This document shows positions 1 to 64,000 of a stretch of 64,000 nt of DNA, one piece after another; position 1 is the stretch's first letter; every line of letters begins with the position of its first letter. The stretch is from positions 1 through 64,000 of the forward strand of contig JAIDFQ010000055.1 of NCBI GenBank assembly GCA_029054245.1, read 5' to 3'. The stretch is from Lachnospiraceae bacterium (GTDB taxonomy: Bacteria; Bacillota; Clostridia; Lachnospirales; Lachnospiraceae). A program made the translations under genes and the position numbers. The notes below the pieces were generated by a model. It saw only the letters and a list, made by a program, of their open reading frames with translations. It was not told the DNA's origin and ran no database searches.

Positions 1-130
1 CTTTTACACACCCTCCGTTTTCCATTTTTTCAAAAGAAAGCGACGGCTTGAAAGTTTCTATTTCAAAACCGCCGCAAGGTTGCTTGCATTTTGTTTAGGT
101 GCACAGATATCAGCCGCTGAAACAACGGTT

Positions 131-658
131 TTATTGAAAGTTTATTTTAAGTGAGGAGATCCATTTTTCAATCGCTTCTACAAGGACAATTTGTTGTTGT
201 AAAACAGCAATACCTGTTTGGGGAATTTCCGGTATATTTTCTTTTATGCGGAGATTCTCTTCCAAATATGATTTTAAGCTACTTATGTTTTGTTCAATCT
301 TATCAATACATGATTTTTGACTTTCAGGTGGTAGACTATCTAAGTTTACAATTACAGCATTAAAATCCAAAAAGATGTGGATAGGTTTAGCAGAAATTTC
401 CGACATAAGTCGTTCAAACTCTTTTTCGCCGGTTTCTGTTAGGGAATAGACTGCTTTTTCAGGCATTTTGCCCTCTTTCACAATAGCTGCCTTAATAAAG
501 CCTTTTTCCTCTAACTGAATGGCTTTTTTATAAATGGAAGGGGTACTGATTTTTACCCATTTAGATATATTTCTATATTCTACCAGTTTTTGGATGTCAT
601 AGGCACTCATAGGTTCTTTTTTTAACATTCCTAATACAATCAAATCAATTGTTGCCAT
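131..658 (-). CDS. PadR family transcriptional regulator
   Basis: The 175-residue product has the PadR winged-helix pattern: an N-terminal start 'MATIDLIVLGMLKKEPMSAYDI', a basic recognition region around residues 30-45 and a beta-wing with 'YSLTETGEKEF' near residue 70. A helical dimerisation tail of about 90 residues follows. PadR proteins are repressors that often control a neighbouring multidrug exporter and respond to small molecules. It is divergent from the MATE exporter gene that begins at 881, and a perfect 15-bp inverted repeat lies just before that gene, so it very likely represses that gene and perhaps itself. Family call is firm; ligand unknown. Confidence 0.88.
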   Translation of the reverse strand: MATIDLIVLGMLKKEPMSAYDIQKLVEYRNISKWVKISTPSIYKKAIQLEEKGFIKAAIVKEGKMPEKAVYSLTETGEKEFERLMSEISAKPIHIFLDFNAVIVNLDSLPPESQKSCIDKIEQNISSLKSYLEENLRIKENIPEIPQTGIAVLQQQIVLVEAIEKWISSLKINFQ

Positions 659-813
659 ATTTTCTCTACTCTTCTTTCTAAGACGATTATTGTATGCACG
701 AGAATTAAATTTGCATGCTGTAAGTTATAGTATTCAATTTTATACTATTTGTCAAGAACGGAGAACTTAACAATAGATTTCTTGACAATCACTATAAAAT
801 ATAGTAGTTTTGT

Positions 814-850
814 TTATAGTAGTATAATGTTATAAATTATACTACTATAA
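814..850. promoter_or_regulatory. 15-bp perfect inverted repeat, likely PadR operator
   Basis: Arms 814-828 (TTATAGTAGTATAAT) and 836-850 are exact reverse complements separated by 7 bp. A TATAAT hexamer lies inside the left arm at 823-828, so repressor binding would cover the promoter of the MATE gene. A partial second copy (TATAGTAG) lies at 800-807. That this is the PadR site is inferred from position. Confidence 0.7.
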
Positions 851-880
851 AATAATTTGATTAAGAAAGGAGTAGGTTCT

Positions 881-2257
881 ATGACAGAACGTAACAACAA
901 AATGGAGCTGTTAGGAAGTGTGCATATCACAAAAGCGCTTATGGCTCTCGGTGTCCCGATTATGATAGGTATGTTAATAAATGCCCTTTATAATCTTGTG
1001 GATGCCTATTTCGTAGGAGGTTTAGGAGAAAGTCCAATGGGAGCGATTTCTATTGTGTTTCCGCTGGGACAGGTAGTTGTTGGATTAGGGTTGATGTTTG
1101 GCAATGGAGCAGCGTCTTATCTTTCAAGACTGTTAGGGCGTGGGGATAGAGATACTGCAAACAAAGTAGCCAGCACAGCATTGTATAGCAGTATGATAAT
1201 TGGTACGATAGTTATTGTTTTTTGCGGCTATTTATTGAAGCCGATTTTACTTCTGCTTGGTGCAACGGACACTATTATGCCCTATGCGGTGCCATATGCA
1301 AGGATTTATGTATTTTCCTGCATTTTCAATGTAATCAATGTGACAATGAATAACATTGTGTCAAGTGAGGGTGCAGCCAAAACAACTATGTGTGCATTAT
1401 TGTTAGGGGCTGTGCTGAATATTGGTTTAGATCCTGTTTTTATTTATGTGTTTGATATGGGTGTAGTAGGTGCAGCAATTGCTACTGCTATTTCGCAAAT
1501 GGTTTCCACATTGGTATATGCAGTCTATGTACTTCGAAAAAAGAGTGCTTTCTCATTTAGCATTAGGGAGTTTAGCCCCTCAAAACAAATTTTCGTAGAA
1601 ATTTTGAAAATTGGTGTGCCAACCCTGACGTTCCAACTTCTTACAAGTCTTTCAATTGCGCTGATTAATCGGGCGGCAAATGGATATGGCGATGCTGTTA
1701 TTGCCGGAATGGGAGCTGTCACAAGAGTTACATCTATGGGAACTCTTGTAGTGTTTGGCTTTCTGAAAGGTTTTCAGCCAATTGCCGGATTTAGCTATGG
1801 TGCAAAGAAATTTGATCGTCTGCGAGAGGCAATCAAAACTTCAATTCTGTGGTCGACTTGCTTTTGCGTAGTTGTGGGATTACTGATGATTATATTTCCA
1901 ACACAAATTATTTCACAGTTTGCAAATGGAAATGCGGAAATGATTTCTACAGGACAAAAATCCCTTATGGCAAATGGTCTGTCGTTTACCTTATTTGGGT
2001 TTTATACAGTATATTCTTCTTTGTTTCTTGCACTTGGAAAAGGAACTGCGGGTTTTGTTCTTGGGGCTTGTAGACAGGGTATATGTTTTGTTCCAGTGAT
2101 TTTGTTTCTTCCGGTAGCTTGGGGAGTGAATGGGATACTTTACGCACAACCCATTGCGGATGTAATATCGGCTATCATTACAATATTTATGGCTATACAT
2201 CTTCATAAAGAATTGAAAATGACAGAAGCCACAAGCTGTTCGCGGAAAGAAGAATAA
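881..2257 (+). CDS. MATE family multidrug efflux transporter
   Basis: The product is a polytopic membrane protein of about 458 residues with two homologous six-helix halves, as expected for a MATE (multi-antimicrobial extrusion) cation antiporter. Recognisable family stretches include 'VPIMIGMLINALYNLVDAYFVGGLGE' near the N-terminus (cited only as a region, residues about 25-50) and 'GFQPIAGFSYGA' in the second half. The reading frame is open from a TTG at 857, but ATG 881 is preferred because AGAAAGGAG sits just upstream. It is divergently paired with the PadR gene and probably repressed by it. Substrate cannot be told from sequence. Confidence 0.88.
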   Translation: MTERNNKMELLGSVHITKALMALGVPIMIGMLINALYNLVDAYFVGGLGESPMGAISIVFPLGQVVVGLGLMFGNGAASYLSRLLGRGDRDTANKVASTALYSSMIIGTIVIVFCGYLLKPILLLLGATDTIMPYAVPYARIYVFSCIFNVINVTMNNIVSSEGAAKTTMCALLLGAVLNIGLDPVFIYVFDMGVVGAAIATAISQMVSTLVYAVYVLRKKSAFSFSIREFSPSKQIFVEILKIGVPTLTFQLLTSLSIALINRAANGYGDAVIAGMGAVTRVTSMGTLVVFGFLKGFQPIAGFSYGAKKFDRLREAIKTSILWSTCFCVVVGLLMIIFPTQIISQFANGNAEMISTGQKSLMANGLSFTLFGFYTVYSSLFLALGKGTAGFVLGACRQGICFVPVILFLPVAWGVNGILYAQPIADVISAIITIFMAIHLHKELKMTEATSCSRKEE

Positions 2258-2364
2258 TTATATTTTAACTTTAGAACTGCTTATAACATAGATGTTTTAT
2301 ATGTTAAAAAAGAAGCGAGAATTAAAAAAGAATACAACAAAAAACAATGGCACAATACGCACAT

Positions 2365-2412
2365 AAAGGTGTATCGAAATGAAGTAAAAAACTTCAATGC
2401 GATACACCTTTT
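2365..2412. terminator. Hairpin with T run, probable terminator
   Basis: AAAGGTGTATCG (2365-2376) pairs with CGATACACCTTT (2400-2411) and is followed by further Ts; an inner GAAGT/ACTTC pairing extends the stem. It lies downstream of the MATE gene and works on either strand in principle. Confidence 0.6.
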
Positions 2413-2502
2413 TAATGTCGAATTTTGACCGTTTACAGATTTTATTGTGGTTTCCATTTTGCAGATTCGTAAAGGAAAGTTGACGGCTATTCTAGTAGGA
2501 GT

Positions 2503-2709
2503 TTAGATGCAATTTATTCTGCCAAGTGTAGCATCGTATTCCCGAAGTTCGGAATAGTCAATGTCATAGACAAAACGGTATAAAATTCGGTGGCGTAGGA
2601 AAGCAGATTTGCTTTTTATGCCGGAGACTTTAACTTTCTGCGAAAGTATATACTGCTCATCATCGCTTAGATACATTTTTAACTTGTTTTTGCGCTCGCT
2701 GTTTGTCAC
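2503..2709 (-). pseudogene. MobC-like mobilization protein, truncated remnant
   Basis: A 68-residue product with a basic N-terminus and a ribbon-helix-helix-like segment ('MYLSDDEQYILSQKVKVSG ... SAFLRH') resembling the start of Firmicute MobC relaxosome accessory proteins. Those proteins are normally about 100 residues or more; here the frame stops after 'LGRINCI', so the C-terminal half is missing. No relaxase gene is adjacent. I read it as a scrap of a mobilizable element. A short intact RHH protein cannot be excluded. Confidence 0.45.
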
Positions 2710-2830
2710 TTTTTAATGTCCTTTCTGTAATGGATTGGTTCTGATTGAATAAACAGCCTTTTTCTGCTATATTTGTAGTGGAAAAGGACTGGTAAGTACA
2801 AAGGAAGAGTGGAGCTTTAGAACATAAAAA

Positions 2831-3186
2831 ATGAATACATTTTTGGTTGAGATTTGTTTGACCATGCTTTTCACATTAGGGGAAATTAAATTAAAAGACA
2901 TAAAGAAGGTTTTTGATAAGGAAAAAACAGACAGTGCGCAAAATCTTGAAATTAGCGAAAGCATAGATATTGTAAGTAAAAAGTTGGAAGATTCAAAAGA
3001 GATTATTGAGGTTGCGCTTTTTGAAATGGAGAAGCAAAAAAAGTTGTTTAACAAATAAAGAAGGAAGCAGAGATTAGCCAGCAAATAACTTCAATGAATC
3101 AAGAGCAGGTATCAGCGTTAAACGAACTTTTAGAAAATACATTAAATAGGCAGGAAAAGAAGGCATTTCAAAGCAGTATGCAATAA
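2831..3186 (+). pseudogene. Unidentified coiled-coil protein, frame-disrupted
   Basis: The first frame (2831-3058) encodes 75 residues ending in a charged helical stretch ('KLEDSKEIIEVALFEMEKQKK'). A different frame continues the same Lys/Glu/Gln-rich helical composition from 3058 to a stop at 3184-3186 ('ISQQITSMNQEQVSALNEL'). This looks like one gene broken by an indel near 3055. The family is not recognised; position between a MobC scrap and AbiE scraps suggests a remnant mobile region. Confidence 0.35.
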
Positions 3187-3191
3187 AATAT

Positions 3192-3668
3192 TTGCAGGAA
3201 AGAAATTATGAAAGGATAGCAAAGGGCATATATCTGGCGCAAAATGCATGGCAAGATGAATTGTATATAATTTCCCTGCAATATAAAAAAATTGTTTATT
3301 CCCATGACACAGCGCTGTATCTTCTCGGATTATCAGAACGGGAACCCATTTGTTTTACTGTTACCGTACCAAGGGGATATAAGGCGGATTATAAAGGGAA
3401 CGGTTCGCTTAAAAGGGTAACAGTAGTTGAAGAACGTTATTCTTTGGGTATAGATACTGCTACTACACCATATGGACATACAGTTCCATGCTATAATGCA
3501 GAAAGGACTTTGTGTGATATTTTCAGAACAGACACAGAAATACAGGAAAAGCAGGTGGCTGTAAAAGAATATCTGAATGGAAAGAAGAATCTTCCTAGAC
3601 TTATGGAGTATGCCAAAATACTTCATATAGAGAAAAAAATCAAACAATATATGGAGGTACTGTTGTGA
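3192..3668 (+). pseudogene. AbiEi-type antitoxin, N-terminally truncated
   Basis: The product matches the body of AbiEi antitoxins of type IV toxin-antitoxin systems: 'RIAKGIYLAQNAWQDELYI', 'YSHDTALYLLGLSE' and 'YNAERTLCDIFR' are typical. AbiEi normally begins with a winged-helix DNA-binding domain of about 40-60 residues before this; here the open frame enters at codon-level homology from 3183 and only a TTG at 3192 is available, so most of that domain is missing. The C-terminus is complete and overlaps the start of the next gene by 4 nt (GTGATT/TGA), the usual abiEi-abiEii arrangement. Autoregulation is probably lost. Confidence 0.7.
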
Positions 3669-3889
3669 TTCATACATCCACACAATTGAAAGCACTGGTA
3701 AGAAATAAATCTCATGGAGATAATGCCAAAGCTATGACATTGATTAGAAATTTTGCGATGGAAAGATTTTTGGAACGGATGTCTTTATCAAGATATAGTG
3801 GCAATTTAATATTAAAAGGCGGATTGCTAATTGCTTCTATGGTGGGACTTGATATTCGGGCAACAATGTTGAATAACAGTAATGTTTGA
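3665..3889 (+). pseudogene. AbiEii nucleotidyltransferase toxin, C-terminally truncated
   Basis: The 74-residue frame carries the family-typical N-terminus: 'RNFAMERFLERMSLSRYSGNLILKGG' region (residues about 27-52) followed by 'LIASMVGLDIRATM'. Intact AbiEii toxins continue with a DxD nucleotidyltransferase motif and are about 270-300 residues. Here homology stops at 'RATM' and the frame ends six codons later, so the catalytic residues are absent and the toxin cannot be active. Start is GTG or ATT at the overlap with the antitoxin gene. Confidence 0.72.
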
Positions 3890-4074
3890 TATTATATATT
3901 TTTTCGACACTTTATGATAAAATATTATGCTAAAATATCGAGAGAACAAAATACTGTGAGTTATTTATTTGAAATAAAGTATGTTACGAACTAAGGTTAT
4001 TTGCTATTCTGTATTTCAGAATACTGAATAAAAAATAAAGATAATAGGTAGGAAAAGGATGGTATGATAAGTAT

Positions 4075-5106
4075 ATGACAGAAGAGCAATTTAAAATTGA
4101 ACCGCAATATGATCCAAACCACAATTTTTTAGTATATTGTAATGATGTATTAGTTAGTTTAATAAAATATGCAGACTGCGAAAGTTGTCCTCTGTAAGGA
4201 TAGATTTTAAGGATAAAGAAGAGGAAAATAGCTTTACTAATTTAAAAGAAGATAGCGATATTTTTGATTGGATGGAGGAACATGGCTATAGTGATGAACT
4301 GTATGAATTAGAGTATCGGCATACATTCTTTTCGTTAGTGGCTGATTTCTGCCATTATATGTTGGAATCATTTGAATGTGCAGCCAAAAAGAAGGTTGCT
4401 GTTGCATATGCATTATTAAGAAAACCATTACGTGATAATTTGCACTATATTGAATGGTTGGCAGCAGAAAGAGAAGACTTGTTGGATAAATTGGCAAAGG
4501 GTAATGCTGAAGATTTAGTAATAAATAAATTCAACGCAAAAAAATATATTGAGAAGGTTGAAAAGATTTACGGCATTGCTCATCAGGATGGATTTTTTAG
4601 TTTTCGGTACGATAAGAATGATAGTATGAGTTTGGAGAAAATATGGAATAAAGCTAATCATGTAATAACAACTCATTCCTATACAAAATCGGCACAAGGA
4701 GAATTAAATTTTGTCTTTTTGAGTGAGGAACGGATTGATGAGTTTACCAGATATTATTATTGCGTTGTTCCACTGGTAATGTCATATGCTGTAGATTTGA
4801 TCGTGGCAATGTTTGAACAGATTATAAATGTAAATCCAATGACCAATATTATAAACAGGGTATTAAAACTAGCAAGGCAAGCATGTACAACAGATGGAAA
4901 ATTCTTTCAAGATACACTTAATATATTTGGAAGTAGATGATATACCCTTTTTCTGTCCTCATTGCGGAAAAGAAATACATATGAATTTGGATATTTTATT
5001 TGAATTAATGAATAATGTGTTTAAATGTGAGGAATGTGGATTCAAAATAGAATCATCGAACTATATATTTGATTATGAGGAAGAAGCCGATATAGTAGAA
5101 AATTAG
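4075..5106 (+). pseudogene. Conserved zinc-ribbon protein of unknown function, two compensating frameshifts
   Basis: Three overlapping open frames appear to be one gene. ATG 4075 (after AGGAAAAGG) opens a 40-residue frame ending at 4197; a second frame from about 4185 runs to 4940 (largely helical, hydrophobic C-terminal part); a third frame, again in phase with the first, runs to 5106 and carries a zinc ribbon CPHCGKE...CEECGF. The first shift is near 4185-4197 and the second near 4930. Two opposite single-base shifts could be a decayed gene or consensus errors. I do not recognise the family; similar abortive-infection-like cargo genes are common beside mobile elements, but no function is claimed. 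Confidence 0.45.
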
Positions 5107-5152
5107 AGCTATCATTTTAGCTTGTTTTGATATAAGTTTATCAAAACAGTCG

Positions 5153-5194
5153 AGTAGTAAAAGTCCCCAATTCCTACTACGTTTTTACTACTTT
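5153..5194. repeat. TAGTAG/CTACTA repeat cluster outside the left att site
   Basis: GAGTAGTAAAAG, CCTACTAC and TTACTACTTTTG occur within 42 bp. They resemble, but do not equal, the CCTTAGTAGT arm repeats at both ends of element A. They may be the right-end arm sites of a related, earlier element abutting the left att site. This is inference. Confidence 0.4.
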
Positions 5195-5339
5195 TGACGG
5201 CATCAACTTGCCCCGTTTTGCCTCGATTTGCCATTTTCGTTACATTTTTCACAATCTCCACGAAAAACGCAAACCCCGCAAATCGTGCCAAAACACGGCA
5301 AATCAAAGCATTATAGGAGGAAAAATTAACATGATTAAG

Positions 5340-5361
5340 ATACTTTTCGTCTGCCACGGCA
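5340..5361 (+). other. attL of element A (22-bp direct repeat)
   Basis: The 22 bases ATACTTTTCGTCTGCC followed by ACGGCA occur here and again, without mismatch, at 21253-21274 inside the first codons of the tyrosine phosphatase gene. Just before this copy is AGGAGG and ATGATTAAG, so the left copy retains a translatable start 'MIKILFVCHG', after which homology to the phosphatase stops. The repeat therefore marks the crossover site of the integrase at 17433-18716. Confidence 0.88.
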
Positions 5362-5449
5362 GGTCAGGTGTACAATAAATTAGACTTTGGTAAACTGGGG
5401 CAAAGTAGGGCATAATGTACCGCAAACCCGCATAAATACTATGGTTTCG

Positions 5450-5527
5450 ACTACTAAGGTCTGAGCCGGAGAGGGGATGAAGGCAAATGTTTTGGGATAA
5501 TTCCTTAGTAGTAATAGACTACTAAGG
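5450..5527. repeat. Left arm-type integrase sites (ACTACTAAGG repeats)
   Basis: ACTACTAAGG is found at 5450-5459 and 5518-5527, and its reverse complement CCTTAGTAGT at 5503-5512, the last two forming a perfect 10-bp inverted repeat with a 5-bp loop. CCTTAGTAGT recurs at 21070-21079 at the other end of element A. Tn916-type integrases bind such arm sites; assignment here is by position. Confidence 0.6.
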
Positions 5528-5578
5528 GTATAGCATATGAACACTTTTTGGAACATTACAGAAGGTGTTCTTTTATCA

Positions 5579-5607
5579 TTGAAAATATTCGTCTAAAGGA
5601 ATATAAT
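5579..5607 (+). promoter_or_regulatory. Sigma-70-type promoter for the left cargo
   Basis: TTGAAA (5579-5584), a 17-bp spacer and TATAAT (5602-5607) stand 39 bp before the HTH gene that heads the restriction-modification operon. Confidence 0.7.
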
Positions 5608-5645
5608 AGTATTGGTTTATTGTATGTATTTTCGGAGGTTATAAC

Positions 5646-5837
5646 ATGAATTTTGTACCGTCAATTACGAAAGCAAAAGAATGGGGAATTACACAGAGGC
5701 GTGTGGCTATTTACTGTAAGGAAGGACGCATAAAGGGAGCAGAGCTTATTGGTAATAGATGGCTTATTCCGTGTGATGCAGAAAAACCTATTGATCCAAG
5801 AAAACAAAGAATATCTGATTGTAAAAAGAATAGTTAA
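5646..5837 (+). CDS. Small HTH DNA-binding protein ahead of the R-M genes
   Basis: The 63-residue product has a compact MerR/excisionase-like helix-turn-helix: 'SITKAKEWGITQRRVAIYCKEGRIKGAELIGNRWLIP'-type pattern spanning residues 6-43, in which a helix-turn-helix is followed by a short wing ending in W-LIP. A good Shine-Dalgarno (CGGAGG) precedes ATG 5646. It lies 82 bp before the nuclease-methyltransferase gene and shares its promoter, so a controller role for the R-M operon is plausible, although the same fold also serves excisionases and Fic-associated regulators. Confidence 0.65.
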   Translation: MNFVPSITKAKEWGITQRRVAIYCKEGRIKGAELIGNRWLIPCDAEKPIDPRKQRISDCKKNS

Positions 5838-5919
5838 GAGTGGACTAGCTGGCTTGATCGAAAAGAAGACTGAATGACTGATTTATAATAAACACATATT
5901 AGAAAACGAGGAGAAAAAC

Positions 5920-8616
5920 ATGAATAGAGAACTAATAAAACAGTATATAGATGCCCAACCGATTAAGGTTGTATCTCATTTGGATTTAGTGAATAATAAG
6001 ATAAAATATGATGGTATCAAGCAACATAGAGAAATAGTAGAAATACTTGGTGATGAAGAAATGTCACGAGCTTTTTTGCTGACTAGACTTGTGAATGAAT
6101 TAGGATATCCTGCGGATAGAATAGAAATTGAAAAAGAGTATTCATCTGGTCGAGCTCCAAAACTAAAACCTCGTATAGATGTTATCGTTCGTGATTCAAA
6201 AGGAGATGCATTTCTTTTTATTGAGGCGAAAAGCCCATCGGAATTTTCAACAATTGATCAAGATAAAACTATTAATGATCAGTTGTATTTGGTGGCTGCG
6301 TTAGAGAAAGCTTCAGGAAAGAATGTTAAGTATTTGGTTTTATATACTACTGAAGAATCCCTAGCGTCTACGCATGATAATTGCGTGATAATAGATATGA
6401 ATGAGTATCCTACATTTGAAGATTGGGAAGTAAGTAGAAATCCTGCTAATGCTATACCAGCACGCTACGGAAAAGCACAGCATAAACCTTATGTAAAGGC
6501 ATCTGATAAAGATTTAGAAACAGATTTTACTAGTGAAATGTTAACTCAACTTCAAAATGATTTACATAATGTTTTGTGGGGCGGTGGAGGAACTGATGAT
6601 AATGAAGTGTTTTCTTCATTAACCAATTTAATTCTTGCCAAAATTCAAGACGAAGATACTACCGAAGATGGAGAAGTATATAGGTTTCAGTCATTAACAT
6701 ATGAAAAAGAAGGCGATGAAGAATTTGAAACAAATGAAATGCTTTTTGAGAGAATTAATACCTTATATCGGGAGGCGTTAAAATCAAAATTATATATATT
6801 AGATAAAAAAGAATTGGATAAATCTTATGTAATTGATACAAAAAGATTTTCATTATCTAAACTGAAGTATGCTGTTCAAAAGTTACAAGGATTGTCATTT
6901 GTTGATGGTAAAAATAGTTTGAATGGTAAAGATATATTAGGTGATTTCTTTGAAGGAATTATCAGAGATGGTTTTAAGCAGAATAAGGGGCAATTTTTTA
7001 CTCATATAAATATTGTTCGTTTTATGCTTTGGGCTATTCAAGCTGATAAACTAGCTATTGAAAGAATTAAAAAAGATAAGGAAATTCCATATATGATGGA
7101 CCCGTCAGCAGGAAGCGGCACGTTTTTAATTGAATATATGAAATTTATTACTGAGAATATGAAATATCGATTTAGAAGTGAATTGGGAACCACTCGTGCT
7201 GTTAAGGATAAGATAGAATCTGATTGGTTTTATCCTGACCATAGAGAAAATAAATGGGCACAAACATATATTTATGCATCAGAAGTGAATTTTAATTTAG
7301 GTACAGCAACTAAGGTTAATATGATTCTTCATGGTGACGGCTCGACCAATGTATTTGTAAAGGATGGATTGTTGCCTTTTTCTAAATATGAGAAGGAAAC
7401 CGCGCCTAATGTATTACATGATAGCCAAAATGAAAAATTGTATCATGAAAAATCAGTTAATGGAAATTTTGATATTATACTGACAAATCCTCCGTTCAGC
7501 GTTGATTTAGATAATGATACAAAAAAAACACTAAAAAAGAGTTTCTTGTTTGGTGAGAAAAAGAATTCTGAAAATTTGTTTATTGAACGTTGGTATCAGT
7601 TATTGAGAGAGAATGGAAGATTAGCGGCAGTTTTGCCAGAAAGTGTATTTGATACGACGGAGAATAAGTATATTCGTTTATTCTTGTTTAAATATTTTAA
7701 AATAAAAGCTGTAGTATCGTTGCCGCAGTTAGCTTTTGCACCTTTTACTCCAACGAAAACAAGTATATTGTTTGCACAGAAAAAAACAAAAAATGAGATT
7801 GATGATTGGAATAAAAAATGGGCGGATATATCAAAGGAGTATTCTAAGCTAAAAACAAGGGTTGAGAATTTAATTTTAGTATGCGATGGAAAAAAAGAGA
7901 AAAGTAAGCTTCCGTCAATAAAAAAATTAACAGTAGAAGAAGAAAAGGCTATCTTGTCCGAAATGCTTTACCAGTATGCAGATGAGATAACAGAAGAAAT
8001 GACAGTAAATGATATTATTTGTAATTTCCGAATGGAATTAGAAGAACTATGTAAACTTAGCAAGGATACTGTAGATATATTTGGACATGTAAATACATGG
8101 TGGGTATTTGGCAAGCTGACTAAAGAAATAGACTATGATATTTTTATGGCAGAAGCAGAAAATATAGGGTACAAAAGAACTTCAAGAGGTGTTCTTGATA
8201 TGCCAAATGATTTGTACTCTTTAGAATATGCTCCAGATAGTTTGCCTGTAACAGAAATAATTGATGAGTATGAGTTGGCAATAAACGATCTTGATGCGAA
8301 TATAAAGGAACAAGAGAACAAATTAAAATTAGAAAAGAAAAAAGATAAGAAAGATGCTATAAAAGAAAAAATTAGTACCTTGTCTGATGCAAAGGAAAAG
8401 AAAGAACAGGAATTATTATATGTGAAAGCATTTATAGAGGAGTATTATTATAATGAACAATTGCGAAATGAGTATATTGAAAGAACAGAAGATGATTTGT
8501 TGAGACCATTTAAATCAGGTGGATGCTTGCATCGTTATTGTAGTTTCAGAACTGCTCTTCACAAAACAACATACTCAACCATTTTAGATTATATGAGAGA
8601 CATAGATTGGGAGTGA
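5920..8616 (+). CDS. Fused HsdR_N-type nuclease and N6-adenine DNA methyltransferase
   Basis: The 898-residue protein joins two activities. Residues about 50-110 match the N-terminal nuclease domain of type I R subunits, with a PD-(D/E)XK core visible as D87 in 'RIDVIV' and E102/K104 in 'FIEAK'. A type I HsdM-like methyltransferase follows: 'GQFFTH' near 357, AdoMet motif 'DPSAGSGTF' near 394-402 and catalytic 'NPPF' near 523. A Lys/Glu-rich coiled coil lies near 785-830. No DEAD/H translocase motif is present here or nearby, so the enzyme resembles BcgI-like type IIB/IIG systems rather than classical type I. It should methylate, and cut at, sites chosen by the specificity subunit encoded 10 bp downstream. 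AT-rich relative to the element core. Confidence 0.85.
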   Translation: MNRELIKQYIDAQPIKVVSHLDLVNNKIKYDGIKQHREIVEILGDEEMSRAFLLTRLVNELGYPADRIEIEKEYSSGRAPKLKPRIDVIVRDSKGDAFLFIEAKSPSEFSTIDQDKTINDQLYLVAALEKASGKNVKYLVLYTTEESLASTHDNCVIIDMNEYPTFEDWEVSRNPANAIPARYGKAQHKPYVKASDKDLETDFTSEMLTQLQNDLHNVLWGGGGTDDNEVFSSLTNLILAKIQDEDTTEDGEVYRFQSLTYEKEGDEEFETNEMLFERINTLYREALKSKLYILDKKELDKSYVIDTKRFSLSKLKYAVQKLQGLSFVDGKNSLNGKDILGDFFEGIIRDGFKQNKGQFFTHINIVRFMLWAIQADKLAIERIKKDKEIPYMMDPSAGSGTFLIEYMKFITENMKYRFRSELGTTRAVKDKIESDWFYPDHRENKWAQTYIYASEVNFNLGTATKVNMILHGDGSTNVFVKDGLLPFSKYEKETAPNVLHDSQNEKLYHEKSVNGNFDIILTNPPFSVDLDNDTKKTLKKSFLFGEKKNSENLFIERWYQLLRENGRLAAVLPESVFDTTENKYIRLFLFKYFKIKAVVSLPQLAFAPFTPTKTSILFAQKKTKNEIDDWNKKWADISKEYSKLKTRVENLILVCDGKKEKSKLPSIKKLTVEEEKAILSEMLYQYADEITEEMTVNDIICNFRMELEELCKLSKDTVDIFGHVNTWWVFGKLTKEIDYDIFMAEAENIGYKRTSRGVLDMPNDLYSLEYAPDSLPVTEIIDEYELAINDLDANIKEQENKLKLEKKKDKKDAIKEKISTLSDAKEKKEQELLYVKAFIEEYYYNEQLRNEYIERTEDDLLRPFKSGGCLHRYCSFRTALHKTTYSTILDYMRDIDWE

Positions 8617-8625
8617 GGTGACAAA

Positions 8626-10053
8626 ATGATTATATTAAATTCATCACTTCAAAAAATTAGTGCGGAAAAAACGTTACGATATGACGTTGATTATTCAAAG
8701 TATTATCAGAGGCATACAACAGAGTATTGTTCATTTAATGATCTTTTTTCATTTCCCGATGTAATAGAGATTGATGTTTCTAACTTGGAAGAAGATTTCC
8801 TTTATTGCGAAATTGGTGATGTGAATTCGAACGGTGAAGTAATGCCAGTAACATTGAACTTTACCAAAAGGCAGTTGGAGATGGAAAGTTATTATAAAAA
8901 AATAGAAAAAGGAGATATTCTGCTTGCACAACCTGGAGATATATTGATTTCAAAAGTACGACCTAATTTGAAAAAAATCGTGTTTATTACGAATGAGAAT
9001 TGCAATATATATTATACTTCAGCATTTATTCGAATAAGACCCCAAATAATACCTAAAATTCTTTATTATTGTTTACGAAGTATTTTTATTGATGATATCA
9101 ATGCACTTTCTAGACAAGGCAAAGGGTATCCAACAATTTCAGAGTCGGATTTGATGACTTTGAAATTTGATCAGAAAATAATAGACAAACTTTTATGTAA
9201 TGCTGTTGAATTGGAAAAAACTATCACCAAATTAGAAAAAAATATTGATAAATATAAAGGCACAATAAAACGTCCGTATGATATTATTAATGATGTTTTT
9301 TCTGAGGTTTTTAAATTAGATTATTCTAAAATAAAAGATATAGATGATATGAAATTATTTTCTGTTCAAACTAGTAGGCTTATTTTGGAAAATCAGAATG
9401 CCAGATTTAGTTGCCGTTGGAATAAAGCGTTTAGTTCACAGGAAGTGTTGAGAAAAAGCGTTGCTTGCTGTGAAAAACTTAAAAAATATATTGTTTCAGC
9501 AAATAATGGATGGTCTCCAGAATGTAATGAAATTGCGACAATTTATAAAGTTCTAAGCTTGGATTCTATTGAAAAAAATGGTGTTTTACAGACTGACAAA
9601 GTGAAATTTACAGATATATCTCGTTCAAATGTTGAAAAATTTTTTGTTAAAGAAGGAGATTTGTTTGTAAGTAGAGGAAATGGGACAGATGAATTGATTG
9701 CAATGGCTTCTGTTGCAGGGAAAATAGATAGCGAATCAGAGCCTATAATATATCCTGATATAATGATAAAAATTAATTTGTCAGAGGAAGTTTCTTCACA
9801 TTATGTTGCATATGCTATTAATTCTTATTTTGGAAGAATGTATTTTAAAAATGTTGCAAAAGGAAGTAACAAGAAAAAAATAACTCCTTTTGAACTGGGG
9901 GAATTTGTTTTACCATGTCCAGAATTAAGTGAGCAAGAACGAGTTGTCTCGATTATTCAGAAAAAAGTGCGAGAGCAGGAAAGAGTCAACATCAAAATTG
10001 AGGGCTTACGTTGTAAGATTTATGATGCTGTTTTCGCAAAATTAAGTCAATAA
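8626..10053 (+). CDS. hsdS: Type I-style specificity subunit (HsdS)
   Basis: The 475-residue protein has two target-recognition halves, each followed by a helical conserved region; the second ends with the diagnostic 'LPCPELSEQERVVSIIQKK'. The first half ends near residue 205 with 'NAVELEKTITKLEKNIDKY', the matching spacer helix. It would direct the fused nuclease-methyltransferase to a bipartite DNA site. ATG 8626 follows GAGGTGAC, only 10 bp after the upstream stop, so the two genes are co-transcribed. Recognition sequence cannot be read from sequence alone. Confidence 0.85.
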   Translation: MIILNSSLQKISAEKTLRYDVDYSKYYQRHTTEYCSFNDLFSFPDVIEIDVSNLEEDFLYCEIGDVNSNGEVMPVTLNFTKRQLEMESYYKKIEKGDILLAQPGDILISKVRPNLKKIVFITNENCNIYYTSAFIRIRPQIIPKILYYCLRSIFIDDINALSRQGKGYPTISESDLMTLKFDQKIIDKLLCNAVELEKTITKLEKNIDKYKGTIKRPYDIINDVFSEVFKLDYSKIKDIDDMKLFSVQTSRLILENQNARFSCRWNKAFSSQEVLRKSVACCEKLKKYIVSANNGWSPECNEIATIYKVLSLDSIEKNGVLQTDKVKFTDISRSNVEKFFVKEGDLFVSRGNGTDELIAMASVAGKIDSESEPIIYPDIMIKINLSEEVSSHYVAYAINSYFGRMYFKNVAKGSNKKKITPFELGEFVLPCPELSEQERVVSIIQKKVREQERVNIKIEGLRCKIYDAVFAKLSQ

Positions 10054-10230
10054 TTATATTCTCCACGCAAAGTGATCATTATGATGTGGAAATTATAGTG
10101 ATGGGGGTGTTTGTTTTTCTATGAGTTTATGTTTTTGGACCGATGCCCCCTCACACGTAAATTTCCGCGAATTGCGATAGGGGGGGTGCTTACACTGGCG
10201 ACGGCAGTGATACCACACATAATCTTATAA

Positions 10231-10270
10231 AATACTGTGCAACCACATCAAATGTAGCAGTATTCTTTTT
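10231..10270 (+). terminator. Weak terminator after hsdS
   Basis: AATACTG (10231-10237) pairs with CAGTATT (10258-10264), followed by CTTTTT. It separates hsdS from the convergent gene ending at 10291. The 10054-10230 stretch holds a G run at 10181-10187 but no convincing gene. Confidence 0.45.
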
Positions 10271-10290
10271 GCCAGTGTTTCGCCAAAATG

Positions 10291-11394
10291 TTATGTTTTT
10301 GCCGTGCTTTTCTTATGTTTTTGAGCGGTTTCTATGCGTTTTCTGCGCCTGAATTCACGTTGGTTTTTAGCATTCCGGGCTTTCTGACAGTCGGGTTTAT
10401 CACAATACTCCTGCCTGCCGTTTCTTCTTATAAGGAAGGCACCGCAGTGTCGGCAGCATATCATGATGCCTTCCTTGCGGTCATCAGACCGTCCCTTGTT
10501 TTCCGGGGGAGGGTCTTCTGAGATCATTCTCGCCAGTGTGAACCATGCTATATCAAATACGGAGTTTACATCCGCTGAAAACTCGATGCGGTTTGTTTTC
10601 GGGTTTACTTTCAAACGCATATTGAAATCAGGGATGCGTTCGATTAGTTTGCCGAGCAGTTCCCCATAATTGTCATAAGGCTCCTCTGCAAATTGTCCAT
10701 CCGGCGGTTGTTCCTCTGGATGGCTTTTTCTATGTTCAGTATAAAGCTGCATTTCTTTTACAAGGTTTCCGTCTGCCGCGTCCACATCAATATCCGGTCT
10801 GTCGTGGATGCATTTAAAACGCTCAAAGAAAGGGAGTCCCTCAAAATATTTCCCCTCTTTATATAAATCGTAGGCAGCGTCATCGTCAGCTAAGCACACA
10901 CCTTCCAATGCTTCATAAAACAGGGCGGTGGTGTACAGCTTTTCCAGATCTTCCATAAAATCTTTGATTGAAAATATGCCATCGCGGGCGGCCAGTTCTG
11001 CATCATATCCCGTAATATCAAACCCTTCTTCAGTAAGCTCCTGATACACAAAATCAATACGGTAGGGATGCATGTTTTCTTTGCACCACCGGATGATCAG
11101 TTGGTCATATGGGATTTTATTATCCCAATCGTCTATCTGTCTGGCAAGATTGCACAGGCTGACCAGGAGTCCCTTGCCGGACACGGAATCATCGGAGGGA
11201 AAGGCGGGTTCATATCCCGGCCTGCATACCGGGAAAGCACAGTATTCCTCCCTGTCATTGGCAAGTATATAGTCTTTATACCGGAAAGGGTGGTAGATAA
11301 GCTGCCCCACACCGCCGATTTCTTTTTGTCCCAAAATATCTGTGGATTTATCCGCTTTTGACGGGATATAATCTCCATTCCAATTATATGGCAT
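10291..11394 (-). CDS. DUF6076-like protein with C-terminal zinc finger
   Basis: The 367-residue protein has a long uncharacterised acidic N-terminal region and, from about residue 315, a treble-clef-like Cys cluster (CCRHCG ... YCDKPDCQKARN) followed by a strongly basic tail (REFRRRKR). The C-terminal layout resembles CGNR-type zinc fingers and the DUF6076 family often found in clostridial integrative elements. It is the only core gene of element A on the minus strand. It may bind nucleic acid and regulate the divergent replication genes, but this is inferred from the basic zinc-finger tail only. Confidence 0.55.
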   Translation of the reverse strand: MPYNWNGDYIPSKADKSTDILGQKEIGGVGQLIYHPFRYKDYILANDREEYCAFPVCRPGYEPAFPSDDSVSGKGLLVSLCNLARQIDDWDNKIPYDQLIIRWCKENMHPYRIDFVYQELTEEGFDITGYDAELAARDGIFSIKDFMEDLEKLYTTALFYEALEGVCLADDDAAYDLYKEGKYFEGLPFFERFKCIHDRPDIDVDAADGNLVKEMQLYTEHRKSHPEEQPPDGQFAEEPYDNYGELLGKLIERIPDFNMRLKVNPKTNRIEFSADVNSVFDIAWFTLARMISEDPPPENKGRSDDRKEGIMICCRHCGAFLIRRNGRQEYCDKPDCQKARNAKNQREFRRRKRIETAQKHKKSTAKT

Positions 11395-11660
11395 ATCCGT
11401 TTCTCCATATCGTTACAAGGTAACCGTAAGCGTAATCGTCAGGAATTAGATTTCGGTTACATTATATCGTAAAATATCCTTGAAAACAATAGAGGACAGA
11501 TAAATTGTTTAGAATCTGTTGCATATCTTGACAACGTTATTTCGTCCCCGGATTGTTGCACCAGTACACTGCAAGGAGTGCCGCTTGCCGGGGCAGTGGA
11601 GGATAGCAGATTTTGAAAAGGCAGGCAGATCAAATTATTACGGAAATGGAGGGATTTGTT

Positions 11661-11837
11661 ATGGAAAAGGCGACGATGAGCGTGCAGGAATTGTCGGCAC
11701 AAATGGGAATCAGTCTACCGAAAGCATATGAACTGGTCAAGGCGCCCGGTTTTCCGACTATCAGGGTTGGTACAAGAATTCTGATTCCGGTTGAAGCCTA
11801 CAGGGAGTGGCTGCTGAAAAATGCGGCCAGTGATTAG
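11661..11837 (+). CDS. Excisionase-like helix-turn-helix protein
   Basis: About 58 residues with 'MSVQELSAQMGISLPKAYEL' and 'FPTIRVGTRILIP', the AlpA/excisionase winged-HTH pattern in which a helix-turn-helix leads to a wing and a final helix. The frame is open from 11613, but ATG 11661 is chosen because GGAGGG ends 7 bp upstream. It lies immediately before the primase-helicase gene and could regulate replication or act in excision alongside the two later excisionases. Confidence 0.65.
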   Translation: MEKATMSVQELSAQMGISLPKAYELVKAPGFPTIRVGTRILIPVEAYREWLLKNAASD

Positions 11838-11872
11838 CAGAATCAACAAAGGCAGCGGGAGGAGGTGAGGCC

Positions 11873-14173
11873 GTGGGTGAGATTACCATAGAAGAGTTAA
11901 AACAGAAAAAGATATGGTTTGTGTGGAACTATATGCCGGGGAAAAACGGGAAGATCACCAAAATCCCATTCTCAGCCTATGGCGGGGCAACAGGCACGGA
12001 TGATAAATACAGGGACACATGGGCGGTTTATGATGAAGCGTATGCCGCCATGCAGAAGTGTGGCGCATCCGGCATTGGATTCAAGGTACCGGAAGAGGTG
12101 TACTTTCTGGATATCGACCATAGGGAACTGTCAGACCCGTTATCGCAGAAATTTCTTAAAAGACACAATTCCTATACGGAGTTTTCTCCAAGCGGTAATG
12201 GCATCCATATCCTTGGAACCTGCGATGCAGAGAGACTTCCTATTATTTATGACGCAAAGAAACAGCGGAATATACTAAGTAGCGAATTTTATCAGAAGAA
12301 TTCTGCGCTAGGCGTAGAACTTTATATCGGCAGCGCCACAAACCGTTTTGCCACCTTTACAGGCAATGTGGTCAATGACACCCCTCTTGCGGAGGGAACG
12401 GATGCAGTTCTTGCCACCCTGCATGAGGATATGCGCAGGAAAGATAAGGGAAAGGCTCATCTGGCAGACGATGACGAAAAAATGCTGTTTGATGTGGTGG
12501 CCGGGCTGCGCAGGCAGAAGAATTCCGGGAAATTTATCAAACTTTATGACAATGGGGATATCAGCGGTTATGGATCGCAGTCGGAGGCAGATGCAGCGCT
12601 CTGTGCCATGATAGCATTCCGTGTGGGAAGGGATGCGGAGGCAATAGACAAAGTGTTCCGGGAATCGAAACTTTACAGGGATAAATGGGAGCGGGACGAT
12701 TACCGTGAATCTACGATAGCGTTGGGAATCGAAGCGTGTCACGGGGTATTCCACAAGTCCGTAATGGAGCATCCGGAATTCATAAGATTTGATGAAAGGA
12801 CATTTAAGCCTTATATCAGTGTTCCGCTTCTGGCAAAGCATGTCAGGGAGCATATGCAGTATGTTCTTGTAAGGGACAACGGCAGGCAGGCGCTACTGAA
12901 ATATGTTTATGAGAATGGCTGTTACAGGCTTTACGCTGACAACATGATGATGGGGCGGATTAAACAGTATATTGCCGATTATGATGAGGAACTTGTAAAG
13001 ATGAGCAAAGTGAATGAAACATTGCAGCACATCAACACGGATCTGAATTATGTAGGGCAGGATGAACTGGATGCAGATGAAAGCATCATTAACTTTCAGA
13101 ACGGGCTTCTAAGGGTGTCGGCTGCGGAAACCGTTCTGGAATCCCATACACCGGCAGTGCTTTCTACCATACAGATACCGTGCGAATGGAAGGGGGTGGC
13201 ATCGCAGACGCCAGTATTTGATGCGTATATGGACACGCTTGTAGGTGGTGATAAGAAAGTACAACAGCTTCTGTTGGAATTTATGGGAGTATGCATTTCC
13301 AACGTGAAAGGCTGGAGGATGAAAAAAGCGTTGTTCCTTGTGGGAGACGGAGATACCGGGAAATCGCAGTTAAAAAGCCTCGTGGAGCGTCTGCTTGGCA
13401 GGGGGAATTTCATAGGCATTGACTTGAAAGAAATCGAATCCCGGTTTGGGACGGGAGCCATCTACGGAACAAGGCTTGCCGGAAGTTCTGATATGAGTTT
13501 TTTATCTGTGGAAGAACTGAAGACTTTTAAGAAAATGACAGGCGGTGACAGTCTCTTTGCAGAGTTCAAAGGGCAGCAGGCATTTGAATTCACCTATAAC
13601 GGTCTGCTTTGGTTCTGCATGAATAGGCTGCCTAAGTTTGGAGGAGATGATGGCAAGTGGGTATATGAGCGCATAATGGTGGTGGAGTGCCCGAATGTGA
13701 TCCGGCCGGAAAAACAGGATAAGGAGCTGCTCGATAAGATGTATGCCGAGAGGGAGGGGATCGTATATAAGGCTGTAAAGGCGTTGCAGACAGTGATCGC
13801 AAACGGGTACAGGTTTTCCGAGCCGGAGAGCGTATCAGCGGCAAGGGAAAAGTACCAGATGGAGAATAATACGGTCATCAGTTTTTTTGGAGACTGTATG
13901 TGCCGCCGTGAGGGTGGGAAGATCACAGATGCCTGCACGACCGGAAAGATTTATAAAGTCTATAAGGAATGGTGCCGGGATAACAACAACGGATTTGCCA
14001 AGACCTATAAGGAATTCCGGACAAGGCTTGCAGACCATCTGGAAACTACGTTTGAGGATATGATTGTAAAACGCAGCAGTGGAACTTTTTATAAGGATTT
14101 CACACTGACGCATGAGTGCAAAAGGGAATATGCATCGGTTTATGGATATGACGATACAGATTTTCTTGCGTAG
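11873..14173 (+). CDS. Prim-pol / SF3 helicase replication protein (phage/plasmid primase family)
   Basis: The 766-residue protein starts at GTG 11873 after a strong GGGAGGAGGTGAGG. The N-terminal part is an archaeo-eukaryotic-type primase-polymerase: 'FLDIDH' near residues 76-82 supplies the DxD metal site and 'SPSGNGIHIL' near 104-113 the second catalytic motif. The C-terminal part is a P4/D5-type SF3 helicase with Walker A 'VGDGDTGKS' near 489 and a conserved 'FCMNRLPKF' arginine-finger-region motif near 582. It should prime and unwind the element's own origin after excision. Iteron-like repeats lie immediately downstream. An autonomous replication gene is expected for satellites and some ICEs. 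Confidence 0.88.
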   Translation: MGEITIEELKQKKIWFVWNYMPGKNGKITKIPFSAYGGATGTDDKYRDTWAVYDEAYAAMQKCGASGIGFKVPEEVYFLDIDHRELSDPLSQKFLKRHNSYTEFSPSGNGIHILGTCDAERLPIIYDAKKQRNILSSEFYQKNSALGVELYIGSATNRFATFTGNVVNDTPLAEGTDAVLATLHEDMRRKDKGKAHLADDDEKMLFDVVAGLRRQKNSGKFIKLYDNGDISGYGSQSEADAALCAMIAFRVGRDAEAIDKVFRESKLYRDKWERDDYRESTIALGIEACHGVFHKSVMEHPEFIRFDERTFKPYISVPLLAKHVREHMQYVLVRDNGRQALLKYVYENGCYRLYADNMMMGRIKQYIADYDEELVKMSKVNETLQHINTDLNYVGQDELDADESIINFQNGLLRVSAAETVLESHTPAVLSTIQIPCEWKGVASQTPVFDAYMDTLVGGDKKVQQLLLEFMGVCISNVKGWRMKKALFLVGDGDTGKSQLKSLVERLLGRGNFIGIDLKEIESRFGTGAIYGTRLAGSSDMSFLSVEELKTFKKMTGGDSLFAEFKGQQAFEFTYNGLLWFCMNRLPKFGGDDGKWVYERIMVVECPNVIRPEKQDKELLDKMYAEREGIVYKAVKALQTVIANGYRFSEPESVSAAREKYQMENNTVISFFGDCMCRREGGKITDACTTGKIYKVYKEWCRDNNNGFAKTYKEFRTRLADHLETTFEDMIVKRSSGTFYKDFTLTHECKREYASVYGYDDTDFLA

Positions 14174-14448
14174 TGGTCGAGGTGGTCGCAACAGTGGTCG
14201 AAAAAATTACAACGACCCCTGAAAAAAGCCAGTGTTTTACAGAGGTTCAAGAGTTGAGTGGCCGTAGTGGTTACAATATTAACTTCTCAGGAAAAATTCC
14301 AAATTGTTTTGGTTTTAGGAGCAGAAAAATGAATTGTGATTATAGAGTTGAGAAAACCACCATTTCGACCACTAAAACAGGAAGCGCCTTATAAACGCTG
14401 GATTTTGGAAATTATATTGACCACCAGAACGACCACTATATCGACCAC
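14173..14448. repeat. GTGGTCG iteron cluster, candidate replication origin of element A
   Basis: GTGGTCG occurs at 14173, 14182 and 14194, and the reverse complement CGACCAC (or TGACCAC) at 14366, 14418, 14430 and 14442; the last three are spaced exactly 12 bp. The two groups face each other across about 170 bp of AT-richer DNA. The short open frame over this stretch has no good ribosome site. Position next to the primase-helicase gene suggests an origin. Confidence 0.5.
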
Positions 14449-14491
14449 TTTTTTGAAAGAGCAACCATTAAAAAGGAAGGAGAGATCAAAA

Positions 14492-15118
14492 ATGGCCAGT
14501 AAAGATACGGCTATCCGGGCTTTGTGCAGGAGCCTTGGAAAAGAGTACAGGGTATGCACCATAGATTTTGAACCTGTGATTTACCGCGATTTTGGTAACG
14601 GGTTCAATGTAGAGATCAGCGGTGTATATACCACAAGTAAAACAAGAAGGGCAACTTTGTATCTATGGTATGGGGAGAAGCAGCCGGAATGCCTGATCGT
14701 GAAAACAGTCAGGGATGTACAAAGGGATGAGATCGCAGATGCTGTGGAGGGATTGCTCCATTACAGCTATGCACTTCTCGCAGATGGATTTAATGCCGGA
14801 GACAGACTGTCTGGGCATCAGTTTAAGATCACCAATTGCATGAATGGAAGGAGTGGCATGAAATACAGGATTTTCTATGGAACAGAGCCGAAATTCTCTG
14901 ACCGGGATTTACAGGATTTCTCAAGGGGCAGCTATGAATGCAGGAGGCTCCTTCGGAACAGGCGCGGACAGATTGCGGTCATTTCACAGTGCAAAGATGA
15001 AGACATACCGATCTGGAAAGTGGAGTATGGATTTTCCTGCATGGTGTTTGGAACATTTGATGAAGCTATGGCTTTCTGTAGGGGGAAATTTACTGACCTT
15101 GACGGCAGGGAGGTGTAG
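14492..15118 (+). CDS. Hypothetical protein of element A core
   Basis: A 208-residue soluble protein beginning 'MASKDTAIRALCRSLGKEYRV'-like (residues 1-20), with a beta-rich middle ('FNVEISGVYTTSKTRRATLYLWYG'-like region) and a C-terminal alpha/beta part. ATG 14492 follows AAGGAAGGAG; the upstream open frame through the iterons is not used. It overlaps nothing and is followed 3 bp later by a zinc-ribbon gene, so it belongs to the capsid-gene operon. I do not recognise the family. Confidence 0.55.
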   Translation: MASKDTAIRALCRSLGKEYRVCTIDFEPVIYRDFGNGFNVEISGVYTTSKTRRATLYLWYGEKQPECLIVKTVRDVQRDEIADAVEGLLHYSYALLADGFNAGDRLSGHQFKITNCMNGRSGMKYRIFYGTEPKFSDRDLQDFSRGSYECRRLLRNRRGQIAVISQCKDEDIPIWKVEYGFSCMVFGTFDEAMAFCRGKFTDLDGREV

Positions 15119-15121
15119 CTT

Positions 15122-15406
15122 ATGGAAATTCAGAAGATTCGATACCACCCATTGGTAGATGCCAATTCGGAAGGAACAGAGAAAGTACCCATGTTCCTTA
15201 CCACAGATCCTAAGGGAGTACGCTCTATGTATTTAGAGGAAATGATACACGGCTATTTCAGGCTTTACTCCAGAGAGCCTGTAAGCACGGGGGAAAGTGA
15301 TAAGCTGAGAATCCATTGCCCGCAGTGTGGTAGAGGCTTAATGAAGATTGCAAAAAACAGCACTACAACAAAACTTGGTCTGTACACCTGTGACAGGTGC
15401 AGATAG
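15122..15406 (+). CDS. Small zinc-ribbon protein 1
   Basis: The 94-residue protein ends in a four-cysteine ribbon (CPQCG ... CDRC) with 'LGLYTC' between the knuckles. Its N-terminal 60 residues include 'MYLEEMIHGYFRLYS'. ATG 15122 follows GGGAGGTG. It is a paralogue in layout of the next gene. Function unknown; zinc ribbons of this size usually bind nucleic acid or protein. Confidence 0.6.
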   Translation: MEIQKIRYHPLVDANSEGTEKVPMFLTTDPKGVRSMYLEEMIHGYFRLYSREPVSTGESDKLRIHCPQCGRGLMKIAKNSTTTKLGLYTCDRCR

Positions 15407-15425
15407 AAAAAAGGAGGAGTTTATT

Positions 15426-15728
15426 ATGATTTATCCATTACGCGGACAGGCGAAAGGCAACCTTTTAACGCCATCCAACAGTTATTATTCAGAGGAATAT
15501 GCACGGAGAATGTGTGATCTTTATCTTTCGGATGAGGTGGCAAAGGATGAAGAAGGAAAGGTGAGGAAGTTTTATCGGCTTCATGCAGAACATGATCACA
15601 CGCAGGAGATGGCGCTTACTTACGACATTAAATGCCCTAAGTGCAGTGCCAGTTTGAAGCAGATCGGCAGGCAGATTTCACTTAACGAGCTTGGACTTTA
15701 TTCTTGTCCGGCATGCAACAGGGAATAG
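15426..15728 (+). CDS. Small zinc-ribbon protein 2
   Basis: About 100 residues from ATG 15426 (after AGGAGG), ending in CPKCS ... CPAC with the shared 'ELGLYSC' element. The N-terminal part contains 'MCDLYLSDEVAKDEEG' and a 'FYRLHAE' stretch parallel to 'YFRLYSR' in the preceding protein, so the two look like diverged duplicates. It ends 12 bp before the capsid gene and is surely co-transcribed with it. Function unknown. Confidence 0.6.
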   Translation: MIYPLRGQAKGNLLTPSNSYYSEEYARRMCDLYLSDEVAKDEEGKVRKFYRLHAEHDHTQEMALTYDIKCPKCSASLKQIGRQISLNELGLYSCPACNRE

Positions 15729-15740
15729 GAGGAGTTTGGA

Positions 15741-16688
15741 ATGGGTGTAAATTATACAGATATTACGGCACAGCCGGAATATGATATCCAGTTTTGGAAT
15801 GTGGCAAGGGGCATAAAGAGAAATGAAGATGCGCTTGCAAAGGGACGTATTAGTGCAACAGGCAGTTATGAACTGCCTGCTGGCGCATCCGCAAAAATTG
15901 CCAAGGCAATGGAGAAGGAAAGCGTATTCAGGAATATAGCGACTGAAATTAAAGCCTATAAGTCCGGCTACCGCATTTTTTCAAAGGACTGTAAGGACTT
16001 GGCAAAGTTCATCCCGGAGAATGGAGAACTTCCTGTTTATGACGGCATGAAGGAGTTTGACGTAAATGCCATCGGAAGCCATAAACTGGCTGTTCTTGTG
16101 AAGATGGATGAGGATTTTGTCCGTGATGCAGCTTTCAGTTTGGAATCATACCTTATCGGCAGGTTCGCAAAGAACTTTGGCAGGGCGGAGGACAATGTCT
16201 TTATCAATGGAACCGGGGAAGATGAGCCGACAGGCATTCTTCATGACAGTAACGGTGCAGAGGTGGGCGTGACAACGGCAAGCCTTACCTATGATGATGT
16301 GATTGCCCTGTATTTCAGTGTGGAAAAGGAATATAGAAAAAACGGTGTCTGGATGATGAATGATAGTACGGCACTTATGCTCAGGACATTGAAGGATGCA
16401 GACGGCAATTATCTTTGGAATCACGCAAATGATACCATTTTAGGCAGGCAGGTCGCCATTTCAGAGTATATGCCGGATGTTGCTGAGGGTGCAAAGCCGA
16501 TTGCTTTTGGGGATTTTTCATACTACTGGATCATAGACAGGAAGCCGGTGTCGGTACGTACGCTCATAGAGAGATTCGCAGTGCTTGGGCAGGTTGGATA
16601 TCTGGCATTCAAATTCCTTGATGGGAAATTAATCCGCAGGGATGCAGCCAAGGCCATCCAGATAAAAAATCCAGATCAAAATGTGTAG
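15741..16688 (+). CDS. HK97-fold major capsid protein (stand-alone)
   Basis: The 315-residue protein matches phage HK97-type major capsid proteins: an N-arm, an E-loop-like segment, the P-domain stretch 'ESYLIGRFAKNFGRAEDNVFINGTG' region (residues about 134-158) with 'TGIL', 'WMMNDSTALMLRTLKD', 'LGRQVAISEYMP' and 'GDFSYYWIIDR'. The usual N-terminal delta/scaffold domain of about 100 residues is absent and no protease gene accompanies it. No portal, terminase, head-completion or tail gene exists in element A. ATG 15741 follows AGGAGG. It could form small shells or replace a helper phage capsid; both ideas are inference. Confidence 0.85.
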   Translation: MGVNYTDITAQPEYDIQFWNVARGIKRNEDALAKGRISATGSYELPAGASAKIAKAMEKESVFRNIATEIKAYKSGYRIFSKDCKDLAKFIPENGELPVYDGMKEFDVNAIGSHKLAVLVKMDEDFVRDAAFSLESYLIGRFAKNFGRAEDNVFINGTGEDEPTGILHDSNGAEVGVTTASLTYDDVIALYFSVEKEYRKNGVWMMNDSTALMLRTLKDADGNYLWNHANDTILGRQVAISEYMPDVAEGAKPIAFGDFSYYWIIDRKPVSVRTLIERFAVLGQVGYLAFKFLDGKLIRRDAAKAIQIKNPDQNV

Positions 16689-16798
16689 TTTTCAAAAATT
16701 GTTTGATTTTGTTATCAACAGATATATACAGCTATCAGGCTATTTTATGCGGTTTATCTGTATTGTGGGGTAATACCCTGTTTGAATTAGCAAAAATG

Positions 16799-16867
16799 TG
16801 CGTGGAGGGGCAGCGCCGTTGCCCGTAGGGGAGGGTGTGGGGATTTTGACCGCCCCTCCCGCACGCA
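16799..16867. promoter_or_regulatory. GC-rich long hairpin between capsid and excisionase genes
   Basis: TGCGTGGAGGGGC (16799-16811) pairs with GCCCCTCC-CG-CACGCA (16852-16867), leaving a 40-nt G-rich loop. The right arm ends 19 bp before the excisionase start. It has no T run, so it looks more like an RNA control element, attenuator or arm site than a simple terminator. The rest of 16689-16798 holds nothing recognisable. Confidence 0.5.
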
Positions 16868-16886
16868 TGGAAAAGAGGTGGGAAAC

Positions 16887-17111
16887 ATGAATGGTATCAG
16901 CGTGGAACAGAAAGAAAATAAGCAGGAATCCTTAAAGGATAAGTATATGCTCACCGTTAAAGAAGCTGCCTTTTACTTTAATATCGGCACAAAGAAAATG
17001 CGAAGGATCGCAGAGGACAATCTTGGAAACATTGCAGTGTACAGTGGGAACAGGTTCCTGATCATCAGACCGAAGTTTGAGGATTTTATCCTCAATTCTT
17101 CAGAAATATAA
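16887..17111 (+). CDS. xis: Tn916-type excisionase
   Basis: A 74-residue protein with the Tn916 Xis pattern: 'YMLTVKEAAFYFNIGTKKM' helix-turn-helix followed by 'RRIAEDN' and the wing 'NRFLIIRPKFEDFI'. AGAGGTGGG precedes ATG 16887; a GTG at 16878 is less likely. Excisionases bend the arm sites and steer the integrase towards excision. It lies two genes upstream of the integrase. Confidence 0.8.
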   Translation: MNGISVEQKENKQESLKDKYMLTVKEAAFYFNIGTKKMRRIAEDNLGNIAVYSGNRFLIIRPKFEDFILNSSEI

Positions 17112-17221
17112 TTCCGTTTATCTGCCAAAAGTAGTTGCTATTTCCGGGGAGTAGAGGGAATATACAGTGAACCCAGAAACTTGATAAATACGCCGCTTTT
17201 GGCAGGAAAGGAGTTATTGAA

Positions 17222-17473
17222 ATGGCAAAGCCGAATTTAGGGGAAAAGGATATTCTGAACCCGCAAGAAGCAATCCGGTATTGGAACCTCAGCAGAAGAA
17301 GGTTTCATGCGTTTTTGGAGAAGACGGATGGCGGTGATTTCCTTGCATACTATAAAAAGAGGACGCTTATCATCCGTATGGCATTTGAGCAATATTTATC
17401 AAAAAATCCCAAAGTAAAGGAGGAGCTTACCAATGGCAGGAGCAGGACGGGGAAAAACCAGACGGGATGCTAA
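17222..17473 (+). CDS. Second excisionase-like protein
   Basis: The 83-residue protein shares the same layout ('ILNPQEAIRYWNLSRRRFHAFLEK' region, then 'RTLIIRMAFEQYL') as the preceding excisionase, including the final wing-helix. AAAGGAG precedes ATG 17222. Its 3' end overlaps the integrase start by 41 bp, so the two are translationally linked. Two tandem excisionase-like genes before one integrase is a recurring clostridial arrangement. Confidence 0.7.
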   Translation: MAKPNLGEKDILNPQEAIRYWNLSRRRFHAFLEKTDGGDFLAYYKKRTLIIRMAFEQYLSKNPKVKEELTNGRSRTGKNQTGC

Positions 17474-18716
17474 GCGCAGGGTTCTGCGCCCCGGAGAGAG
17501 CATAAGGGCAGACGGCAAGTACCAATACAAATATCACATCGATGGAAAACCGCATTTTGTATACAGTTGGAAACTGGAGCCTACGGACAGGCTTCCTCCC
17601 GGCAAAAAGCCGTGCCTCTCCCTCCGGGAATTGGAGAAACAGGTCAATTCCGATCTGGACAGGCTGATGAATGTTTCAGACGGACAGATGACAGTGTGCG
17701 AGTTGATAGACAGATACCTTAAAACCAAAACAGGGGTCCGACAGAGTACCAAACAGGGATATGTCACAGTGCAGAGACTGCTTGCAAAAGAAAAATTCGG
17801 CAGCCAGAAAATACGGAGTGTGAAGACCTCTGATGCAAAGATATTTCTTATCAAGTTGCAGCAGGAAGATGGAAAAAGTTACAGTTCCATCCATACCATA
17901 CGGGGAGTACTCAGACCCGCTTTTCAGATGGCAGTGGATGATGACGTTTTGGTAAAGAACCCATTTGGATTCCAGCTTGCCGGGGTTATTGTCAACGACT
18001 CTGTCACAAGGGAGGCGATTTCCAAAGACCAGATGAGGAAATTCCTAAAGTTTGTGCATGATGATGTGGTGTACTGCAAATATTACGAAGTGGTCTATAT
18101 CCTTTTCCACACGGGAATGCGGATCTCGGAATTCTGCGGCCTGACACTTAAGGACATCGATCTTGAGAACAGAATCGTAAACATAGACCATCAGCTGCAA
18201 AGAACTTCCGATATGAGGTACATTATTGAAACCACGAAGACCGATGCCGGGACGAGAAAAATACCGATAACAGAGGATGTAGCCGATATGTTCCGAGCCA
18301 TTATCGAGGACAGAGAGCCGCCGAAGACGGAAAAAGTAATTGACGGCTATACGGGATTCCTTTTCTACGATGATGACGGAAACCCGTTGGTGGCGATGCA
18401 CTGGCAGCACAGGTTCAACCACATGGTAGGAAGGTACAACGATATTTACCGGGTGCAGATGCCGAACATCACTCCGCATGTCTGCCGCCACACTTACTGT
18501 AGCAACCAAGCCAAAGCCGGAATGAATCCTAAGACTTTACAGTACCTCATGGGGCATTCGGATATTTCGGTCACGATGAATGTGTACACCCATATCGGAT
18601 TGGATGATGCAGAGAAGGAACTGAGGCGGATGGAAGAATTTCAAAAGGCGCAGGCGGAGGTAGAAAAGAAGAATGATGCAAAGGCAGTATCGCAGAAAAT
18701 GTTTAAGGTGATCTGA
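17433..18716 (+). CDS. int: Tyrosine recombinase (integrase) of element A
   Basis: The 427-residue protein has an N-terminal arm-binding region, a SAM-like core-binding domain and a catalytic domain with 'HTGMRISEF' (Arg I near residue 230), 'HVCRHTY' (His-x-x-Arg near 350), 'LMGHSD' and the nucleophile Tyr in 'NVYTHIG' near 384. It is Tn916 Int-like. The direct repeats at 5340 and 21253 are its likely att cores. AGGAGG precedes ATG 17433 inside the previous gene. It is followed by a terminator at 18733-18761. Confidence 0.93.
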   Translation: MAGAGRGKTRRDAKRRVLRPGESIRADGKYQYKYHIDGKPHFVYSWKLEPTDRLPPGKKPCLSLRELEKQVNSDLDRLMNVSDGQMTVCELIDRYLKTKTGVRQSTKQGYVTVQRLLAKEKFGSQKIRSVKTSDAKIFLIKLQQEDGKSYSSIHTIRGVLRPAFQMAVDDDVLVKNPFGFQLAGVIVNDSVTREAISKDQMRKFLKFVHDDVVYCKYYEVVYILFHTGMRISEFCGLTLKDIDLENRIVNIDHQLQRTSDMRYIIETTKTDAGTRKIPITEDVADMFRAIIEDREPPKTEKVIDGYTGFLFYDDDGNPLVAMHWQHRFNHMVGRYNDIYRVQMPNITPHVCRHTYCSNQAKAGMNPKTLQYLMGHSDISVTMNVYTHIGLDDAEKELRRMEEFQKAQAEVEKKNDAKAVSQKMFKVI

Positions 18717-18732
18717 TATAGAGGATTGATGG

Positions 18733-18761
18733 CGCTCTGGCTTAGGCTAGGGCGTTTTTTT
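18733..18761 (+). terminator. Terminator after the integrase
   Basis: CGCTCTGGC (18733-18741) and GCTAGGGCG (18746-18754) form an imperfect stem with a TTAG loop, followed by seven Ts. Confidence 0.7.
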
Positions 18762-18865
18762 CTATAGAAAAAGAATACGAATGACGATATAGTATTATGA
18801 AAGATTTCTATTTAAGCTAGTTTAATCAAACTAAATGGTAGACAGGAAAAGGGGAGGAATAACAA

Positions 18866-21034
18866 GTGTATAATTCTGATAGAGCAATAACCGACTTGCA
18901 GAATGATCTTCTAGGGAGGGCATCTTTTTCCAAACATTTGGGCAGAGCGATATATGAATATCTAGGTAATGATGGATTGGTAATTGGGTTGTTCGGGAAA
19001 TGGGGTACCGGAAAAACATCTGTAATTAATATGACTTTGCAGGAAGTTAGTACATTGTCTAAAAATGATGATAATAAACCATTGGTAGTTAAATTTGCCC
19101 CATGGAATTACTCGGATAGAGAAAATTTGATTTCACTTTTTTTTCAGTGTTTGAAAAATAAAGTAGAAAATGATAAAAGTGGAAAATTGAAGAAAAAAAT
19201 AGGAAAAGCATTGAATGATTATGCAGGAGCATTTGATGCTGTTGCGCTTGTTCCCGTGTTTGGAAGTGGATTGGCTGCCATCTTAAAGACTACAGCAGCA
19301 ACTGAAGGGAAAAAACTAATTCAGGGGCCTAGCTTAGATGAATCTAAAGAATTATTGGAAAAGGCATTATTGGAAAGCAGTCAGAAGATAGTTGTTGTTA
19401 TTGATGATATAGACCGCTTGAGTAATTCGCAAATTAGAGATGTATTTCAGCTTGTTAAGCAGGTGGCAGATTTCCCAAATGTGATTTATATACTTGCCAT
19501 GGATAGAGAAGTGGTAACTCGTGCGTTAGAAGATGTTCATGGATTTGATGGAAATGAATATTTAGAAAAAATAGTTCAAATTCCGTTTGAAATCCCAGAA
19601 TTAAGTAAAGAAAAACTTCAGCATATTCTTTTTACAAAGTTGGATGCCATAGTAAATTCTTGCAATATAGAAATGGTTTTAAACAAGAGATATTGGAGCC
19701 AAGTATTTAGAAATTGTGTTGATCCTTACATACATACACTAAGAGATGTGAATCGTGTTGTTAATACATTTCAATTTAAGTTTGGACTATTAGCACAAGA
19801 ATCGTGCGTTGAGGATGTTATTGCACTTACCTCAATAGATGTTCTTGAGCCTAAATTGTATAAATGGATATCGGAAAATAAGGAGTCTGTTTGTGGAAGC
19901 GAAATGCATTCATTATATTCGAGAAATATGAAGCCAGAAGAGATGAGGAAAAAGTATTTGGAGGAATTTAAGAAACTGGGAATTAATACAGAGTTAGCAA
20001 TAAAATGTGTTGCAACACTTTTTCCGGTATTTGCGAAAGATGTAAATGAACATAATTATGGGTGTTATTATGAGAACAATGCAAGGGGACAAATGCGTGT
20101 AGCACAACAAGAGCGTTTTGACTTATATTTTGGTCTAAATCTAGAGGAAGTTAATGTTCCGAGAAGTTTAATCAATAAATGCATTATATCATATACGGAG
20201 GAAGAACTGGTTGCGGCAATTGAAAAGATAAATGAAGATGGTCAGGCTATATACTTTTTAGATGAATTACAATCTTTGTTAGATAAAATTCCATACGAGA
20301 GACTTGCTATGATTGCTCAGGTGCTTTATAAGAAGCAGGCACAGTTAAAAGGGGAGACAATGAGAGCAATTTTTGCTATTTCAGCGATAGAACGAGCAAG
20401 TTTTTGTATAGAGGCAATTCTGAATAGGATGAATACGCCAGAAGAGCGATTTAATGTTATCTATAATATAGTGACTCATGGAGATATTTTTGAAATCGGC
20501 TCTGTATGCAGAGAAATAAATAGAATAGAATGTGCTTATGGTAGATGTGATTCAAATGAAGAGGATGTAAAAGGACAGATCATTAGTAAGGAACAACTTA
20601 TTAAAATAGAAGAGGCGTATGTCTTAAAGATGCATGAGTTAATTGATGACGTTCCATTAACAGATTCTGAAGATTTTCATTATATATTATATCTGTGGGA
20701 GAACTTTGATTCTAAAGGTGCATCAGAATATATGCATGCCTATATTAAGAATATGACGAATCATTTAAGATATGTGTGCAGGATGGCAGGAAAGTGGACT
20801 GGATCTAATGGAAGTGGCTGGAGTTTTGATTCTTTATTAATTGATAAGTATACAACGACTGAGGAGGTAAAGAAGATAATAGATGAATATGATAGGAAGA
20901 AGATGGTCAATGATTTTTCTGAACAAGAATTGATTAAGTTGGCATCATTTGTTTTGAATTATAAGAAAGATAAAATTTATCGTGCGACACTGGAAATGGC
21001 TGTTCAACTGGTTATAGAATGGCAAAATGATTAA
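18866..21034 (+). CDS. KAP-family P-loop NTPase (right cargo)
   Basis: The 722-residue protein begins with a KAP NTPase domain: Walker A 'GLFGKWGTGKTSV' near residues 40-52, 'KFAPWNYSD' near 75, Walker B 'VVVIDDIDRL' near 175 and 'VIYILAMDREVV' near 205. A hydrophobic segment ('VALVPVFGSGLAAIL', near 125-140) sits inside the domain, where many KAP proteins carry a membrane hairpin. The C-terminal 400 residues are helical and unassigned. KAP proteins include PifA, which aborts phage infection, so a defence role is plausible but not shown. GTG 18866 follows GGGGAGG. AT-rich and outside the integrase, it looks like exchangeable cargo. Confidence 0.82.
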   Translation: MYNSDRAITDLQNDLLGRASFSKHLGRAIYEYLGNDGLVIGLFGKWGTGKTSVINMTLQEVSTLSKNDDNKPLVVKFAPWNYSDRENLISLFFQCLKNKVENDKSGKLKKKIGKALNDYAGAFDAVALVPVFGSGLAAILKTTAATEGKKLIQGPSLDESKELLEKALLESSQKIVVVIDDIDRLSNSQIRDVFQLVKQVADFPNVIYILAMDREVVTRALEDVHGFDGNEYLEKIVQIPFEIPELSKEKLQHILFTKLDAIVNSCNIEMVLNKRYWSQVFRNCVDPYIHTLRDVNRVVNTFQFKFGLLAQESCVEDVIALTSIDVLEPKLYKWISENKESVCGSEMHSLYSRNMKPEEMRKKYLEEFKKLGINTELAIKCVATLFPVFAKDVNEHNYGCYYENNARGQMRVAQQERFDLYFGLNLEEVNVPRSLINKCIISYTEEELVAAIEKINEDGQAIYFLDELQSLLDKIPYERLAMIAQVLYKKQAQLKGETMRAIFAISAIERASFCIEAILNRMNTPEERFNVIYNIVTHGDIFEIGSVCREINRIECAYGRCDSNEEDVKGQIISKEQLIKIEEAYVLKMHELIDDVPLTDSEDFHYILYLWENFDSKGASEYMHAYIKNMTNHLRYVCRMAGKWTGSNGSGWSFDSLLIDKYTTTEEVKKIIDEYDRKKMVNDFSEQELIKLASFVLNYKKDKIYRATLEMAVQLVIEWQND

Positions 21035-21069
21035 ATAGTCATTATGGCAAATATTTATTGAAGAAAAAT

Positions 21070-21115
21070 CCTTAGTAGTAGGTCACATCTATTTTACTAC
21101 TAATCTTACTACTAA
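21070..21115. repeat. Right arm-type integrase sites
   Basis: CCTTAGTAGT (21070-21079) and ACTACTAA (21096-21103 and 21108-21115) repeat the left-end motifs at 5450-5527. Together they support the ends proposed for element A. Confidence 0.6.
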
Positions 21116-21140
21116 CAGGTAGTCACAACTTGCAAAAATA

Positions 21141-21149
21141 TGCTATAAT
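21141..21149 (+). promoter_or_regulatory. Extended -10 promoter supplied by the element's right end
   Basis: TGCTATAAT (extended -10) lies about 95 bp before the phosphatase start and inside element A. It could drive the restored phosphatase gene. No good -35 is visible. Confidence 0.4.
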
Positions 21150-21243
21150 TTGCTCGGTTGACACACAAAAATGAAAAATAGAGAATTGCCAGAATCCCTT
21201 GCAAAACAAGGCATTTCACGGCATATTAAGGAGAGTTATAGCT

Positions 21244-21708
21244 ATGATAAAAATACTTTTCGTCTGCCACGGCAACATCTGCCGCAGCACCATGGCCGAA
21301 AGCGTCATGACCCACCTAGTTTCCCGCCGCGGCATATCCGACCAATTTCAAATTGCATCTGCCGCGACCAGCCGGGAAGAAATCGGCAATCCGCCCCACC
21401 ACGGAACCGTCAGAAAGCTTCGTGAAGCAGGCGTACCTGTAATTCCGCACCGTGCTGTGCAGATGACCAGACAAGACTACGAAACCTACGATTATCTTAT
21501 CGGTATGGACGACTGGAACGTCCGCAATATGCTAAGAATCACAGGAGGGGATCCGGTGCGCAAATGTTGCAAACTGCTGGAATTTGCAGGCAGCACAAGA
21601 GATATTGCAGACCCTTGGTACACAGGTGATTTTGATGCAACTTACGAAGATATTGTAGAAGGATGTGAAGCCTTTCTTAACAAACTTTTTCCGCCGAACA
21701 TTTTTTGA
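21244..21708 (+). CDS. Low-molecular-weight protein tyrosine phosphatase, 5' end rebuilt by element A
   Basis: The 154-residue protein starts 'MIKILFVCHGNICRST', containing the P-loop C-x5-R-S (Cys8, Arg14), and ends with the general-acid loop 'DPWYTGDF'. It hydrolyses phosphotyrosine or phosphoarginine-type substrates in the cytoplasm. The attR repeat covers codons 4-11, so the Shine-Dalgarno (AAGGAG), ATG and first codons come from element A while the rest is host sequence. The frame is open from 21199, but ATG 21244 fits the family start. The gene remains intact after integration. Confidence 0.92.
   Translation: MIKILFVCHGNICRSTMAESVMTHLVSRRGISDQFQIASAATSREEIGNPPHHGTVRKLREAGVPVIPHRAVQMTRQDYETYDYLIGMDDWNVRNMLRITGGDPVRKCCKLLEFAGSTRDIADPWYTGDFDATYEDIVEGCEAFLNKLFPPNIF
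21253..21274 (+). other. attR of element A (22-bp direct repeat)
   Basis: Exact second copy of the 5340-5361 repeat. It encodes 'ILFVCHG' of the phosphatase active-site region. Sequence to the left differs from the attL flank while sequence to the right continues the host gene. Confidence 0.88.
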
Positions 21709-21769
21709 CAACCAATTTTTCAATAAACAAGGTAAAGTAACAGTTCAATATGAATTAACAATCGATGTC

Positions 21770-21856
21770 AAAGCCTCGCGGAACAGATTTACGCCATAGG
21801 GCAGGCGAAGAAAATAACTGCCAGTTCCTATGGTGTAATTCTGTTTTGCAAGGCTT
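21770..21856. repeat. Long imperfect inverted repeat between convergent genes
   Basis: A 31-nt left arm (21770-21800) pairs with 21827-21856 with about five differences, three of which give G-U pairs in RNA. An inner stem GGCAG (21800-21804) / CTGCC (21818-21822) caps it. There is no T run. It may act as a bidirectional terminator or be a miniature palindromic repeat. Confidence 0.6.
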
Positions 21857-21878
21857 TGCTTTTACCCGGCTGATTCTT

Positions 21879-22910
21879 TTATTTTACAAACCCTGCACTC
21901 CGCACGGTCCTCGCTGCCTGATCCAGCGCCAGCGCTACCTGATCGCACCAGTGGTCAAAGAAAGGATCTTCCTTTTGACATTCTGGGTGTGAGAGCACGT
22001 AAGCAACCGTGTCCTTGATCCCCTGATCTGCTCGGACAGTAGCGGTAAATCCAGGAACCAGCCTTTTCAGCTTGCTATTGTCAAATACAACGGTATTTGC
22101 CTTATCCCCGAGCAAACTCCCTGCAAAATCATAGGGACTGCAGGAATCTAAGAACTCGGAAGAAACGTGGATCGCATTTAACTTGACCCCAAGCGCATCT
22201 GCAATGATCTGATAAATCTGATTCCAATTAAGTGATTCGTCCGACGTAATCTGAACCGCTTCTCCGATGGCGTGGATATTTCCGATAAGCCCTTCAAATC
22301 CCTTTGCAAAATCAGAACTATGAGTCAACGTCCAGAGAGAAGTGCCGTCGCCGTGGATGATAACAGGCTTTCCCTCCAGCATTCGCTTTAACACAGGATA
22401 ACTGCCGTTTGCCCCATGGACACCCAAGGGCACAGAACGCTCGCAGTAGGTATGGCTGGGGCGGATGATGGTAATCGGAAAGCCCTCTTCCCGGTAAAGA
22501 CGCATCAAATATTCTTCCCCCGCAATTTTGTTTCTGGAATATTCCCAATAAGGATTGGCAAGCGGTGTGCCTTCCGTGATACGGAAATCAGAAAGCGGCT
22601 TCTGGTAAGCCGACGCTGAACTGATATAAAAAAATTGTTTCGTTCTATCACCAAATAGCCGGTAATCCCTCTCAAGCTGGCTGGGATGGAAAGCAATAAA
22701 ATCAGCAACTGCATCAAATTTCAAATCGCGGATCAACTCACTGACGGCAGTTTCATCATTAATATCCGCTTTCAATTCTATAAGATTTCCCGAAAGAGTG
22801 GCATTACGGCTGCCCCGATTCAAAAGATAGAGGGTATGCCCTTTTGACAAAAGCAATTTAGAAATCGCCATACTGATTGTTCCTGTTCCCCCGATAAAAA
22901 GAATATTCAT
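21879..22910 (-). CDS. NAD-dependent epimerase/dehydratase family protein
   Basis: The 343-residue protein is an extended short-chain dehydrogenase: Rossmann start 'MNILFIGGTGTISMAI' with the G-x-x-G-x-x type dinucleotide loop, 'SSASAYQKP' carrying the S/Y/K catalytic set near residues 97-105 and 'IIRPSHTY' near 150. It is likely cytoplasmic and acts on a nucleotide sugar or related substrate. It is convergent with the phosphatase gene and stands alone on the minus strand. Substrate unknown. Confidence 0.82.
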   Translation of the reverse strand: MNILFIGGTGTISMAISKLLLSKGHTLYLLNRGSRNATLSGNLIELKADINDETAVSELIRDLKFDAVADFIAFHPSQLERDYRLFGDRTKQFFYISSASAYQKPLSDFRITEGTPLANPYWEYSRNKIAGEEYLMRLYREEGFPITIIRPSHTYCERSVPLGVHGANGSYPVLKRMLEGKPVIIHGDGTSLWTLTHSSDFAKGFEGLIGNIHAIGEAVQITSDESLNWNQIYQIIADALGVKLNAIHVSSEFLDSCSPYDFAGSLLGDKANTVVFDNSKLKRLVPGFTATVRADQGIKDTVAYVLSHPECQKEDPFFDHWCDQVALALDQAARTVRSAGFVK

Positions 22911-23109
22911 TTAGGTACCTCCTTGTCTGCAGCAGATGGTGTCTGCGGTACTGTGTTGATGGGTGACTTGGAAGGAAATCTCCGCATTTCCCCTCTTTAT
23001 ACTTTCGAAGATTGCCTAGCATACATAAATTTATTTCCATTATACCTTCATCTAGACAAAAAAGATAGAAAAAGTTCAGCCTTACATACTTCAGACTATG
23101 AAAAAATGA

Positions 23110-23138
23110 TTGTAAAATGTAACAGGAAAAGCTATAAT
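23110..23138 (+). promoter_or_regulatory. Promoter of the chemotaxis receptor gene
   Basis: TTGTAA (23110-23115), 17-bp spacer and TATAAT (23133-23138). The predicted transcript has a leader of about 130 nt. The part of 22911-23109 upstream of it holds nothing recognisable. Confidence 0.6.
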
Positions 23139-23146
23139 AAAAACAC

Positions 23147-23262
23147 GGTTGATTCCCGTGGACAGAGGGGCATATGGACGTGCCTGTATGCACGCCCGGC
23201 TGCTGCAAAGGGCAGAGCATTCCACCGACTGCCGCATCGGGGCGCTGATTTAAATTATTGAA
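23147..23262 (+). ncRNA. Structured 5' leader of unknown class
   Basis: The leader contains several adjacent hairpins: CACGG/CCGTG near 23147-23163, GTGC/GCAC near 23179-23193 within a GGGC/GCCC frame, and CCGA/TCGG near 23223-23240. The Shine-Dalgarno GCAGGAGG follows. Many clostridial chemotaxis genes are under riboswitches, but I could not match this to the c-di-GMP-I core or another class. Treat as a candidate only. Confidence 0.3.
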
Positions 23263-23277
23263 TGCAGGAGGGTTTTT

Positions 23278-24531
23278 ATGAAGGAGCAACAGAGTTTTAA
23301 GGAGAAAATCAAACGTCTATTTATCATCATGTGTGCCATTTTCGCGTTTTCGGAAGTGACCGCGATTGTAGGAATGATTGGTATAGGAAATAGAGTTGTA
23401 CATATCTGTTTGCACGTGCTGATACTTGGAATTATTATTGTAATAGCAACCAAAGGATATCAGTTCCTTGCAGCTAATCTGATCGATCCCTTAATTGAAA
23501 TGGACCAAGCAGTGAAAGATCTTGCCAAAGGGGATCTGAGCGTAGAAGTTACATATGAATCAGATAATGAACTTGGCACACTTGCAGAAAGTCTCAGACA
23601 AACGGCTGGTATGCTTAAGGCGCTGCTGACAGACCTGACCGTAATCTTGGGAGAATTCCGCAAAGGCAACTTTAATGTAAAGAGCGAGCACCCAGAAGCC
23701 TATATCGGTGACTTTGAAGTACTATTGACGGAACTGGTAGCATTAATCCAAGGCTTTAGCGATACCATGAAGAATATTGACAACGCTGCCGATCAGGTGG
23801 CAGAGGGGTCAAATGATCTGGCAATGAGTTCACAGGATTTGGCGCAGGGAGCAACTGACCAGGCATCATCTATCCAGAAACTTCTTGCAACCGTGACAGA
23901 GGTCACAAGCCAGGTACAGGAAAATACCGCGACCACAGAAAAGGCACATGACAATGCCAAAGTGATTGGGGAGCAGGCGAAGATAAGTCAGGGTAAGATG
24001 AAAGAGCTGACAGCGGCAATGGAAACCATCAAAGAGACATCCAGCGAAATCAGCAACATTATTGTAGATATCGAAGAAATCGCATCTCAGACGAACCTTC
24101 TTTCTTTAAATGCAGCAATCGAAGCGGCAAGGGCAGGAGAGGCAGGCAAGGGATTTGCGGTGGTTGCCGATCAGATCAGAAAGCTGGCTGAGGACAGTGC
24201 TAATTCAGCAGTCACTACCAAGGAACTGATTGACAAATCTATCCGTGAAGTGCAGCGAGGAAATGAGATTACAGAGCAGACTGCCGAATCCTTAAATAGT
24301 GTAATCAGCGAAATGGACAACATTGTTCTTGCTGTTGCCAACATCCGCAGCGCTTCGGAGCAGCAGGCTGTCTCTGTAAGAGAAATTGAAAAGGGATTTG
24401 AAGCTATCAGTGCGGTGGTTGAAAACAATTCAGCAGCGGCAGAGGAAACCTCGGCAACCAGCGAAGAGCTGTCTGCACAGTCAGCCGCCCTTAAGGGAAT
24501 GGTAGAGCACTTCCAGCTCCGTGAAGGGTGA
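23278..24531 (+). CDS. Methyl-accepting chemotaxis protein without an extracellular sensor domain
   Basis: The 417-residue protein has two closely spaced membrane helices (residues about 12-33 and 40-62) with only a few residues between them. A HAMP segment ('NLIDPLIEMDQAVKDLAKGDLSV' region) follows, then a long signalling coiled coil with the hairpin tip 'SQTNLLSLNAAIEAARAGE' (residues about 276-294). It should talk to CheA/CheW. Lack of a periplasmic domain implies it senses membrane or cytoplasmic cues or works in mixed arrays. Confidence 0.9.
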   Translation: MKEQQSFKEKIKRLFIIMCAIFAFSEVTAIVGMIGIGNRVVHICLHVLILGIIIVIATKGYQFLAANLIDPLIEMDQAVKDLAKGDLSVEVTYESDNELGTLAESLRQTAGMLKALLTDLTVILGEFRKGNFNVKSEHPEAYIGDFEVLLTELVALIQGFSDTMKNIDNAADQVAEGSNDLAMSSQDLAQGATDQASSIQKLLATVTEVTSQVQENTATTEKAHDNAKVIGEQAKISQGKMKELTAAMETIKETSSEISNIIVDIEEIASQTNLLSLNAAIEAARAGEAGKGFAVVADQIRKLAEDSANSAVTTKELIDKSIREVQRGNEITEQTAESLNSVISEMDNIVLAVANIRSASEQQAVSVREIEKGFEAISAVVENNSAAAEETSATSEELSAQSAALKGMVEHFQLREG

Positions 24532-24572
24532 TGATGCTTTCGCCTATGCGTACCCTTTTTTATGACACCGTA

Positions 24573-25913
24573 TCAGCGGTATTTGCGCACGGCAAAAATA
24601 CACAAAAGTGTCTGAACAGCCTGGCTCGCCAGTAATCCCCAGAGATAACCATGAATGCCCAGAAGAGGAATGCCGAAAAAGACAAAGCCGAGGCGTACTA
24701 GAAGACTGAACATGCTGTAGACGAAGGTAAGCCCTGTTTTTCCAAGCCCGTTTAAGATGCTGCCTAGCGTGCTGGCAATATACATAAGTGGGCATAAGAA
24801 GCTGAGCACGATGATGAAGTTTCCGGCAAGGCTGCTCTGGTAAAGTAGATTTCCAAGGAATTTGCCGGAGATAAGGAAAATAAAAGTAAACAGAATTCCC
24901 AAAAGAAAGCCGTAGCGTATGGATTTATGCACGGCTTTTTTTATGGTACCGACGTTGTCGGAGGCGTCTGCCTCTGAGACAATGGGAAGGAGGAGAACAC
25001 AAATGGAGTTGGTGATTGCACTTGGGAACAGGATTAGTGGCAGGGACATCCCTGTCAGAACGCCGTAAATGCTTAAAGCAGTGGCATTGTCATAACCATA
25101 GAGCATCAGCCTGTTGGGAATAAAGATGGCTTCGACGCTCTGCAGAAAATTAATTATAACTCTGTTTAAGGATAAAGGTATGGCAAGCCTTAAAAGGCGG
25201 CAGCACGCCTCATAATAGGAAGGCGGATCAAAGGGCAGAAGCGCACCGTAATTTTTTGGCACCACATGGAAAAAGTGCGCCCGCACAGCAACGAGGGAAA
25301 CCAGCATGGAAGCACTCTCGCCAATCACCAGTCCCACCACGGCAAAGCTGATCGTAGGTGTCATATTATACTTTAAGCAAAAATAGTAAATGATATAGAC
25401 GCTTCCCACACGAATAATCTGCTCCGACAGCTGACAGAGGGCAGGCACGGAGGTTTTACGTATGCCATAAAAGTATCCGTTGATGCAGGAATGAACGGTT
25501 GCCATGGGAATAGAGAGGGCAATGATGCGCAGCAGGGGTGCTGTCCGCTCTTCCAGCAGAAATCGCACTGCAATCTCATCTGCAAAACAATAAATGAAAA
25601 CGGTGCAGAGAATGGATACCGCCATGGAAAGTACAAAACCGCAGGATAAATGAATGGCAGAAGAGCGATAGTCTTTAGAGATAGTCTCTCCAGCCACATA
25701 TTTAGAGATGGCCGTCTGCATGCCGGCAACGGTGAGGGAAAAGGAAAGCGCCAGAACAGGGGATATCAATTGATAAATGCCCATGCCCTCGGCACCGAAG
25801 AGCCGGGATAGGAAAATACGATAGAAAAATCCGATAAAACGGCTTGCAAAACCAGTAGCCGTCAAAATGAGGGTTCCTGTTATGAGTGGATTGTTTTTGC
25901 GTGAGGTGAACAT
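24573..25913 (-). CDS. SpoVB/MurJ-like flippase of the MOP superfamily
   Basis: The 446-residue protein has about 14 hydrophobic helices. Its start, 'NPLITGTLILTATGFASRFIGFFYRIFLSR' (region, residues about 7-36), is typical of SpoVB-type lipid flippases in spore formers, as is 'GAEGMGIYQLISP'. These proteins move lipid-linked precursors across the membrane, in SpoVB's case for cortex peptidoglycan. SpoVB itself is longer (about 520 residues), so this may be a shorter paralogue. It is followed at its 3' side by the convergent receptor gene. Confidence 0.82.
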   Translation of the reverse strand: MFTSRKNNPLITGTLILTATGFASRFIGFFYRIFLSRLFGAEGMGIYQLISPVLALSFSLTVAGMQTAISKYVAGETISKDYRSSAIHLSCGFVLSMAVSILCTVFIYCFADEIAVRFLLEERTAPLLRIIALSIPMATVHSCINGYFYGIRKTSVPALCQLSEQIIRVGSVYIIYYFCLKYNMTPTISFAVVGLVIGESASMLVSLVAVRAHFFHVVPKNYGALLPFDPPSYYEACCRLLRLAIPLSLNRVIINFLQSVEAIFIPNRLMLYGYDNATALSIYGVLTGMSLPLILFPSAITNSICVLLLPIVSEADASDNVGTIKKAVHKSIRYGFLLGILFTFIFLISGKFLGNLLYQSSLAGNFIIVLSFLCPLMYIASTLGSILNGLGKTGLTFVYSMFSLLVRLGFVFFGIPLLGIHGYLWGLLASQAVQTLLCIFAVRKYR

Positions 25914-25962
25914 AACTTACCGCCATAAATCCGTTATTGATAAATATATGCCTTCCTTTTCA

Positions 25963-25991
25963 TTGACAGAACATGGGGAGGGTGTTATAGT
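25963..25991 (+). promoter_or_regulatory. Promoter of the nifS-nifU-mnmA operon
   Basis: TTGACA (25963-25968), 17-bp spacer and TATAGT (25986-25991) lie 50 bp before the cysteine desulfurase gene. Confidence 0.7.
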
Positions 25992-26040
25992 AAAAAATGA
26001 AAGCCTAGTAATGCAGTAGGAATAGTGAAAGGAGCTGGAT

Positions 26041-27225
26041 ATGGACAAGATCATCTATTTGGATAACGCGGCTACGACGAAAACAGCGCCTCAGGTGGTA
26101 GAGGCAATGCTTCCATATTTTTCTGAAAAGTACGGAAATGCCAGCAGCATTTATCAATTGGGGGCAGAAAGCAAGCAGGCGCTTACAAAAGCACGCGACA
26201 TCATAGCGGAAAGTCTGCATGCAGATCCGGCTGAAATCTATTTTACAGCAGGAGGTTCAGAGGCTGATAACTGGGCGCTCATTGCAGCGGCAGAAGGTTA
26301 TGAGGCAAAAGGAAAACATATCATCACTTCTAAAATAGAGCATCATGCAATCCTCCATACCTGTCAGTATCTGGAGAAGAAAGGATATGAAATTACCTAC
26401 ATCGACACAGATGAAAATGGAATCATCAAGCTGGAGGATTTGAAAACGGCAATTAGACAGGATACGATTTTGATTTCTGTTATGTTCGCCAACAATGAGA
26501 TCGGGACTGTTCAGCCGATTGCCGAGATTGGCGAAATTGCCAAGGAAAATGGCATTTTGTTCCACACAGATGCTGTGCAGGCATACGGTCATGTGCCGAT
26601 TAACGTGGAAACGCTTCACATTGATATGCTAAGTGCCAGCGGGCATAAGTTTAACGGACCGAAGGGTGTCGGATTTTTATACATCCGAAAGGGAGTCAAG
26701 GTTCGTTCGTTTATTCACGGAGGCGCTCAGGAGAGACATAGGAGAGCGGGCACTGAAAATGTACCGGGTATCGTGGGACTTGGGGCAGCGGCGCAGCTTG
26801 CCCTTGCACAGATGAAGAAGCGCATGGAAAACGTATCCCGTCTTCGGGATTATCTGATAGGGAGAATTGAAAAGGAAATTCCCCACTGCCGCCTGAATGG
26901 GGACAGAATCAAACGGTTGCCCAACAATGTGAATTTCAGCTTTAGGTTCATAGAGGGGGAATCCCTTCTGATCATGCTCGATATGAAAGGAATCTGTGCT
27001 TCCAGTGGTTCGGCGTGCACATCGGGGTCGCTTGATCCGTCCCACGTGCTGCTGGCAATCGGATTGGAGCATGAAATTGCCCATGGCTCTTTGCGTCTAA
27101 CTTTAAGTGAGGAAAATACGATGGAAGAGATAGACTACGTGGTTGATGCGATAAAGGAAGTAGTGAACAGGCTGCGGCAGATGTCACCTTTGTACGAGGA
27201 CTTTGTCAAGACGGAGCAAAAGTAG
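26041..27225 (+). CDS. nifS: Cysteine desulfurase (NifS/IscS family)
   Basis: The 394-residue PLP enzyme removes sulfur from cysteine and hands it to a scaffold or thiolation partner. PLP lysine is K203 in 'SGHKFNGPKG' and the active cysteine is C326 in 'SSGSACTSG'. Conserved 'YLDNAATT' opens the protein. It starts at ATG 26041 after AAAGGAGC. It heads an operon with NifU-like scaffold and MnmA genes, so it probably supplies sulfur both for Fe-S clusters and for tRNA thiolation. Confidence 0.92.
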   Translation: MDKIIYLDNAATTKTAPQVVEAMLPYFSEKYGNASSIYQLGAESKQALTKARDIIAESLHADPAEIYFTAGGSEADNWALIAAAEGYEAKGKHIITSKIEHHAILHTCQYLEKKGYEITYIDTDENGIIKLEDLKTAIRQDTILISVMFANNEIGTVQPIAEIGEIAKENGILFHTDAVQAYGHVPINVETLHIDMLSASGHKFNGPKGVGFLYIRKGVKVRSFIHGGAQERHRRAGTENVPGIVGLGAAAQLALAQMKKRMENVSRLRDYLIGRIEKEIPHCRLNGDRIKRLPNNVNFSFRFIEGESLLIMLDMKGICASSGSACTSGSLDPSHVLLAIGLEHEIAHGSLRLTLSEENTMEEIDYVVDAIKEVVNRLRQMSPLYEDFVKTEQK

Positions 27226-27243
27226 TAGAAAGGAAGAAAGATC

Positions 27244-27681
27244 ATGTATAGTGAAAAAGTAATGGATCATTTTACAAACCCCAGAAACATGGGAGAAATA
27301 GAAAATCCAAGCGGTGTGGGTACGGTAGGAAATGCAAAGTGTGGGGATATTATGCGGATCTATCTTGATATAGATGATGATCATGTGATAAAAGACTGTA
27401 GATTTAAGACTTTTGGATGCGGTGCGGCAGTGGCGACTAGCAGTATGGCAACGGAACTTGTAAAGGGGAAAACCATCGAGGAGGCACTTACGGTGACCAA
27501 CAAAGCGGTGATGGAAGCGCTTGATGGGCTGCCTCCTGTAAAGGTGCATTGTTCTCTTTTGGCGGAAGAAGCCATTCACGCGGCGCTGTGGGATTACGCA
27601 CAAAAGAATGGCATTGAGATCAAAGGACTGGCAGAGCCAAAGAAAGATATCCACGAAGACGAGGAGGAAGAAGAGTACTGA
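27244..27681 (+). CDS. nifU: NifU/IscU-type Fe-S cluster scaffold
   Basis: The 145-residue protein is an IscU-like scaffold with the three conserved cysteines C33 ('AKCGD'), C59 ('FGCGAA') and C103 ('VHCSLL') plus D35. It assembles clusters from NifS-derived sulfur. It lies 18 bp downstream of nifS and ends 3 bp before mnmA, with an acidic tail (DEDEEEEEY-like) that is a lineage feature. Confidence 0.92.
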   Translation: MYSEKVMDHFTNPRNMGEIENPSGVGTVGNAKCGDIMRIYLDIDDDHVIKDCRFKTFGCGAAVATSSMATELVKGKTIEEALTVTNKAVMEALDGLPPVKVHCSLLAEEAIHAALWDYAQKNGIEIKGLAEPKKDIHEDEEEEEY

Positions 27682-27684
27682 TTT

Positions 27685-28755
27685 ATGAAAAAAAAGGTTG
27701 TTGTGGGCATGTCGGGGGGAGTGGACTCCTCCGTGGCAGCCTTTTTGTTAAAAGAAAAGGGATATGATGTAATCGGCGTCACGATGCAGATCTGGCAGGA
27801 GGATCCTGCTTCTGTGGAAGAAAATGGGGGATGCTGTGGCATATCCGCGGTGGAAGATGCGCGCAGGGTGGCACAGATGCTGGACATTCCTTATTACGTG
27901 ATGAATTTCAGAAGAGAATTTCAGAAGAATGTGGTGGATTATTTTATTTCTGAGTATCTTGCCGGAAGGACGCCAAATCCCTGCATTGCCTGTAACAGGT
28001 ATGTAAAATGGGAATCCCTTCTTGCGCGCAGCATGGAAATTGGAGCAGATTATATCGCAACCGGGCACTATGCCAGGGTTGAAAAGTTGAAAAACGGCAG
28101 GTATGCAGTCCGAAATTCCGTCACTGCGCAAAAAGATCAGACCTATGCCCTTTATAATTTGACGCAGTTCCAGTTGTCACATACACTGATGCCTGCGGGA
28201 GAATACACCAAAGAAGAGATTCGGGAAATTGCCAGACAGAACTGTCTTCCTGTAGCATCTAAGCCTGACAGTCAGGATATCTGTTTTGTTCCGGACGGTG
28301 ATTATGCAGGTTTTATCAAACAGACAGTGCCGGATCAGATACCTGGACCGGGAAATTTTGTTTCAGAACAAGGAGAGATTTTAGGCATCCACAAGGGAAT
28401 GATCCATTATACGGTGGGGCAGCGTAAAGGGCTTGGGCTGTCCATGGGACATCCCGTTTTTGTCTCTGAGATTCGACCCAAAGAGAATGAAGTGGTGATT
28501 AGTGATCACGATGTGTTTTGTACGGAACTTGACTGTAGCAATGTGAACTTTATGGGAATGGAAGATTTAAAGGTGCCGCGGAGAATGTGGGCAAAGGTAC
28601 GCTATGCCCATAAAGGAGAGTGGTGCACTGCCTGCCAGACAAAAGAAGGTGAGATTCACGTGGAATTTGAAAAGCCTGTCCGGGCAATTACACCGGGACA
28701 GGCAGTGGTTTTCTACGATGGAGAGTATGTTATGGGAGGCGGAACCATCCTGTGA
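27685..28755 (+). CDS. mnmA: tRNA-specific 2-thiouridylase
   Basis: The 356-residue protein has the PP-loop 'GMSGGVDSS' (residues 8-16), catalytic cysteines C103 (in 'NPCIACNRYVKW') and C200 (in 'SQDICFVP'), and 'GHYAR'. It adenylates and thiolates U34 of Lys, Glu and Gln tRNAs using sulfur from the desulfurase encoded two genes upstream. Length and motifs are complete. Confidence 0.94.
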   Translation: MKKKVVVGMSGGVDSSVAAFLLKEKGYDVIGVTMQIWQEDPASVEENGGCCGISAVEDARRVAQMLDIPYYVMNFRREFQKNVVDYFISEYLAGRTPNPCIACNRYVKWESLLARSMEIGADYIATGHYARVEKLKNGRYAVRNSVTAQKDQTYALYNLTQFQLSHTLMPAGEYTKEEIREIARQNCLPVASKPDSQDICFVPDGDYAGFIKQTVPDQIPGPGNFVSEQGEILGIHKGMIHYTVGQRKGLGLSMGHPVFVSEIRPKENEVVISDHDVFCTELDCSNVNFMGMEDLKVPRRMWAKVRYAHKGEWCTACQTKEGEIHVEFEKPVRAITPGQAVVFYDGEYVMGGGTIL

Positions 28756-28813
28756 TGCTTATCTTGCAATGATGATTTTTGGATGGTCGTCAAAGACAAA
28801 CGCCTCTTTTTAT

Positions 28814-29632
28814 TTAAAGGCGGTGAAATTCAGGTGTTCTTTTTTCAAAGGTGGTATAATACCGGAAACCGCAGGCGGAAAGAATTTCAGCCGCCTGTGT
28901 AAAGCCGTAGGCAATTGCAGACGGTTCATGGGCATCGGAGCCCGTCGTAATGATTTCACCGCCAAGCGCCCGATAACGCTTTAAAATGCCAGTGCAGGGA
29001 TTTAATTCTTTAAGCCCGTAGCGGATGGCGCCGGTATTGACTTCCAGTCCCTTTTCTTTTTCAATCAGCGTTTCCAAAATAGGATCTAACAGGTCTTTGT
29101 ACTTGTCATAGCTGTAATCAGCATCTTTATTTTTTCCATAACGAACCACGTAATCAAGGTGTCCGTACACATCAAAGTTGTCAAAAGCTTTTATGTTGTC
29201 AAGTATGGAAGCAAAGTATTCTCTGTAGGCTTCTTCATCCGAACGGTTTTCATAAAAATAAGGATAATAGGGGTCCTTCCTGTTACATAAATGAGAGGAA
29301 GCGATGATGAAGTCAAAGTCAAAGCTTTTTGCATAGACCGCAAGTTCCCGCCGAAGATGAGGCTGGACGCCCAGTTCTACACCAAAAAGAATCTGTATCT
29401 TTTTGGCATATTTTTCTTTTAAATGAGCAAGTTCATACAGATAGGAATCTGTGTTCAGCTCAAAGCAGCCTTCTTCTTCAGGTTTGATGTACACATAATC
29501 CATATCCATATGCTCTGTAAAGCACATACTGGTAAGTCCCAGATTGATTCCCCTTAAGATCATATCTTCCATGGATGCGGTTGAATCGCCTGAAAAGGAA
29601 GAATGCAGATGAAAATCGCATTTTAAAGCCAT
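28814..29632 (-). CDS. hisJ: PHP-domain histidinol-phosphatase family protein
   Basis: The 272-residue protein begins 'ALKCDFHLHSSFSGDS' with the HxH metal motif of PHP phosphoesterases. Further metal ligands are in 'CFTEHMD', 'ASSHLCN', 'YGHLDYV' and 'GSDAHEP'. HisJ/HisK-type enzymes dephosphorylate histidinol phosphate in histidine synthesis. It is alone on the minus strand between mnmA and gapA and no other his gene is nearby, so the substrate call is from family only. Confidence 0.85.
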   Translation of the reverse strand: MALKCDFHLHSSFSGDSTASMEDMILRGINLGLTSMCFTEHMDMDYVYIKPEEEGCFELNTDSYLYELAHLKEKYAKKIQILFGVELGVQPHLRRELAVYAKSFDFDFIIASSHLCNRKDPYYPYFYENRSDEEAYREYFASILDNIKAFDNFDVYGHLDYVVRYGKNKDADYSYDKYKDLLDPILETLIEKEKGLEVNTGAIRYGLKELNPCTGILKRYRALGGEIITTGSDAHEPSAIAYGFTQAAEILSACGFRYYTTFEKRTPEFHRL

Positions 29633-29805
29633 AACTATCCTCCTGGTGCTGTAAAATAATGGTAAGGCAGAGAAATTATTTTGTCTGCGCCGCTTATAGT
29701 TTAGCGAATTTAGAAATAAAATACAAGGGATTGTAAAATTATCGGGATAAATATAAAAAGAATATTAAAATTTCCAGCAAAATACAATTATTTTTCATTT
29801 ACATC

Positions 29806-29834
29806 TTGAACTTTTGGGACAAATTAGGTAAAAT
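29806..29834 (+). promoter_or_regulatory. gapA promoter
   Basis: TTGAAC (29806-29811), 17-bp spacer and TAAAAT (29829-29834), about 83 bp before the start codon. The very AT-rich 29690-29800 stretch upstream could act as an UP element; it contains no gene. Confidence 0.6.
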
Positions 29835-29916
29835 AATCCTGCTGATAAAATTTTGTCAATCTTAATAGATTGCAAAATAATATAAAATAATTATTCAATT
29901 TTAGGAGGAAACTAAA

Positions 29917-30930
29917 ATGGCAGTAAGAGTAGCAATTAATGGTTTTGGCCGTATTGGTCGTCTTGCATTCAGACAGATGTTTGATGCAGAAGGTTATGAA
30001 GTAGTAGCAATCAACGATTTGACAAGTCCTGAAATGCTTGCACACTTATTAAAGTATGATACTGCACAGGGCAAATACAAATATGCAGACAGCGTATCTT
30101 ACGGAGAGGATTCCATCACTGTTAATGGAAAGACAATCACCATCTACAAGGAAGCAGATGCTAAGAACCTTCCTTGGGGAGAATTGAAAGTAGACGTTGT
30201 TCTTGAATGTACAGGTTTCTACACATCCAAAGAAAAAGCAAGCGCACACATTGCTGCTGGCGCTCGTAAGGTTGTTATCTCCGCACCTGCCGGAAATGAT
30301 CTTCCTACAATCGTTTACAATGTTAACCATACAACATTAAAGGCTGAAGACACTGTTATTTCTGCAGCTTCCTGTACAACAAACTGCTTAGCTCCTATGG
30401 CTAAGGCTTTAAATGATTTAGCTCCTATCATGAGCGGTATCATGACAACTGTTCATGCTTACACAGGTGATCAGATGATTCTTGACGGACCTCAGAGAAA
30501 GGGCGATAAGAGAAGAAGCCGTGCAGGCGCTCAGAACATCGTTCCCAACTCAACAGGCGCTGCTAAGGCAATCGGACTTGTTATTCCTGAATTGAACGGC
30601 AAACTGATTGGTTCTGCTCAGCGTGTTCCTACTCCTACAGGTTCTACAACAATCTTAGTTGCAGTTGTTAAGGGACAGGTTACAAAGGATCAGATCAATG
30701 AGGCTATGAAGGCTGCTTCTACAGAATCTTTTGGTTACAACACAGATGAGATTGTATCTTCTGACGTAATCGGAAGCACATTTGGTTCCATTTTTGATGC
30801 TACACAGACAATGGTAGCTCCTATGGATGACGGAAATACACAGGTACAGGTTGTATCATGGTATGACAATGAGAACTCTTACACAAGCCAGATGGTAAGA
30901 ACAATCAAATACTTCTCAGAGTTAGCATAA
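29917..30930 (+). CDS. gapA: Glyceraldehyde-3-phosphate dehydrogenase
   Basis: The 337-residue NAD-binding enzyme starts '[14 protein letters not shown]' and has the active-site '[12 protein letters not shown]' with the catalytic Cys at 153 and 'WYDNENSY' near the end. It is the type I glycolytic form. AGGAGG precedes ATG 29917. Codon use is strongly biased, fitting high expression. Its own terminator follows, so it can be transcribed apart from pgk-tpiA. Confidence 0.96.
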
Positions 30931-31007
30931 CAACAGATGCCACGCTCTGCGTGCCATTCTTATGTTAATCAGACATTCGCCTACGGCGAAGCTAAAAAGA
31001 CCTTAAG

Positions 31008-31034
31008 GGTCCGGTCTTATGGGACCGGACCTTT
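31008..31034 (+). terminator. gapA terminator
   Basis: GGTCCGGTC (31008-31016) pairs perfectly with GACCGGACC (31023-31031), followed by TTT and an AT-rich stretch. Confidence 0.8.
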
Positions 31035-31039
31035 ATTCA

Positions 31040-31108
31040 ATAAGCAGACTCGCAAAACGTGGCTGCGTTTGATCCGATAAGCAGACTCGCAAAGCGTGGC
31101 TGCGTTTG
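31040..31108. repeat. Two tandem 32-bp repeats between gapA and pgk
   Basis: Copies 31040-31071 and 31077-31108 (ATAAGCAGACTCGCAAA...) differ at one base and repeat every 37 bp. Each contains a small inverted repeat (CAAA-CG / CG-TTTG). They occupy the leader region of pgk. They may be a genome-wide intergenic repeat or leader hairpins. Confidence 0.7.
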
Positions 31109-31174
31109 GTTCATACATGGATGGCTCATCGAGAGCAAAACATCCGGTGTTAAAAAAAGATGGAGGAAATAATC

Positions 31175-32398
31175 ATGGGATTAAATAAGAAATCAGTTGA
31201 TGATATCAACGTAGCTGGAAAGCGCGTGCTTGTAAGGTGCGATTTCAATGTACCTCTTAAAAATGGCGAGATTACAGACGAGACACGTATCGTCGCAGCG
31301 CTTCCTACAATCAACAAATTGTTAGCAGACGGTGGCAAGGTGATTCTTTGCTCCCACCTTGGCAAGGTAAAGAACGGTCCGAATGAAGGAGAATCCTTAG
31401 CGCCTGTTGCTAAGAGACTTTCCGAAAAGCTTGGAAAGGAAGTTAACTTTGTTTCCGATTATAATGTAACCGGAGAAGCAGCAACCAAGGCAGTGGAAGA
31501 GATGAAAGAAGGAGACGTCGTTCTGCTTCAGAATACTCGTTTCCGTGGCAAGGAAGAGACAAAGAACGGCGAGGAATTCAGCAAAGAGTTAGCTGACCTT
31601 GCAGACGTTTATGTATGTGATGCCTTCGGCTCTTCCCACAGAGCACATGCATCCGTAGCAGGTGTTACAGAGTTTATCCGTGCAAAAGGCGGCGAATGCG
31701 CAGTTGGTTATTTGATGCAGAAGGAAATTGATTTCCTTGGTAATGCAGTAGAAAATCCGGTAAGACCGTTTGTTGCAATCCTCGGCGGCGCTAAGGTTGC
31801 AGATAAGCTGAACGTAATCAATAATCTTCTTGAGAAGTGTGACACACTGATTATTGGTGGCGGTATGGCATTTACCTTCTTAAAGGCGAAGGGGTATGAA
31901 ATTGGAAAATCCTTAGTAGATGATGAGAAGCTTGACTACTGCAAGGAAATGATGGAAAAGGCAGAAAAGCTTGGCAAAAAGATCCTGCTTCCGATTGATA
32001 CTACAGTGGCAGCATCTTTCCCGGATCCCATCGATGGACCGATTGACGTGGAAGTTGTAGATGCTGATAAGATTCCTGCTGATATGGAAGGTCTTGATAT
32101 CGGAACCAAGACAGCAGAACTTTACGCAGATGCTGTTAAATCCGCTAAGACGGTTGTCTGGAATGGACCTATGGGCGTATTTGAAAATCCTACGCTTGCT
32201 AAGGGAACCATTGCAGTGGCAAAATCTCTTGCAGAGACAGATGCAACCACTATCATCGGCGGTGGTGATTCAGCAGCAGCTGTCAATCAATTAGGTTTTG
32301 CAGATAAGATGAGCCATATTTCTACAGGCGGCGGCGCATCCCTTGAGTTCTTGGAAGGTAAGGAACTGCCGGGCGTGGTCGCAGCAGACGACAAATAA
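31175..32398 (+). CDS. pgk: Phosphoglycerate kinase
   Basis: The 407-residue enzyme has the N-terminal signature '[14 protein letters not shown]', the nucleotide-domain '[10 protein letters not shown]' and the C-terminal 'GGGDSAAAV' and '[13 protein letters not shown]'. It makes ATP from 1,3-bisphosphoglycerate. The frame is open from ATG 31160, but ATG 31175 is the likely start because GGAGG lies between the two. It is followed 31 bp later by tpiA. Confidence 0.96.
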
Positions 32399-32429
32399 GA
32401 ATTCTAAAATTAATTAAGGAGAAAAGAAA

Positions 32430-33179
32430 ATGGCAAGAAGAAAAATCGTAGCCGGCAACTGGAAGATGAATATGACTCCCAGCCAGGCAGTGGCTTTATG
32501 TGATGAATTGAAAGACTTGGTTAAATCCGATGATGTAGACGTTGTCTACTGTGTTCCCGCAATTGACATTGTTCCCGTAGTGGAAGCAGTAAAGGGAACC
32601 AACGTAGAGGTTGGTGCAGAGAATATGTACTTTGAAGAAAAGGGCGCTTACACGGGGGAAATCGCAGCTCCCATGCTGGTAGATGCAGGTGTTAAGTACG
32701 TGATCATCGGACATTCCGAGAGACGTGATTACTTTAAAGAGGATGATGCTCTTTTAAATAAGAAAGTAAAGAAAGCCTTCGAGGCAGGACTTACCCCTAT
32801 TCTTTGCTGTGGCGAGACTTTAGAGCAGAGGGAAATGGGCATTACTCTTGACTGGATTCGTATGCAGATCAAGTCTGACTTAGTAGATGTCACAGCAGAC
32901 CAGGTTGCTTCCATGGTAATTGCTTATGAGCCGATTTGGGCAATTGGAACAGGCAAGACAGCAACTACCGAGCAGGCACAGGAGGTATGTAAGGCAATTC
33001 GTGACTGTATCGCAGAAGTTTATGATGCAGCAACTGCAGATGCTGTTCGCATCCAGTACGGCGGTTCTGTAAATGCTGGCAATGCAGCTGAGCTGTTCGC
33101 ACAGCCCGATATCGATGGCGGTCTGGTAGGCGGCGCATCTCTCAAGGCTGATTTTGGCAAGATTGTGAACTATAAATAG
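32430..33179 (+). CDS. tpiA: Triosephosphate isomerase
   Basis: The 249-residue TIM barrel shows 'VAGNWKMNM' (catalytic Lys), 'IIGHSERR' (catalytic His), '[14 protein letters not shown]' (catalytic Glu) and '[13 protein letters not shown]'. It interconverts the two triose phosphates. AAGGAG precedes ATG 32430. It is co-transcribed with pgk. Confidence 0.96.
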
Positions 33180-33231
33180 GATGTTTAAAATTTGTATAAA
33201 GTGTTGTAAAGTAAAATAATGCACATTTGAT

Positions 33232-33266
33232 GAAATCAGCAGGGGTGTTATGCCGCTGCTGATTTC
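33232..33266. terminator. Hairpin after tpiA
   Basis: GAAATCAGCA (33232-33241) pairs with TGCTGATTTC (33257-33266), and the CGGC/GCCG-like inner bases extend it. No T run follows, so termination strength is uncertain. Confidence 0.5.
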
Positions 33267-33373
33267 CATGCTGAAAGAGGCAGACTGTTTTTACTTCCGC
33301 TAAGTTACTAACTAGGAGTTCTTAACTATGGGCAGCAGTCGTGCCATACAGGCAGAGGGCAAGGAGAAGCTTC

Positions 33374-34339
33374 ATGAAAAATGTTTTATATCTGGTAATC
33401 CCCTGTTACAATGAAGAGGAGGTATTACCTGAAACATCAGCACGTCTTCAGAAAAAAGTGACGGAGTTGATCGAGAAAAAAAAGATCGATCAAAATAGTC
33501 GTATCATTTTTGTAAATGATGGTTCAAAGGATAGAACATGGCAATTGATTGAAGAGCTGCATCAGAAAGATAGGATTTTCGGAGGTATCAATCTAAGTAA
33601 AAACAGAGGGCATCAGAATGCACTTCTTGCAGGTCTGATGACGGTAAAGCAATATGCGGATATGGTGATTTCCATGGATGCGGATTTGCAGGATGATATC
33701 AATGCTATTGATGAAATGATAGATAAATATCTTGGCGGGATGGATATTGTGTATGGGGTGCGTAGCAGCCGGCAGAAAGATACCCTTTTTAAAAAGGCAA
33801 CTGCGGAAGGCTTTTACAAGCTGATGAATACGATGGGAGCAAACACGGTGTCCAATCATGCAGACTATCGGCTTATGAGCAGGCGCGCGCTGGAAGGACT
33901 GGCACAGTATGGCGAAGTGAATTTGTTCCTTAGAGGCATTGTGCCTATGATTGGTTATTCGACAGATGTGGTTTATTATGAACGGGGAGAGCGATTTGCG
34001 GGAGAAAGCAAATATCCCTTAGGAAAGATGTTGTCTTTTGCTGTAGAGGGTGTGACGTCCCTTAGTACAAAGCCGATCAGGATGATAACAGGGCTTGGAT
34101 TTTTTATTTTTATCGTCAGCATCGGCATGCTGATCTACAGCCTGATTCGTCACTTTATGGGAGCAACGATTGTGGGCTGGACGACACTTATGGTTTCGGT
34201 ATGGGCAATTGGAGGATTGATCTTACTTTCCCTTGGCGTGGTGGGAGAATATATTGGAAAAATTTATTTAGAGACAAAAGCGCGTCCAAGGTTTATCATA
34301 GAACAATTTTTAAACGATGAAAAGGAAGAAATGGAGTAA
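33374..34339 (+). CDS. Glycosyltransferase family 2, DPM1/GtrB-like, membrane-anchored
   Basis: The 321-residue protein has a GT-A domain with 'VIPCYNEEEVL', 'FVNDGSKDRT' and the metal motif 'SMDADLQDD', followed by two C-terminal membrane helices ('GLGFFIFIVSIGMLIYSL' and 'TLMVSVWAIGGLILLSLG'). This is the layout of GtrB/ArnC-type enzymes that load a sugar on undecaprenyl phosphate. The frame is open from 33341, but ATG 33374 follows AAGGAG and fits the family start. The neighbouring large membrane protein at 38586 could use such a lipid-linked sugar. Confidence 0.85.
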   Translation: MKNVLYLVIPCYNEEEVLPETSARLQKKVTELIEKKKIDQNSRIIFVNDGSKDRTWQLIEELHQKDRIFGGINLSKNRGHQNALLAGLMTVKQYADMVISMDADLQDDINAIDEMIDKYLGGMDIVYGVRSSRQKDTLFKKATAEGFYKLMNTMGANTVSNHADYRLMSRRALEGLAQYGEVNLFLRGIVPMIGYSTDVVYYERGERFAGESKYPLGKMLSFAVEGVTSLSTKPIRMITGLGFFIFIVSIGMLIYSLIRHFMGATIVGWTTLMVSVWAIGGLILLSLGVVGEYIGKIYLETKARPRFIIEQFLNDEKEEME

Positions 34340-34343
34340 AAAA

Positions 34344-35993
34344 TTGGAAGAAAGAAACGAAGAATTTGAAAATAAATTAAGATACAGCGATTCCGGTATT
34401 CACCCGGATATTCTAAAAGCAGTGGAAGAGATGGGGTTTGAGACCATGACGCCCATTCAGGAGCAGGCAATACCAGTTCTTCTTGATGGAAAGGATATTA
34501 TTGGTCAGGCTCAGACGGGTACCGGCAAAACGGCAGCATTTGCCATTCCCATGATTCAAAGTATTGATCCCCAGCTAAAAAAGCCACAGGGAATTATTCT
34601 CTGCCCTACAAGGGAACTGGCAATGCAGGCGGCGGAAGAAATACGGAAGCTGACTAAGTATATGAACGGCATTAAAGTACTGCCTGTATATGGTGGGCAA
34701 GATATTGGGCGGCAGATTAGGGCGCTAAGCCAAGGCGTACAGATTATCGTTGGCACGCCGGGGCGCGTTATGGATCATTTGAGACGGCATACAATCAAAA
34801 CCGGTCACATCAAAATGATTGTGTTGGATGAAGCGGATGAAATGCTGAATATGGGATTCCGTGAGGACATCGAGACGGTACTGGAAGATATGCCAAAGGA
34901 GCATCAGATGGCATTGTTTTCTGCGACGATGCCTCAGGCGATTCTGGATATTACGGGAACCTACCAGAACAACGCAGTTTACATCAAAGTGACGCCAAAG
35001 GAGATTACGGTGGCGGCCATTAAACAGGCGTATTACCGGGTAGCGAAGAAAGATAAGGCAGAGGCGTTGATCCGGCTGATTGATTATTATCAGCCTGCAA
35101 GAAGCCTTGTCTTTTGTAATACAAAGCGGATGGTGGATGAAATCACCGGTAAATTGAAGGAACGAGGCTATGAGGCGGAAGGACTCCATGGCGATCTTTC
35201 CCAAAACCAGAGAGATACGGTCATGAATCTTTTTAGGAATGGAAGATGTGCGATTCTGATTGCTACGGATGTGGCAGCAAGAGGCATTGATGTCAGCGGA
35301 GTGGACGCTGTATTCAATTATGACGTGCCGGAAGACATTGAATATTATGTGCACAGAATTGGACGAACAGGAAGAGCAGGCAGAAAAGGAAGATCCTTTA
35401 CGCTGATATCAGGAAGGGAGATTTTTAAGATTCGTGATATCGAAAGAATCTGCCACACGACCATCAGAGAACGGAAGATTCCGACACCTGCGGATATCAC
35501 TAAGGTAAAATCGGGCAAACTGTTTTCAGAGGCAATGGAAGTTATGGAACTGAAGGACCTGGCGGAGTTAAAGAGAACCATTCAGATTGCAGCAGAGGAA
35601 AATGGCTTTTCAGTGCTTGAACTTGCCGCAGCATTCATGCAGATGAACATTGGAGACGAACCAGAGGAGATAAAGGAAGAAAAACCCTATGCTGAAAGAG
35701 GCAGAAGATCAGGCAGGGGCGACAGAAGCGGAAGAGGCGATAGAGGCGGAAGAGGAACAAGAAGAAGCAGACAGGATAGAGCCGGTAGAAGCGAAAAAGC
35801 TGGCAGAAGCGAAAAATCCGGCAGAAGCGAAAAAGCTGGCAGAAACGAAAAATCCGGTAGAAATGAAAGAGGCATAAGAGGCGACAGAAGCGGAAGAAAA
35901 GAGAAAATGGATCGGAATACAAAAGCGGCAAGGGGTAGTAAAGGAGAAAAAGGATTTTTGTCTAAAAGAAGTAAATTTGATTCAAAATGGTAA
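34344..35993 (+). CDS. DEAD-box RNA helicase with a repetitive basic tail
   Basis: The protein has all DEAD-box motifs: 'AQTGTGKT', 'PTRELAMQ', 'VLDEADEML', 'SATMP', 'ATDVAARGID' and 'HRIGRTGRAG'. A short DbpA/CsdA-like region and an Arg/Gly/Ser/Lys-rich tail of about 100 residues with six-residue repeats (AGRSEK, SGRSEK, AGRNEK, SGRNER) follow. It likely remodels structured RNA, as CshA/DeaD do. The frame is open from ATG 34317, which overlaps the previous gene; TTG 34344 is preferred because GGAG lies 7 bp upstream. Either start leaves the domains whole. Confidence 0.88.
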   Translation: MEERNEEFENKLRYSDSGIHPDILKAVEEMGFETMTPIQEQAIPVLLDGKDIIGQAQTGTGKTAAFAIPMIQSIDPQLKKPQGIILCPTRELAMQAAEEIRKLTKYMNGIKVLPVYGGQDIGRQIRALSQGVQIIVGTPGRVMDHLRRHTIKTGHIKMIVLDEADEMLNMGFREDIETVLEDMPKEHQMALFSATMPQAILDITGTYQNNAVYIKVTPKEITVAAIKQAYYRVAKKDKAEALIRLIDYYQPARSLVFCNTKRMVDEITGKLKERGYEAEGLHGDLSQNQRDTVMNLFRNGRCAILIATDVAARGIDVSGVDAVFNYDVPEDIEYYVHRIGRTGRAGRKGRSFTLISGREIFKIRDIERICHTTIRERKIPTPADITKVKSGKLFSEAMEVMELKDLAELKRTIQIAAEENGFSVLELAAAFMQMNIGDEPEEIKEEKPYAERGRRSGRGDRSGRGDRGGRGTRRSRQDRAGRSEKAGRSEKSGRSEKAGRNEKSGRNERGIRGDRSGRKEKMDRNTKAARGSKGEKGFLSKRSKFDSKW

Positions 35994-36007
35994 ATTGAGG
36001 TTTTAGT

Positions 36008-37339
36008 ATGGCAAAAAAAGAAGTAAGAAGAAGGAAAGCATCTGATACGGCAAGAGAAAGAAGAAGAAAACGAAGGAAAAGAGTTGTATTGGCAGAGCGG
36101 ATTGTAGCAGCGGCTTTCATTTTAGCAGTTTTTGCGGGAGGCATTTTCCTTATTTGGCAGCTTTCGCCTGAAATTAAGATTGCGAAGCAGCTTGAGGCGG
36201 CAGGTGAATATGTGCAGACCCAGGATTTTGAGCAGGCAATTGCCTCCTGCGAGGAAGCTTTGGAGATTGATTCCAAATCCATTAAGGCATATAGGGCAAT
36301 GGCAGGTGTTTATTTAACCCAGGAAGATTGGGAATCGGCGGAACAGGTTCTGTACAGAGGATGGGAAACGACCCAGGATGAAAGTCTCCTGCAGGAATAT
36401 TGTGTACATCTTTTAAATGATGCTGTTGCAGATATCAATGCACAGAACTGTACTTTGCAGACGCTTGAAAAATGCGTGATGGCAATTGAAAAGAATCAGG
36501 TGAATGAAGAAGGGTATAAGCTTCTTGATGCCTGTTATGCCCGCTTGTTTGCGGCGGAGGCAGAAGGATTGTTCTGTGATGTGGAGGAAAATGGCGCATG
36601 CGGTTTTGAGTTGTATCTGAACATTATGAACAGGATGCTTTCGATTTATAATGCAAATCCGGTGGAGGAGTTGAAGGCTGAAATCGTGAAATTTTCAGTG
36701 CCGGGCAATACGATGCTATACCTGGATGTAGGGCATATAGCTGACTATCAAGAACTTCTTGTGCGAGTTGCGATCATAGATGAAGAAGAAAAGCTTGCCG
36801 GGCTTTCGGCTTGTCTTGCAAAAGCGGCATGGGCACAGGAAATCTTTGCACCGGCATTTCGTATTTTTGAATCTGGTGAGTTTATCTCCATTAAGGAATT
36901 TATGCAGTCACAGGATTATATTTCCATCAGGGATCAATTTATTGAAAGAACTATGGAATATTGGGACGGAGAGACGTATATACCTGTAAGCAGGGAAAAG
37001 ATGAAGTTGATGCAGGAAGAGGGACAGTGGAAGTTTGCCTTTGCAGATTTTGAGGATTGTCCGGATACTTCCGGTGTCATTAAAGTGTGGGGAGCCAAGC
37101 AGGAAGATGCAGGTGTACAGAGACTTTGTATTTCCTATGAACCGCCATCAGAAAATGGAGAATATTATCCCCACACGACCTATGAATTTGTTTATCTTTA
37201 CAGCAATGTAAAAATTGGCAGTGAATATGTTCCTTTGATGAATTACCGTTTTGAAACAAGGATATCTGCACCGGAGGGCACGACCTCCCAGCTGATTGGC
37301 GATTGGGGTGGGGAACATGAGTGGACAGCAGAATATTGA
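36008..37339 (+). CDS. Membrane-anchored TPR protein of unknown function
   Basis: The 443-residue protein begins with a very basic cytoplasmic stretch (KKEVRRRKAS ... RRKRRKR), then one membrane helix (residues about 40-60, 'IVAAAFILAVFAGGIFLIW'). A TPR pair follows ('GEYVQTQDFEQAIASCEEALEID' region near 75), then a long extracytoplasmic region without recognised domains. ATG 36008 begins 15 bp after the helicase stop. Envelope-related scaffolding is plausible but not shown. Confidence 0.6.
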   Translation: MAKKEVRRRKASDTARERRRKRRKRVVLAERIVAAAFILAVFAGGIFLIWQLSPEIKIAKQLEAAGEYVQTQDFEQAIASCEEALEIDSKSIKAYRAMAGVYLTQEDWESAEQVLYRGWETTQDESLLQEYCVHLLNDAVADINAQNCTLQTLEKCVMAIEKNQVNEEGYKLLDACYARLFAAEAEGLFCDVEENGACGFELYLNIMNRMLSIYNANPVEELKAEIVKFSVPGNTMLYLDVGHIADYQELLVRVAIIDEEEKLAGLSACLAKAAWAQEIFAPAFRIFESGEFISIKEFMQSQDYISIRDQFIERTMEYWDGETYIPVSREKMKLMQEEGQWKFAFADFEDCPDTSGVIKVWGAKQEDAGVQRLCISYEPPSENGEYYPHTTYEFVYLYSNVKIGSEYVPLMNYRFETRISAPEGTTSQLIGDWGGEHEWTAEY

Positions 37340-37353
37340 TAGAATAATTGCAA

Positions 37354-37374
37354 GCCTCCTCAGATAGAGGAGGC
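37354..37374. terminator. Hairpin after the TPR gene
   Basis: GCCTCCTC (37354-37361) pairs with GAGGAGGC (37367-37374) around AGATA. No U tract follows. Confidence 0.5.
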
Positions 37375-37420
37375 TGTCAATCTAAATATATAGGAAACAG
37401 GTTTAATTGGGTAAGAGAAA

Positions 37421-38593
37421 ATGATAGCAATCTTGTCTAAATTATTTATCAAAGATTATACGAATACATCAGATATTAAAGTACGTCAGTTATATGGTAT
37501 GCTCTGCGGCGGCGTTGGAATCTTCCTGAATGTGTTTTTGTTTTTAACCAAATTTATTGCCGGACATCTCTCAGGCTCGATTGCAATAATGGCGGATGCG
37601 TTTAATAATCTTTCTGATGCAGGTTCTTCCATTATCACGCTGGTTGGATTTAAGATGGCAGGTCAGAAACCGGACAGCCAGCATCCTTTTGGACATGGCA
37701 GAATAGAATATGTATCAGGACTTTTGGTGTCAGTCATTATTCTGCTCATGGGAGTTGAACTATTAAAGTCCTCCGCATCTAAGGTTCTGCATCCTGAGGC
37801 GATCGATGCAAGCCCGCTTGTGCTGATGATTCTGGTGGCGTCTATTTGTGTAAAACTATATATGTTCTTTTACAACAGCAGGATCAGCAAAAAGATTGAC
37901 AGTGCGGCAATGATGGCAACGGCAAAAGACAGCATCAGTGACAGCGTTTCTACAATCGTGGTTCTGCTGACCACACTGCTTGCCTGTTTCTCGGATATAC
38001 AGATCGATGGATGGTGTGGTATTCTGGTAGCCCTGTTTGTCATCTGGACTGGCGTGGGCGCTATGAAGGATACTGTGGGACCACTTCTTGGGCAGCCGCC
38101 GGAGGCGGAATTTGTGAAACATATAGAAGACATCATCATGGAGTATAAGCAACAGGGCGTGCTGGGACTGCATGATTTGGTGGTACATAATTACGGACCT
38201 GGCAGAGTGATGCTTTCAGTTCATGTGGAAGTGCCTTCCACAGGGGATATCCTAGTTTTACATGACATGATCGATGTGATTGAGCACAGACTTGCCTATG
38301 AACTAAACTGCAGTGCGGTAATTCACATGGATCCGGTGTGCCTGGAGGATGAAATAACTAACCGCATTAGGCACAAAGTGGAGGACATCATAGTGGGAAT
38401 GGAAGGAGAGGTGAAATTCCATGATTTCCGTATTGTACATGGTCCCACCCACACGAATCTGATTTTTGATGTGGTAGTTCCGTACGATTACAGGATGTCA
38501 GATGAGGAAGTGGTGTCTTATATCAAAGAACAGGTAGAGCAGCTGGGAGAAAATTATTTTGCTGTGATAGATGTGGATAAAGCTTATGTATAA
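37421..38593 (+). CDS. Cation diffusion facilitator transporter
   Basis: The 390-residue protein has six membrane helices, the metal-binding 'ADAFNNLSDAGSS' in the second helix (D-x3-D-type pair), 'HPFGHGRIEYVSGL', and a C-terminal cytoplasmic dimerisation domain ('VHNYGPGRVMLSVHVEVP'). The C-terminal domain continues with an extra ferredoxin-like stretch. CDF proteins export Zn, Mn, Fe or Co in exchange for protons; the metal is not predictable here. Confidence 0.9.
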   Translation: MIAILSKLFIKDYTNTSDIKVRQLYGMLCGGVGIFLNVFLFLTKFIAGHLSGSIAIMADAFNNLSDAGSSIITLVGFKMAGQKPDSQHPFGHGRIEYVSGLLVSVIILLMGVELLKSSASKVLHPEAIDASPLVLMILVASICVKLYMFFYNSRISKKIDSAAMMATAKDSISDSVSTIVVLLTTLLACFSDIQIDGWCGILVALFVIWTGVGAMKDTVGPLLGQPPEAEFVKHIEDIIMEYKQQGVLGLHDLVVHNYGPGRVMLSVHVEVPSTGDILVLHDMIDVIEHRLAYELNCSAVIHMDPVCLEDEITNRIRHKVEDIIVGMEGEVKFHDFRIVHGPTHTNLIFDVVVPYDYRMSDEEVVSYIKEQVEQLGENYFAVIDVDKAYV

Positions 38594-41500
38594 CAAAAAA
38601 TTTCATTGGTATTTTATATTTAGTCTGGCGGAACTGATATTTCTGCTTATATTCAGCATAAATGTATTATTAAAAGGCACATTGGAATATGAATTCCATG
38701 ATTATATGACAGACCGGTCGGATGCGGCAGTTAAAATCTGTACAGAAAGAATCCGTGTTCCTAAGGGGATTTACAAGGTGACGGTTCAATATGAAAAGGA
38801 AAGAGGAAACGGTCAGTGCTATGCACAGGCAAGTGAAAGGGGCGTGCACAGCCTGTATTCCGATCATGTGAAGCTTTCTTATCTGCAGTCGGAGAGAAGT
38901 TTTGATATTTATGTCAATGATGATGTAGATGATCTGCGGCTTGTTGTGGAACCGGAAGAAAATGCTGTCTTTGTAGTTGACTGTATCCGTATTGAAACGG
39001 CAGCAAACGCAAAGATCTATCAGATTTTCAGTATGGCGATAAAACTGCTTCTAGTAAATGCGGTGGTTGCTGTCATTTATTACAGGGATAAGAAATTTAA
39101 GAAATCAGCAGAAATATTCTGCCTGTTTGCAATTGGTATGGCAGCCTCAGCAGGGCTTATGGAAGAATATATTTTGTTTGGACATGACTTGATGTTCCAT
39201 CTGCTCAGAATAGAAGGGCTTAAGGACGGACTGTTGGCGGGAGACTATCCGGTAAGGATGCAGCCTGGATGGTTTAATGGCTGGGGGTATCCGGTGTCTA
39301 TAATGTATGGAGATCAGATGCTGTACTTCCCGGCACTTTTGCGCCTTGTGGGCGTGAGTGTGCAGAATGCCTATAAATGCTATATAGCCGCCGTCAACTT
39401 GGGTACAGCGGCTGTGGCGTATTATGCCTTTTTAAAAATATCCGGGGATAAGAGGACAGCAATGTTTGGAAGCTGTCTGTATACATTATCGCCCTACAGG
39501 TTAAGCTGTATTTATGTGCGCGCGGCGCTTGGGGAGTACTCTGCAATGCTGTTTCTGCCCTTGGTGATCTTGTGCTTCTGGTATGCGTTTGAAGCGAAGG
39601 AAGATGAAAAAATCACGTCAGATAAATTGGCGGCGCCAATCATAGGATTTACCGGTCTGATTCAGACGCATGTGCTGACTTGTTTCCTGACGGCTTTTAT
39701 GATGGTTCTTTTTTGCATCGTTTATTATAAAAGAATCTTCAGGAAGAATGTACTGCGCTACCTATTGCAAATCGCTGCGATAACTGTGCTTGTCAATCTC
39801 TGGTTCATTGTACCATTTTTACAGTATATGGGGGAAGACTTCGTGGTTACTGCAAAGGCGGAAATGACACCTGCTTTTCAGAGATGGGGGGCAAACTTTG
39901 CAGAATTATTTGCGGTCTACTGGAATGGAACCTTAAATTCGGCATGGGGAGAGATTGCTTCTATTTCCCAGAAATTTCCAAAGCCGGTTGGATCGGCATA
40001 TCTTCTGGTTTTGGCGGCGGCGGTGTGCATATATGTTCAGGGAAAGGCAAAAAAGCAGGGGAAAAGGATGTTTTTATGCACAGGCTTTTTTCTCCTTTCT
40101 GTTTTCATGGCTTCCACAGCATTTCCTTATTACGCTGTGAATAAGATGATTCCGGCTTTGGGAAGTCTTTTCCTTCATATACAGTTTCCGTACCGGTTTC
40201 TTACAATAGCGGCTCTTTTCGGGAGTCTGTTGGCAGTCTTTTCCGTGATGGAAATTTCGGGTAATTACGGAAAGAAGGCAGGGGCGGCTGTTGTGGCGCT
40301 GATAGGGCTTGTGGCTGTTTTACAGGGGACACAGCTTATTTATAGTACGCTTTACAGGGGAGATTATTTTGTCATATATGATATTGCGGGGCTTGACAAC
40401 AATGCTGTGTCGACAGGAGAATATCTTTATGAAGATTCATGGGGGCCGGCGACAGAAGCGCGGCAGATACCTGTAGCTGAAGGAGCTGTAATTGAGGGGT
40501 TCAATAAGCGATATTGTGAAGTGAGCGTAACTTGCAAGAGTGAAAGGGAAGATGCCTTTGTATTGATGCCACTGTTTTATTACATTGGATATGAGGCGCG
40601 TGATCTGGCGACGGATGAAGTATTGGAGCTGGTAAGAAGTGAAGATAATAACAGGATAAGAGTGAATCTGCCGGTGGGATATGAAGGGACGCTTAGGGTA
40701 CGTTTCAAAGAGCTTCCGGCATGGCAGGCAGCCAAACTGATTTCTCTTCTGGCGATTTTGCTTCTCATTTTTAGATGGATGAAAAAGAAGAAAGGAAGTA
40801 GCGGCGGCGGAAGATTGATTCAAAAAGCAAAGGGGAGTTTTAAAGGAGCTTTGGGCAGCTTTGGAGGTGCAACGCCTTTTTGGAGTGGAGTGGTCACGTG
40901 CATTGTGTTTGGTATTTTGTTGGCGCTGAATTTTCATGCAGATTATACTTCCGATGATTTTAAATATCATTTCTTTTTTGACACCATGGGAACGCCCCAT
41001 GAGGGGACCCACCGTATGCGGGTGTGGGAAGTGTTTACCTCCATGGAAAATCACTGGAGGCTGTGCAACGGGCGCATCGTAGCCCACGGCGCGCTGCAGC
41101 TGGCGCTTATGCTGGGGAAAAGGGGATTTAAGATTTTAAATTCTGTGATGTTTGTTTTGCTTGGCTCACTTATTTATCTGCATGCTGCCTATGGCAAAAA
41201 GAAAAGTCCGATGCTCCTTGTCTTTATTTATGCAGGGCTTTGGTTCTTTCTCCCACAGTTTGGGATGACGGTCATCTGGGCTTCGGGGGCGGCAAATTAC
41301 CTGTGGAATACCGTTCTCATACTGGCATTTATGCTCCCTTACCGCGTGTATCTTATGAATCATAAGGGAATGGAGGAACGTCCCGGAATCTTGATTTTGA
41401 TGGGGATTTTAGGTGTTTTTGCCGGATGCACCAATGAAAACAGCGGCGGTGCCATGGTGCTGCTTGGGCTTATGTATATAGGGCTGTACTATTATCACAA

Positions 41501-42191
41501 AATACCAGTGCCCAAATGGGCAATTGGCGGCATAGCGGGAGGAATTTTAGGAATTATCCTGCTGATTTCGGCGCCGGGCAATTACAGGATATCCTCTCGG
41601 ACAGACTTTGCAGGGCTGGTAGAAAGAGGAAAACAAATCTTGGCGGTGACAAAAAAGGAACTGGCTTTCTTTATTATGATCTTTCTGGGGATTCTGCTGC
41701 TTTTTTATGTGTTCCACAAAAGGATAGGGGAAAAACCCTTTGAGAAGCTACCAATTATTTATGTTCTGGCGGGAGTAGCATCTATTTGTGTGCTTGTGTT
41801 TTCAGCCATGCATCCGGAACGCACATGGTTTATAGGGACGGTGTTCTTTCTCATTGCGGCAGCATATCTGTACGGGGATTTGCTCAGCCTTTCTGGAACT
41901 GCCTCCGCCGTATTGACGGTGGTGATAGTGTTAAGCTTTGCCTATTCTTTTCAGCTGGAGTACCGAAAGATCGATGCAACATATGCCCAGGTGAGGGAGG
42001 GCGTTGACAGGATTGAACAGGCAGTGCAAAACGGAGAGGATTCTGTCACCATTCCCATGGTAGAGCCTTCTGATAGTAAATATGATGCTTACAATGGCAC
42101 CAGCTATGTTAAGGAACCAGCGGATGACTGGATGAATGCGTGGATGGCGCAATATTATGGACTTGAGGCAATTTATGGAACAGAAAAGTAA
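38586..42191 (+). CDS. Giant membrane protein: YfhO-like half fused to a DUF6056-like half
   Basis: About 1200 residues. The N-terminal part (to about 740) resembles large multi-helix GT-C-like/YfhO proteins: a first helix, an extracytoplasmic beta domain ('GIYKVTVQYEKE'), then about 12 helices with 'HDLMFHLLRIEGLKDGL' and 'TLSPYRLSCIYVRAALGE'. A basic Gly/Ser/Lys linker (near 740-770) leads to a second polytopic unit with 'DDFKYHFFFDTMG' and 'CTNENSGGAMVLLGL', typical of DUF6056. Such proteins are thought to transfer lipid-linked sugars outside the membrane. ATG 38586 overlaps the CDF stop; ATG 38571 is also possible. The fusion is unusual. Confidence 0.72.
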   Translation: MYNKKFHWYFIFSLAELIFLLIFSINVLLKGTLEYEFHDYMTDRSDAAVKICTERIRVPKGIYKVTVQYEKERGNGQCYAQASERGVHSLYSDHVKLSYLQSERSFDIYVNDDVDDLRLVVEPEENAVFVVDCIRIETAANAKIYQIFSMAIKLLLVNAVVAVIYYRDKKFKKSAEIFCLFAIGMAASAGLMEEYILFGHDLMFHLLRIEGLKDGLLAGDYPVRMQPGWFNGWGYPVSIMYGDQMLYFPALLRLVGVSVQNAYKCYIAAVNLGTAAVAYYAFLKISGDKRTAMFGSCLYTLSPYRLSCIYVRAALGEYSAMLFLPLVILCFWYAFEAKEDEKITSDKLAAPIIGFTGLIQTHVLTCFLTAFMMVLFCIVYYKRIFRKNVLRYLLQIAAITVLVNLWFIVPFLQYMGEDFVVTAKAEMTPAFQRWGANFAELFAVYWNGTLNSAWGEIASISQKFPKPVGSAYLLVLAAAVCIYVQGKAKKQGKRMFLCTGFFLLSVFMASTAFPYYAVNKMIPALGSLFLHIQFPYRFLTIAALFGSLLAVFSVMEISGNYGKKAGAAVVALIGLVAVLQGTQLIYSTLYRGDYFVIYDIAGLDNNAVSTGEYLYEDSWGPATEARQIPVAEGAVIEGFNKRYCEVSVTCKSEREDAFVLMPLFYYIGYEARDLATDEVLELVRSEDNNRIRVNLPVGYEGTLRVRFKELPAWQAAKLISLLAILLLIFRWMKKKKGSSGGGRLIQKAKGSFKGALGSFGGATPFWSGVVTCIVFGILLALNFHADYTSDDFKYHFFFDTMGTPHEGTHRMRVWEVFTSMENHWRLCNGRIVAHGALQLALMLGKRGFKILNSVMFVLLGSLIYLHAAYGKKKSPMLLVFIYAGLWFFLPQFGMTVIWASGAANYLWNTVLILAFMLPYRVYLMNHKGMEERPGILILMGILGVFAGCTNENSGGAMVLLGLMYIGLYYYHKIPVPKWAIGGIAGGILGIILLISAPGNYRISSRTDFAGLVERGKQILAVTKKELAFFIMIFLGILLLFYVFHKRIGEKPFEKLPIIYVLAGVASICVLVFSAMHPERTWFIGTVFFLIAAAYLYGDLLSLSGTASAVLTVVIVLSFAYSFQLEYRKIDATYAQVREGVDRIEQAVQNGEDSVTIPMVEPSDSKYDAYNGTSYVKEPADDWMNAWMAQYYGLEAIYGTEK

Positions 42192-42304
42192 ACCAGCATC
42201 TTGCATAGCCTATTTAAAACGTGTATAATTCGTAAGTGGTAAGATTGTTCTTGAAATAACAAAAGGAAACATAGATGAAATAGAAAAGAAAAAGGAGAAT
42301 AGCA

Positions 42305-43846
42305 ATGAAAAAACCTACAGTATTAATGATTTTAGACGGATATGGTCTGAATGAGCGCCAGGACGGCAATGCCGTAGCGGAAGCGAAAACCCCTGTTATG
42401 GACAAGTTGATGGCAGAATGCCCCTTTGTAAAGGGAAATGCAAGCGGTATGGCGGTAGGACTTCCCGAAGGTCAGATGGGCAACTCAGAGGTCGGTCATT
42501 TAAATATGGGGGCAGGACGTATCGTATATCAGGAGCTGACAAGGATTACAAAGGAAATTCAGGACGGAACTTTTTTTGAAAATCCTGCTCTTTTAAAAGC
42601 GGTGGAAAACTGCAAGAAAAAGGATTCTGCACTTCATATGTTTGGGCTCCTTTCAGACGGCGGCGTTCACAGCCATAATACCCATCTGTATGGTCTTTTG
42701 GAACTGGCAAAGAGGAATGGGCTGACGAAGGTTTATGTACATTGTTTCTTAGATGGTCGTGATACACCTCCTGCAAGTGGAAAAGGCTACGCAGAGGAAC
42801 TTGAGAAAGAGATGAAAAAAATTGGCGTGGGCGAAATTGCATCTGTTACAGGCCGCTATTATGCAATGGACAGAGATAATAACTATGACAGGGTTCATCT
42901 TGCATATGATGCCCTTACCAAGGGAGAAGGGCTTACGGCGACAAGCGGTCCTGATGGAATCCAGGCTTCCTATGACAGGGAGGAGACGGATGAGTTCGTA
43001 AAGCCTACGGTAGTGATGAAAGACGGCGCACCGGTTGCCACCATTAAGGATGGAGATTCTGTGATATTCTTTAATTTCAGACCTGACCGCGCAAGGGAGA
43101 TTACCAGAAGCTTCTGTGACGATGATTTTAAGGGATTTGACAGAGGCAGGAGGCTTGATCTTACTTATGTATGCTTCTCCGACTACGACCCTACAATTCC
43201 CAACAAGGAAATTGCATTCCATAAGATTTCTGTGACAAACACCTTTGGAGAATGGCTTGCAGCAAATCATATGAAGCAGGCGAGAATTGCAGAGACTGAG
43301 AAATATGCGCATGTAACATTCTTTTTCAACGGCGGTGTCGAGGAACCCAACGAAGGAGAGGACCGAATTTTAGTAAACTCTCCGAAAGACGTTGCGACTT
43401 ATGACTTAAAGCCGCAGATGAGCGCTTACGAGGTCTGTGATAAGCTGGTAGAAGCCATTAAATCTGGTAAGTATGATGTGATTATCATTAATTTTGCAAA
43501 CCCCGATATGGTAGGTCATACTGGTGTGGAGGCGGCTGCAATTAAGGCAGTGGAAGCAGTGGATGAATGCGTAGGCAAGGCGGTGGATGCTATCAAGGAA
43601 GTTGACGGACAGATGTTCATCTGCGCAGACCACGGAAATGCAGAGCAGCTTGTAGATTATGAGACAGGCGCACCGTTTACCGCTCATACCACAAATCCGG
43701 TTCCTTTCATTATCGTGAATGCAGATCCGGCATATACACTGAGAGAAGAAGGCTGTCTGGCAGATATCGTTCCTACTATGATAGAAATGATGGGCATGGA
43801 ACAGCCCAAGGAAATGACAGGAAAATCTCTGCTGATCAAAAAGTAA
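42305..43846 (+). CDS. gpmI: 2,3-bisphosphoglycerate-independent phosphoglycerate mutase
   Basis: The 513-residue alkaline-phosphatase-superfamily enzyme has 'LMILDGYGLNE', the phosphorylated-serine motif 'MGNSEVGHLNMGAGR', 'LDGRDTPP', 'DRDNNYDRV' and 'ADHGNAEQ'. It uses manganese to interconvert 3- and 2-phosphoglycerate. AAGGAG precedes ATG 42305. A TATAAT at 42234-42239 may be its promoter. It completes the glycolytic set with gapA, pgk and tpiA. The prophage begins just downstream. Confidence 0.96.
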   Translation: MKKPTVLMILDGYGLNERQDGNAVAEAKTPVMDKLMAECPFVKGNASGMAVGLPEGQMGNSEVGHLNMGAGRIVYQELTRITKEIQDGTFFENPALLKAVENCKKKDSALHMFGLLSDGGVHSHNTHLYGLLELAKRNGLTKVYVHCFLDGRDTPPASGKGYAEELEKEMKKIGVGEIASVTGRYYAMDRDNNYDRVHLAYDALTKGEGLTATSGPDGIQASYDREETDEFVKPTVVMKDGAPVATIKDGDSVIFFNFRPDRAREITRSFCDDDFKGFDRGRRLDLTYVCFSDYDPTIPNKEIAFHKISVTNTFGEWLAANHMKQARIAETEKYAHVTFFFNGGVEEPNEGEDRILVNSPKDVATYDLKPQMSAYEVCDKLVEAIKSGKYDVIIINFANPDMVGHTGVEAAAIKAVEAVDECVGKAVDAIKEVDGQMFICADHGNAEQLVDYETGAPFTAHTTNPVPFIIVNADPAYTLREEGCLADIVPTMIEMMGMEQPKEMTGKSLLIKK

Positions 43847-43925
43847 TTTTGCATGGCAGCATGCCGTTTATGAGGATATATAGGAACAGTTCAGTGCCCA
43901 CAGGTTAAGATTTTGTTAACATTAT

Positions 43926-44060
43926 AGGATTTGCAAGACCTAAAAATGCTGTATTTTGCGAGGTTTCTCAAGGTACAAAACAGTAAAAATTAACTGTAAG
44001 TATACACAAAATATACAAATCAAATCATGTTGATTGCTGTTAATAGGTCTTGCAAATCCT
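43926..44060. repeat. 16-bp inverted repeat at the prophage left end
   Basis: AGGATTTGCAAGACCT (43926-43941) recurs exactly inverted at 44045-44060, the second copy lying inside the last codons of the integrase gene. The copies are 103 bp apart. They could be integrase arm/core sites or mark attL. The true attR lies beyond the window. Confidence 0.55.
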
Positions 44061-45099
44061 TTTCTACATAAACCTTATTTGTTATGCCTTCCTTGGAATG
44101 ACCAAGAATGGTTTTTTTACTGTTTTCATTTACGCCTGCTCTGTCCATCATGGTAGCACAAGTATAACGTGTGTCATGCGGAAGATGATCTAACTTAAGG
44201 AAGTACATGGCAGGTTCCCAGATATATTTCATAAAAACGCTCCATGTATATCTTTTTCCCATATTATTTAAAAGATAAATGTTATTTCTATCATATAGCT
44301 CTTGCATAAAGGAATGTATTTTGTCTGCAATGGGGATAATCCGATTTTTTCCGGCATCGGTCTTTACCCCTCCAATCATATAGCTTTGATCCAGATGCAC
44401 ATTTTCTATTTTCATAGAGAGAAGTTCTTCAATCCTCATTCCGGTATAAACCATTATGAGAACAATCTGTACATCCTTATTGTCAGAATAATTCCATAGT
44501 AGTTCCACTTCGTCACGTGAGAATGTGGAATGTATTTTATCCTGTCTGATTTTATAAAGAAAATCTATATCTCCTATAAAATTTTCAGAAATGTATTTTT
44601 GCTTCCGGGCAAGGTCAAAGGTCTCAAAAAGTACCGTTTTTACATTTGTGACGGTAGAACTTGACATATCACATATAGAGTCGGCTATGTCCTGCACGTC
44701 TTGAAATTTCACTGCATCTATGCGCTTCCCGTAAAGAGGTGAGCATTTAAGCAGTGCCGCGTTATAAGAGCGCTTAAGCTGATCAGAAACACTCCCTTTC
44801 TTTGCCTGGATATGTCCTAAATGCTTGATAAGCCACGTGTCAGCTATTTCTTTAAAGGTAGGGCAGGAGGAAGAGGTTCTTGGAATATCTATGGCAGTTC
44901 CAGCGTTATATTGTGCAAGCAGGTTCTGTGCATCCATTTTACCCTGTTTTGTGCGCTCGAAATAGCCAAGGTATTTATAGTCAATGATTTCTTTTCCCTG
45001 CTTGTTGAATTTCTTTCCATTGGGGACTCGAACAGCTATAGGACGGCGGCGGTTCCTGCCAAGGTCAACAATGCTTCCATAGCCGGGTGGGTTCTTCAT
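44020..45099 (-). CDS. int: Tyrosine recombinase (integrase) of the prophage
   Basis: The 359-residue protein has an AP2-like/arm-binding N-terminus, a SAM-like core-binding domain and the catalytic set 'YTGMRIEELL' (Arg), 'LPHDTRYTCAT' (His-x-x-Arg), 'LGHSK' and Tyr in 'NKVYVEK'. It reads towards the chromosome-prophage border, as phage integrases usually do. The start is ATG at 45099 (after AGGAGG), ten codons inside the longest frame. Confidence 0.92.
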   Translation of the reverse strand: MKNPPGYGSIVDLGRNRRRPIAVRVPNGKKFNKQGKEIIDYKYLGYFERTKQGKMDAQNLLAQYNAGTAIDIPRTSSSCPTFKEIADTWLIKHLGHIQAKKGSVSDQLKRSYNAALLKCSPLYGKRIDAVKFQDVQDIADSICDMSSSTVTNVKTVLFETFDLARKQKYISENFIGDIDFLYKIRQDKIHSTFSRDEVELLWNYSDNKDVQIVLIMVYTGMRIEELLSMKIENVHLDQSYMIGGVKTDAGKNRIIPIADKIHSFMQELYDRNNIYLLNNMGKRYTWSVFMKYIWEPAMYFLKLDHLPHDTRYTCATMMDRAGVNENSKKTILGHSKEGITNKVYVEKDLQDLLTAINMI

Positions 45100-45145
45100 G
45101 GTATCATCCTCCTTCTTATTTTTGGGCACAAAAATGCCCGGTAAC

Positions 45146-45174
45146 TTGATTTTGTACCGGGGAAATGATATAAT
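45146..45174 (+). promoter_or_regulatory. Promoter of a short RNA
   Basis: TTGATT (45146-45151), 17-bp spacer and TATAAT (45169-45174), pointing rightwards from the integrase gene's 5' side. Confidence 0.65.
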
Positions 45175-45180
45175 TCATAT

Positions 45181-45255
45181 GCCTATGTATAAATTATATC
45201 GGGGTTCCCGGTATGGTTTGCCGCTCTGGTGTTCCAGCACCAGGGCGGTCTTTCA
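45181..45255 (+). ncRNA. Predicted small RNA, possible type I antitoxin
   Basis: Starting just after the 45146-45174 promoter and ending at a GC-rich terminator (GCCGCTCTGGTG/CACCAGGGCGGT, 45220-45249, then CTTTC), the transcript would be about 70-75 nt. It contains 'GGTATGGTTTGCCG', which could pair with 'CATACCC' and 'CCGGCAAC' in the leader of the peptide gene at 45338. No frame of useful length is present. An antitoxin role is inferred from this arrangement. Confidence 0.45.
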
Positions 45256-45262
45256 TTTCAGC

Positions 45263-45291
45263 TTGTTGGAGCAGAGTATCCATGTTATAAT
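45263..45291 (+). promoter_or_regulatory. Promoter of the small hydrophobic peptide gene
   Basis: TTGTTG (45263-45268), 17-bp spacer and TATAAT (45286-45291). The transcript would have a leader of about 40 nt. Confidence 0.5.
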
Positions 45292-45337
45292 TTCATTGTT
45301 GTCATACCCAATCCGGCAACGGAAAGGGGGTGTAGCA

Positions 45338-45433
45338 TTGAATATACTTGTATCTTTTTTGGTCGCTGTTACGGCTGGTGTGACCTGCCATTACATCATC
45401 AAGTGGTTAGACAGCGGCGACAATGACAACTAG
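45338..45433 (+). CDS. 31-residue membrane peptide, Fst/Ldr-like toxin candidate
   Basis: TTG 45338 follows AAAGGGGGTG. The peptide is one hydrophobic helix followed by a charged tail: 'NILVSFLVAVTAGVTCHYII' then 'KWLDSGDNDN'. A helix ending in W-L-D plus charged residues recalls Fst/Ldr type I toxins, which permeabilise the membrane. It lies between integrase and lipoprotein genes in the lysogeny module. A terminator at 45441-45472 follows. Family assignment is tentative. Confidence 0.5.
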   Translation: MNILVSFLVAVTAGVTCHYIIKWLDSGDNDN

Positions 45434-45440
45434 CCCAAAA

Positions 45441-45472
45441 GAACCCCTCGGAAACGCCATTCCGGGGGGTTC
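45441..45472. terminator. Strong hairpin after the peptide gene
   Basis: GAACCCCTCGGAA (45441-45453) pairs with TTCCGGGGGGTTC (45460-45472) around CGCCA. Confidence 0.7.
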
Positions 45473-45557
45473 GCTTTGTAGCATCAAACTACTTGTATCT
45501 TTTTGCCTACTGGCATTATAGCATATGCAAATCCAGTTTGCAATATTCCCCGGAAGT

Positions 45558-45959
45558 TTACTCTTTCGTTAGTTCTACAGTTGTTGTAGTACCTAAAGCA
45601 GAGGCAGAATAACTTATTTTCCCCTTGCTATAGGAAAAGGTTTTGGTGTCATCAGTAGATGCGAGTAAAGCAAAGTCGGTTTTTTCTTTATCTCTTTCAG
45701 AAATCCATTCATATGTATCTGTAGCTTCTGTTGGTGCTGTATACGTTCCAACCCAATATATTGATTTTGTTGCTCCATTATCAGATACCCAGTTGATTTC
45801 AATCGTATCGGCTGTAATGACTGCTTCTTGATAGGAACCGTTATTTTCTTCTGATTTCCATGTGCCGCTTAAGTCTGGTACCTCTTTTGCCTTTCCGCAG
45901 CCTGTTGAGAACAGTATCGTGAATACTGTCAGTGATAGGATGATAAGTTTCTTTTTCAT
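45558..45959 (-). CDS. Prophage lipoprotein, possible superinfection-exclusion factor
   Basis: The 133-residue product has a lipoprotein signal peptide ('KKKLIILSLTVFTILFSTGC', lipobox Cys at 20) and a beta-rich mature part ('DLSGTWKSEENNG', 'TFSYSKGKISYSASALG') resembling lipocalin-like DUF domains. It would sit on the outer face of the membrane. In several Gram-positive temperate phages a lipoprotein gene in this spot, between integrase and repressor, blocks DNA injection by related phages. That role is inferred from location. It is probably expressed in the lysogen with the repressor. Confidence 0.6.
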   Translation of the reverse strand: MKKKLIILSLTVFTILFSTGCGKAKEVPDLSGTWKSEENNGSYQEAVITADTIEINWVSDNGATKSIYWVGTYTAPTEATDTYEWISERDKEKTDFALLASTDDTKTFSYSKGKISYSASALGTTTTVELTKE

Positions 45960-46009
45960 TGTAAAATTCCCTCTTTTCTTTAGATTTTTTATTAAAACGC
46001 CATAGCGGT

Positions 46010-46810
46010 TTAATCGTTAATTATATCAGCTGTTGCTTTTCCAATTACTCGACCCATGCAACGAGCAGTTTCGTTTAAAGGTATATTTTTAGAGGCTGGA
46101 TTAAGGGAAATAAGTTCATCATGTCCAAGTTTTTTTACAAAACATTCGTTGTTAACCGAAAAAATACCTATTTCTCCGATTTCAATTTGCTCTGTCATCT
46201 CAACAAGAAGAGTATCTCCATCATAATATGTAGGTTCCATACTGTTTCCGTTTACTCCGATAGCATAATCGGCAGTCCTGTATTCTGGAAGGTCTGGTAT
46301 TTCTATGCGTTTAGTAGGTGGCATATCAAATATAATCTGCCCAGTGCCGGCAGACGCAAGGCGGTAATAATAATTGATAATTCTTGTCGGAGCAATTTCC
46401 TCCGCAACTTTCAGTTCCATCTCTTGAATCTTTTCCAGTTGCTCTTTCTGTTCCTTTAACTTCTTGGCTATTTCATATTCCCTATCCAGTACCGTATCAA
46501 CCACGCTTGCCCCGTCCGGGGAGTGAGTGGAGATAAAGCGGTACTTTTTGGCAACTTCTATTTCAGACGGTCTGATTTTAAAATCTTCGCCTTGTACAGA
46601 TAGACCGTAGGCTTCATTTAGTATATTGGATGGGTCTATGTTGTAAATATCGCATAAAGCACAAAAGGTATCTATATCTGGCTCAGAAACACCGTTTTCA
46701 TAATTACTTAGAGTGTTTCCTTTTATGCCAATCATTTCCGCCACTTCGCTTTGCTTTAATTTTGCATTTACCCTACCTTCCTTCAATTTTTCTATTATAT
46801 AGCTATTCAT
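46010..46810 (-). CDS. CI-like repressor with S24 protease domain
   Basis: The 266-residue protein joins an XRE helix-turn-helix (residues about 6-60, 'KQSEVAEMIGIKGNTLSNYENG'-type) to a LexA/CI S24 domain. It has a candidate Ala-Gly cleavage site in 'LASAGTG', the catalytic Ser in 'GNSMEPTYYDGD' and Lys in 'CFVKKLG'. A coiled linker lies near 110-130. It should keep the prophage silent and self-cleave when RecA is active. It is divergent from the Cro-like gene, with operators between. Confidence 0.92.
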   Translation of the reverse strand: MNSYIIEKLKEGRVNAKLKQSEVAEMIGIKGNTLSNYENGVSEPDIDTFCALCDIYNIDPSNILNEAYGLSVQGEDFKIRPSEIEVAKKYRFISTHSPDGASVVDTVLDREYEIAKKLKEQKEQLEKIQEMELKVAEEIAPTRIINYYYRLASAGTGQIIFDMPPTKRIEIPDLPEYRTADYAIGVNGNSMEPTYYDGDTLLVEMTEQIEIGEIGIFSVNNECFVKKLGHDELISLNPASKNIPLNETARCMGRVIGKATADIIND

Positions 46811-46837
46811 TTATTCACCACCTTTCAAGATGATTTC

Positions 46838-46946
46838 ATTATAATCGAAGATTTAGATTTTGTAAATATAAATTTCAAAAAAATCGAAATTTATTGTTGA
46901 CATATCAAGAATAACGATATATAATCTAAAATATCAAGAAACACGA
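46838..46946. promoter_or_regulatory. Lysogeny switch: divergent promoters and operators
   Basis: Leftward promoter: TTTACA (complement of 46861-46866), 17-bp spacer, TATAAT (complement of 46838-46843). Rightward promoter: TTGACA (46897-46902), 17-bp spacer, TATAAT (46920-46925). Between them lies the dyad AAATTTC (46870-46876) / GAAATTT (46886-46892). Direct repeats ATATCAAGAA-n2-ACGA sit at 46902-46917 and 46931-46946, overlapping the rightward promoter. These are the likely CI and Cro sites. Confidence 0.75.
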
Positions 46947-46967
46947 AATAGAAGGAGGAAAATCAAG

Positions 46968-47180
46968 TTGTTTGTATTGGATTCAGATAAAATGAAGAAA
47001 TATGTGGAATTGTCTGGAATAAAGCAAAAGGCGATTTCTGAAAAATCAGGATTATCAGAAAGCGCATTGAGTTTAATCTTGCAAGGAAAAAGAAGATGTG
47101 AAATCGGAGAATATGCGACTATTTGTGAGGTACTAGGGGTGAATACCGATAAATTTTTGAAGCCACGGACACCGGTATAG
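46968..47180 (+). CDS. Cro-like HTH regulator
   Basis: The 70-residue protein is a minimal XRE helix-turn-helix ('MKKYVELSGIKQKAISEKSG', 'ESALSLILQGKR', 'TICEVLGVN'). TTG 46968 follows AAGGAGG; ATG 46992 would cut the first helix. It is the first gene rightwards from the switch and so probably the lytic-side repressor. Confidence 0.8.
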   Translation: MFVLDSDKMKKYVELSGIKQKAISEKSGLSESALSLILQGKRRCEIGEYATICEVLGVNTDKFLKPRTPV

Positions 47181-47196
47181 AGAGGAAAATAGAAAA

Positions 47197-47376
47197 GTGA
47201 CTAAACCAGATAATCTGAACAGTGTATGGATGGACAAAATGGAGTGTATTCTTGCGAATGCTATTGCAGATTGTATGTATGATAACAGCATGACACTGGA
47301 ATGTCTTGATAGGGCGTATGAACGTACCAAAGAAATGTATAGGAAAAATGCTGTGATGCCAAAATTAAAAAACTGA
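47197..47376 (+). CDS. Small hypothetical early protein
   Basis: A 59-residue frame from GTG 47197 (AGAGAGG 9 bp upstream), helical, with two Cys ('MECILANAIADCMYDNSMTLECLDRAYERTK' region). It follows the Cro-like gene by 16 bp and ends in a terminator stem. Unrecognised. Confidence 0.5.
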   Translation: MTKPDNLNSVWMDKMECILANAIADCMYDNSMTLECLDRAYERTKEMYRKNAVMPKLKN

Positions 47377-47394
47377 CCGGCAGGTCAGCTTTTG
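47370..47394 (+). terminator. Terminator after early operon
   Basis: CTGACC (47373-47378) pairs with GGTCAG (47383-47388) around GGCA, followed by CTTTT. Confidence 0.65.
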
Positions 47395-47395
47395 G

Positions 47396-47608
47396 TCATC
47401 CTTTATGGCATTCACGGCAACAAAAAAAACATCCGTCAAATTTTTTATCAGGATACCTAATGCTGGCATTCATAAATGCGGATGAACAGTCAGAATACGA
47501 ACCTATGTAAGTTCTGTTTTCAGGCGAAGGAAGATACATGCAGTCCTCATTATGTATTTCATGGTATCCGTGTTCATCTTCATAGTTATAAAAATAGTAT
47601 TCTTTCAA
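47396..47608 (-). CDS. Small cysteine-rich phage protein
   Basis: The 70-residue protein begins at TTG 47608 (AAGGCGGTG upstream on the minus strand) and carries a His/Cys pattern: H-x2-H-x3-C near residues 16-23, then 'SDCSSAF' and 'GCFFCCRECH' at the end. It probably binds zinc. Similar short proteins recur in clostridial prophages and are uncharacterised. Confidence 0.5.
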   Translation of the reverse strand: MKEYYFYNYEDEHGYHEIHNEDCMYLPSPENRTYIGSYSDCSSAFMNASIRYPDKKFDGCFFCCRECHKG

Positions 47609-47666
47609 AATAACACCGCCTTTCGATTACATGAATACGATAAATAGCAACTTTATGTTAACTCAA

Positions 47667-47710
47667 ATTATTATGAAAATCAATAGATTAATCCAGATTT
47701 TCATAATAAT
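47667..47710. promoter_or_regulatory. 15-bp perfect inverted repeat, operator candidate
   Basis: ATTATTATGAAAATC (47667-47681) and its exact reverse complement (47696-47710), separated by 14 bp. It lies between the divergent genes ending/starting at 47608 (minus) and 47841 (plus). Otherwise this gap is AT-rich and empty. Confidence 0.55.
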
Positions 47711-47840
47711 AAAATCAAAGAAACTGACAAAATCATACTAGGTTAAATTTTTACAGGGAAAGTAAACAAATAGTGAATTAAAATCAACATAGAAGGGCGG
47801 TGAGAAAGATAGTAAAAATGCCATTATGAAGGGAGCGAGA

Positions 47841-48113
47841 ATGATATATAAATCCGAAAGAATCATTAATATCTCAGAGTGTGAAGCACTCATTTCAGCG
47901 GCAAGACTTAATTTTGAAGTGCTAATGGATGAATTGCAAAAAGAAGTACCATCAAAAGAGTTGATTAATAATTTATCTAATGTGGTGTTGAATACGTTGA
48001 AAAAAGTTGAAAAGTTTGAATTTCACATTGAGGTGCGAAAATGCGATTTTATAGAGGATTCCGAGAATCCCAAATTGGAGGAAAATCAGCTAGAAGAGGA
48101 CAACACGGATTGA
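47841..48113 (+). CDS. Hypothetical early protein
   Basis: A 90-residue helical, acidic protein ('INISECEALISAARLNFEVLM' region; C-terminal EENQLEED). ATG 47841 follows GGGAGCGAG; ATG 47826 is less likely. Its 3' end overlaps the opposite-strand gene by 65 bp. Unrecognised. Confidence 0.5.
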   Translation: MIYKSERIINISECEALISAARLNFEVLMDELQKEVPSKELINNLSNVVLNTLKKVEKFEFHIEVRKCDFIEDSENPKLEENQLEEDNTD

Positions 48114-48318
48114 AACACTCCAGATATTTATATTCTTCGCATTGATCGTCCTTTGAAAGCTTTGAGTTCTCAATTATAGGACAAGTTGCGCGAGTGAAAT
48201 GTATCTCGTGAGGATTCTCTGAGTTCCCGGTAAAGTGATATTTAGCGGTCAATATAATTTCTTTATTGTAATGAGAACATTTTGCTACTTTGGATAAAAG
48301 AACATATTCGTTGGTCAT
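48049..48318 (-). CDS. Small cysteine-rich hypothetical protein
   Basis: An 89-residue frame from ATG 48318 (AAAGGA upstream) with six Cys spread over 'KCSHYNKE', 'ATCPIIENSKLSKDDQCEEYKYLECFNPCC'-type region near 45-75. Likely zinc binding. It overlaps the end of the plus-strand gene tail to tail. Protein-like composition and a good start support it. Confidence 0.5.
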   Translation of the reverse strand: MTNEYVLLSKVAKCSHYNKEIILTAKYHFTGNSENPHEIHFTRATCPIIENSKLSKDDQCEEYKYLECFNPCCPLLADFPPIWDSRNPL

Positions 48319-48487
48319 AGCAGATATTCCTTTTACTTATTTTTGATAAATAAATATTAGCATTATCTAAATAAATAATCAAGAAATCAAAATATAGGTT
48401 TTTTTGGCGGTACCGAATAAGTATTTGCCTTAAAAATATATGTGGAAAGTGGGTCACGCTGGAGAAAGGTTGACGGTTACATGAGTA

Positions 48488-48631
48488 TTATAGCTCTTTT
48501 ACCATATGGATAGTGAGAGTACTCCAATCACCATCTGTATAGGTAAAATAAGTAAGCTTATAGCCTGGGCGTTCATATTTACACATAAGCGAACTTGATT
48601 TTATCTCTTTGTATAATTTTATTGCTATCAC
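48488..48631 (-). CDS. Small hypothetical protein with unclear start
   Basis: A 47-residue frame ending 'DWSTLTIHMVKEL', preceded by an excellent AAGGAGGTG. The only standard start overlapping that site is GTG 48631, which is part of the Shine-Dalgarno; an ATA or ATT a few codons in would fit spacing better. The peptide ('CKYERPGYKLTYFTYTDG') has natural composition. Possibly a non-canonical start. Confidence 0.4.
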   Translation of the reverse strand: MIAIKLYKEIKSSSLMCKYERPGYKLTYFTYTDGDWSTLTIHMVKEL

Positions 48632-48698
48632 CTCCTTCCACAGAGGCGATTCGTGACCCACAAGAAAATTATATCATCTTCGGGAAAGGAGGAAAATT

Positions 48699-48890
48699 TT
48701 GATTTATAAAAAAGTAAAAAAGTTGTGTAAGCAAAAAGGTGTTTCAATTGCTTCGGTTGAAAAAGAACTTGGATTTAGCAACGGAGTGATTTCGAAATGG
48801 GAGAAATCGGAACCTATAGTATCAAATTTGAAAAAGGTTGCTGACTACTTCGGTGTATCCATTGATTACTTCTTAGATGATACCAAATGA
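48699..48890 (+). CDS. XRE-family HTH regulator
   Basis: The 63-residue protein is a full short XRE domain ('KKLCKQKGVSIASVEKELGF', 'NGVISKWEKSEP', 'VADYFGVSIDYFL'). TTG 48699 follows AAAGGAGG. It resembles Cro/antirepressor-type secondary regulators of Firmicute phages. Confidence 0.78.
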   Translation: MIYKKVKKLCKQKGVSIASVEKELGFSNGVISKWEKSEPIVSNLKKVADYFGVSIDYFLDDTK

Positions 48891-48928
48891 CATGTACAAT
48901 AAACCGGACAAAGAGGGAGGTGAAAGAG

Positions 48929-49102
48929 GTGAAAACTTTTTCTAAGTTTAAAAACAAGCAGGATGAATTGGAAGAACTGGCAAAGCCTCTTGTTGAGTAT
49001 TTAAGAGATAACTGCCACCCATACACATCCATAGTAATAACGGATGAACGCGTGGCAGTTGTAGAAACCGCTCTTTCGGTTCCTATGCTCAACACTGATT
49101 AA
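48929..49102 (+). CDS. Small phage protein
   Basis: A 57-residue frame from GTG 48929 (GGGAGGTG upstream): 'TFSKFKNKQDELEELAKPLV', 'HPYTSIVITDERVAVVET'. The alpha/beta pattern is typical of conserved clostridial phage proteins of unknown role. It ends overlapping the minus-strand KTSC gene by 4 bp. Confidence 0.5.
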   Translation: MKTFSKFKNKQDELEELAKPLVEYLRDNCHPYTSIVITDERVAVVETALSVPMLNTD

Positions 49103-49302
49103 CGGATCCTGCTATATCTGTGGATCTTATCCAAACGGGATAATGCGGAACCAAGGGAGGGTGAATTAAGGAAAGCAGTATATTCAGATTGGCTTACGCC
49201 GTAATACTGGTATACCGCGCCATCTGGAAATCCTACTTCCATAACATCATTTTCCCATCCTACATCTGCAATCCTGCTCGAATCTACAGAATGTCTTTGC
49301 AT
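49099..49302 (-). CDS. KTSC domain protein
   Basis: The 67-residue protein is a single KTSC domain: 'SVDSSRIADVGW', 'VMEVGFPDGAVYQYYGVSQSEY', 'SLGSALSRLDKIHRYSRI'. KTSC domains accompany nucleic-acid enzymes in phages and bacteria; no activity is established. It reads against its neighbours and starts at ATG 49302 after AAGGAGA. Confidence 0.8.
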   Translation of the reverse strand: MQRHSVDSSRIADVGWENDVMEVGFPDGAVYQYYGVSQSEYTAFLNSPSLGSALSRLDKIHRYSRIR

Positions 49303-49427
49303 AGCAATATTCTCCTTTCTTTCGTACTAGGGCATGGCAGTGCCCTGTAAGTACAGTATGAAGTTAGGTAGGGACAATATCAACGGAACTATAAGTGCGT
49401 TAAACATGTAAAGAAAGGAGCCAGTCT

Positions 49428-49607
49428 ATGGAATACCGTATTGAATATTGTGAAGGTAAATGCTGTAACTTCGCCAACAGCAGTAAGGATCTAATTGAAT
49501 GGCTCAAGTTGCTCAAGGATGAAACTATAACCGATATCAGGAAGCTGTATAAAAGCGGTGTATCTGATTCAGTCATGGACACGTATGCAAAGTATATCAA
49601 TAAATAA
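49428..49607 (+). CDS. Small hypothetical protein
   Basis: A 59-residue frame from ATG 49428, with AAAGGAG upstream ('YRIEYCEGKCCNFANSSKDL', then a helical half). It starts the main rightward early block, 23 bp before the next HTH gene. Confidence 0.55.
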   Translation: MEYRIEYCEGKCCNFANSSKDLIEWLKLLKDETITDIRKLYKSGVSDSVMDTYAKYINK

Positions 49608-49630
49608 GCAAAATAAAAGGAAGGTGAAAT

Positions 49631-49843
49631 ATGTCAAAGGAAATATTAGAAAAGATGGAAACCCTTACACCGGAAGAAGTAGCCCCAATGCTTGGGGTAT
49701 CTGCTGATACGCTTCGCAGTTGGATGCGGCACGGGCTGATACATATTGGCATTGCTGATAAGAAAGATGGTTCAGATTCTAAGCACAATTACACAATCTG
49801 GAGACCTCATTTGGAACGGTTCATGCAGGGATTGATTATATAG
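49631..49843 (+). CDS. Excisionase/AlpA-like HTH protein
   Basis: The 70-residue protein has 'LTPEEVAPMLGVSADTLRSWMRHG' followed by a wing with 'YTIWRPHLERFM'. AAGGAGGTG-like spacing (GGAAGGTG) precedes ATG 49631. It may be the phage excisionase, although it is far from the integrase; otherwise an early regulator. Confidence 0.65.
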   Translation: MSKEILEKMETLTPEEVAPMLGVSADTLRSWMRHGLIHIGIADKKDGSDSKHNYTIWRPHLERFMQGLII

Positions 49844-49856
49844 GGAGGTAAGGAAT

Positions 49857-49973
49857 ATGTATATTCCAGCTTTTTGGTGTGGCGTACTTACAACGGTCGT
49901 ATTTGAAATTGTGGCATTAATTGTAGCCACGCTTGTGTATGGCAGTAAAAAATCAAAGGAAGGGAAGGAATGA
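49857..49973 (+). CDS. 38-residue membrane peptide
   Basis: One hydrophobic helix ('FWCGVLTTVVFEIVALIVAT') and a basic tail. AGGGAGG precedes ATG 49857, and its stop overlaps the next start (ATGA). Function unknown. Confidence 0.5.
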   Translation: MYIPAFWCGVLTTVVFEIVALIVATLVYGSKKSKEGKE

Positions 49974-50338
49974 CGATCCTCAAGACAGCTGCATTCTGCA
50001 TGCCGCTTGTAGGCTTGTGCGGCATCGTAGGCGCAATAGAGACAGGGACAAGCCCTGTGAATGCATCCGTATTATTCTTTTCAGGATGCTTCGTTATGGC
50101 AGCATACATGAAGCTGACAGGATGGGATGTAATCATTGGAAAAATCGAAGGAAAGGAGGAAGCAATGAGCGGATTAGAGAGAGAAGAACTGACAAGCCGG
50201 ACACAGGGCATGACGCTGGATGAAATGTGTACCGTGGCAGGGCTCTTACCGGATGATGTGCTCTGGAAAGAAATGCGCAGGAGATTTGATGAAAGAAGCA
50301 CGCAGGTGGAGAACGTCAGAAGGGATATAGGTGGTTGA
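49970..50338 (+). CDS. Membrane/soluble hypothetical protein, possibly two proteins
   Basis: The 122-residue frame begins with two hydrophobic stretches ('FCMPLVGLCGIVGAI' and 'ASVLFFSGCFVMAAYM') and continues in frame into a soluble helical part. An internal ATG at 50165 has its own strong site (AAAGGAGGAAGC), so a separate 57-residue protein ('SGLEREELTSRTQGMTLDEM') may also be made. It overlaps the previous stop by 4 nt. Confidence 0.5.
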   Translation: MTILKTAAFCMPLVGLCGIVGAIETGTSPVNASVLFFSGCFVMAAYMKLTGWDVIIGKIEGKEEAMSGLEREELTSRTQGMTLDEMCTVAGLLPDDVLWKEMRRRFDERSTQVENVRRDIGG

Positions 50339-50361
50339 AGATGGACATATGGACAGAAAAA

Positions 50362-50394
50362 ATCCCTGCCAAGACTGCGAATCAGAACAGGGAT
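50362..50394. terminator. Inverted repeat in a short gap
   Basis: ATCCCTG (50362-50368) and CAGGGAT (50388-50394) form a 7-bp stem with a 19-nt loop. Weak; may be a terminator or operator. Confidence 0.3.
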
Positions 50395-50454
50395 AAATAA
50401 CAATTACATTTGCTATTCCTATGCTTAATTTAGCACAGGGGAAAGGGAAAGTCA

Positions 50455-50604
50455 ATGGAAATAAACAATGAATTGAAGGTAGCTTTCGCTGATGAAGGCA
50501 TCATGCTCCTAAAGTCGGACAATATCTGCCTTGGCGGAAAGATTCCGCTTCCCGGAGGGGGAATAGGGATCGTAGTGGAAGAAACGGAGGATAAAAAGGA
50601 ATGA
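50455..50604 (+). CDS. Small hypothetical protein
   Basis: A 49-residue beta-rich frame ('DNICLGGKIPLPGGGIGIVVEE'). GGGAAAGGGAAAG precedes ATG 50455. Its stop overlaps the next start (ATGA). Confidence 0.5.
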   Translation: MEINNELKVAFADEGIMLLKSDNICLGGKIPLPGGGIGIVVEETEDKKE

Positions 50605-50795
50605 TAGGACAGGTGGAAAGCTACAGCGATGCAAAACGCTATGGATTCATCCGTGGTGATGATGGAAGAAAATATTATGTTTCAAGAGGCAACATAGATA
50701 AGAAGAGGGTCCCTTCCGGCGTACTGCACCCGGGGAGTACGGTGGAGTTCAACACAGGAGAAGGGAATAAGGTTTTTAACGTAAAGTATCTGTAG
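50601..50795 (+). CDS. Cold-shock-domain-like small protein
   Basis: The 64-residue protein has the OB-fold pattern of cold-shock domains: 'QVESYSDAKRYGFIRGDDGRKYYVSRGNI', with the RNP1-like K-R-Y-G-F-I and an ending 'FNVKYL'. It is likely a nucleic-acid-binding early protein. Coupled to the previous gene by a 4-nt overlap. Confidence 0.6.
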   Translation: MIGQVESYSDAKRYGFIRGDDGRKYYVSRGNIDKKRVPSGVLHPGSTVEFNTGEGNKVFNVKYL

Positions 50796-50806
50796 GGAGG
50801 AAGATT

Positions 50807-51052
50807 ATGGGATTTAAACCAGATGAAATGAGCATGGAAAAATTCGAGGAACTTGCAATGGACCTTAATCCGGTTATAAAGAGTATGGAGGCTGTCCTTA
50901 ATAAATATGGCATAAAAGGAATTGCGTCACTGCGCATGAGCGCGGATGATGGATATTTCAGTTTCAACATGCACTGTTCTGAATGGGAGTACTCAAAGTC
51001 AGGCGCCGAAGCTCCTGCAATTATTTCCCTGAGGATCATAAAGGAGGTCTGA
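50807..51052 (+). CDS. Hypothetical early protein
   Basis: An 81-residue frame ('MSMEKFEELAMDLNPVIKSM', 'GYFSFNMHCSEWEYSK') from ATG 50807 after AGGGAGG. It sits tightly between two coupled genes. Unrecognised. Confidence 0.5.
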   Translation: MGFKPDEMSMEKFEELAMDLNPVIKSMEAVLNKYGIKGIASLRMSADDGYFSFNMHCSEWEYSKSGAEAPAIISLRIIKEV

Positions 51053-51054
51053 CC

Positions 51055-51288
51055 ATGCCGGAAATGATAGAGAACCGGATGGTGGTGGATTCGGAATGGG
51101 ATTGGAACGCACCCGTAGAAGTTAAGGAGAAACTGAGGGGTACAGGATATAAAGAGATTGGAACGGGAATCTTCGTACCTGATGAAGATGCATATGATTA
51201 TGCTTTGGAAAGAATATCCCAGGACGGTGATATGAAACAGGAGTTCGTGAAGTGGTTCTACTCCGGGGACTGGGTCAAGGAGGATTGA
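51055..51288 (+). CDS. Hypothetical early protein
   Basis: A 77-residue acidic frame from ATG 51055, after AAGGAGG ('MVVDSEWDWNAPVEVKEKL', 'FVKWFYSGDWVKED'). It precedes the annealing-protein candidate by 3 bp. Unrecognised. Confidence 0.5.
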   Translation: MPEMIENRMVVDSEWDWNAPVEVKEKLRGTGYKEIGTGIFVPDEDAYDYALERISQDGDMKQEFVKWFYSGDWVKED

Positions 51289-51291
51289 GGA

Positions 51292-52155
51292 ATGGAAGGA
51301 TTTGAAATGGAAACCAAAAAAAGCGTGACTGCCGAAATGGTCACAAGCAGGCAGACGCAGGAAGTGCAGGGGCAGATTATCATGGCGAAGAAGTTCCCCC
51401 GGGATGAAATTGCCGCACGAAACCGCATTTTGACGGCTTGCCAACGTAAGAGGCTGGCGGAACAGGCAGAGTATGAGTACAAGCGCGGCACATCTAAAGT
51501 TACCGGCACATCAATCCGGCTTGCGGAGGCTATGGCGCAGAACTGGGGTAATTTGGATTTTGGGTTTGTAGAGCTGGAGCAGAGAAACGGAGAGTCACAG
51601 GTGATGGCGTATTGCTGGGATTTGGAAACAAATACTCGTCAGACCAAGATTTTTACCGTCCCTCATATCCGGGAAACCAAGAACGGAAATTACCCCCTGA
51701 CAAGTTCAAGGGACATTTATGAAACGGTAGCGAATCAGGCGGCAAGGCGTGTCAGGGCATGCATTTTAGGAATTATCCCGGGAGACATCCAGGAAGAAGC
51801 TGTAGAACAGTGCCGTAAGACGCTGGTAAATGGCGAGGAGAAGCCTCTTGAAGATCTCATTAAGGATTGCGTAAGAACAGCGGAAAAAACCTATCAGGTG
51901 CCACAGGAGAGCCTTGAGAAGTACATAGGATGCAAAGCGTCTGCTTTTTCCATGAATGACCTAATCCGACTGAAAAGAGTGTTTAACTCCATCAAGGACG
52001 GCATGTCAAAGCGTGAGGAAATCTTTGAACTGCCGGGTGTAGAAAAGAAAGAGGTAGAGGACGCTTTTTCTGGCAGGGAGAAAAAGGAAGAAAAGACGGC
52101 TGACGGACAGCAGGAGTTGAATCTTGAGGGTGGTGCTGATGCAGAAACTAAATGA
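51292..52155 (+). CDS. Candidate phage single-strand annealing protein (RecT-like role)
   Basis: The 287-residue protein carries blocks seen in an uncharacterised phage family: 'MAKKFPRDEIAARNRIL', 'SIRLAEAMAQNWGNLDFG', 'AYCWDLETN', 'SRDIYETVANQAARRVRACIL', 'IPGDIQEEAVEQC'. Position directly before a RecE-like PD-(D/E)XK nuclease gene is the usual place of an annealing recombinase. The C-terminus is charged and flexible. No catalytic motif is expected. The assignment rests mainly on context. Confidence 0.55.
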   Translation: MEGFEMETKKSVTAEMVTSRQTQEVQGQIIMAKKFPRDEIAARNRILTACQRKRLAEQAEYEYKRGTSKVTGTSIRLAEAMAQNWGNLDFGFVELEQRNGESQVMAYCWDLETNTRQTKIFTVPHIRETKNGNYPLTSSRDIYETVANQAARRVRACILGIIPGDIQEEAVEQCRKTLVNGEEKPLEDLIKDCVRTAEKTYQVPQESLEKYIGCKASAFSMNDLIRLKRVFNSIKDGMSKREEIFELPGVEKKEVEDAFSGREKKEEKTADGQQELNLEGGADAETK

Positions 52156-52882
52156 TAATAACTACTACTCAAAAGAGAGTAATCAAGCCTTTTTCAGCGT
52201 GAGCCAATACAAGGATTTCTGCAAATGCGAGGCTATGGCAATGGCAAAAATCCGGGGCGAATTTGAACAGAAGCAGACAAAAGCTATGCTCGTCGGAACG
52301 CTTGTTGATAGATGGTTTGAGGGAACACTAGACAAACTCCGGGAAGAATCCCCGAACGTCTTCTATTGCCGTAACGGAGCGCTTAGGGCAGATTTCCGCA
52401 AGGCGGATGAGATTATCAAGCGTGTACAGCGTGACGAGCGATTCATGCAATACATGAGCGGCGAAAAGCAGAAAATCCTCACCTTTGAAATGTTTGGCGT
52501 ACCTTGGAAAATGAAGATGGACAGCTTTGTGGAGGGTATCTGTATCACTGATTTAAAGGTGGTGCAGAACTTCAAGAGCCTTGCTTTTTGGCGTTATGAC
52601 CTGCAGGGGGCGGTGTATCAAGTAGGGGTGGAGGCTTGCGGATACGGGCAGTTGCCTTTTTACCTTGCGGCAGCCACCAAGGAAGTAGTCACAAACTTTG
52701 ACATCTTCCAGATAGACCAGCCGACACTTGACATGGCACTCTGGGAGATCGAGGGAAACATGCCGCACTTCATAGCTGTCAAACAAGGACTGGAGGAGCC
52801 GCATTACTGCGGCGTGTGCGACTACTGTAAAAGCGTGAAAAAGGCAAGGATAAGGAATTACAGCGAATTGTTGGAGGGATAG
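52139..52882 (+). CDS. PD-(D/E)XK exonuclease, RecE/Cas4-like
   Basis: The 247-residue protein shows the nuclease core 'GTLVDRWFEG' early and 'KMDSFVEGICITDLKVV', giving D...D-x-K near residues 128-140. A C-terminal Cys cluster, 'YCGVCDYCKS', recalls Cas4/AddB-type Fe-S or zinc sites. It probably resects double-strand ends for the annealing protein encoded upstream. ATG 52139 follows GAGGGTGGTG and overlaps the preceding gene by 17 bp. Confidence 0.75.
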   Translation: MQKLNDNNYYSKESNQAFFSVSQYKDFCKCEAMAMAKIRGEFEQKQTKAMLVGTLVDRWFEGTLDKLREESPNVFYCRNGALRADFRKADEIIKRVQRDERFMQYMSGEKQKILTFEMFGVPWKMKMDSFVEGICITDLKVVQNFKSLAFWRYDLQGAVYQVGVEACGYGQLPFYLAAATKEVVTNFDIFQIDQPTLDMALWEIEGNMPHFIAVKQGLEEPHYCGVCDYCKSVKKARIRNYSELLEG

Positions 52883-52885
52883 GAA

Positions 52886-53029
52886 ATGGGGAAAATGATT
52901 GACGCAGAAGATTTAATCAGGAAACTCGAAATATATTCTCGTAGCAATATATGCAGTTCTCACAATGGATGCCCGCATAGATTCGATGAAAACACGAACT
53001 GCGAAAACTGCGGTGCTATAGGGCGTTGA
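52886..53029 (+). CDS. Small cysteine-rich protein
   Basis: A 47-residue frame from ATG 52886 (GGAGGG upstream) with 'ICSSHNGCPH' and 'NCENCG', a likely zinc knuckle. It lies between nuclease and HerA-like genes. Confidence 0.5.
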   Translation: MGKMIDAEDLIRKLEIYSRSNICSSHNGCPHRFDENTNCENCGAIGR

Positions 53030-53054
53030 AAATTGTAAAGGAGGAAGTGGTAGA

Positions 53055-54590
53055 TTGAAATTAGTAAAAATATTACCCGACAAAATACAAATCCGGACGG
53101 ACGATGCGGAGTTCAAAAAACGCCGTCTGAATGATCTCATATCCGTATCGGATGGAGAAGTGGAGCTTGTGACCACGATAACCGCCATAACGGATAATGA
53201 CGTGGAAACGCAGATGGATGATAATGCGCTGCTTGAGGAATTGCAGCAGCCGTCTTTGAAAGTGATTGAGTGTTCTATTCTTGGAAGTACAGTAAACGGC
53301 AGCTTCGTACAGCAGGTAGACCGTTACCCTAGCACAGATGCAGATATGAAACCTTTCTGGAATGATGAACTTTCGATCATTCTCCCTTATCCGAAGTCTG
53401 GATTCCAGCTTGGCAAATACGCGAATTATGATGCTCCTGCATACCTTGACGGCAATAGATTCTTCCAACGTCATTCCTGCATCGTCGGAAATACCGGATG
53501 TGGCAAGTCCGAAACAGTAACAAAGATTGTTGAGGAAACCGCGAAGCTTCCAGGTGCGAACATTGTTATTTTCGACATCCACGGCGAGTACAGCAATCTT
53601 TCCTATGTGGACAGCATAAAAATGGGCGAAGTACCGTTCCCAATCTGGATGTTTGGGTTTACAGATATGGTGGCGAATATTCTGAAAGTGAAAGAGGATA
53701 GCACGGTGGTTATGTCGGCGCTTAGGAAAGCGTACTATAAGCAGTGTGACGGAGGAAACGAAAATAAGCCTATATGTTTTGTGTTCAAAGGTGTTTTGGA
53801 TTATCTATATAAATTAAATGAGGAAATGATTGTTTCTGGTTATACCAAGGAGGGCAACGCCAAATATGCAAAAGGTGAATACAACGGGAAACTGTTTGGT
53901 ATTATCAATACAATGGGAACACTGCTTGCCGATACAAGATATTCATTTTTATTTGACGTAATGGGGCAGTCATACCTTACAGACTTCCTTAACCGCATCA
54001 TGGGCGGCGATAAACCAGTAAAAAACATCGACCTATCCGGCATACCGCACGACATTGCGGTGCTGATTATCGGTGCGATAACGAAGCTGGTTTATAACAT
54101 CCAAATCATGCAGAAGGACACAAGACCGATTACCATTGTCTGCGACGAGGCGCACGTTTACATACCGACCGATTTCCAGCTTACGGCAGCACAGCGGCGC
54201 ATGGTGGAGATTTTCGAGAATATTGCCAAAGAGGGCAGGAAGTTCGGTATCACGCTTTTTGTAGCAAGTCAAAGACCGTCAGAACTGAATAAGACCATCA
54301 TGGCGCAGTGTGCGAACTACATCGTGATGAAGCTGAACAATGAGAATGACAAGACCATGATCAAGGGAATGATGGCAGGCGGAAGCAGAGGTGTTATTGA
54401 CAGCGTGACCATGTTCTCGCCCGGAGACTGCCTTGTAATCGGGGACGCCTGCCCGATACCGCTAAAGATCCATGTGGGGCTTGCAAGGGAGCGTCCGCAG
54501 AGCAGGACAATAGCATTCTGGGATGAATGGAAGGAAGGGCAGAAAGATGCAGATTACAGCGCTTATCTGGAAGAGTACCTTGAAGATTAG
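53055..54590 (+). CDS. HerA-like DUF87 ATPase
   Basis: The 511-residue protein has a beta-barrel N-terminus, Walker A 'VGNTGCGKSET' near residue 150, 'IVIFDIHGEYS' near 175, Walker B 'TIVCDEAHVYIP' near 360 and 'ASQRPSELNKTI' near 405. This is the HerA/FtsK-type hexameric DNA pump layout. HerA partners with NurA-type nucleases in end resection; here a PD-(D/E)XK nuclease is two genes upstream. TTG 53055 follows AAAGGAGGAAG. It is unusual in a phage recombination module. Confidence 0.8.
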   Translation: MKLVKILPDKIQIRTDDAEFKKRRLNDLISVSDGEVELVTTITAITDNDVETQMDDNALLEELQQPSLKVIECSILGSTVNGSFVQQVDRYPSTDADMKPFWNDELSIILPYPKSGFQLGKYANYDAPAYLDGNRFFQRHSCIVGNTGCGKSETVTKIVEETAKLPGANIVIFDIHGEYSNLSYVDSIKMGEVPFPIWMFGFTDMVANILKVKEDSTVVMSALRKAYYKQCDGGNENKPICFVFKGVLDYLYKLNEEMIVSGYTKEGNAKYAKGEYNGKLFGIINTMGTLLADTRYSFLFDVMGQSYLTDFLNRIMGGDKPVKNIDLSGIPHDIAVLIIGAITKLVYNIQIMQKDTRPITIVCDEAHVYIPTDFQLTAAQRRMVEIFENIAKEGRKFGITLFVASQRPSELNKTIMAQCANYIVMKLNNENDKTMIKGMMAGGSRGVIDSVTMFSPGDCLVIGDACPIPLKIHVGLARERPQSRTIAFWDEWKEGQKDADYSAYLEEYLED

Positions 54591-54768
54591 TAATGATTGG
54601 TTGAAACACCAGACGCATGTCAAAAGAAACTACTGACGCACAGTTCATGCACATATCACGGGAAATGCCATGAACGACTCCTTTCAGCCCCACGCAGCCG
54701 TGTCTTCCATCGAAACAGGGTGCGGCTGCACAGAGGGCAGGCATGTTTCTACAGGAGGAAAAGTGATT

Positions 54769-54879
54769 ATGGATGATTGTATTTATAACACAGGAGGAAT
54801 CTGCTACGCAGATCTGGAACCTAAAGAATGTCAATATATTGGAAATGAAGAGGATTGCGGACAGGCGGAAGAAAGCTAG
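54769..54879 (+). CDS. Small cysteine-rich protein
   Basis: A 36-residue frame ('MDDCIYNTGGICYADLEPKECQYI') from ATG 54769 after AGGAGG. The same frame is open back to 54670, but without a good site. The 54591-54768 gap contains only very short frames. Confidence 0.45.
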   Translation: MDDCIYNTGGICYADLEPKECQYIGNEEDCGQAEES

Positions 54880-54891
54880 GTGAGGAAGAAC

Positions 54892-55656
54892 GTGAACTAT
54901 ATAGCCGAGATAAAAGCATTCTACGATAGGCTCGAACTAAATCCGCTACCCTCACCGGCTATCGCCTTATGGCATGCGCTCATGTCCATAGCGAATAAAA
55001 CCGGTTGGCAGCAAGAGTTTACGGTAGTCGTATCAGTCCTGGTGCTGAAATCGGGACTGAATGCACAGGCAATCAAGAGGGCGAGGAACCGCCTTGAGCA
55101 GGACGGGTTCATCATATGGAGGTCACGGGGAGGGAATCAGTCAGCAATCTACCATCTGAACAGTCTTGTGGTACAAAACAGCATAGAAAATGTACCACAG
55201 AGTGAACCACGAAATGACCCACAGACCGACCCACAGGGCGTACCACAGAGTGAACCACAAAGTGTACCTATTAATAAACATAAACAAAAACTAAACGAAA
55301 CATATACACCCCCTATATCCCCCACGGAACATTTCGAGGAGTTCCTTTCGGCGTACCCAAAGGACAGCAACCGTTATCTGACGGAGACAGCATATAATGA
55401 TCTTCTCCTGACCGGGAGGGTGACGGAGGATGAGCTTGTCCAGTGCGCGGCTAATTATGCGGAGGCGTCTAAGATTCTTAAATCGCCGGAACGGTATATC
55501 AAGAATGCGGAAAACTTCCTAAAGGATTTCGTGTTTGAAAAATACCTTCCCGGAAGATACAAAAAGCCGGTTTCACGGACTAAGGCAGGGTTCAATGATT
55601 TCAGGCAGAATGATTATGATTTTGAACAGCTCGAAAGGGAAATAGTGAGCAATTAA
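54892..55656 (+). CDS. Phage replication initiator (DnaD/replisome-organiser type)
   Basis: The 254-residue protein opens with a winged helix typical of Firmicute phage initiators ('FYDRLELNPLPSPAIALWHALMSI', 'SGLNAQAIKRARNRLEQDGFI'). A Pro/Gln/Ser repeat linker encoded by 12-bp iterons follows, then a DnaD-like C-terminal part ('VTEDELVQCAANYAEASKI', 'FLKDFVFEKYL'). It should bind the origin and load the host helicase. GTG 54892 is chosen by family alignment; GTG 54880 is in frame. Confidence 0.75.
   Translation: MNYIAEIKAFYDRLELNPLPSPAIALWHALMSIANKTGWQQEFTVVVSVLVLKSGLNAQAIKRARNRLEQDGFIIWRSRGGNQSAIYHLNSLVVQNSIENVPQSEPRNDPQTDPQGVPQSEPQSVPINKHKQKLNETYTPPISPTEHFEEFLSAYPKDSNRYLTETAYNDLLLTGRVTEDELVQCAANYAEASKILKSPERYIKNAENFLKDFVFEKYLPGRYKKPVSRTKAGFNDFRQNDYDFEQLEREIVSN
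55192..55268 (+). repeat. Six tandem 12-bp iterons inside the initiator gene
   Basis: Units such as GTACCACAGAGT, GAACCACGAAAT and GACCCACAGACC repeat every 12 bp from 55192 to 55263, with a partial seventh. They encode the Q-S-E-P/Q-T-D-P linker. As in lambda O, iterons inside the initiator gene are a likely origin. Confidence 0.7.
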
Positions 55657-55665
55657 GAAGATACC

Positions 55666-55824
55666 ATGATGCAGAATGAATACAGGAATAACAGCAGATT
55701 CCGTAATTATGTGGATAAATACTGCAAGGCTTACGGTTACACGGTGGATGAAGCGCTTACCCATGAACTGGTGAGGCAGGTGTATCTGTATTACACGGAA
55801 GCGCAGACAGAAGGTGTGGCATGA
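55666..55824 (+). CDS. Small hypothetical protein
   Basis: A 52-residue helical frame ('YRNNSRFRNYVDKYCKAYG', 'LVRQVYLYYTEAQTE') from ATG 55666. Its stop overlaps the next ATG (ATGA). Commonly seen after phage initiator genes. Confidence 0.5.
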   Translation: MMQNEYRNNSRFRNYVDKYCKAYGYTVDEALTHELVRQVYLYYTEAQTEGVA

Positions 55825-55974
55825 CGGCAAAAAAACATAAGAGAAATCAAGTTTGAAAAAGGTGAGCAGTTCACCACAAAATTTATCAAAGATTTTGACC
55901 GGGAATGGGAAGACGTAACACGGCGCATCAGGGAATCCGGCGCTGATCTGCATGTTCCCATTGTTAAAGGATAG
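55821..55974 (+). pseudogene. Short gene broken at a run of seven A
   Basis: From ATG 55821 the frame stops after 11 codons. If one A of the A7 run at 55829-55835 is removed, it continues as 'TAKNIREIKFEKGEQFTTKF' and on to a stop at 55972-55974, a plausible 50-residue protein. This may be a natural indel, a consensus error or +1 slippage. Confidence 0.4.
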
Positions 55975-56060
55975 AAGTTAATTCAGACCATGATAAAAAC
56001 ATGGCAGAAAGGAGCCAGCCTCCTGCAGGGGTAACGTGTACACAGGCTTCTTGAAAGGAA

Positions 56061-57371
56061 ATGAGTACAGTATTTACGTTTAAAGAGGTTATCGAAGAGC
56101 AGAAAAAGCCTCTGGATTACAAAATCGAAAAGGCTGTTGAAGCAATTGAAAAAGCATTCAGCTTGTCAAAAAGTGCCGTGGGACTGGCATTCAGCGGAGG
56201 AAAAGATTCCACAGTCCTGTGGCATCTGGTAAGGACATATTTCCCAGGCAGAGAGTATCATGTGATATTTGGAAATACCACCGTTGAGTTCCCGGAAAGC
56301 CTTGCATTTGCCCGGCAGCTCGGGAAAGAATGGACGGATGAAAAAGTGCAGTTCCACGAGGTCCTGCCAGAAATACTAGAAGAGGACGGGCTGAAATACG
56401 AGGCACAGAAACAAGTGCTGGAATGGCTGATAGAAAAGGGACGCATCGGGGAAGTGCTCAAGGATAATGGAAAACTTAAAAGCACGCGGACACTGGAGAA
56501 GGCTGCCACGCAGGAGATGTGGGAAGATTTCCGGGAGCGCGGTCTCGTCTGGAAGAAAGGGACGATGAAATCCTTCAACTGGTGCGTGGACCAGTATGGT
56601 TACCCGATTTTAGGAAAGGCGGCATCAAAACTGACTGCCAGAAGGATAAATATAGACTGCTTCCTGCGGTTTTCAAAATCAGATTCGGAAAAGGCGGAGA
56701 CCTTAGAGTATTATGATCTGATACGGGAAGTAAAGACATCAAACCACTGCTGCAGCATCCTTAAAAAGGAGCCGTCAGAAAAGAAACAGGCAGAACTTGG
56801 GGTAGATGTGATCATGAAAGGTCTCATGGCAGAAGAGAGCCACAGCAGGCTGCTGTCATTTGCGACACGCGGCTACATCTTCAAAAGCCGGAGGGACCAT
56901 GCGCCGGAGTTCTACCATGTCTCGCCGCTTGGGATATGGAGGGATGAAGATATCTGGGAATACATACATAGATTCCATGTCCCGTATTCGCCCCTTTATG
57001 ATATCGAATATGAAAACAGAAGAGGGGAGACGTGCTGCATCAAAAGAAATGGCTGCGTCGGGTGCTGCACAGATATCGCCTTTAAGGACAACCACATGTC
57101 AGTGCTCCGGCAGACCCATCCGAAGCTATGGGAACACTATATGAAATCCGGTCTGGGTGATGAACTGATAAAACTGTACAGATATAAGGGAAATGGAAAG
57201 GTGAATTACCTAAGTATTGCCAGAAATATAAGTGATGCGATAGATACAAGACCGTGCGTCTTTGATGATCTGGGAGAAAGGATCGTATCTGACGGCATAA
57301 CTTCCAGTAAATATGATAGTGAAATTGATGGGCAGTTAAGTTTTGCAGATTTCCCGGAGGTGATGCCATGA
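56061..57371 (+). CDS. Phage PAPS-reductase/ATP-pyrophosphatase family protein
   Basis: The 436-residue protein has the PP-loop 'LAFSGGKDSTVLW' near residue 39 and a C-terminal Cys-rich segment ('TCCIKRNGCVGCCTDIAF'). The family of phosphoadenosine-phosphosulfate-reductase-like proteins includes DndC, which thiolates DNA backbones. Phage members are common, and their substrate is unknown; nucleic-acid or nucleotide modification is plausible. No dnd partner genes are present. GAAAGGAA precedes ATG 56061. Confidence 0.78.
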   Translation: MSTVFTFKEVIEEQKKPLDYKIEKAVEAIEKAFSLSKSAVGLAFSGGKDSTVLWHLVRTYFPGREYHVIFGNTTVEFPESLAFARQLGKEWTDEKVQFHEVLPEILEEDGLKYEAQKQVLEWLIEKGRIGEVLKDNGKLKSTRTLEKAATQEMWEDFRERGLVWKKGTMKSFNWCVDQYGYPILGKAASKLTARRINIDCFLRFSKSDSEKAETLEYYDLIREVKTSNHCCSILKKEPSEKKQAELGVDVIMKGLMAEESHSRLLSFATRGYIFKSRRDHAPEFYHVSPLGIWRDEDIWEYIHRFHVPYSPLYDIEYENRRGETCCIKRNGCVGCCTDIAFKDNHMSVLRQTHPKLWEHYMKSGLGDELIKLYRYKGNGKVNYLSIARNISDAIDTRPCVFDDLGERIVSDGITSSKYDSEIDGQLSFADFPEVMP

Positions 57372-57727
57372 AGAAAAAGACAGTGCGGGAGCAGCTGTTT
57401 GAATACAGGGCATCAGTCATAAAAGAACTGGAAATCTGGAAGGACCATAATAAAAGAGGCTGTGCAGACCCGTTCTGGGCGGATGGCTGCAATATGAATC
57501 TTACAAGGAGCCATATCATTTATTATAAAGGCAAAATTGCCAAAATCTGCAAAGAAAACGGATTGGCGTTGCCAGAAGAATATTATCTTCCGCTGCCGCC
57601 AGAAGTCGATAATGGGTACATGGCAAAGTTAGATCAGAAGGAACGTGTACAGAGGCTTAGACAGGGCGGTCAGGAATTGACGACCAAAAAGGTGAAATAT
57701 GACGAGACACAGCTTAGCTTGTTTTAG
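57368..57727 (+). CDS. Hypothetical phage protein ending in a beta-clamp-like motif
   Basis: The 119-residue helical protein overlaps the PAPS-reductase-like stop by 4 nt. It ends exactly in 'DETQLSLF', matching the bacterial beta-sliding-clamp consensus QL(S/D)LF at a free C-terminus. 'GCADPFWADGCNMNLTRSHI' near residue 30 recurs in related phage proteins. The motif suggests recruitment to the replisome. Confidence 0.6.
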   Translation: MKKKTVREQLFEYRASVIKELEIWKDHNKRGCADPFWADGCNMNLTRSHIIYYKGKIAKICKENGLALPEEYYLPLPPEVDNGYMAKLDQKERVQRLRQGGQELTTKKVKYDETQLSLF

Positions 57728-57737
57728 GAGGGCACAA

Positions 57738-57905
57738 ATGAAACTGATGGAAAATAAATATCCTGTCGGCGCCAGTGTAAGGCTTGAGGATGATTCCCCA
57801 GACGACCCACTGCATGAGGTGGCAGGGCACATGCATAGGTACGGATATGATTACCTGATATTTACAGATGGGTACATGGCATACGTGGAAAGGGTGGCAG
57901 GATGA
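57738..57905 (+). CDS. Small hypothetical protein
   Basis: A 55-residue frame from ATG 57738 (TAGGAGG upstream): 'YPVGASVRLEDDSPDDPLHE', then 'YDYLIFTDGYMAYVERV'. Beta-rich, SH3-like in pattern. Overlaps the next start by 4 nt. Confidence 0.5.
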   Translation: MKLMENKYPVGASVRLEDDSPDDPLHEVAGHMHRYGYDYLIFTDGYMAYVERVAG

Positions 57906-58120
57906 AACAGTACTGCAGATACTGCGCATGGATGGTAGTGGGTGATACCAACTACTGCCAGCAGAGGGAGGAAACGATAAAGGATTCCACGGCAAAATCC
58001 CCGAACCGCTGCCATGACTTTACATACAACCCCATAGATGCGTTCGGGGAGAATGAAAAGGGCTACCAGCCGAGGAAACCAAAGAAAGAACAGTGCGACG
58101 GGCAGATGAGCCTGTTCTAA
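57902..58120 (+). CDS. Cysteine-rich phage protein ending in a beta-clamp-like motif
   Basis: The 72-residue protein has 'CRYCAWMVVGDTNYC' and further Cys, then a basic linker and the terminus 'CDGQMSLF'. The last five residues again fit a beta-clamp peptide. It is translationally coupled to the preceding gene. Confidence 0.6.
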   Translation: MKQYCRYCAWMVVGDTNYCQQREETIKDSTAKSPNRCHDFTYNPIDAFGENEKGYQPRKPKKEQCDGQMSLF

Positions 58121-58136
58121 GAAAGGATGATAAGCA

Positions 58137-58232
58137 ATGAATGATACGGATAAACAGGAAGAACAGCAGGAGAGCAAGCCGGAATGGCAGGAGGAACTTT
58201 TAAGATTGTTTCTGGGAAGGAGTAATACATAG
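58137..58232 (+). CDS. 31-residue peptide
   Basis: A short Gln/Glu-rich frame ('KQEEQQESKPEWQEELLRLF') from ATG 58137 (AAAGGATG upstream), whose stop overlaps the following gene's start region. Marginal. Confidence 0.35.
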   Translation: MNDTDKQEEQQESKPEWQEELLRLFLGRSNT

Positions 58233-58466
58233 ATGGGTGATTTTTCAGGGGAAATTTTTGAACGAAGAGCGAAAGAAGCATCATGGTGTAAAACCTGTGC
58301 AAACGGGAATATCTGTAAAATCAAGGAAACAGTCGCATGGGAACAAACGCTGGTAACTTCACATGCGACCGAGCATCTGGACGTGACTGTAAAATGCAGG
58401 GGTTATAAAAAAGACCTCAATCTGCCATATGCGGCTGATACATTAGAATCTTTATTTAAACTTTAG
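58233..58466 (+). CDS. Small hypothetical protein
   Basis: A 77-residue frame from ATG 58233 with GGAAGGAG upstream. 'ASWCKTCANGNICKIKETVAWE' suggests a Cys pair or zinc site. Conserved-looking, unrecognised. Confidence 0.5.
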   Translation: MGDFSGEIFERRAKEASWCKTCANGNICKIKETVAWEQTLVTSHATEHLDVTVKCRGYKKDLNLPYAADTLESLFKL

Positions 58467-58478
58467 CGGAGGGAGAAA

Positions 58479-58652
58479 ATGTTATACAGTGGAATTTATT
58501 GTGATGAATGTAGTGCAGACATGCGCGCAAGGTCAGACGCCAATGAATATCTTCCATCAAAAACGCATCTGATTAGGGCAGCAAGGACAAAGGGATGGAG
58601 TGTTGGAAAACGGATATTGTGTCCAGGCTGTAGAAAGCGAGGTAAGGAATGA
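58479..58652 (+). CDS. Small zinc-ribbon-like protein
   Basis: A 57-residue frame from ATG 58479 (GGAGGGAG upstream) with 'YCDEC' near the start and 'LCPGC' near the end, about 45 residues apart, giving a four-Cys zinc site. Overlaps the next ATG. Confidence 0.5.
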   Translation: MLYSGIYCDECSADMRARSDANEYLPSKTHLIRAARTKGWSVGKRILCPGCRKRGKE

Positions 58653-58768
58653 GAGAGATTTTATTTAGGGGGAAAAGGATTGATAATGGCGAATGGGTAG
58701 AAGGAGATTTGAGCCGGTGGGATTCTCTGTCGAAGAAGTTAGAAAACCGCACATATTCCGTACAGTGA
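58649..58768 (+). pseudogene. YopX-like fragment
   Basis: The frame starts 'REILFRGKRIDNGEWVEGDL', the hallmark of phage YopX proteins (usually 120-150 residues), but stops after 39 residues. Another frame continues briefly to a stop near 58819. A short decayed copy is likely. Confidence 0.55.
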
Positions 58769-58855
58769 TTTCAGGAAAGAGATATATTGACGTGACAGAT
58801 TTATGGATTCATTCATAGCATGGAAGATTGTTTCAAAACGGAGGGTAAAAACAGG

Positions 58856-59209
58856 ATGATTGATGAGAAGAAATTAATTGACGAATTAAAACAGAGCGGA
58901 ATGATTGCTGATAATGAATATGGCAGTGCTATGGTTGGAATGATAGAGAGCCAACCCAAAGTCGGCGGATGGATCACGTGTAGCGAGCGGTTGCCGGAAG
59001 AACCGGAGGAATTACCAACAGAGGACGATTCTGTTGAAAGAATGATTCTTGATGGGGAATTTGAAGAGTACATTGTAACAATATATGGGGCTGAAAGGGC
59101 TACCACACTTTATTATGTTGGAAATGGTAAGTGGTATGACGAAGTTAGCAGCGAATGTTATAAGGTTATCGCATGGCAGCCATTACCGGAATCATATAAA
59201 GAGGAATAG
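58856..59209 (+). CDS. DUF551-type phage protein
   Basis: About 117 residues from ATG 58856 (GGAGGG upstream): an N-terminal helix ('MIDEKKLIDELKQSGMI') followed by the DUF551 core 'GGWITCSERLPEEPEE', 'EYIVTIYGAERATTLYYVGNGKWYDE' region and 'VIAWQPLPE'. Function unknown; very common in phages. Confidence 0.75.
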   Translation: MIDEKKLIDELKQSGMIADNEYGSAMVGMIESQPKVGGWITCSERLPEEPEELPTEDDSVERMILDGEFEEYIVTIYGAERATTLYYVGNGKWYDEVSSECYKVIAWQPLPESYKEE

Positions 59210-59245
59210 TAGGATGCACATAGTGAATAAAGGAGGGTATATTTC

Positions 59246-59446
59246 ATGAAAAACACAGAGAAAAACAAGAATTTCACCAGGAACATAACCGACTGTAAGA
59301 ATTTTACGGTATCTGTAGCAGATAATGGCAGTTTCACAATAAACATCCATGACTGCAAGGGATTTACAGTGAATATAGCTGACTGTAAGGAGTTTACAGT
59401 AAATGTAAGTGATGCACGTGATTACAAGGTCATTGAGCAGGACTGA
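59246..59446 (+). CDS. Small protein built of ten-residue repeats
   Basis: The 66-residue protein is almost wholly five tandem units of pattern x-F-T-V-N-I-x-D-C-K: 'NFTRNITDCK', 'NFTVSVADNG', 'SFTINIHDCK', 'GFTVNIADCK', 'EFTVNVSDAR'. Alternating hydrophobics with D-C/N turns suggest a tiny beta-solenoid. AAGGAGGG precedes ATG 59246. I know no named family with this repeat. Cys at a fixed position in three units could bind metal or form a ladder. Confidence 0.65.
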   Translation: MKNTEKNKNFTRNITDCKNFTVSVADNGSFTINIHDCKGFTVNIADCKEFTVNVSDARDYKVIEQD

Positions 59447-59467
59447 CGGAAAGTGTGGAGGTACAGT

Positions 59468-59635
59468 ATGAAAAAATATTGTAATTTATGTGAGCCGGGC
59501 AAGTTTGGAGCAATATGTCATGCTTCTGACGAGGAAGAATGCCCAGATGATACATATTGTGATGCAGAGTATGATATCCATGGAAACCGATTGAACGAAA
59601 TGGCAGAGGATGAATGGCTGCGATATGGGTATTAA
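59468..59635 (+). CDS. Small acidic cysteine-rich protein
   Basis: A 55-residue frame from ATG 59468 (GTGGAGG upstream), with six Cys ('KKYCNLCEPG', 'AICHASDEEECPDDTYCDAE'). Likely metal binding; unrecognised. Confidence 0.5.
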   Translation: MKKYCNLCEPGKFGAICHASDEEECPDDTYCDAEYDIHGNRLNEMAEDEWLRYGY

Positions 59636-59654
59636 ACTATAGTGGAGGCAGAAT

Positions 59655-60302
59655 ATGACAAAATTAGAGTTATTACAGAAAGCAAAGCCCATTCTCTTCA
59701 ACACAGATATGGTCAGAGCGATATTGGACAATAGGAAGACCGCTACAAGAAGGGTAGTCAAAAGAGAAAAAGTTGACGCAGTATTAAGCAGTGAAGCAAG
59801 AAAGGGAAATCCAGACATTTCAGATGAAAACTTTATAAAATGCTTAATAGACGCACCTTGTTTGAAGGGAGATATCCTGTACGTCCGGGAAAGTGGAATT
59901 ATCCAGAGTATGAAGAATTTTGACAAGAGCGTAAAAATATACTTCCCGGTAGATGGTTCCCTCGTTGAATTTAAAGTAACACCAGATGAATATGAGAGAC
60001 TAAGCAAGTTCCCGGAAAATAAAAAAATATCTCCATATTGGCTGACTAAACAGGAAAGCCGTATCTTTTTAAAAGTAACAGATGTCAGGATAGAGCGCTT
60101 ACAGGATATTACAATTGATGGCATCCGAGCTGAAGGTCTTGCATCAATGGCAGTTCATGCAGGGGATATGGAGATTGCGCTTGCAGAGTGGCGGATATTG
60201 TGGAACTCCACCATCAAGAAATCAGACCGCGACCGTTATGGATGGAATGCTAATCCATGGGTATGGGTAATAGAATTTGAACGGATATACCCGGATGATT
60301 AA
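59655..60302 (+). CDS. ASCH-like phage protein
   Basis: The 215-residue protein has 'KPILFNTDMVRAILDNRKTATRRVVK', 'KGDILYVRES', 'IFLKVTDVRIERLQDI' and 'NPWVWVIEFERI', the arrangement of PUA/ASCH-fold phage proteins. ASCH domains bind RNA or nucleosides and some hydrolyse acylcytidines. Exact role unknown. AGTGGAGG precedes ATG 59655. Confidence 0.7.
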   Translation: MTKLELLQKAKPILFNTDMVRAILDNRKTATRRVVKREKVDAVLSSEARKGNPDISDENFIKCLIDAPCLKGDILYVRESGIIQSMKNFDKSVKIYFPVDGSLVEFKVTPDEYERLSKFPENKKISPYWLTKQESRIFLKVTDVRIERLQDITIDGIRAEGLASMAVHAGDMEIALAEWRILWNSTIKKSDRDRYGWNANPWVWVIEFERIYPDD

Positions 60303-60360
60303 GAAGGAATAAGGTGATATTTTGCCATTTGTTTGATTTAAAATTGCGGAGGATTGGGAA

Positions 60361-60603
60361 ATGAATGGAGAATGGATTAAGATTCAGGGATGTGAATACA
60401 AGAATAAACTCCCAAGAGAAGATTGCATGATATGGATTACAAGAACTATGTTTACAGGAGAAAGGTGGGTTCAGAGGGTTGAATATTATGCAGGAGAAAA
60501 CATCGAACAGGACGGAACTGTGGCATGGATGCCAGATCAAGAAGAAAGACCAGAGCCTTATACAGGGCATGATGTTATAGCTGTGCAGAATGTAAGAAAT
60601 TAA
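60361..60603 (+). CDS. Small hypothetical protein, DUF551-like core
   Basis: An 80-residue frame from ATG 60361 (GCGGAGG upstream): 'KLPREDCMIWITRTMFTGERWVQ', 'TVAWMPDQEERPEPY'. The 'xLP...WIT...VAWMP' pattern is a diverged relative of DUF551. Confidence 0.55.
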   Translation: MNGEWIKIQGCEYKNKLPREDCMIWITRTMFTGERWVQRVEYYAGENIEQDGTVAWMPDQEERPEPYTGHDVIAVQNVRN

Positions 60604-60681
60604 ATTTGGTACAACATCCCCCTGAATCCGTATTAAAATATCATTAGGGGATTTAGGGGGATTGTGGAGGGAAAGGGAAAT

Positions 60682-61101
60682 ATGAATGATTTAGGAAATC
60701 AGGTATGCAGATGTATAGTAGGCGCTTGTGATGATACATGCAAATATTACGATGCGAAAAAAGCATGTTGTGTTGGATATGAAGAAGTCATACAGCAAGC
60801 AGAAAAAGTATTTTCGGAATATGAAAGTTATAAAGACTTAGAGGAACAAAATAAACTGCTAAAACTGCCTTGTGCGGTGGGAGATACGGTGTATGAGGTG
60901 CAGGAGTTACGGAAAAGGATTCAACCATATATCGTAATTGCAGTTCATGTTTCCAATTGTGGGAATTTGTATGGATGGGAATTGGAGGACGGGAAAGGCG
61001 TTTATAGCAATGTGAATGGATTTTCTGAATATGCTATTGGGAAACAGGTTTTCCTCACCAAAGAAGCAGCCGAAGCCGCATTGAAGGAAATGAGCGAATG
61101 A
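60682..61101 (+). CDS. Phage protein with N-terminal zinc-like cluster
   Basis: About 139 residues from ATG 60682 (GTGGAGGG upstream; GTG 60664 in frame). An N-terminal Cys cluster ('QVCRCIVGACDDTCKYYD ... CC') precedes a helix and the common phage module 'LLKLPCAVGDTVYEVQ', with 'GKQVFLTKEAAEAALKEM' at the end. The latter is widespread in clostridial phages; function unknown. Confidence 0.6.
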   Translation: MNDLGNQVCRCIVGACDDTCKYYDAKKACCVGYEEVIQQAEKVFSEYESYKDLEEQNKLLKLPCAVGDTVYEVQELRKRIQPYIVIAVHVSNCGNLYGWELEDGKGVYSNVNGFSEYAIGKQVFLTKEAAEAALKEMSE

Positions 61102-61120
61102 CGGGGAAAGGATAGGGGAA

Positions 61121-61195
61121 ATGAGATATAGATGTATAAAAGAAATGTGTTTACCAAAGTGTGATGGTGAAGATGGAAAGGAGAAAATAAGGTAA
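61121..61195 (+). CDS. 24-residue phage peptide
   Basis: 'MRYRCIKEMCLPKCDGEDGK' resembles the start of small phage proteins found before late regulators; here it is very short. GATAGGGG precedes ATG 61121. Could be a truncated copy. Confidence 0.35.
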   Translation: MRYRCIKEMCLPKCDGEDGKEKIR

Positions 61196-61206
61196 AGTGG
61201 TGAATC

Positions 61207-61623
61207 ATGGATAAAAGGATATTGATGGATTACATAGACACTTGCGAGCTGATCAAAGAAATCGAATATGAAATCAGTCGTATGCGAAAAGTTGAGATGG
61301 AACACGGGATTGTAGCTGGAAGTAATCCTGAATTTCCGTATCAAAAGAAGCATTTCCATGTATCAGGCGTGACGGAAACGTATATTGATACGAAGGGCAT
61401 AAAGGAAAGAAAAAAGGTATTAGCAGAGCAGAAATGTAAGGCAAAGAAACTGAAATTTGAAATAGAAAAGTGGATGAATACAATTCCTGCCAGAATGCAG
61501 CGGATAGTCAGAATGAAATATTTTGAAAGAAAAACGTGGGAGGAAGTGTCTGTTCATATGGGGAGAAATACTACAGCTGATAGCGTGAGAAAAGAATTTT
61601 GCAGGTTTATAGAAAAAAAATAA
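61207..61623 (+). CDS. ArpU/RinA-like late transcription regulator (sigma-70 region 4 fold)
   Basis: The 138-residue protein has an N-terminal helical part and a C-terminal helix-turn-helix ('IPARMQRIVRMKYFERKTWEEVSVHMG', ending 'VRKEFCRFI'). In Firmicute phages this family sits just before the terminase genes and turns on late transcription. Three TTGTCCG repeats immediately downstream could be its binding site or packaging sequence. Confidence 0.75.
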   Translation: MDKRILMDYIDTCELIKEIEYEISRMRKVEMEHGIVAGSNPEFPYQKKHFHVSGVTETYIDTKGIKERKKVLAEQKCKAKKLKFEIEKWMNTIPARMQRIVRMKYFERKTWEEVSVHMGRNTTADSVRKEFCRFIEKK

Positions 61624-61627
61624 AAGT

Positions 61628-61652
61628 TTGTCCGTTTTGTCCGCATTGTCCG
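61628..61652 (+). repeat. Three TTGTCCG direct repeats
   Basis: TTGTCCG at 61628, 61637 and 61646 repeats every 9 bp just after the late-regulator gene. Candidate regulator-binding or packaging site. Confidence 0.6.
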
Positions 61653-61722
61653 TTTTTTCTGTGGTAATATATAAAATGAAGTTAGTGTAACAAAAACAAA
61701 TCCCCTAATACATTTTGTAGAA

Positions 61723-61754
61723 ATACCTGATTGCAGATGCGATTAGGTGTTTTT
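61723..61754 (+). terminator. Terminator before the cargo cassette
   Basis: ATACCTGATT (61723-61732) pairs imperfectly with GATTAGGTGT (61741-61750) and is followed by a T run. Confidence 0.5.
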
Positions 61755-61757
61755 AAC

Positions 61758-61773
61758 ATTACCTATAGGTAAT
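61758..61773. promoter_or_regulatory. 16-bp perfect palindrome upstream of the cargo genes
   Basis: ATTACCTATAGGTAAT is self-complementary. A TATAAT lies at 61798-61803 and the cargo gene starts at 61832, so this may be an operator. Confidence 0.5.
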
Positions 61774-61831
61774 ATAGTAAAATGCTGGAATTTAAGGTAT
61801 AATGTAGAAAAATGTATTGGGGGGATTTTAT

Positions 61832-62956
61832 ATGGGCTATGTTATTACAGGCAATGTAATTAAACAGCTAGAAAGTTTTTGTATACCAGAAATCAGCGAA
61901 ACTGTAAATTTTTGGATGATACGATCTAAAAGTGGGTATTTTTATTATGAATATATAAAAGAGGGATTTATTGCATTAGGATGGAATTTTATTGACCAAT
62001 CAACAGCAATTAATAGTGAGACGCTTGAAATCTTGAAGGATGGAATAAAGGATCGTTATGGCGATAAAAGACCCATGTATGCTATTAATAAATGTAATAA
62101 ATTTATAGTAGACATGAAAGAAGGGGACTATGTTATAATTCCAGATATAGGTAGTACTAAAGTTGCAATTTGCATAGTAGGGGAATATTATGAAAAGGAA
62201 GTAGATTATAAAAAAGAAATCGAAATTATACATAAAATTGAGAACCGGGAATTTGAGATAAATCAGATAGAATGCCCATATAAAAAACGGAGAAAAATAC
62301 AGGTGCTTTTGGAAGTATCTACAAAAAGAATTGGGCATAATATCTTAAAAGCATTGACATCATACCATGGTTTAAGTGATATGAAAGACTATGCATATGA
62401 TATTTTGAATTGTGTATATGATTGTTATAGTTATAATGGAGATGTGGTTTTTTCTTTGAATGTAGGGAAAGAGGAACCAATCAGACCGAGAGAAGTAGCA
62501 AAGCTTATGTATGGAATAACAGGCTTTTTCGGATCGGTAGTAGATGAAGAAATATTATCAACTTCTTTAAATCTGAATTCCCCAGGAAAAGTAGTCATTT
62601 TTTTAAAGAAAGGATTTTCTTCTTTAAAAAAGAAAGTGCTACCGTTGGTAGGTATTTATATTGCTATTGTAGGAGGCTCAGGCTTGGGCTTTGAGTTTCC
62701 AGGAATAGTTGGTTTTATTAAAGAGGCACAAACAATAAAAATTGAATATGAAAAGGAAAAAGCCGAACTAGATAGTATGCAATTAGAAAATTATCAAAAG
62801 GCTCTTGAATTGATAAAGGAAGCTGAGGATGAGGGAGTAGATATAAAGGAAGCACTGCAAGGATTGGAAACATTAGAAGATCTAAATCAAATACTTCGAT
62901 TTGAAAGCAACAAGAAATTTGCATCAGAGCAAATTGTAAAAACTGATAAGGAGTGA
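61832..62956 (+). CDS. Cargo protein: PUA/EVE-like N-terminus with a C-terminal membrane helix
   Basis: About 374 residues from ATG 61832 (TTGGGGGG upstream). The N-terminal part ('FWMIRSKSGYFYYEYIKEGFIALGWNF' region, then 'FIVDMKEGDYVIIPDIGSTKVAICIVGEYYE') has the W-IR-G ... GW ... GD-V pattern of EVE/Mrr-associated sensor domains. The middle is mixed alpha/beta, and one strongly hydrophobic helix ('VLPLVGIYIAIVGGSGLG') lies near 275, before a helical acidic tail. It is AT-rich and terminator-flanked. A sensor joined to a membrane segment suggests an abortive-infection effector; this is inference and the family is not named. Confidence 0.6.
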   Translation: MGYVITGNVIKQLESFCIPEISETVNFWMIRSKSGYFYYEYIKEGFIALGWNFIDQSTAINSETLEILKDGIKDRYGDKRPMYAINKCNKFIVDMKEGDYVIIPDIGSTKVAICIVGEYYEKEVDYKKEIEIIHKIENREFEINQIECPYKKRRKIQVLLEVSTKRIGHNILKALTSYHGLSDMKDYAYDILNCVYDCYSYNGDVVFSLNVGKEEPIRPREVAKLMYGITGFFGSVVDEEILSTSLNLNSPGKVVIFLKKGFSSLKKKVLPLVGIYIAIVGGSGLGFEFPGIVGFIKEAQTIKIEYEKEKAELDSMQLENYQKALELIKEAEDEGVDIKEALQGLETLEDLNQILRFESNKKFASEQIVKTDKE

Positions 62957-62962
62957 TGTGCC

Positions 62963-63160
62963 TTGTTATTTTTCATAATATCCTTAATTACTTGGAGCGC
63001 TATTTCATTTAAACTGGCAGACAATATTTGGGGAGAAGAAAGATTATTTTCAAATATGAAAAGCGCAATACTGACTTATGTAATAAGTATTTTTATTGCG
63101 ATAGTAATGACAATAGTGGTATACTGGTTGATAATTTATTTGAGAGGAAAGGGAATATAA
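62963..63160 (+). CDS. Small two-helix membrane protein of the cargo pair
   Basis: The 65-residue product has two membrane helices ('LFFIISLITWSAISF' and 'YVISIFIAIVMTIVVYWLIIY'). TTG 62963 follows AAGGAGTGATG, 7 bp after the upstream stop, so it is co-expressed with the PUA/EVE-like protein and may be its membrane partner. Unrecognised. Confidence 0.55.
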   Translation: MLFFIISLITWSAISFKLADNIWGEERLFSNMKSAILTYVISIFIAIVMTIVVYWLIIYLRGKGI

Positions 63161-63186
63161 GAGATAGCTCTTCGGCTGTCTCTTTT
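63160..63186 (+). terminator. Terminator after the cargo cassette
   Basis: AGAGATAGC (63160-63168) pairs with GCTGTCTCT (63175-63183) around TCTTCG, followed by TTT. Confidence 0.75.
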
Positions 63187-63222
63187 CCTTTCCCCAAAAC
63201 AAACGAATGAGAGGTGGTGGTC

Positions 63223-63921
63223 GTGTCAAGGAAGCCGGATAAACGGATAGAGCAGGCGAAGAAATTATACCTGAAAGGCTTGAAATTAATAGATATATCC
63301 AAGCAGCTCAACCTGCCGGAAGGAACAGTCCGAAGGTGGAAGAGCACCTATAAATGGGATAACGAACGTTCGGATAAGGAAAGCGAACGTTCGGATAAAA
63401 ATAAAGGCGCCCAGCCGGGCAATAAGAATGCTTCCGGTCACGGTGCCCCAGATAAGAACAGCAACGCAGAAAAGCATGGTCTTTTCCGGAAATACCTTCC
63501 GGAGGAGACCTTTTCAATTATAGAGGAAATGCCGTCTGACCCGTTAGACGTCCTCTGGGACCAGATACAGATTGCCTATGCTGCTATCATTCGGGCGCAA
63601 CAGATCATGTATGTGAAGGATAAGGAGGATAAGACCATTGAAAGAGTAGCGAAACAGAATGGAAACGTCATTGGCGAGAAATGGGAAGTACAGCAGGCGT
63701 GGGATAAGCATGCGAACTTCCTTAAATCCCAGGCACGTGCACAGAGCGAGCTCCGAAGCATGGTTAAGCAGTATGATGAACTGCTGCATAAGAACTGGGG
63801 GCTTGCTACAGAAGAGCAGAGGGCACGCATCAAAAAACTGGAAGCAGAAACAGAGCGGATATGCCGCAGCGGTGACACAGAAAACGGTGACGATGGAGTG
63901 GAAATCATAAACGATGTCTAA
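63223..63921 (+). CDS. terS: Phage terminase small subunit
   Basis: The 232-residue protein begins with a helix-turn-helix ('KLYLKGLKLIDISKQLNLPEGTVRRWKS') and a 'GAQPGNKNASGHGAPDKNSNAEKHGLF' region typical of PBSX XtmA-like small terminases, then a helical oligomerisation part. It recognises the packaging site. GTG 63223 follows GAGAGGTGG; upstream GTG codons are part of that site. Confidence 0.88.
   Translation: MSRKPDKRIEQAKKLYLKGLKLIDISKQLNLPEGTVRRWKSTYKWDNERSDKESERSDKNKGAQPGNKNASGHGAPDKNSNAEKHGLFRKYLPEETFSIIEEMPSDPLDVLWDQIQIAYAAIIRAQQIMYVKDKEDKTIERVAKQNGNVIGEKWEVQQAWDKHANFLKSQARAQSELRSMVKQYDELLHKNWGLATEEQRARIKKLEAETERICRSGDTENGDDGVEIINDV
63363..63393. repeat. Two CGAACGTTCG palindromes inside terS, pac-site candidate
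   Basis: The 10-bp palindrome occurs at 63363-63372 and 63384-63393 within a 21-bp direct repeat that encodes the doubled 'ERSDKES/ERSDKNK'. Packaging sites often lie inside terS. Confidence 0.45.
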
Positions 63922-64000
63922 GAAAAAAAGACAGGTTAAAATTTCGGAAATCATAATCCCGAAATACAAAGAGATATTCAATAACAAATCCTGCAAGCAC
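63914..64000 (+). CDS. terL: Terminase large subunit, 5' part only
   Basis: The frame from ATG 63914 overlaps the small subunit by 8 bp and runs off the window. The first 29 residues ('KKRQVKISEIIIPKYKEIF') fit the start of PBSX/Terminase_6-type large subunits. No catalytic motif is within the window, so the call is by order. Confidence 0.65.
   Translation, partial: MSKKKRQVKISEIIIPKYKEIFNNKSCKH

Follow-up and report, generated by a model that had tools for sequence, protein, structure and literature searches.

A delta-less HK97-type capsid gene beside a cos-like site in an integrative element of a Lachnospiraceae bacterium: a probable phage satellite

What kind of mobile element encodes an HK97-type major capsid protein with no portal, terminase or tail gene around it? 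The question is raised by a 15.9-kb integrative element at positions 5340-21274 of the window (the whole 64,000-nucleotide stretch of Lachnospiraceae DNA analysed here), which is inserted at the 5' end of an LMW-PTP gene and bounded by exact 22-bp repeats.

An intact integrative element with a single capsid gene

The boundaries proposed in an earlier note on this DNA hold, since the repeats at 5340-5361 and 21253-21274 are identical (Table 1). Seven same-genus loci align across the junction of the joined flanks, the left-hand part of these alignments being short (about 30-210 nt). Because these joined flanks align and the core of the element recurs in other genomes, the island is not a chance arrangement. 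The att sites and the int and xis genes are intact, and the integration site is used.

Pfam searches identified the integrase, two excisionases and primase-polymerase/SF3 helicase that had been read from the sequence, as a Tn916-type integrase, two Tn916-Xis proteins and a protein with NrS-1 HBD and D5/SF3 domains. The closest families for the integrase and primase are Tn916 Int and phrog_1829; Lacticaseibacillus primase records were considered as relatives and set aside as distant (24%). The predicted iterons were also recovered: AGTGGTCG occurs five times within 400 nt adjoining the primase stop, where 100 mononucleotide shuffles give a maximum of three, and in 9 of the 13 elements examined in this way the top 8-mer is more frequent than in any of the 100 shuffles. 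An iteron origin next to primase/rep is a feature of PICIs, and the iterons adjoin the primase here too. The small zinc proteins are conserved in sister elements, with a zinc-ribbon match (PF13453) that is sub-threshold. Scanning the window for Rfam families and tRNA genes gave no matches.

Among the 14 island ORFs searched against Pfam, we detected no portal, terminase, protease or tail family, the absence of such genes having been claimed before; an HK97-type tailed phage or prophage would carry portal, terminase and tail genes. The same ORFs gave no relaxase or conjugation family, such as an ICE or IME would carry, in agreement with the earlier view that this is not a typical ICE. Integration and replication genes of its own, with no complete virion gene set, are what generally characterizes a phage satellite. 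The restriction-modification (R-M) pair (5920-10053) and KAP NTPase (18866-21034) were absent from the earlier gene list. Judging by family matches, the island cargo is anti-phage, consisting of a predicted R-M pair and PifA-like NTPase.

Table 1. Features of the element, with window coordinates, strand and supporting matches
Feature	Position	Strand	Evidence
attL 22-bp direct repeat	5340..5361	+	within displaced native LMW-PTP 5' end (ATG 5331); exact repeat, joined-flank alignment
Small HTH protein, cargo side	5646..5837	+	HTH_17 weak
HsdR_N and N6-adenine methyltransferase protein (R-M)	5920..8616	+	PF02384 6e-27, PF13588 1e-8; PADLOC
HsdS-like specificity subunit (R-M)	8626..10053	+	PADLOC Specificity_I 7e-27
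Conserved protein, C-terminal Cys/His motif	10291..11394	-	homologues in L038, L052, L086, L087; no Pfam match
HTH (AlpA/excisionase-like) regulator	11613..11837	+	HTH_17 5e-6; phrog_7338/phrog_66
Primase-polymerase/SF3 helicase	11873..14173	+	NrS-1 HBD 1e-17, DUF5906, D5; phrog_1829 2e-118; TIGR01613
Iteron cluster AGTGGTCG, two opposed groups, putative replication origin	14171..14450	.	repeat count against shuffles
ORF, ~86-aa C-terminal part kept in several sister elements	14336..15118	+	conservation
Small zinc-ribbon-like protein	15122..15406	+	conserved; phrog_5602 weak
Small zinc-ribbon protein	15348..15728	+	PF13453 sub-threshold; conserved
HK97-type major capsid protein, 315 aa, no delta domain	15741..16688	+	PF05065 4e-66; TIGR01554 6e-72
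cos-like packaging site	16772..16857	-	homologous to HNH-terS intergenic site of complete HK97-type phages; E=8.5e-7
Xis-like protein 1	16878..17111	+	Tn916-Xis 5e-11
Xis-like protein 2	17222..17473	+	Tn916-Xis 4e-5
Tn916-type tyrosine integrase	17433..18716	+	PF00589 1e-33, PF02920 9e-28
PifA-like KAP P-loop NTPase (phage exclusion)	18866..21034	+	PF07693 1e-50; best PADLOC model PifA 3e-85
attR 22-bp repeat	21253..21274	+	in element-supplied LMW-PTP 5' end (ORF from 21244)

The capsid protein and the cos-like site

The single capsid is of HK97 type and delta-less, as first read: PF05065 (Phage_capsid) covers residues 41-307 of 315, and the TIGR01554 alignment begins at model position 86. In our capsid alignment, 0-20 residues precede the FW motif in 31 satellite rows (0 being the contig-cut L035), against 95-127 in 40 of the 41 rows that frame length marked as phage-type; no N-terminal scaffold (delta) region is present in the short capsids. 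An intermediate form in L030/L179 (336 aa, 41 residues before FW) blurs a clean size gap. The alignment and tree exclude L030/L179 and L031, and G529 and G328, of unclear type, were left out of the short-capsid count. Short capsids form one group in the tree, split from phage-type capsids with 100/100 support. They are ~35-47% identical to phage capsids and, beyond the N-terminus, differ from phage-type capsids by indels of only 2-5 residues (L035 and L026 excluded). The short capsid gene is under purifying selection, with omega between 0.055 and 0.196 in all 14 pairs; tree and omega counts exclude L096 (broken frame) and the truncated L048/L055/L020 and L049. Capsid genes riddled with inactivating changes in relatives had been named as evidence against the earlier reading; the gene is conserved by selection in these pairs, and broken or truncated copies are present in L048/L055, L049, L096 and L180.

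The cos-like site emerged from a shared-DNA search for helpers begun with L089. A PF05119 small terminase lies 3' of this site in all five model phages and an HNH gene 5' of it in the three tested; in HK97 packaging, HNH, TerS and TerL act at cos (PMC9410871). We built one profile solely from the sites lying between HNH and terS in five complete phages, and only this profile is independent of satellites. At E<0.01 it has a match no more than 900 nt from the capsid gene in 28 of the 36 loci. These 28 are not independent events, since L031 nearly duplicates L038, L032 covers the same region of the record, and L089-L096 and L115 are mutual near copies. A clear capsid-adjacent site is missing from the other eight, three of them contig-cut (L035, L053, L094), one with a weak match (L050) and four with none (L034, L041, L042, L047); the L034 record has a weak 19.7-bit match to model R1, which includes satellites, ~960 nt upstream. 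The window site, among the more diverged of the set, scores 29.5 bits, compared with a best of 11.5 bits in 20 shuffles of 316 kb, and with R1 it is the only match reported in its genome, 150 out of 956 candidates having been scored. Eight family genomes have the site on the same strand as the phage capsid gene and 6-13 kb upstream of it, and elements without terS retain the site in either orientation relative to the capsid gene. By homology, the element appears to bear a helper-type cos-like site, as SaPIbov5-like satellites do. Sharing such a site with phages strengthens the earlier proposal of a phage satellite which either remodels the capsid of a helper or supplies a substitute, and this is the best-supported reading.

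Relatives and the search for helpers

The genome search that had been advised for the syntenic block covered samples of genomes rather than full censuses, with many short element contigs; it found further copies of the primase-capsid-recombinase core in Clostridia, spirochaetes, a mycoplasma and a Bacillus plasmid. Many gut bacteria carry relatives, as do some other bacteria, and Blautia sp. Marseille-P3087 has a sister element (L038) at the same LMW-PTP gene. The core is constant while recombinase and cargo differ, the module in sister elements being TnpW with a large serine recombinase. Cores are mostly 90-98% identical across seven bacterial families, and the Bacillus plasmid capsid is 97% identical. 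This range is wider than the usual hosts of one phage, which argues against the satellite reading.

Portal or terminase genes in sister elements had been named as the mark of a deletion derivative. In 34 genomes or records carrying such an element, its neighbourhood contained neither portal (PF04860) nor large terminase (PF03354), and the window genome has no match to either. Of 30 long-form capsid genes in the family, all from the first capsid search and not the 19 from a later one, 25 lie within 3 kb of a portal; the five that do not are G124 and G227 (contig-cut), G027:C16, G237 (L179) and G222:C22 (the L180 fragment). At the same LMW-PTP site, one cousin (L179) does have a small terminase gene adjoining its 336-aa capsid gene. 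No TerL or portal lies between capsid and integrase in L179, whose contig begins 52 nt before terS. By analogy, and with its upstream region unseen, this cousin resembles terS-carrying SaPIs more closely than a deletion remnant.

Searching for helpers by DNA shared with window positions 14100-17450 returned only xis, capsid and MT838964 matches, and comparison of cos-like sites singled out no helper for the window element, the best prophage site being 66% identical. MT838964.1, a 4.7-kb fragment 96.7% identical to the L038 element, was deposited as human-faecal phage sequence. From its source and country it plausibly comes from PMC8361208, a VLP study of Mexican children (PRJNA646512); the accession is absent from the texts of PMC8361208 and PMC8844717, and we draw no proof of packaging from it.

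A satellite model, its precedents and its rivals

We conclude that the element is probably a cos-type phage satellite, working in the manner of SaPIbov5, of an unrelated lineage and with a delta-less capsid homologue; packaging, helper and capsid remodelling are what we infer. During growth of a helper cos phage, Int and Xis would excise the element from the LMW-PTP gene, and its PrimPol/SF3 protein would, to judge from the anatomy, replicate the DNA from the iterons. Helper HNH, TerS and TerL would then cut and package element DNA at 16772-16857, a site assigned by homology. The lone capsid protein, in effect a helper-type capsid protein minus its delta scaffold, may join helper procapsids, as Ccm does, giving a satellite-sized shell, spoiled helper assembly or both. 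The portal, protease and tails of the helper would finish the particle, and the R-M and PifA-like cargo may shield the host cell from phages.

The precedent is SaPIbov5, which combines a helper cos site with a capsid homologue, Ccm (PMC8569155, PMC5052747). Like the element, SaPIbov5 and other cos-type SaPIs are integrative and have int/xis, replication of their own, an HK97-fold capsid homologue and a cos site of helper type, whereas primase, integrase, hosts and gene order all differ. As described in those reports, Ccm retains a delta domain of 87 aa and shares 24% identity with the helper capsid; the element has the homologue but not the delta domain. cf-PICIs likewise encode an HK97 capsid, and are described as encoding every protein for small capsids and exclusive packaging (PMC11921389), but their own portal, terminase and protease have no counterpart in the element. 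Capsid homologues also occur in the Gram-negative PICIs PmCI172 and EcCICFT073 (PMC6092414, PMC6893505). These belong to different lineages, and the likeness concerns the capsid homologue. P4, PICMI and PLE share replication and integration genes and a dependence on helper structural genes; P4 uses Sid and PLE a remodelling protein, and PICMI is not known to have a remodelling gene. Tn916/Tn4451-type elements share recombination modules with the group (Tn916 Int/Xis here, TnpW and serine recombinase in sisters), and the element differs from them in having a capsid gene and cos-like site instead of conjugation genes.

An unlikely but credible alternative is a satellite whose capsid protein is purely inhibitory, a dominant-negative decoy, and which is carried in helper heads of normal size as multimers cut at cos. 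A delta-less capsid might poison procapsids, the adjoining cargo is anti-phage, and PICMI (PMC10803314) and EcCICFT073 (PMC6893505) are described as not resizing capsids; yet the capsid gene stays in the core beside the cos-like site despite quite different cargo, more like a transmission gene than cargo. It is improbable that the conserved site is instead a terS-region regulatory sequence or TerS-binding site, with packaging proceeding without cos cutting: the site is known from its position in the HNH-terS gap and its conservation, but the action of HNH, TerS and TerL at cos, and its retention in either orientation by terS-less elements, argue otherwise.

Encapsulins are delta-less HK97-fold proteins able to assemble unaided. 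This, with the short indels beyond the N-terminus, lends something to the very doubtful idea that the capsid self-assembles into a small closed shell for the element (encapsulin- or T=1/T=3-like), against which stand the absence of a portal and packaging ATPase, the phage cos-like site pointing to helper packaging, and Ccm, which is reported to build no capsids by itself (PMC8569155). A decayed prophage with one capsid gene retained by chance, to which the phage-derived parts, degraded copies and small terminase of L179 might be ascribed, is exceedingly improbable and largely contradicted, as the earlier note held, by the same block across many lineages, the separate capsid group, purifying selection and the lack of nearby PF04860/PF03354. 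The decayed-prophage, ICE and own-shell readings were ranked low.

Beyond this satellite, we tentatively raise a broader possibility, somewhat short of probable: that 'primase - cos - lone capsid - recombinase' describes a large, general, so far unnamed satellite class, mainly of gut Clostridia, in which a delta-less capsid sets a small shell by diluting helper delta domains, recombinases are swapped (tyrosine, one- or two-subunit serine, IS110), and elements move between families and phyla. Surveys based on SaPI, cf-PICI, P4 or PLE markers might miss this group. For Ccm, it has been suggested that delta-domain length sets the size of HK97-type capsids (PMC5052747), and delta-less capsids offer a natural test of that idea. 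The cos profile is a simple tool for finding more satellites and pairing them with helper phages, and the element may also provide a path between bacterial families for R-M and PifA-like defence genes.

Gene content and integration site of the island

The earlier note described an island in which direct repeats enclose an integrase, two excisionases, a prim-pol/SF3 protein, iterons, zinc proteins and a single capsid gene, and repeat and Pfam analysis found every one of these. From left to right, the island (coding density 0.89) carries genes for a small HTH protein, HsdR_N with N6-MTase, HsdS and, on the minus strand, a conserved Cys/His protein; then an HTH protein, PrimPol/SF3, the iteron cluster and three ORFs, one small and conserved and two of zinc-ribbon type; and finally the capsid and, beyond it, a cos-like site, a pair of Tn916-Xis-like proteins, an integrase of the Tn916 type and a KAP NTPase, for which PifA is the best PADLOC model (3e-85). 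The note had also reported no portal, terminase or tail genes, and Pfam agrees: among the 14 island ORFs scanned, we detected no portal, terminase, protease, tail or relaxase family.

Exact 22-bp repeats bound the island and lie in the first codons of an LMW-PTP gene (LMWPc, 1.6e-32). The native start of this gene stays in place to the left, and the element supplies a replacement 5' end. Joining the flanks in silico yields an open reading frame that aligns over the junction to seven same-genus loci at 70-82%, with a short left-hand side of only about 30-210 nt. At one compared locus, L107, the LMW-PTP gene has no adjoining integrase-like ORF. Since four others (L108-L111) carry various other Tn916-type integrases adjoining the gene, we conclude that its 5' end is an integration hotspot for several Tn916-type integrases in the source genus. 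Outside the island, the short ORF that follows the AbiEi-like gene may be an AbiEii-type remnant.

Coordinates of features in the window and in two compared records
Feature	Record	Position	Strand	Detail
AbiEi-like protein, outside island	window	3192-3889		weak Pfam match
Native LMW-PTP start	window	5331		
Island	window	5340-21274		
cos-like site	window	16772-16857	minus	29.5 bits, E=8.5e-7 (phage-only profile)
ATG of element-supplied LMW-PTP 5' end	window	21244		
Element with small terminase gene	L179 (G237)	53-3770		
Better of two cos-like matches	L050	14517-14598		~3.9 kb upstream of capsid gene, E 1.8e-4

The short capsid and its relatives

The TIGR01554 match to the island capsid begins at model position 86 of 385, the N-terminal part being missing. 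We aligned 31 satellite and 41 phage-type capsids. At most 20 residues precede the FW motif in the satellite sequences, as against 95-127 in 40 of the 41 phage-type sequences; the exception, L026, is cut by a contig end. Beyond the N-terminal region the two sets differ consistently only by indels of 2-5 residues, and a single 100/100 branch of the capsid tree divides them. Omega (NG86) was 0.055-0.196 in 14/14 capsid pairs, with dS saturated near 2 in two pairs. By profile, the solved structure nearest to the island capsid is that of the Rhodobacter capsulatus GTA capsid (6tb9, 3e-46).

Within the family, 30 of 299 genomes have capsid matches at E<=1e-20, in 37 places, of which six are short and delta-less and one (G086) is a truncated copy. 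A PF04860 portal lies within 3 kb of 25 of the remaining 30; of the five that lack one, two are cut by contig ends, and the others are G027:C16; L180, where a 139-aa capsid fragment adjoins an LMW-PTP gene; and L179. The last is an element in the LMW-PTP site shared with the island, with an integrase 70% identical and three Xis-like ORFs. Directly 5' of its capsid gene is a small terminase gene (PF05119, 5e-7); between capsid and integrase there is no TerL or portal, and the contig begins 52 nt before terS. L179 shows that packaging genes occur in an element at the island's integration site. Its capsid (336 aa, 41 residues ahead of the FW motif) is nearer to phage-type capsids (~41%), and blurs an otherwise clean length gap between satellite and phage-type proteins.

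A class-level profile search (E<=1e-40) matched 51 of 391 genomes, 11 clearly with the short form, the window's genome included. A core of primpol, capsid and site-specific recombinase recurs in other genomes and records, among them Blautia sp. Marseille-P3087, Lachnospiraceae MAGs, Sphaerochaeta, a Spirochaetales MAG, Mycoplasmopsis gallinarum, Gallicola and a Bacillus badius plasmid. As recombinase, an element may have a Tn916-type Int, a single large serine recombinase together with TnpW, or a pair of serine recombinases; cargo also differs and is frequently R-M. Seven Clostridia families have genomes with a near-identical element (core mostly 90-98% nt), a version of which the B. badius plasmid also carries (L089-L096, L115). 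In one copy (L091, G655) the primpol is broken by an insert with two ORFs, which we take to resemble an IS21-type pair. In L048/L055 and L049 the capsid gene is truncated or internally deleted, and the cos-like site, xis and int are kept. The M. gallinarum copy (L044) looks like a newcomer, because its primpol and capsid genes lack TGA codons in a host genome where UGA=Trp, and their GC is 42-43% versus 19-29% in four flanking genes; this would be an apparent cross-phylum arrival from a standard-code host.

A cos-like site shared with phages

A DNA search with the core of L089 matched a stretch of ~85-118 nt in complete phages, located just 5' of the PF05119 small terminase gene (5/5) and preceded by an HNH endonuclease gene (3/3 tested). 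The cos site of HK97 is where its HNH, TerS and TerL proteins act (PMC9410871). A profile built solely from the five phage sites was searched against the window and loci (1.08 Mb). At E<0.01 it matched no more than 900 nt from the capsid gene in 28 of 36 element rows, which include near copies, either on the same strand 39-878 nt upstream or on the opposite strand 48-140 nt downstream; the best score in twenty dinucleotide shuffles of 316 kb was 11.5 bits. Three of the eight rows without a capsid-adjacent match are contig-cut (L035, L053, L094); L034, L041, L042 and L047 have no match near the capsid gene by this profile, and L050 has a weak match at the expected place. G026 has a weaker second match, placed similarly to that in L050.

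Model R1, which also contains satellite sites, was run on 19 genomes or records and matched in 18; in the window's genome the island site was its one match (150 of 956 candidates scored). Family-wide, 19 of 150 genomes match the cos-like model. Eight of these (G127, G054, G099, G148, G120, G081, G145 and G038) also have a phage capsid gene further along the contig, in the same orientation as the site and 6-13 kb downstream. An HNH gene was confirmed ahead of the site in L168; in L169, genes for TerS, TerL and portal were confirmed behind it.

A second group has the order primase, cos, lone capsid (L172, L173/L176, L177 (G571), L174, L175/L178 (G408)), with PrimPol and a cos-like site (E 2.5e-13 to 8e-12 in L176-L178). 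Its capsid is 437 aa with a delta-like N-terminus, and it has an IS110-family transposase (L176 tested). There are several copies per genome; that in L176 adjoins an RHS-repeat/PT-HINT gene.

Probable helper dependence and comparison with SaPIbov5

Among 34 genomes or records holding an element (two being the same Blautia element), six have PF04860 portals and nine have PF03354 above cut-off, all on other contigs or >70 kb from the element; the Gallicola PF03354 match is a broken fragment on another contig. In Blautia, a sub-threshold TerL fragment lies ~23 kb upstream of the capsid gene and appears to belong to a small decayed prophage. The window's genome has neither PF04860 nor PF03354; therefore, a helper would need to be external or to use other families.

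The nearest worked-out case is SaPIbov5, which carries the helper cos site and a capsid homologue, Ccm, that takes pentamer positions and converts prolate heads to T=4 shells, and does not form capsids alone (PMC8569155). Ccm blocks the helper as well, and the authors who describe this note that capsid size may depend on the length of delta (PMC5052747). PICIs with capsid homologues are already known (PMC6092414, PMC6893505), and we found no account of a cos satellite whose lone capsid lacks delta in the portions of literature searched, including parts of PMC12324425, PMC8530359 and PMC11389934. What the data support directly is integration, the replication genes, conservation of the capsid and homology of the site; a procapsid step is our inference. 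The island protein, which is like a pre-cleaved subunit, would enter helper procapsids and contribute no scaffold, so that small shells would be favoured.
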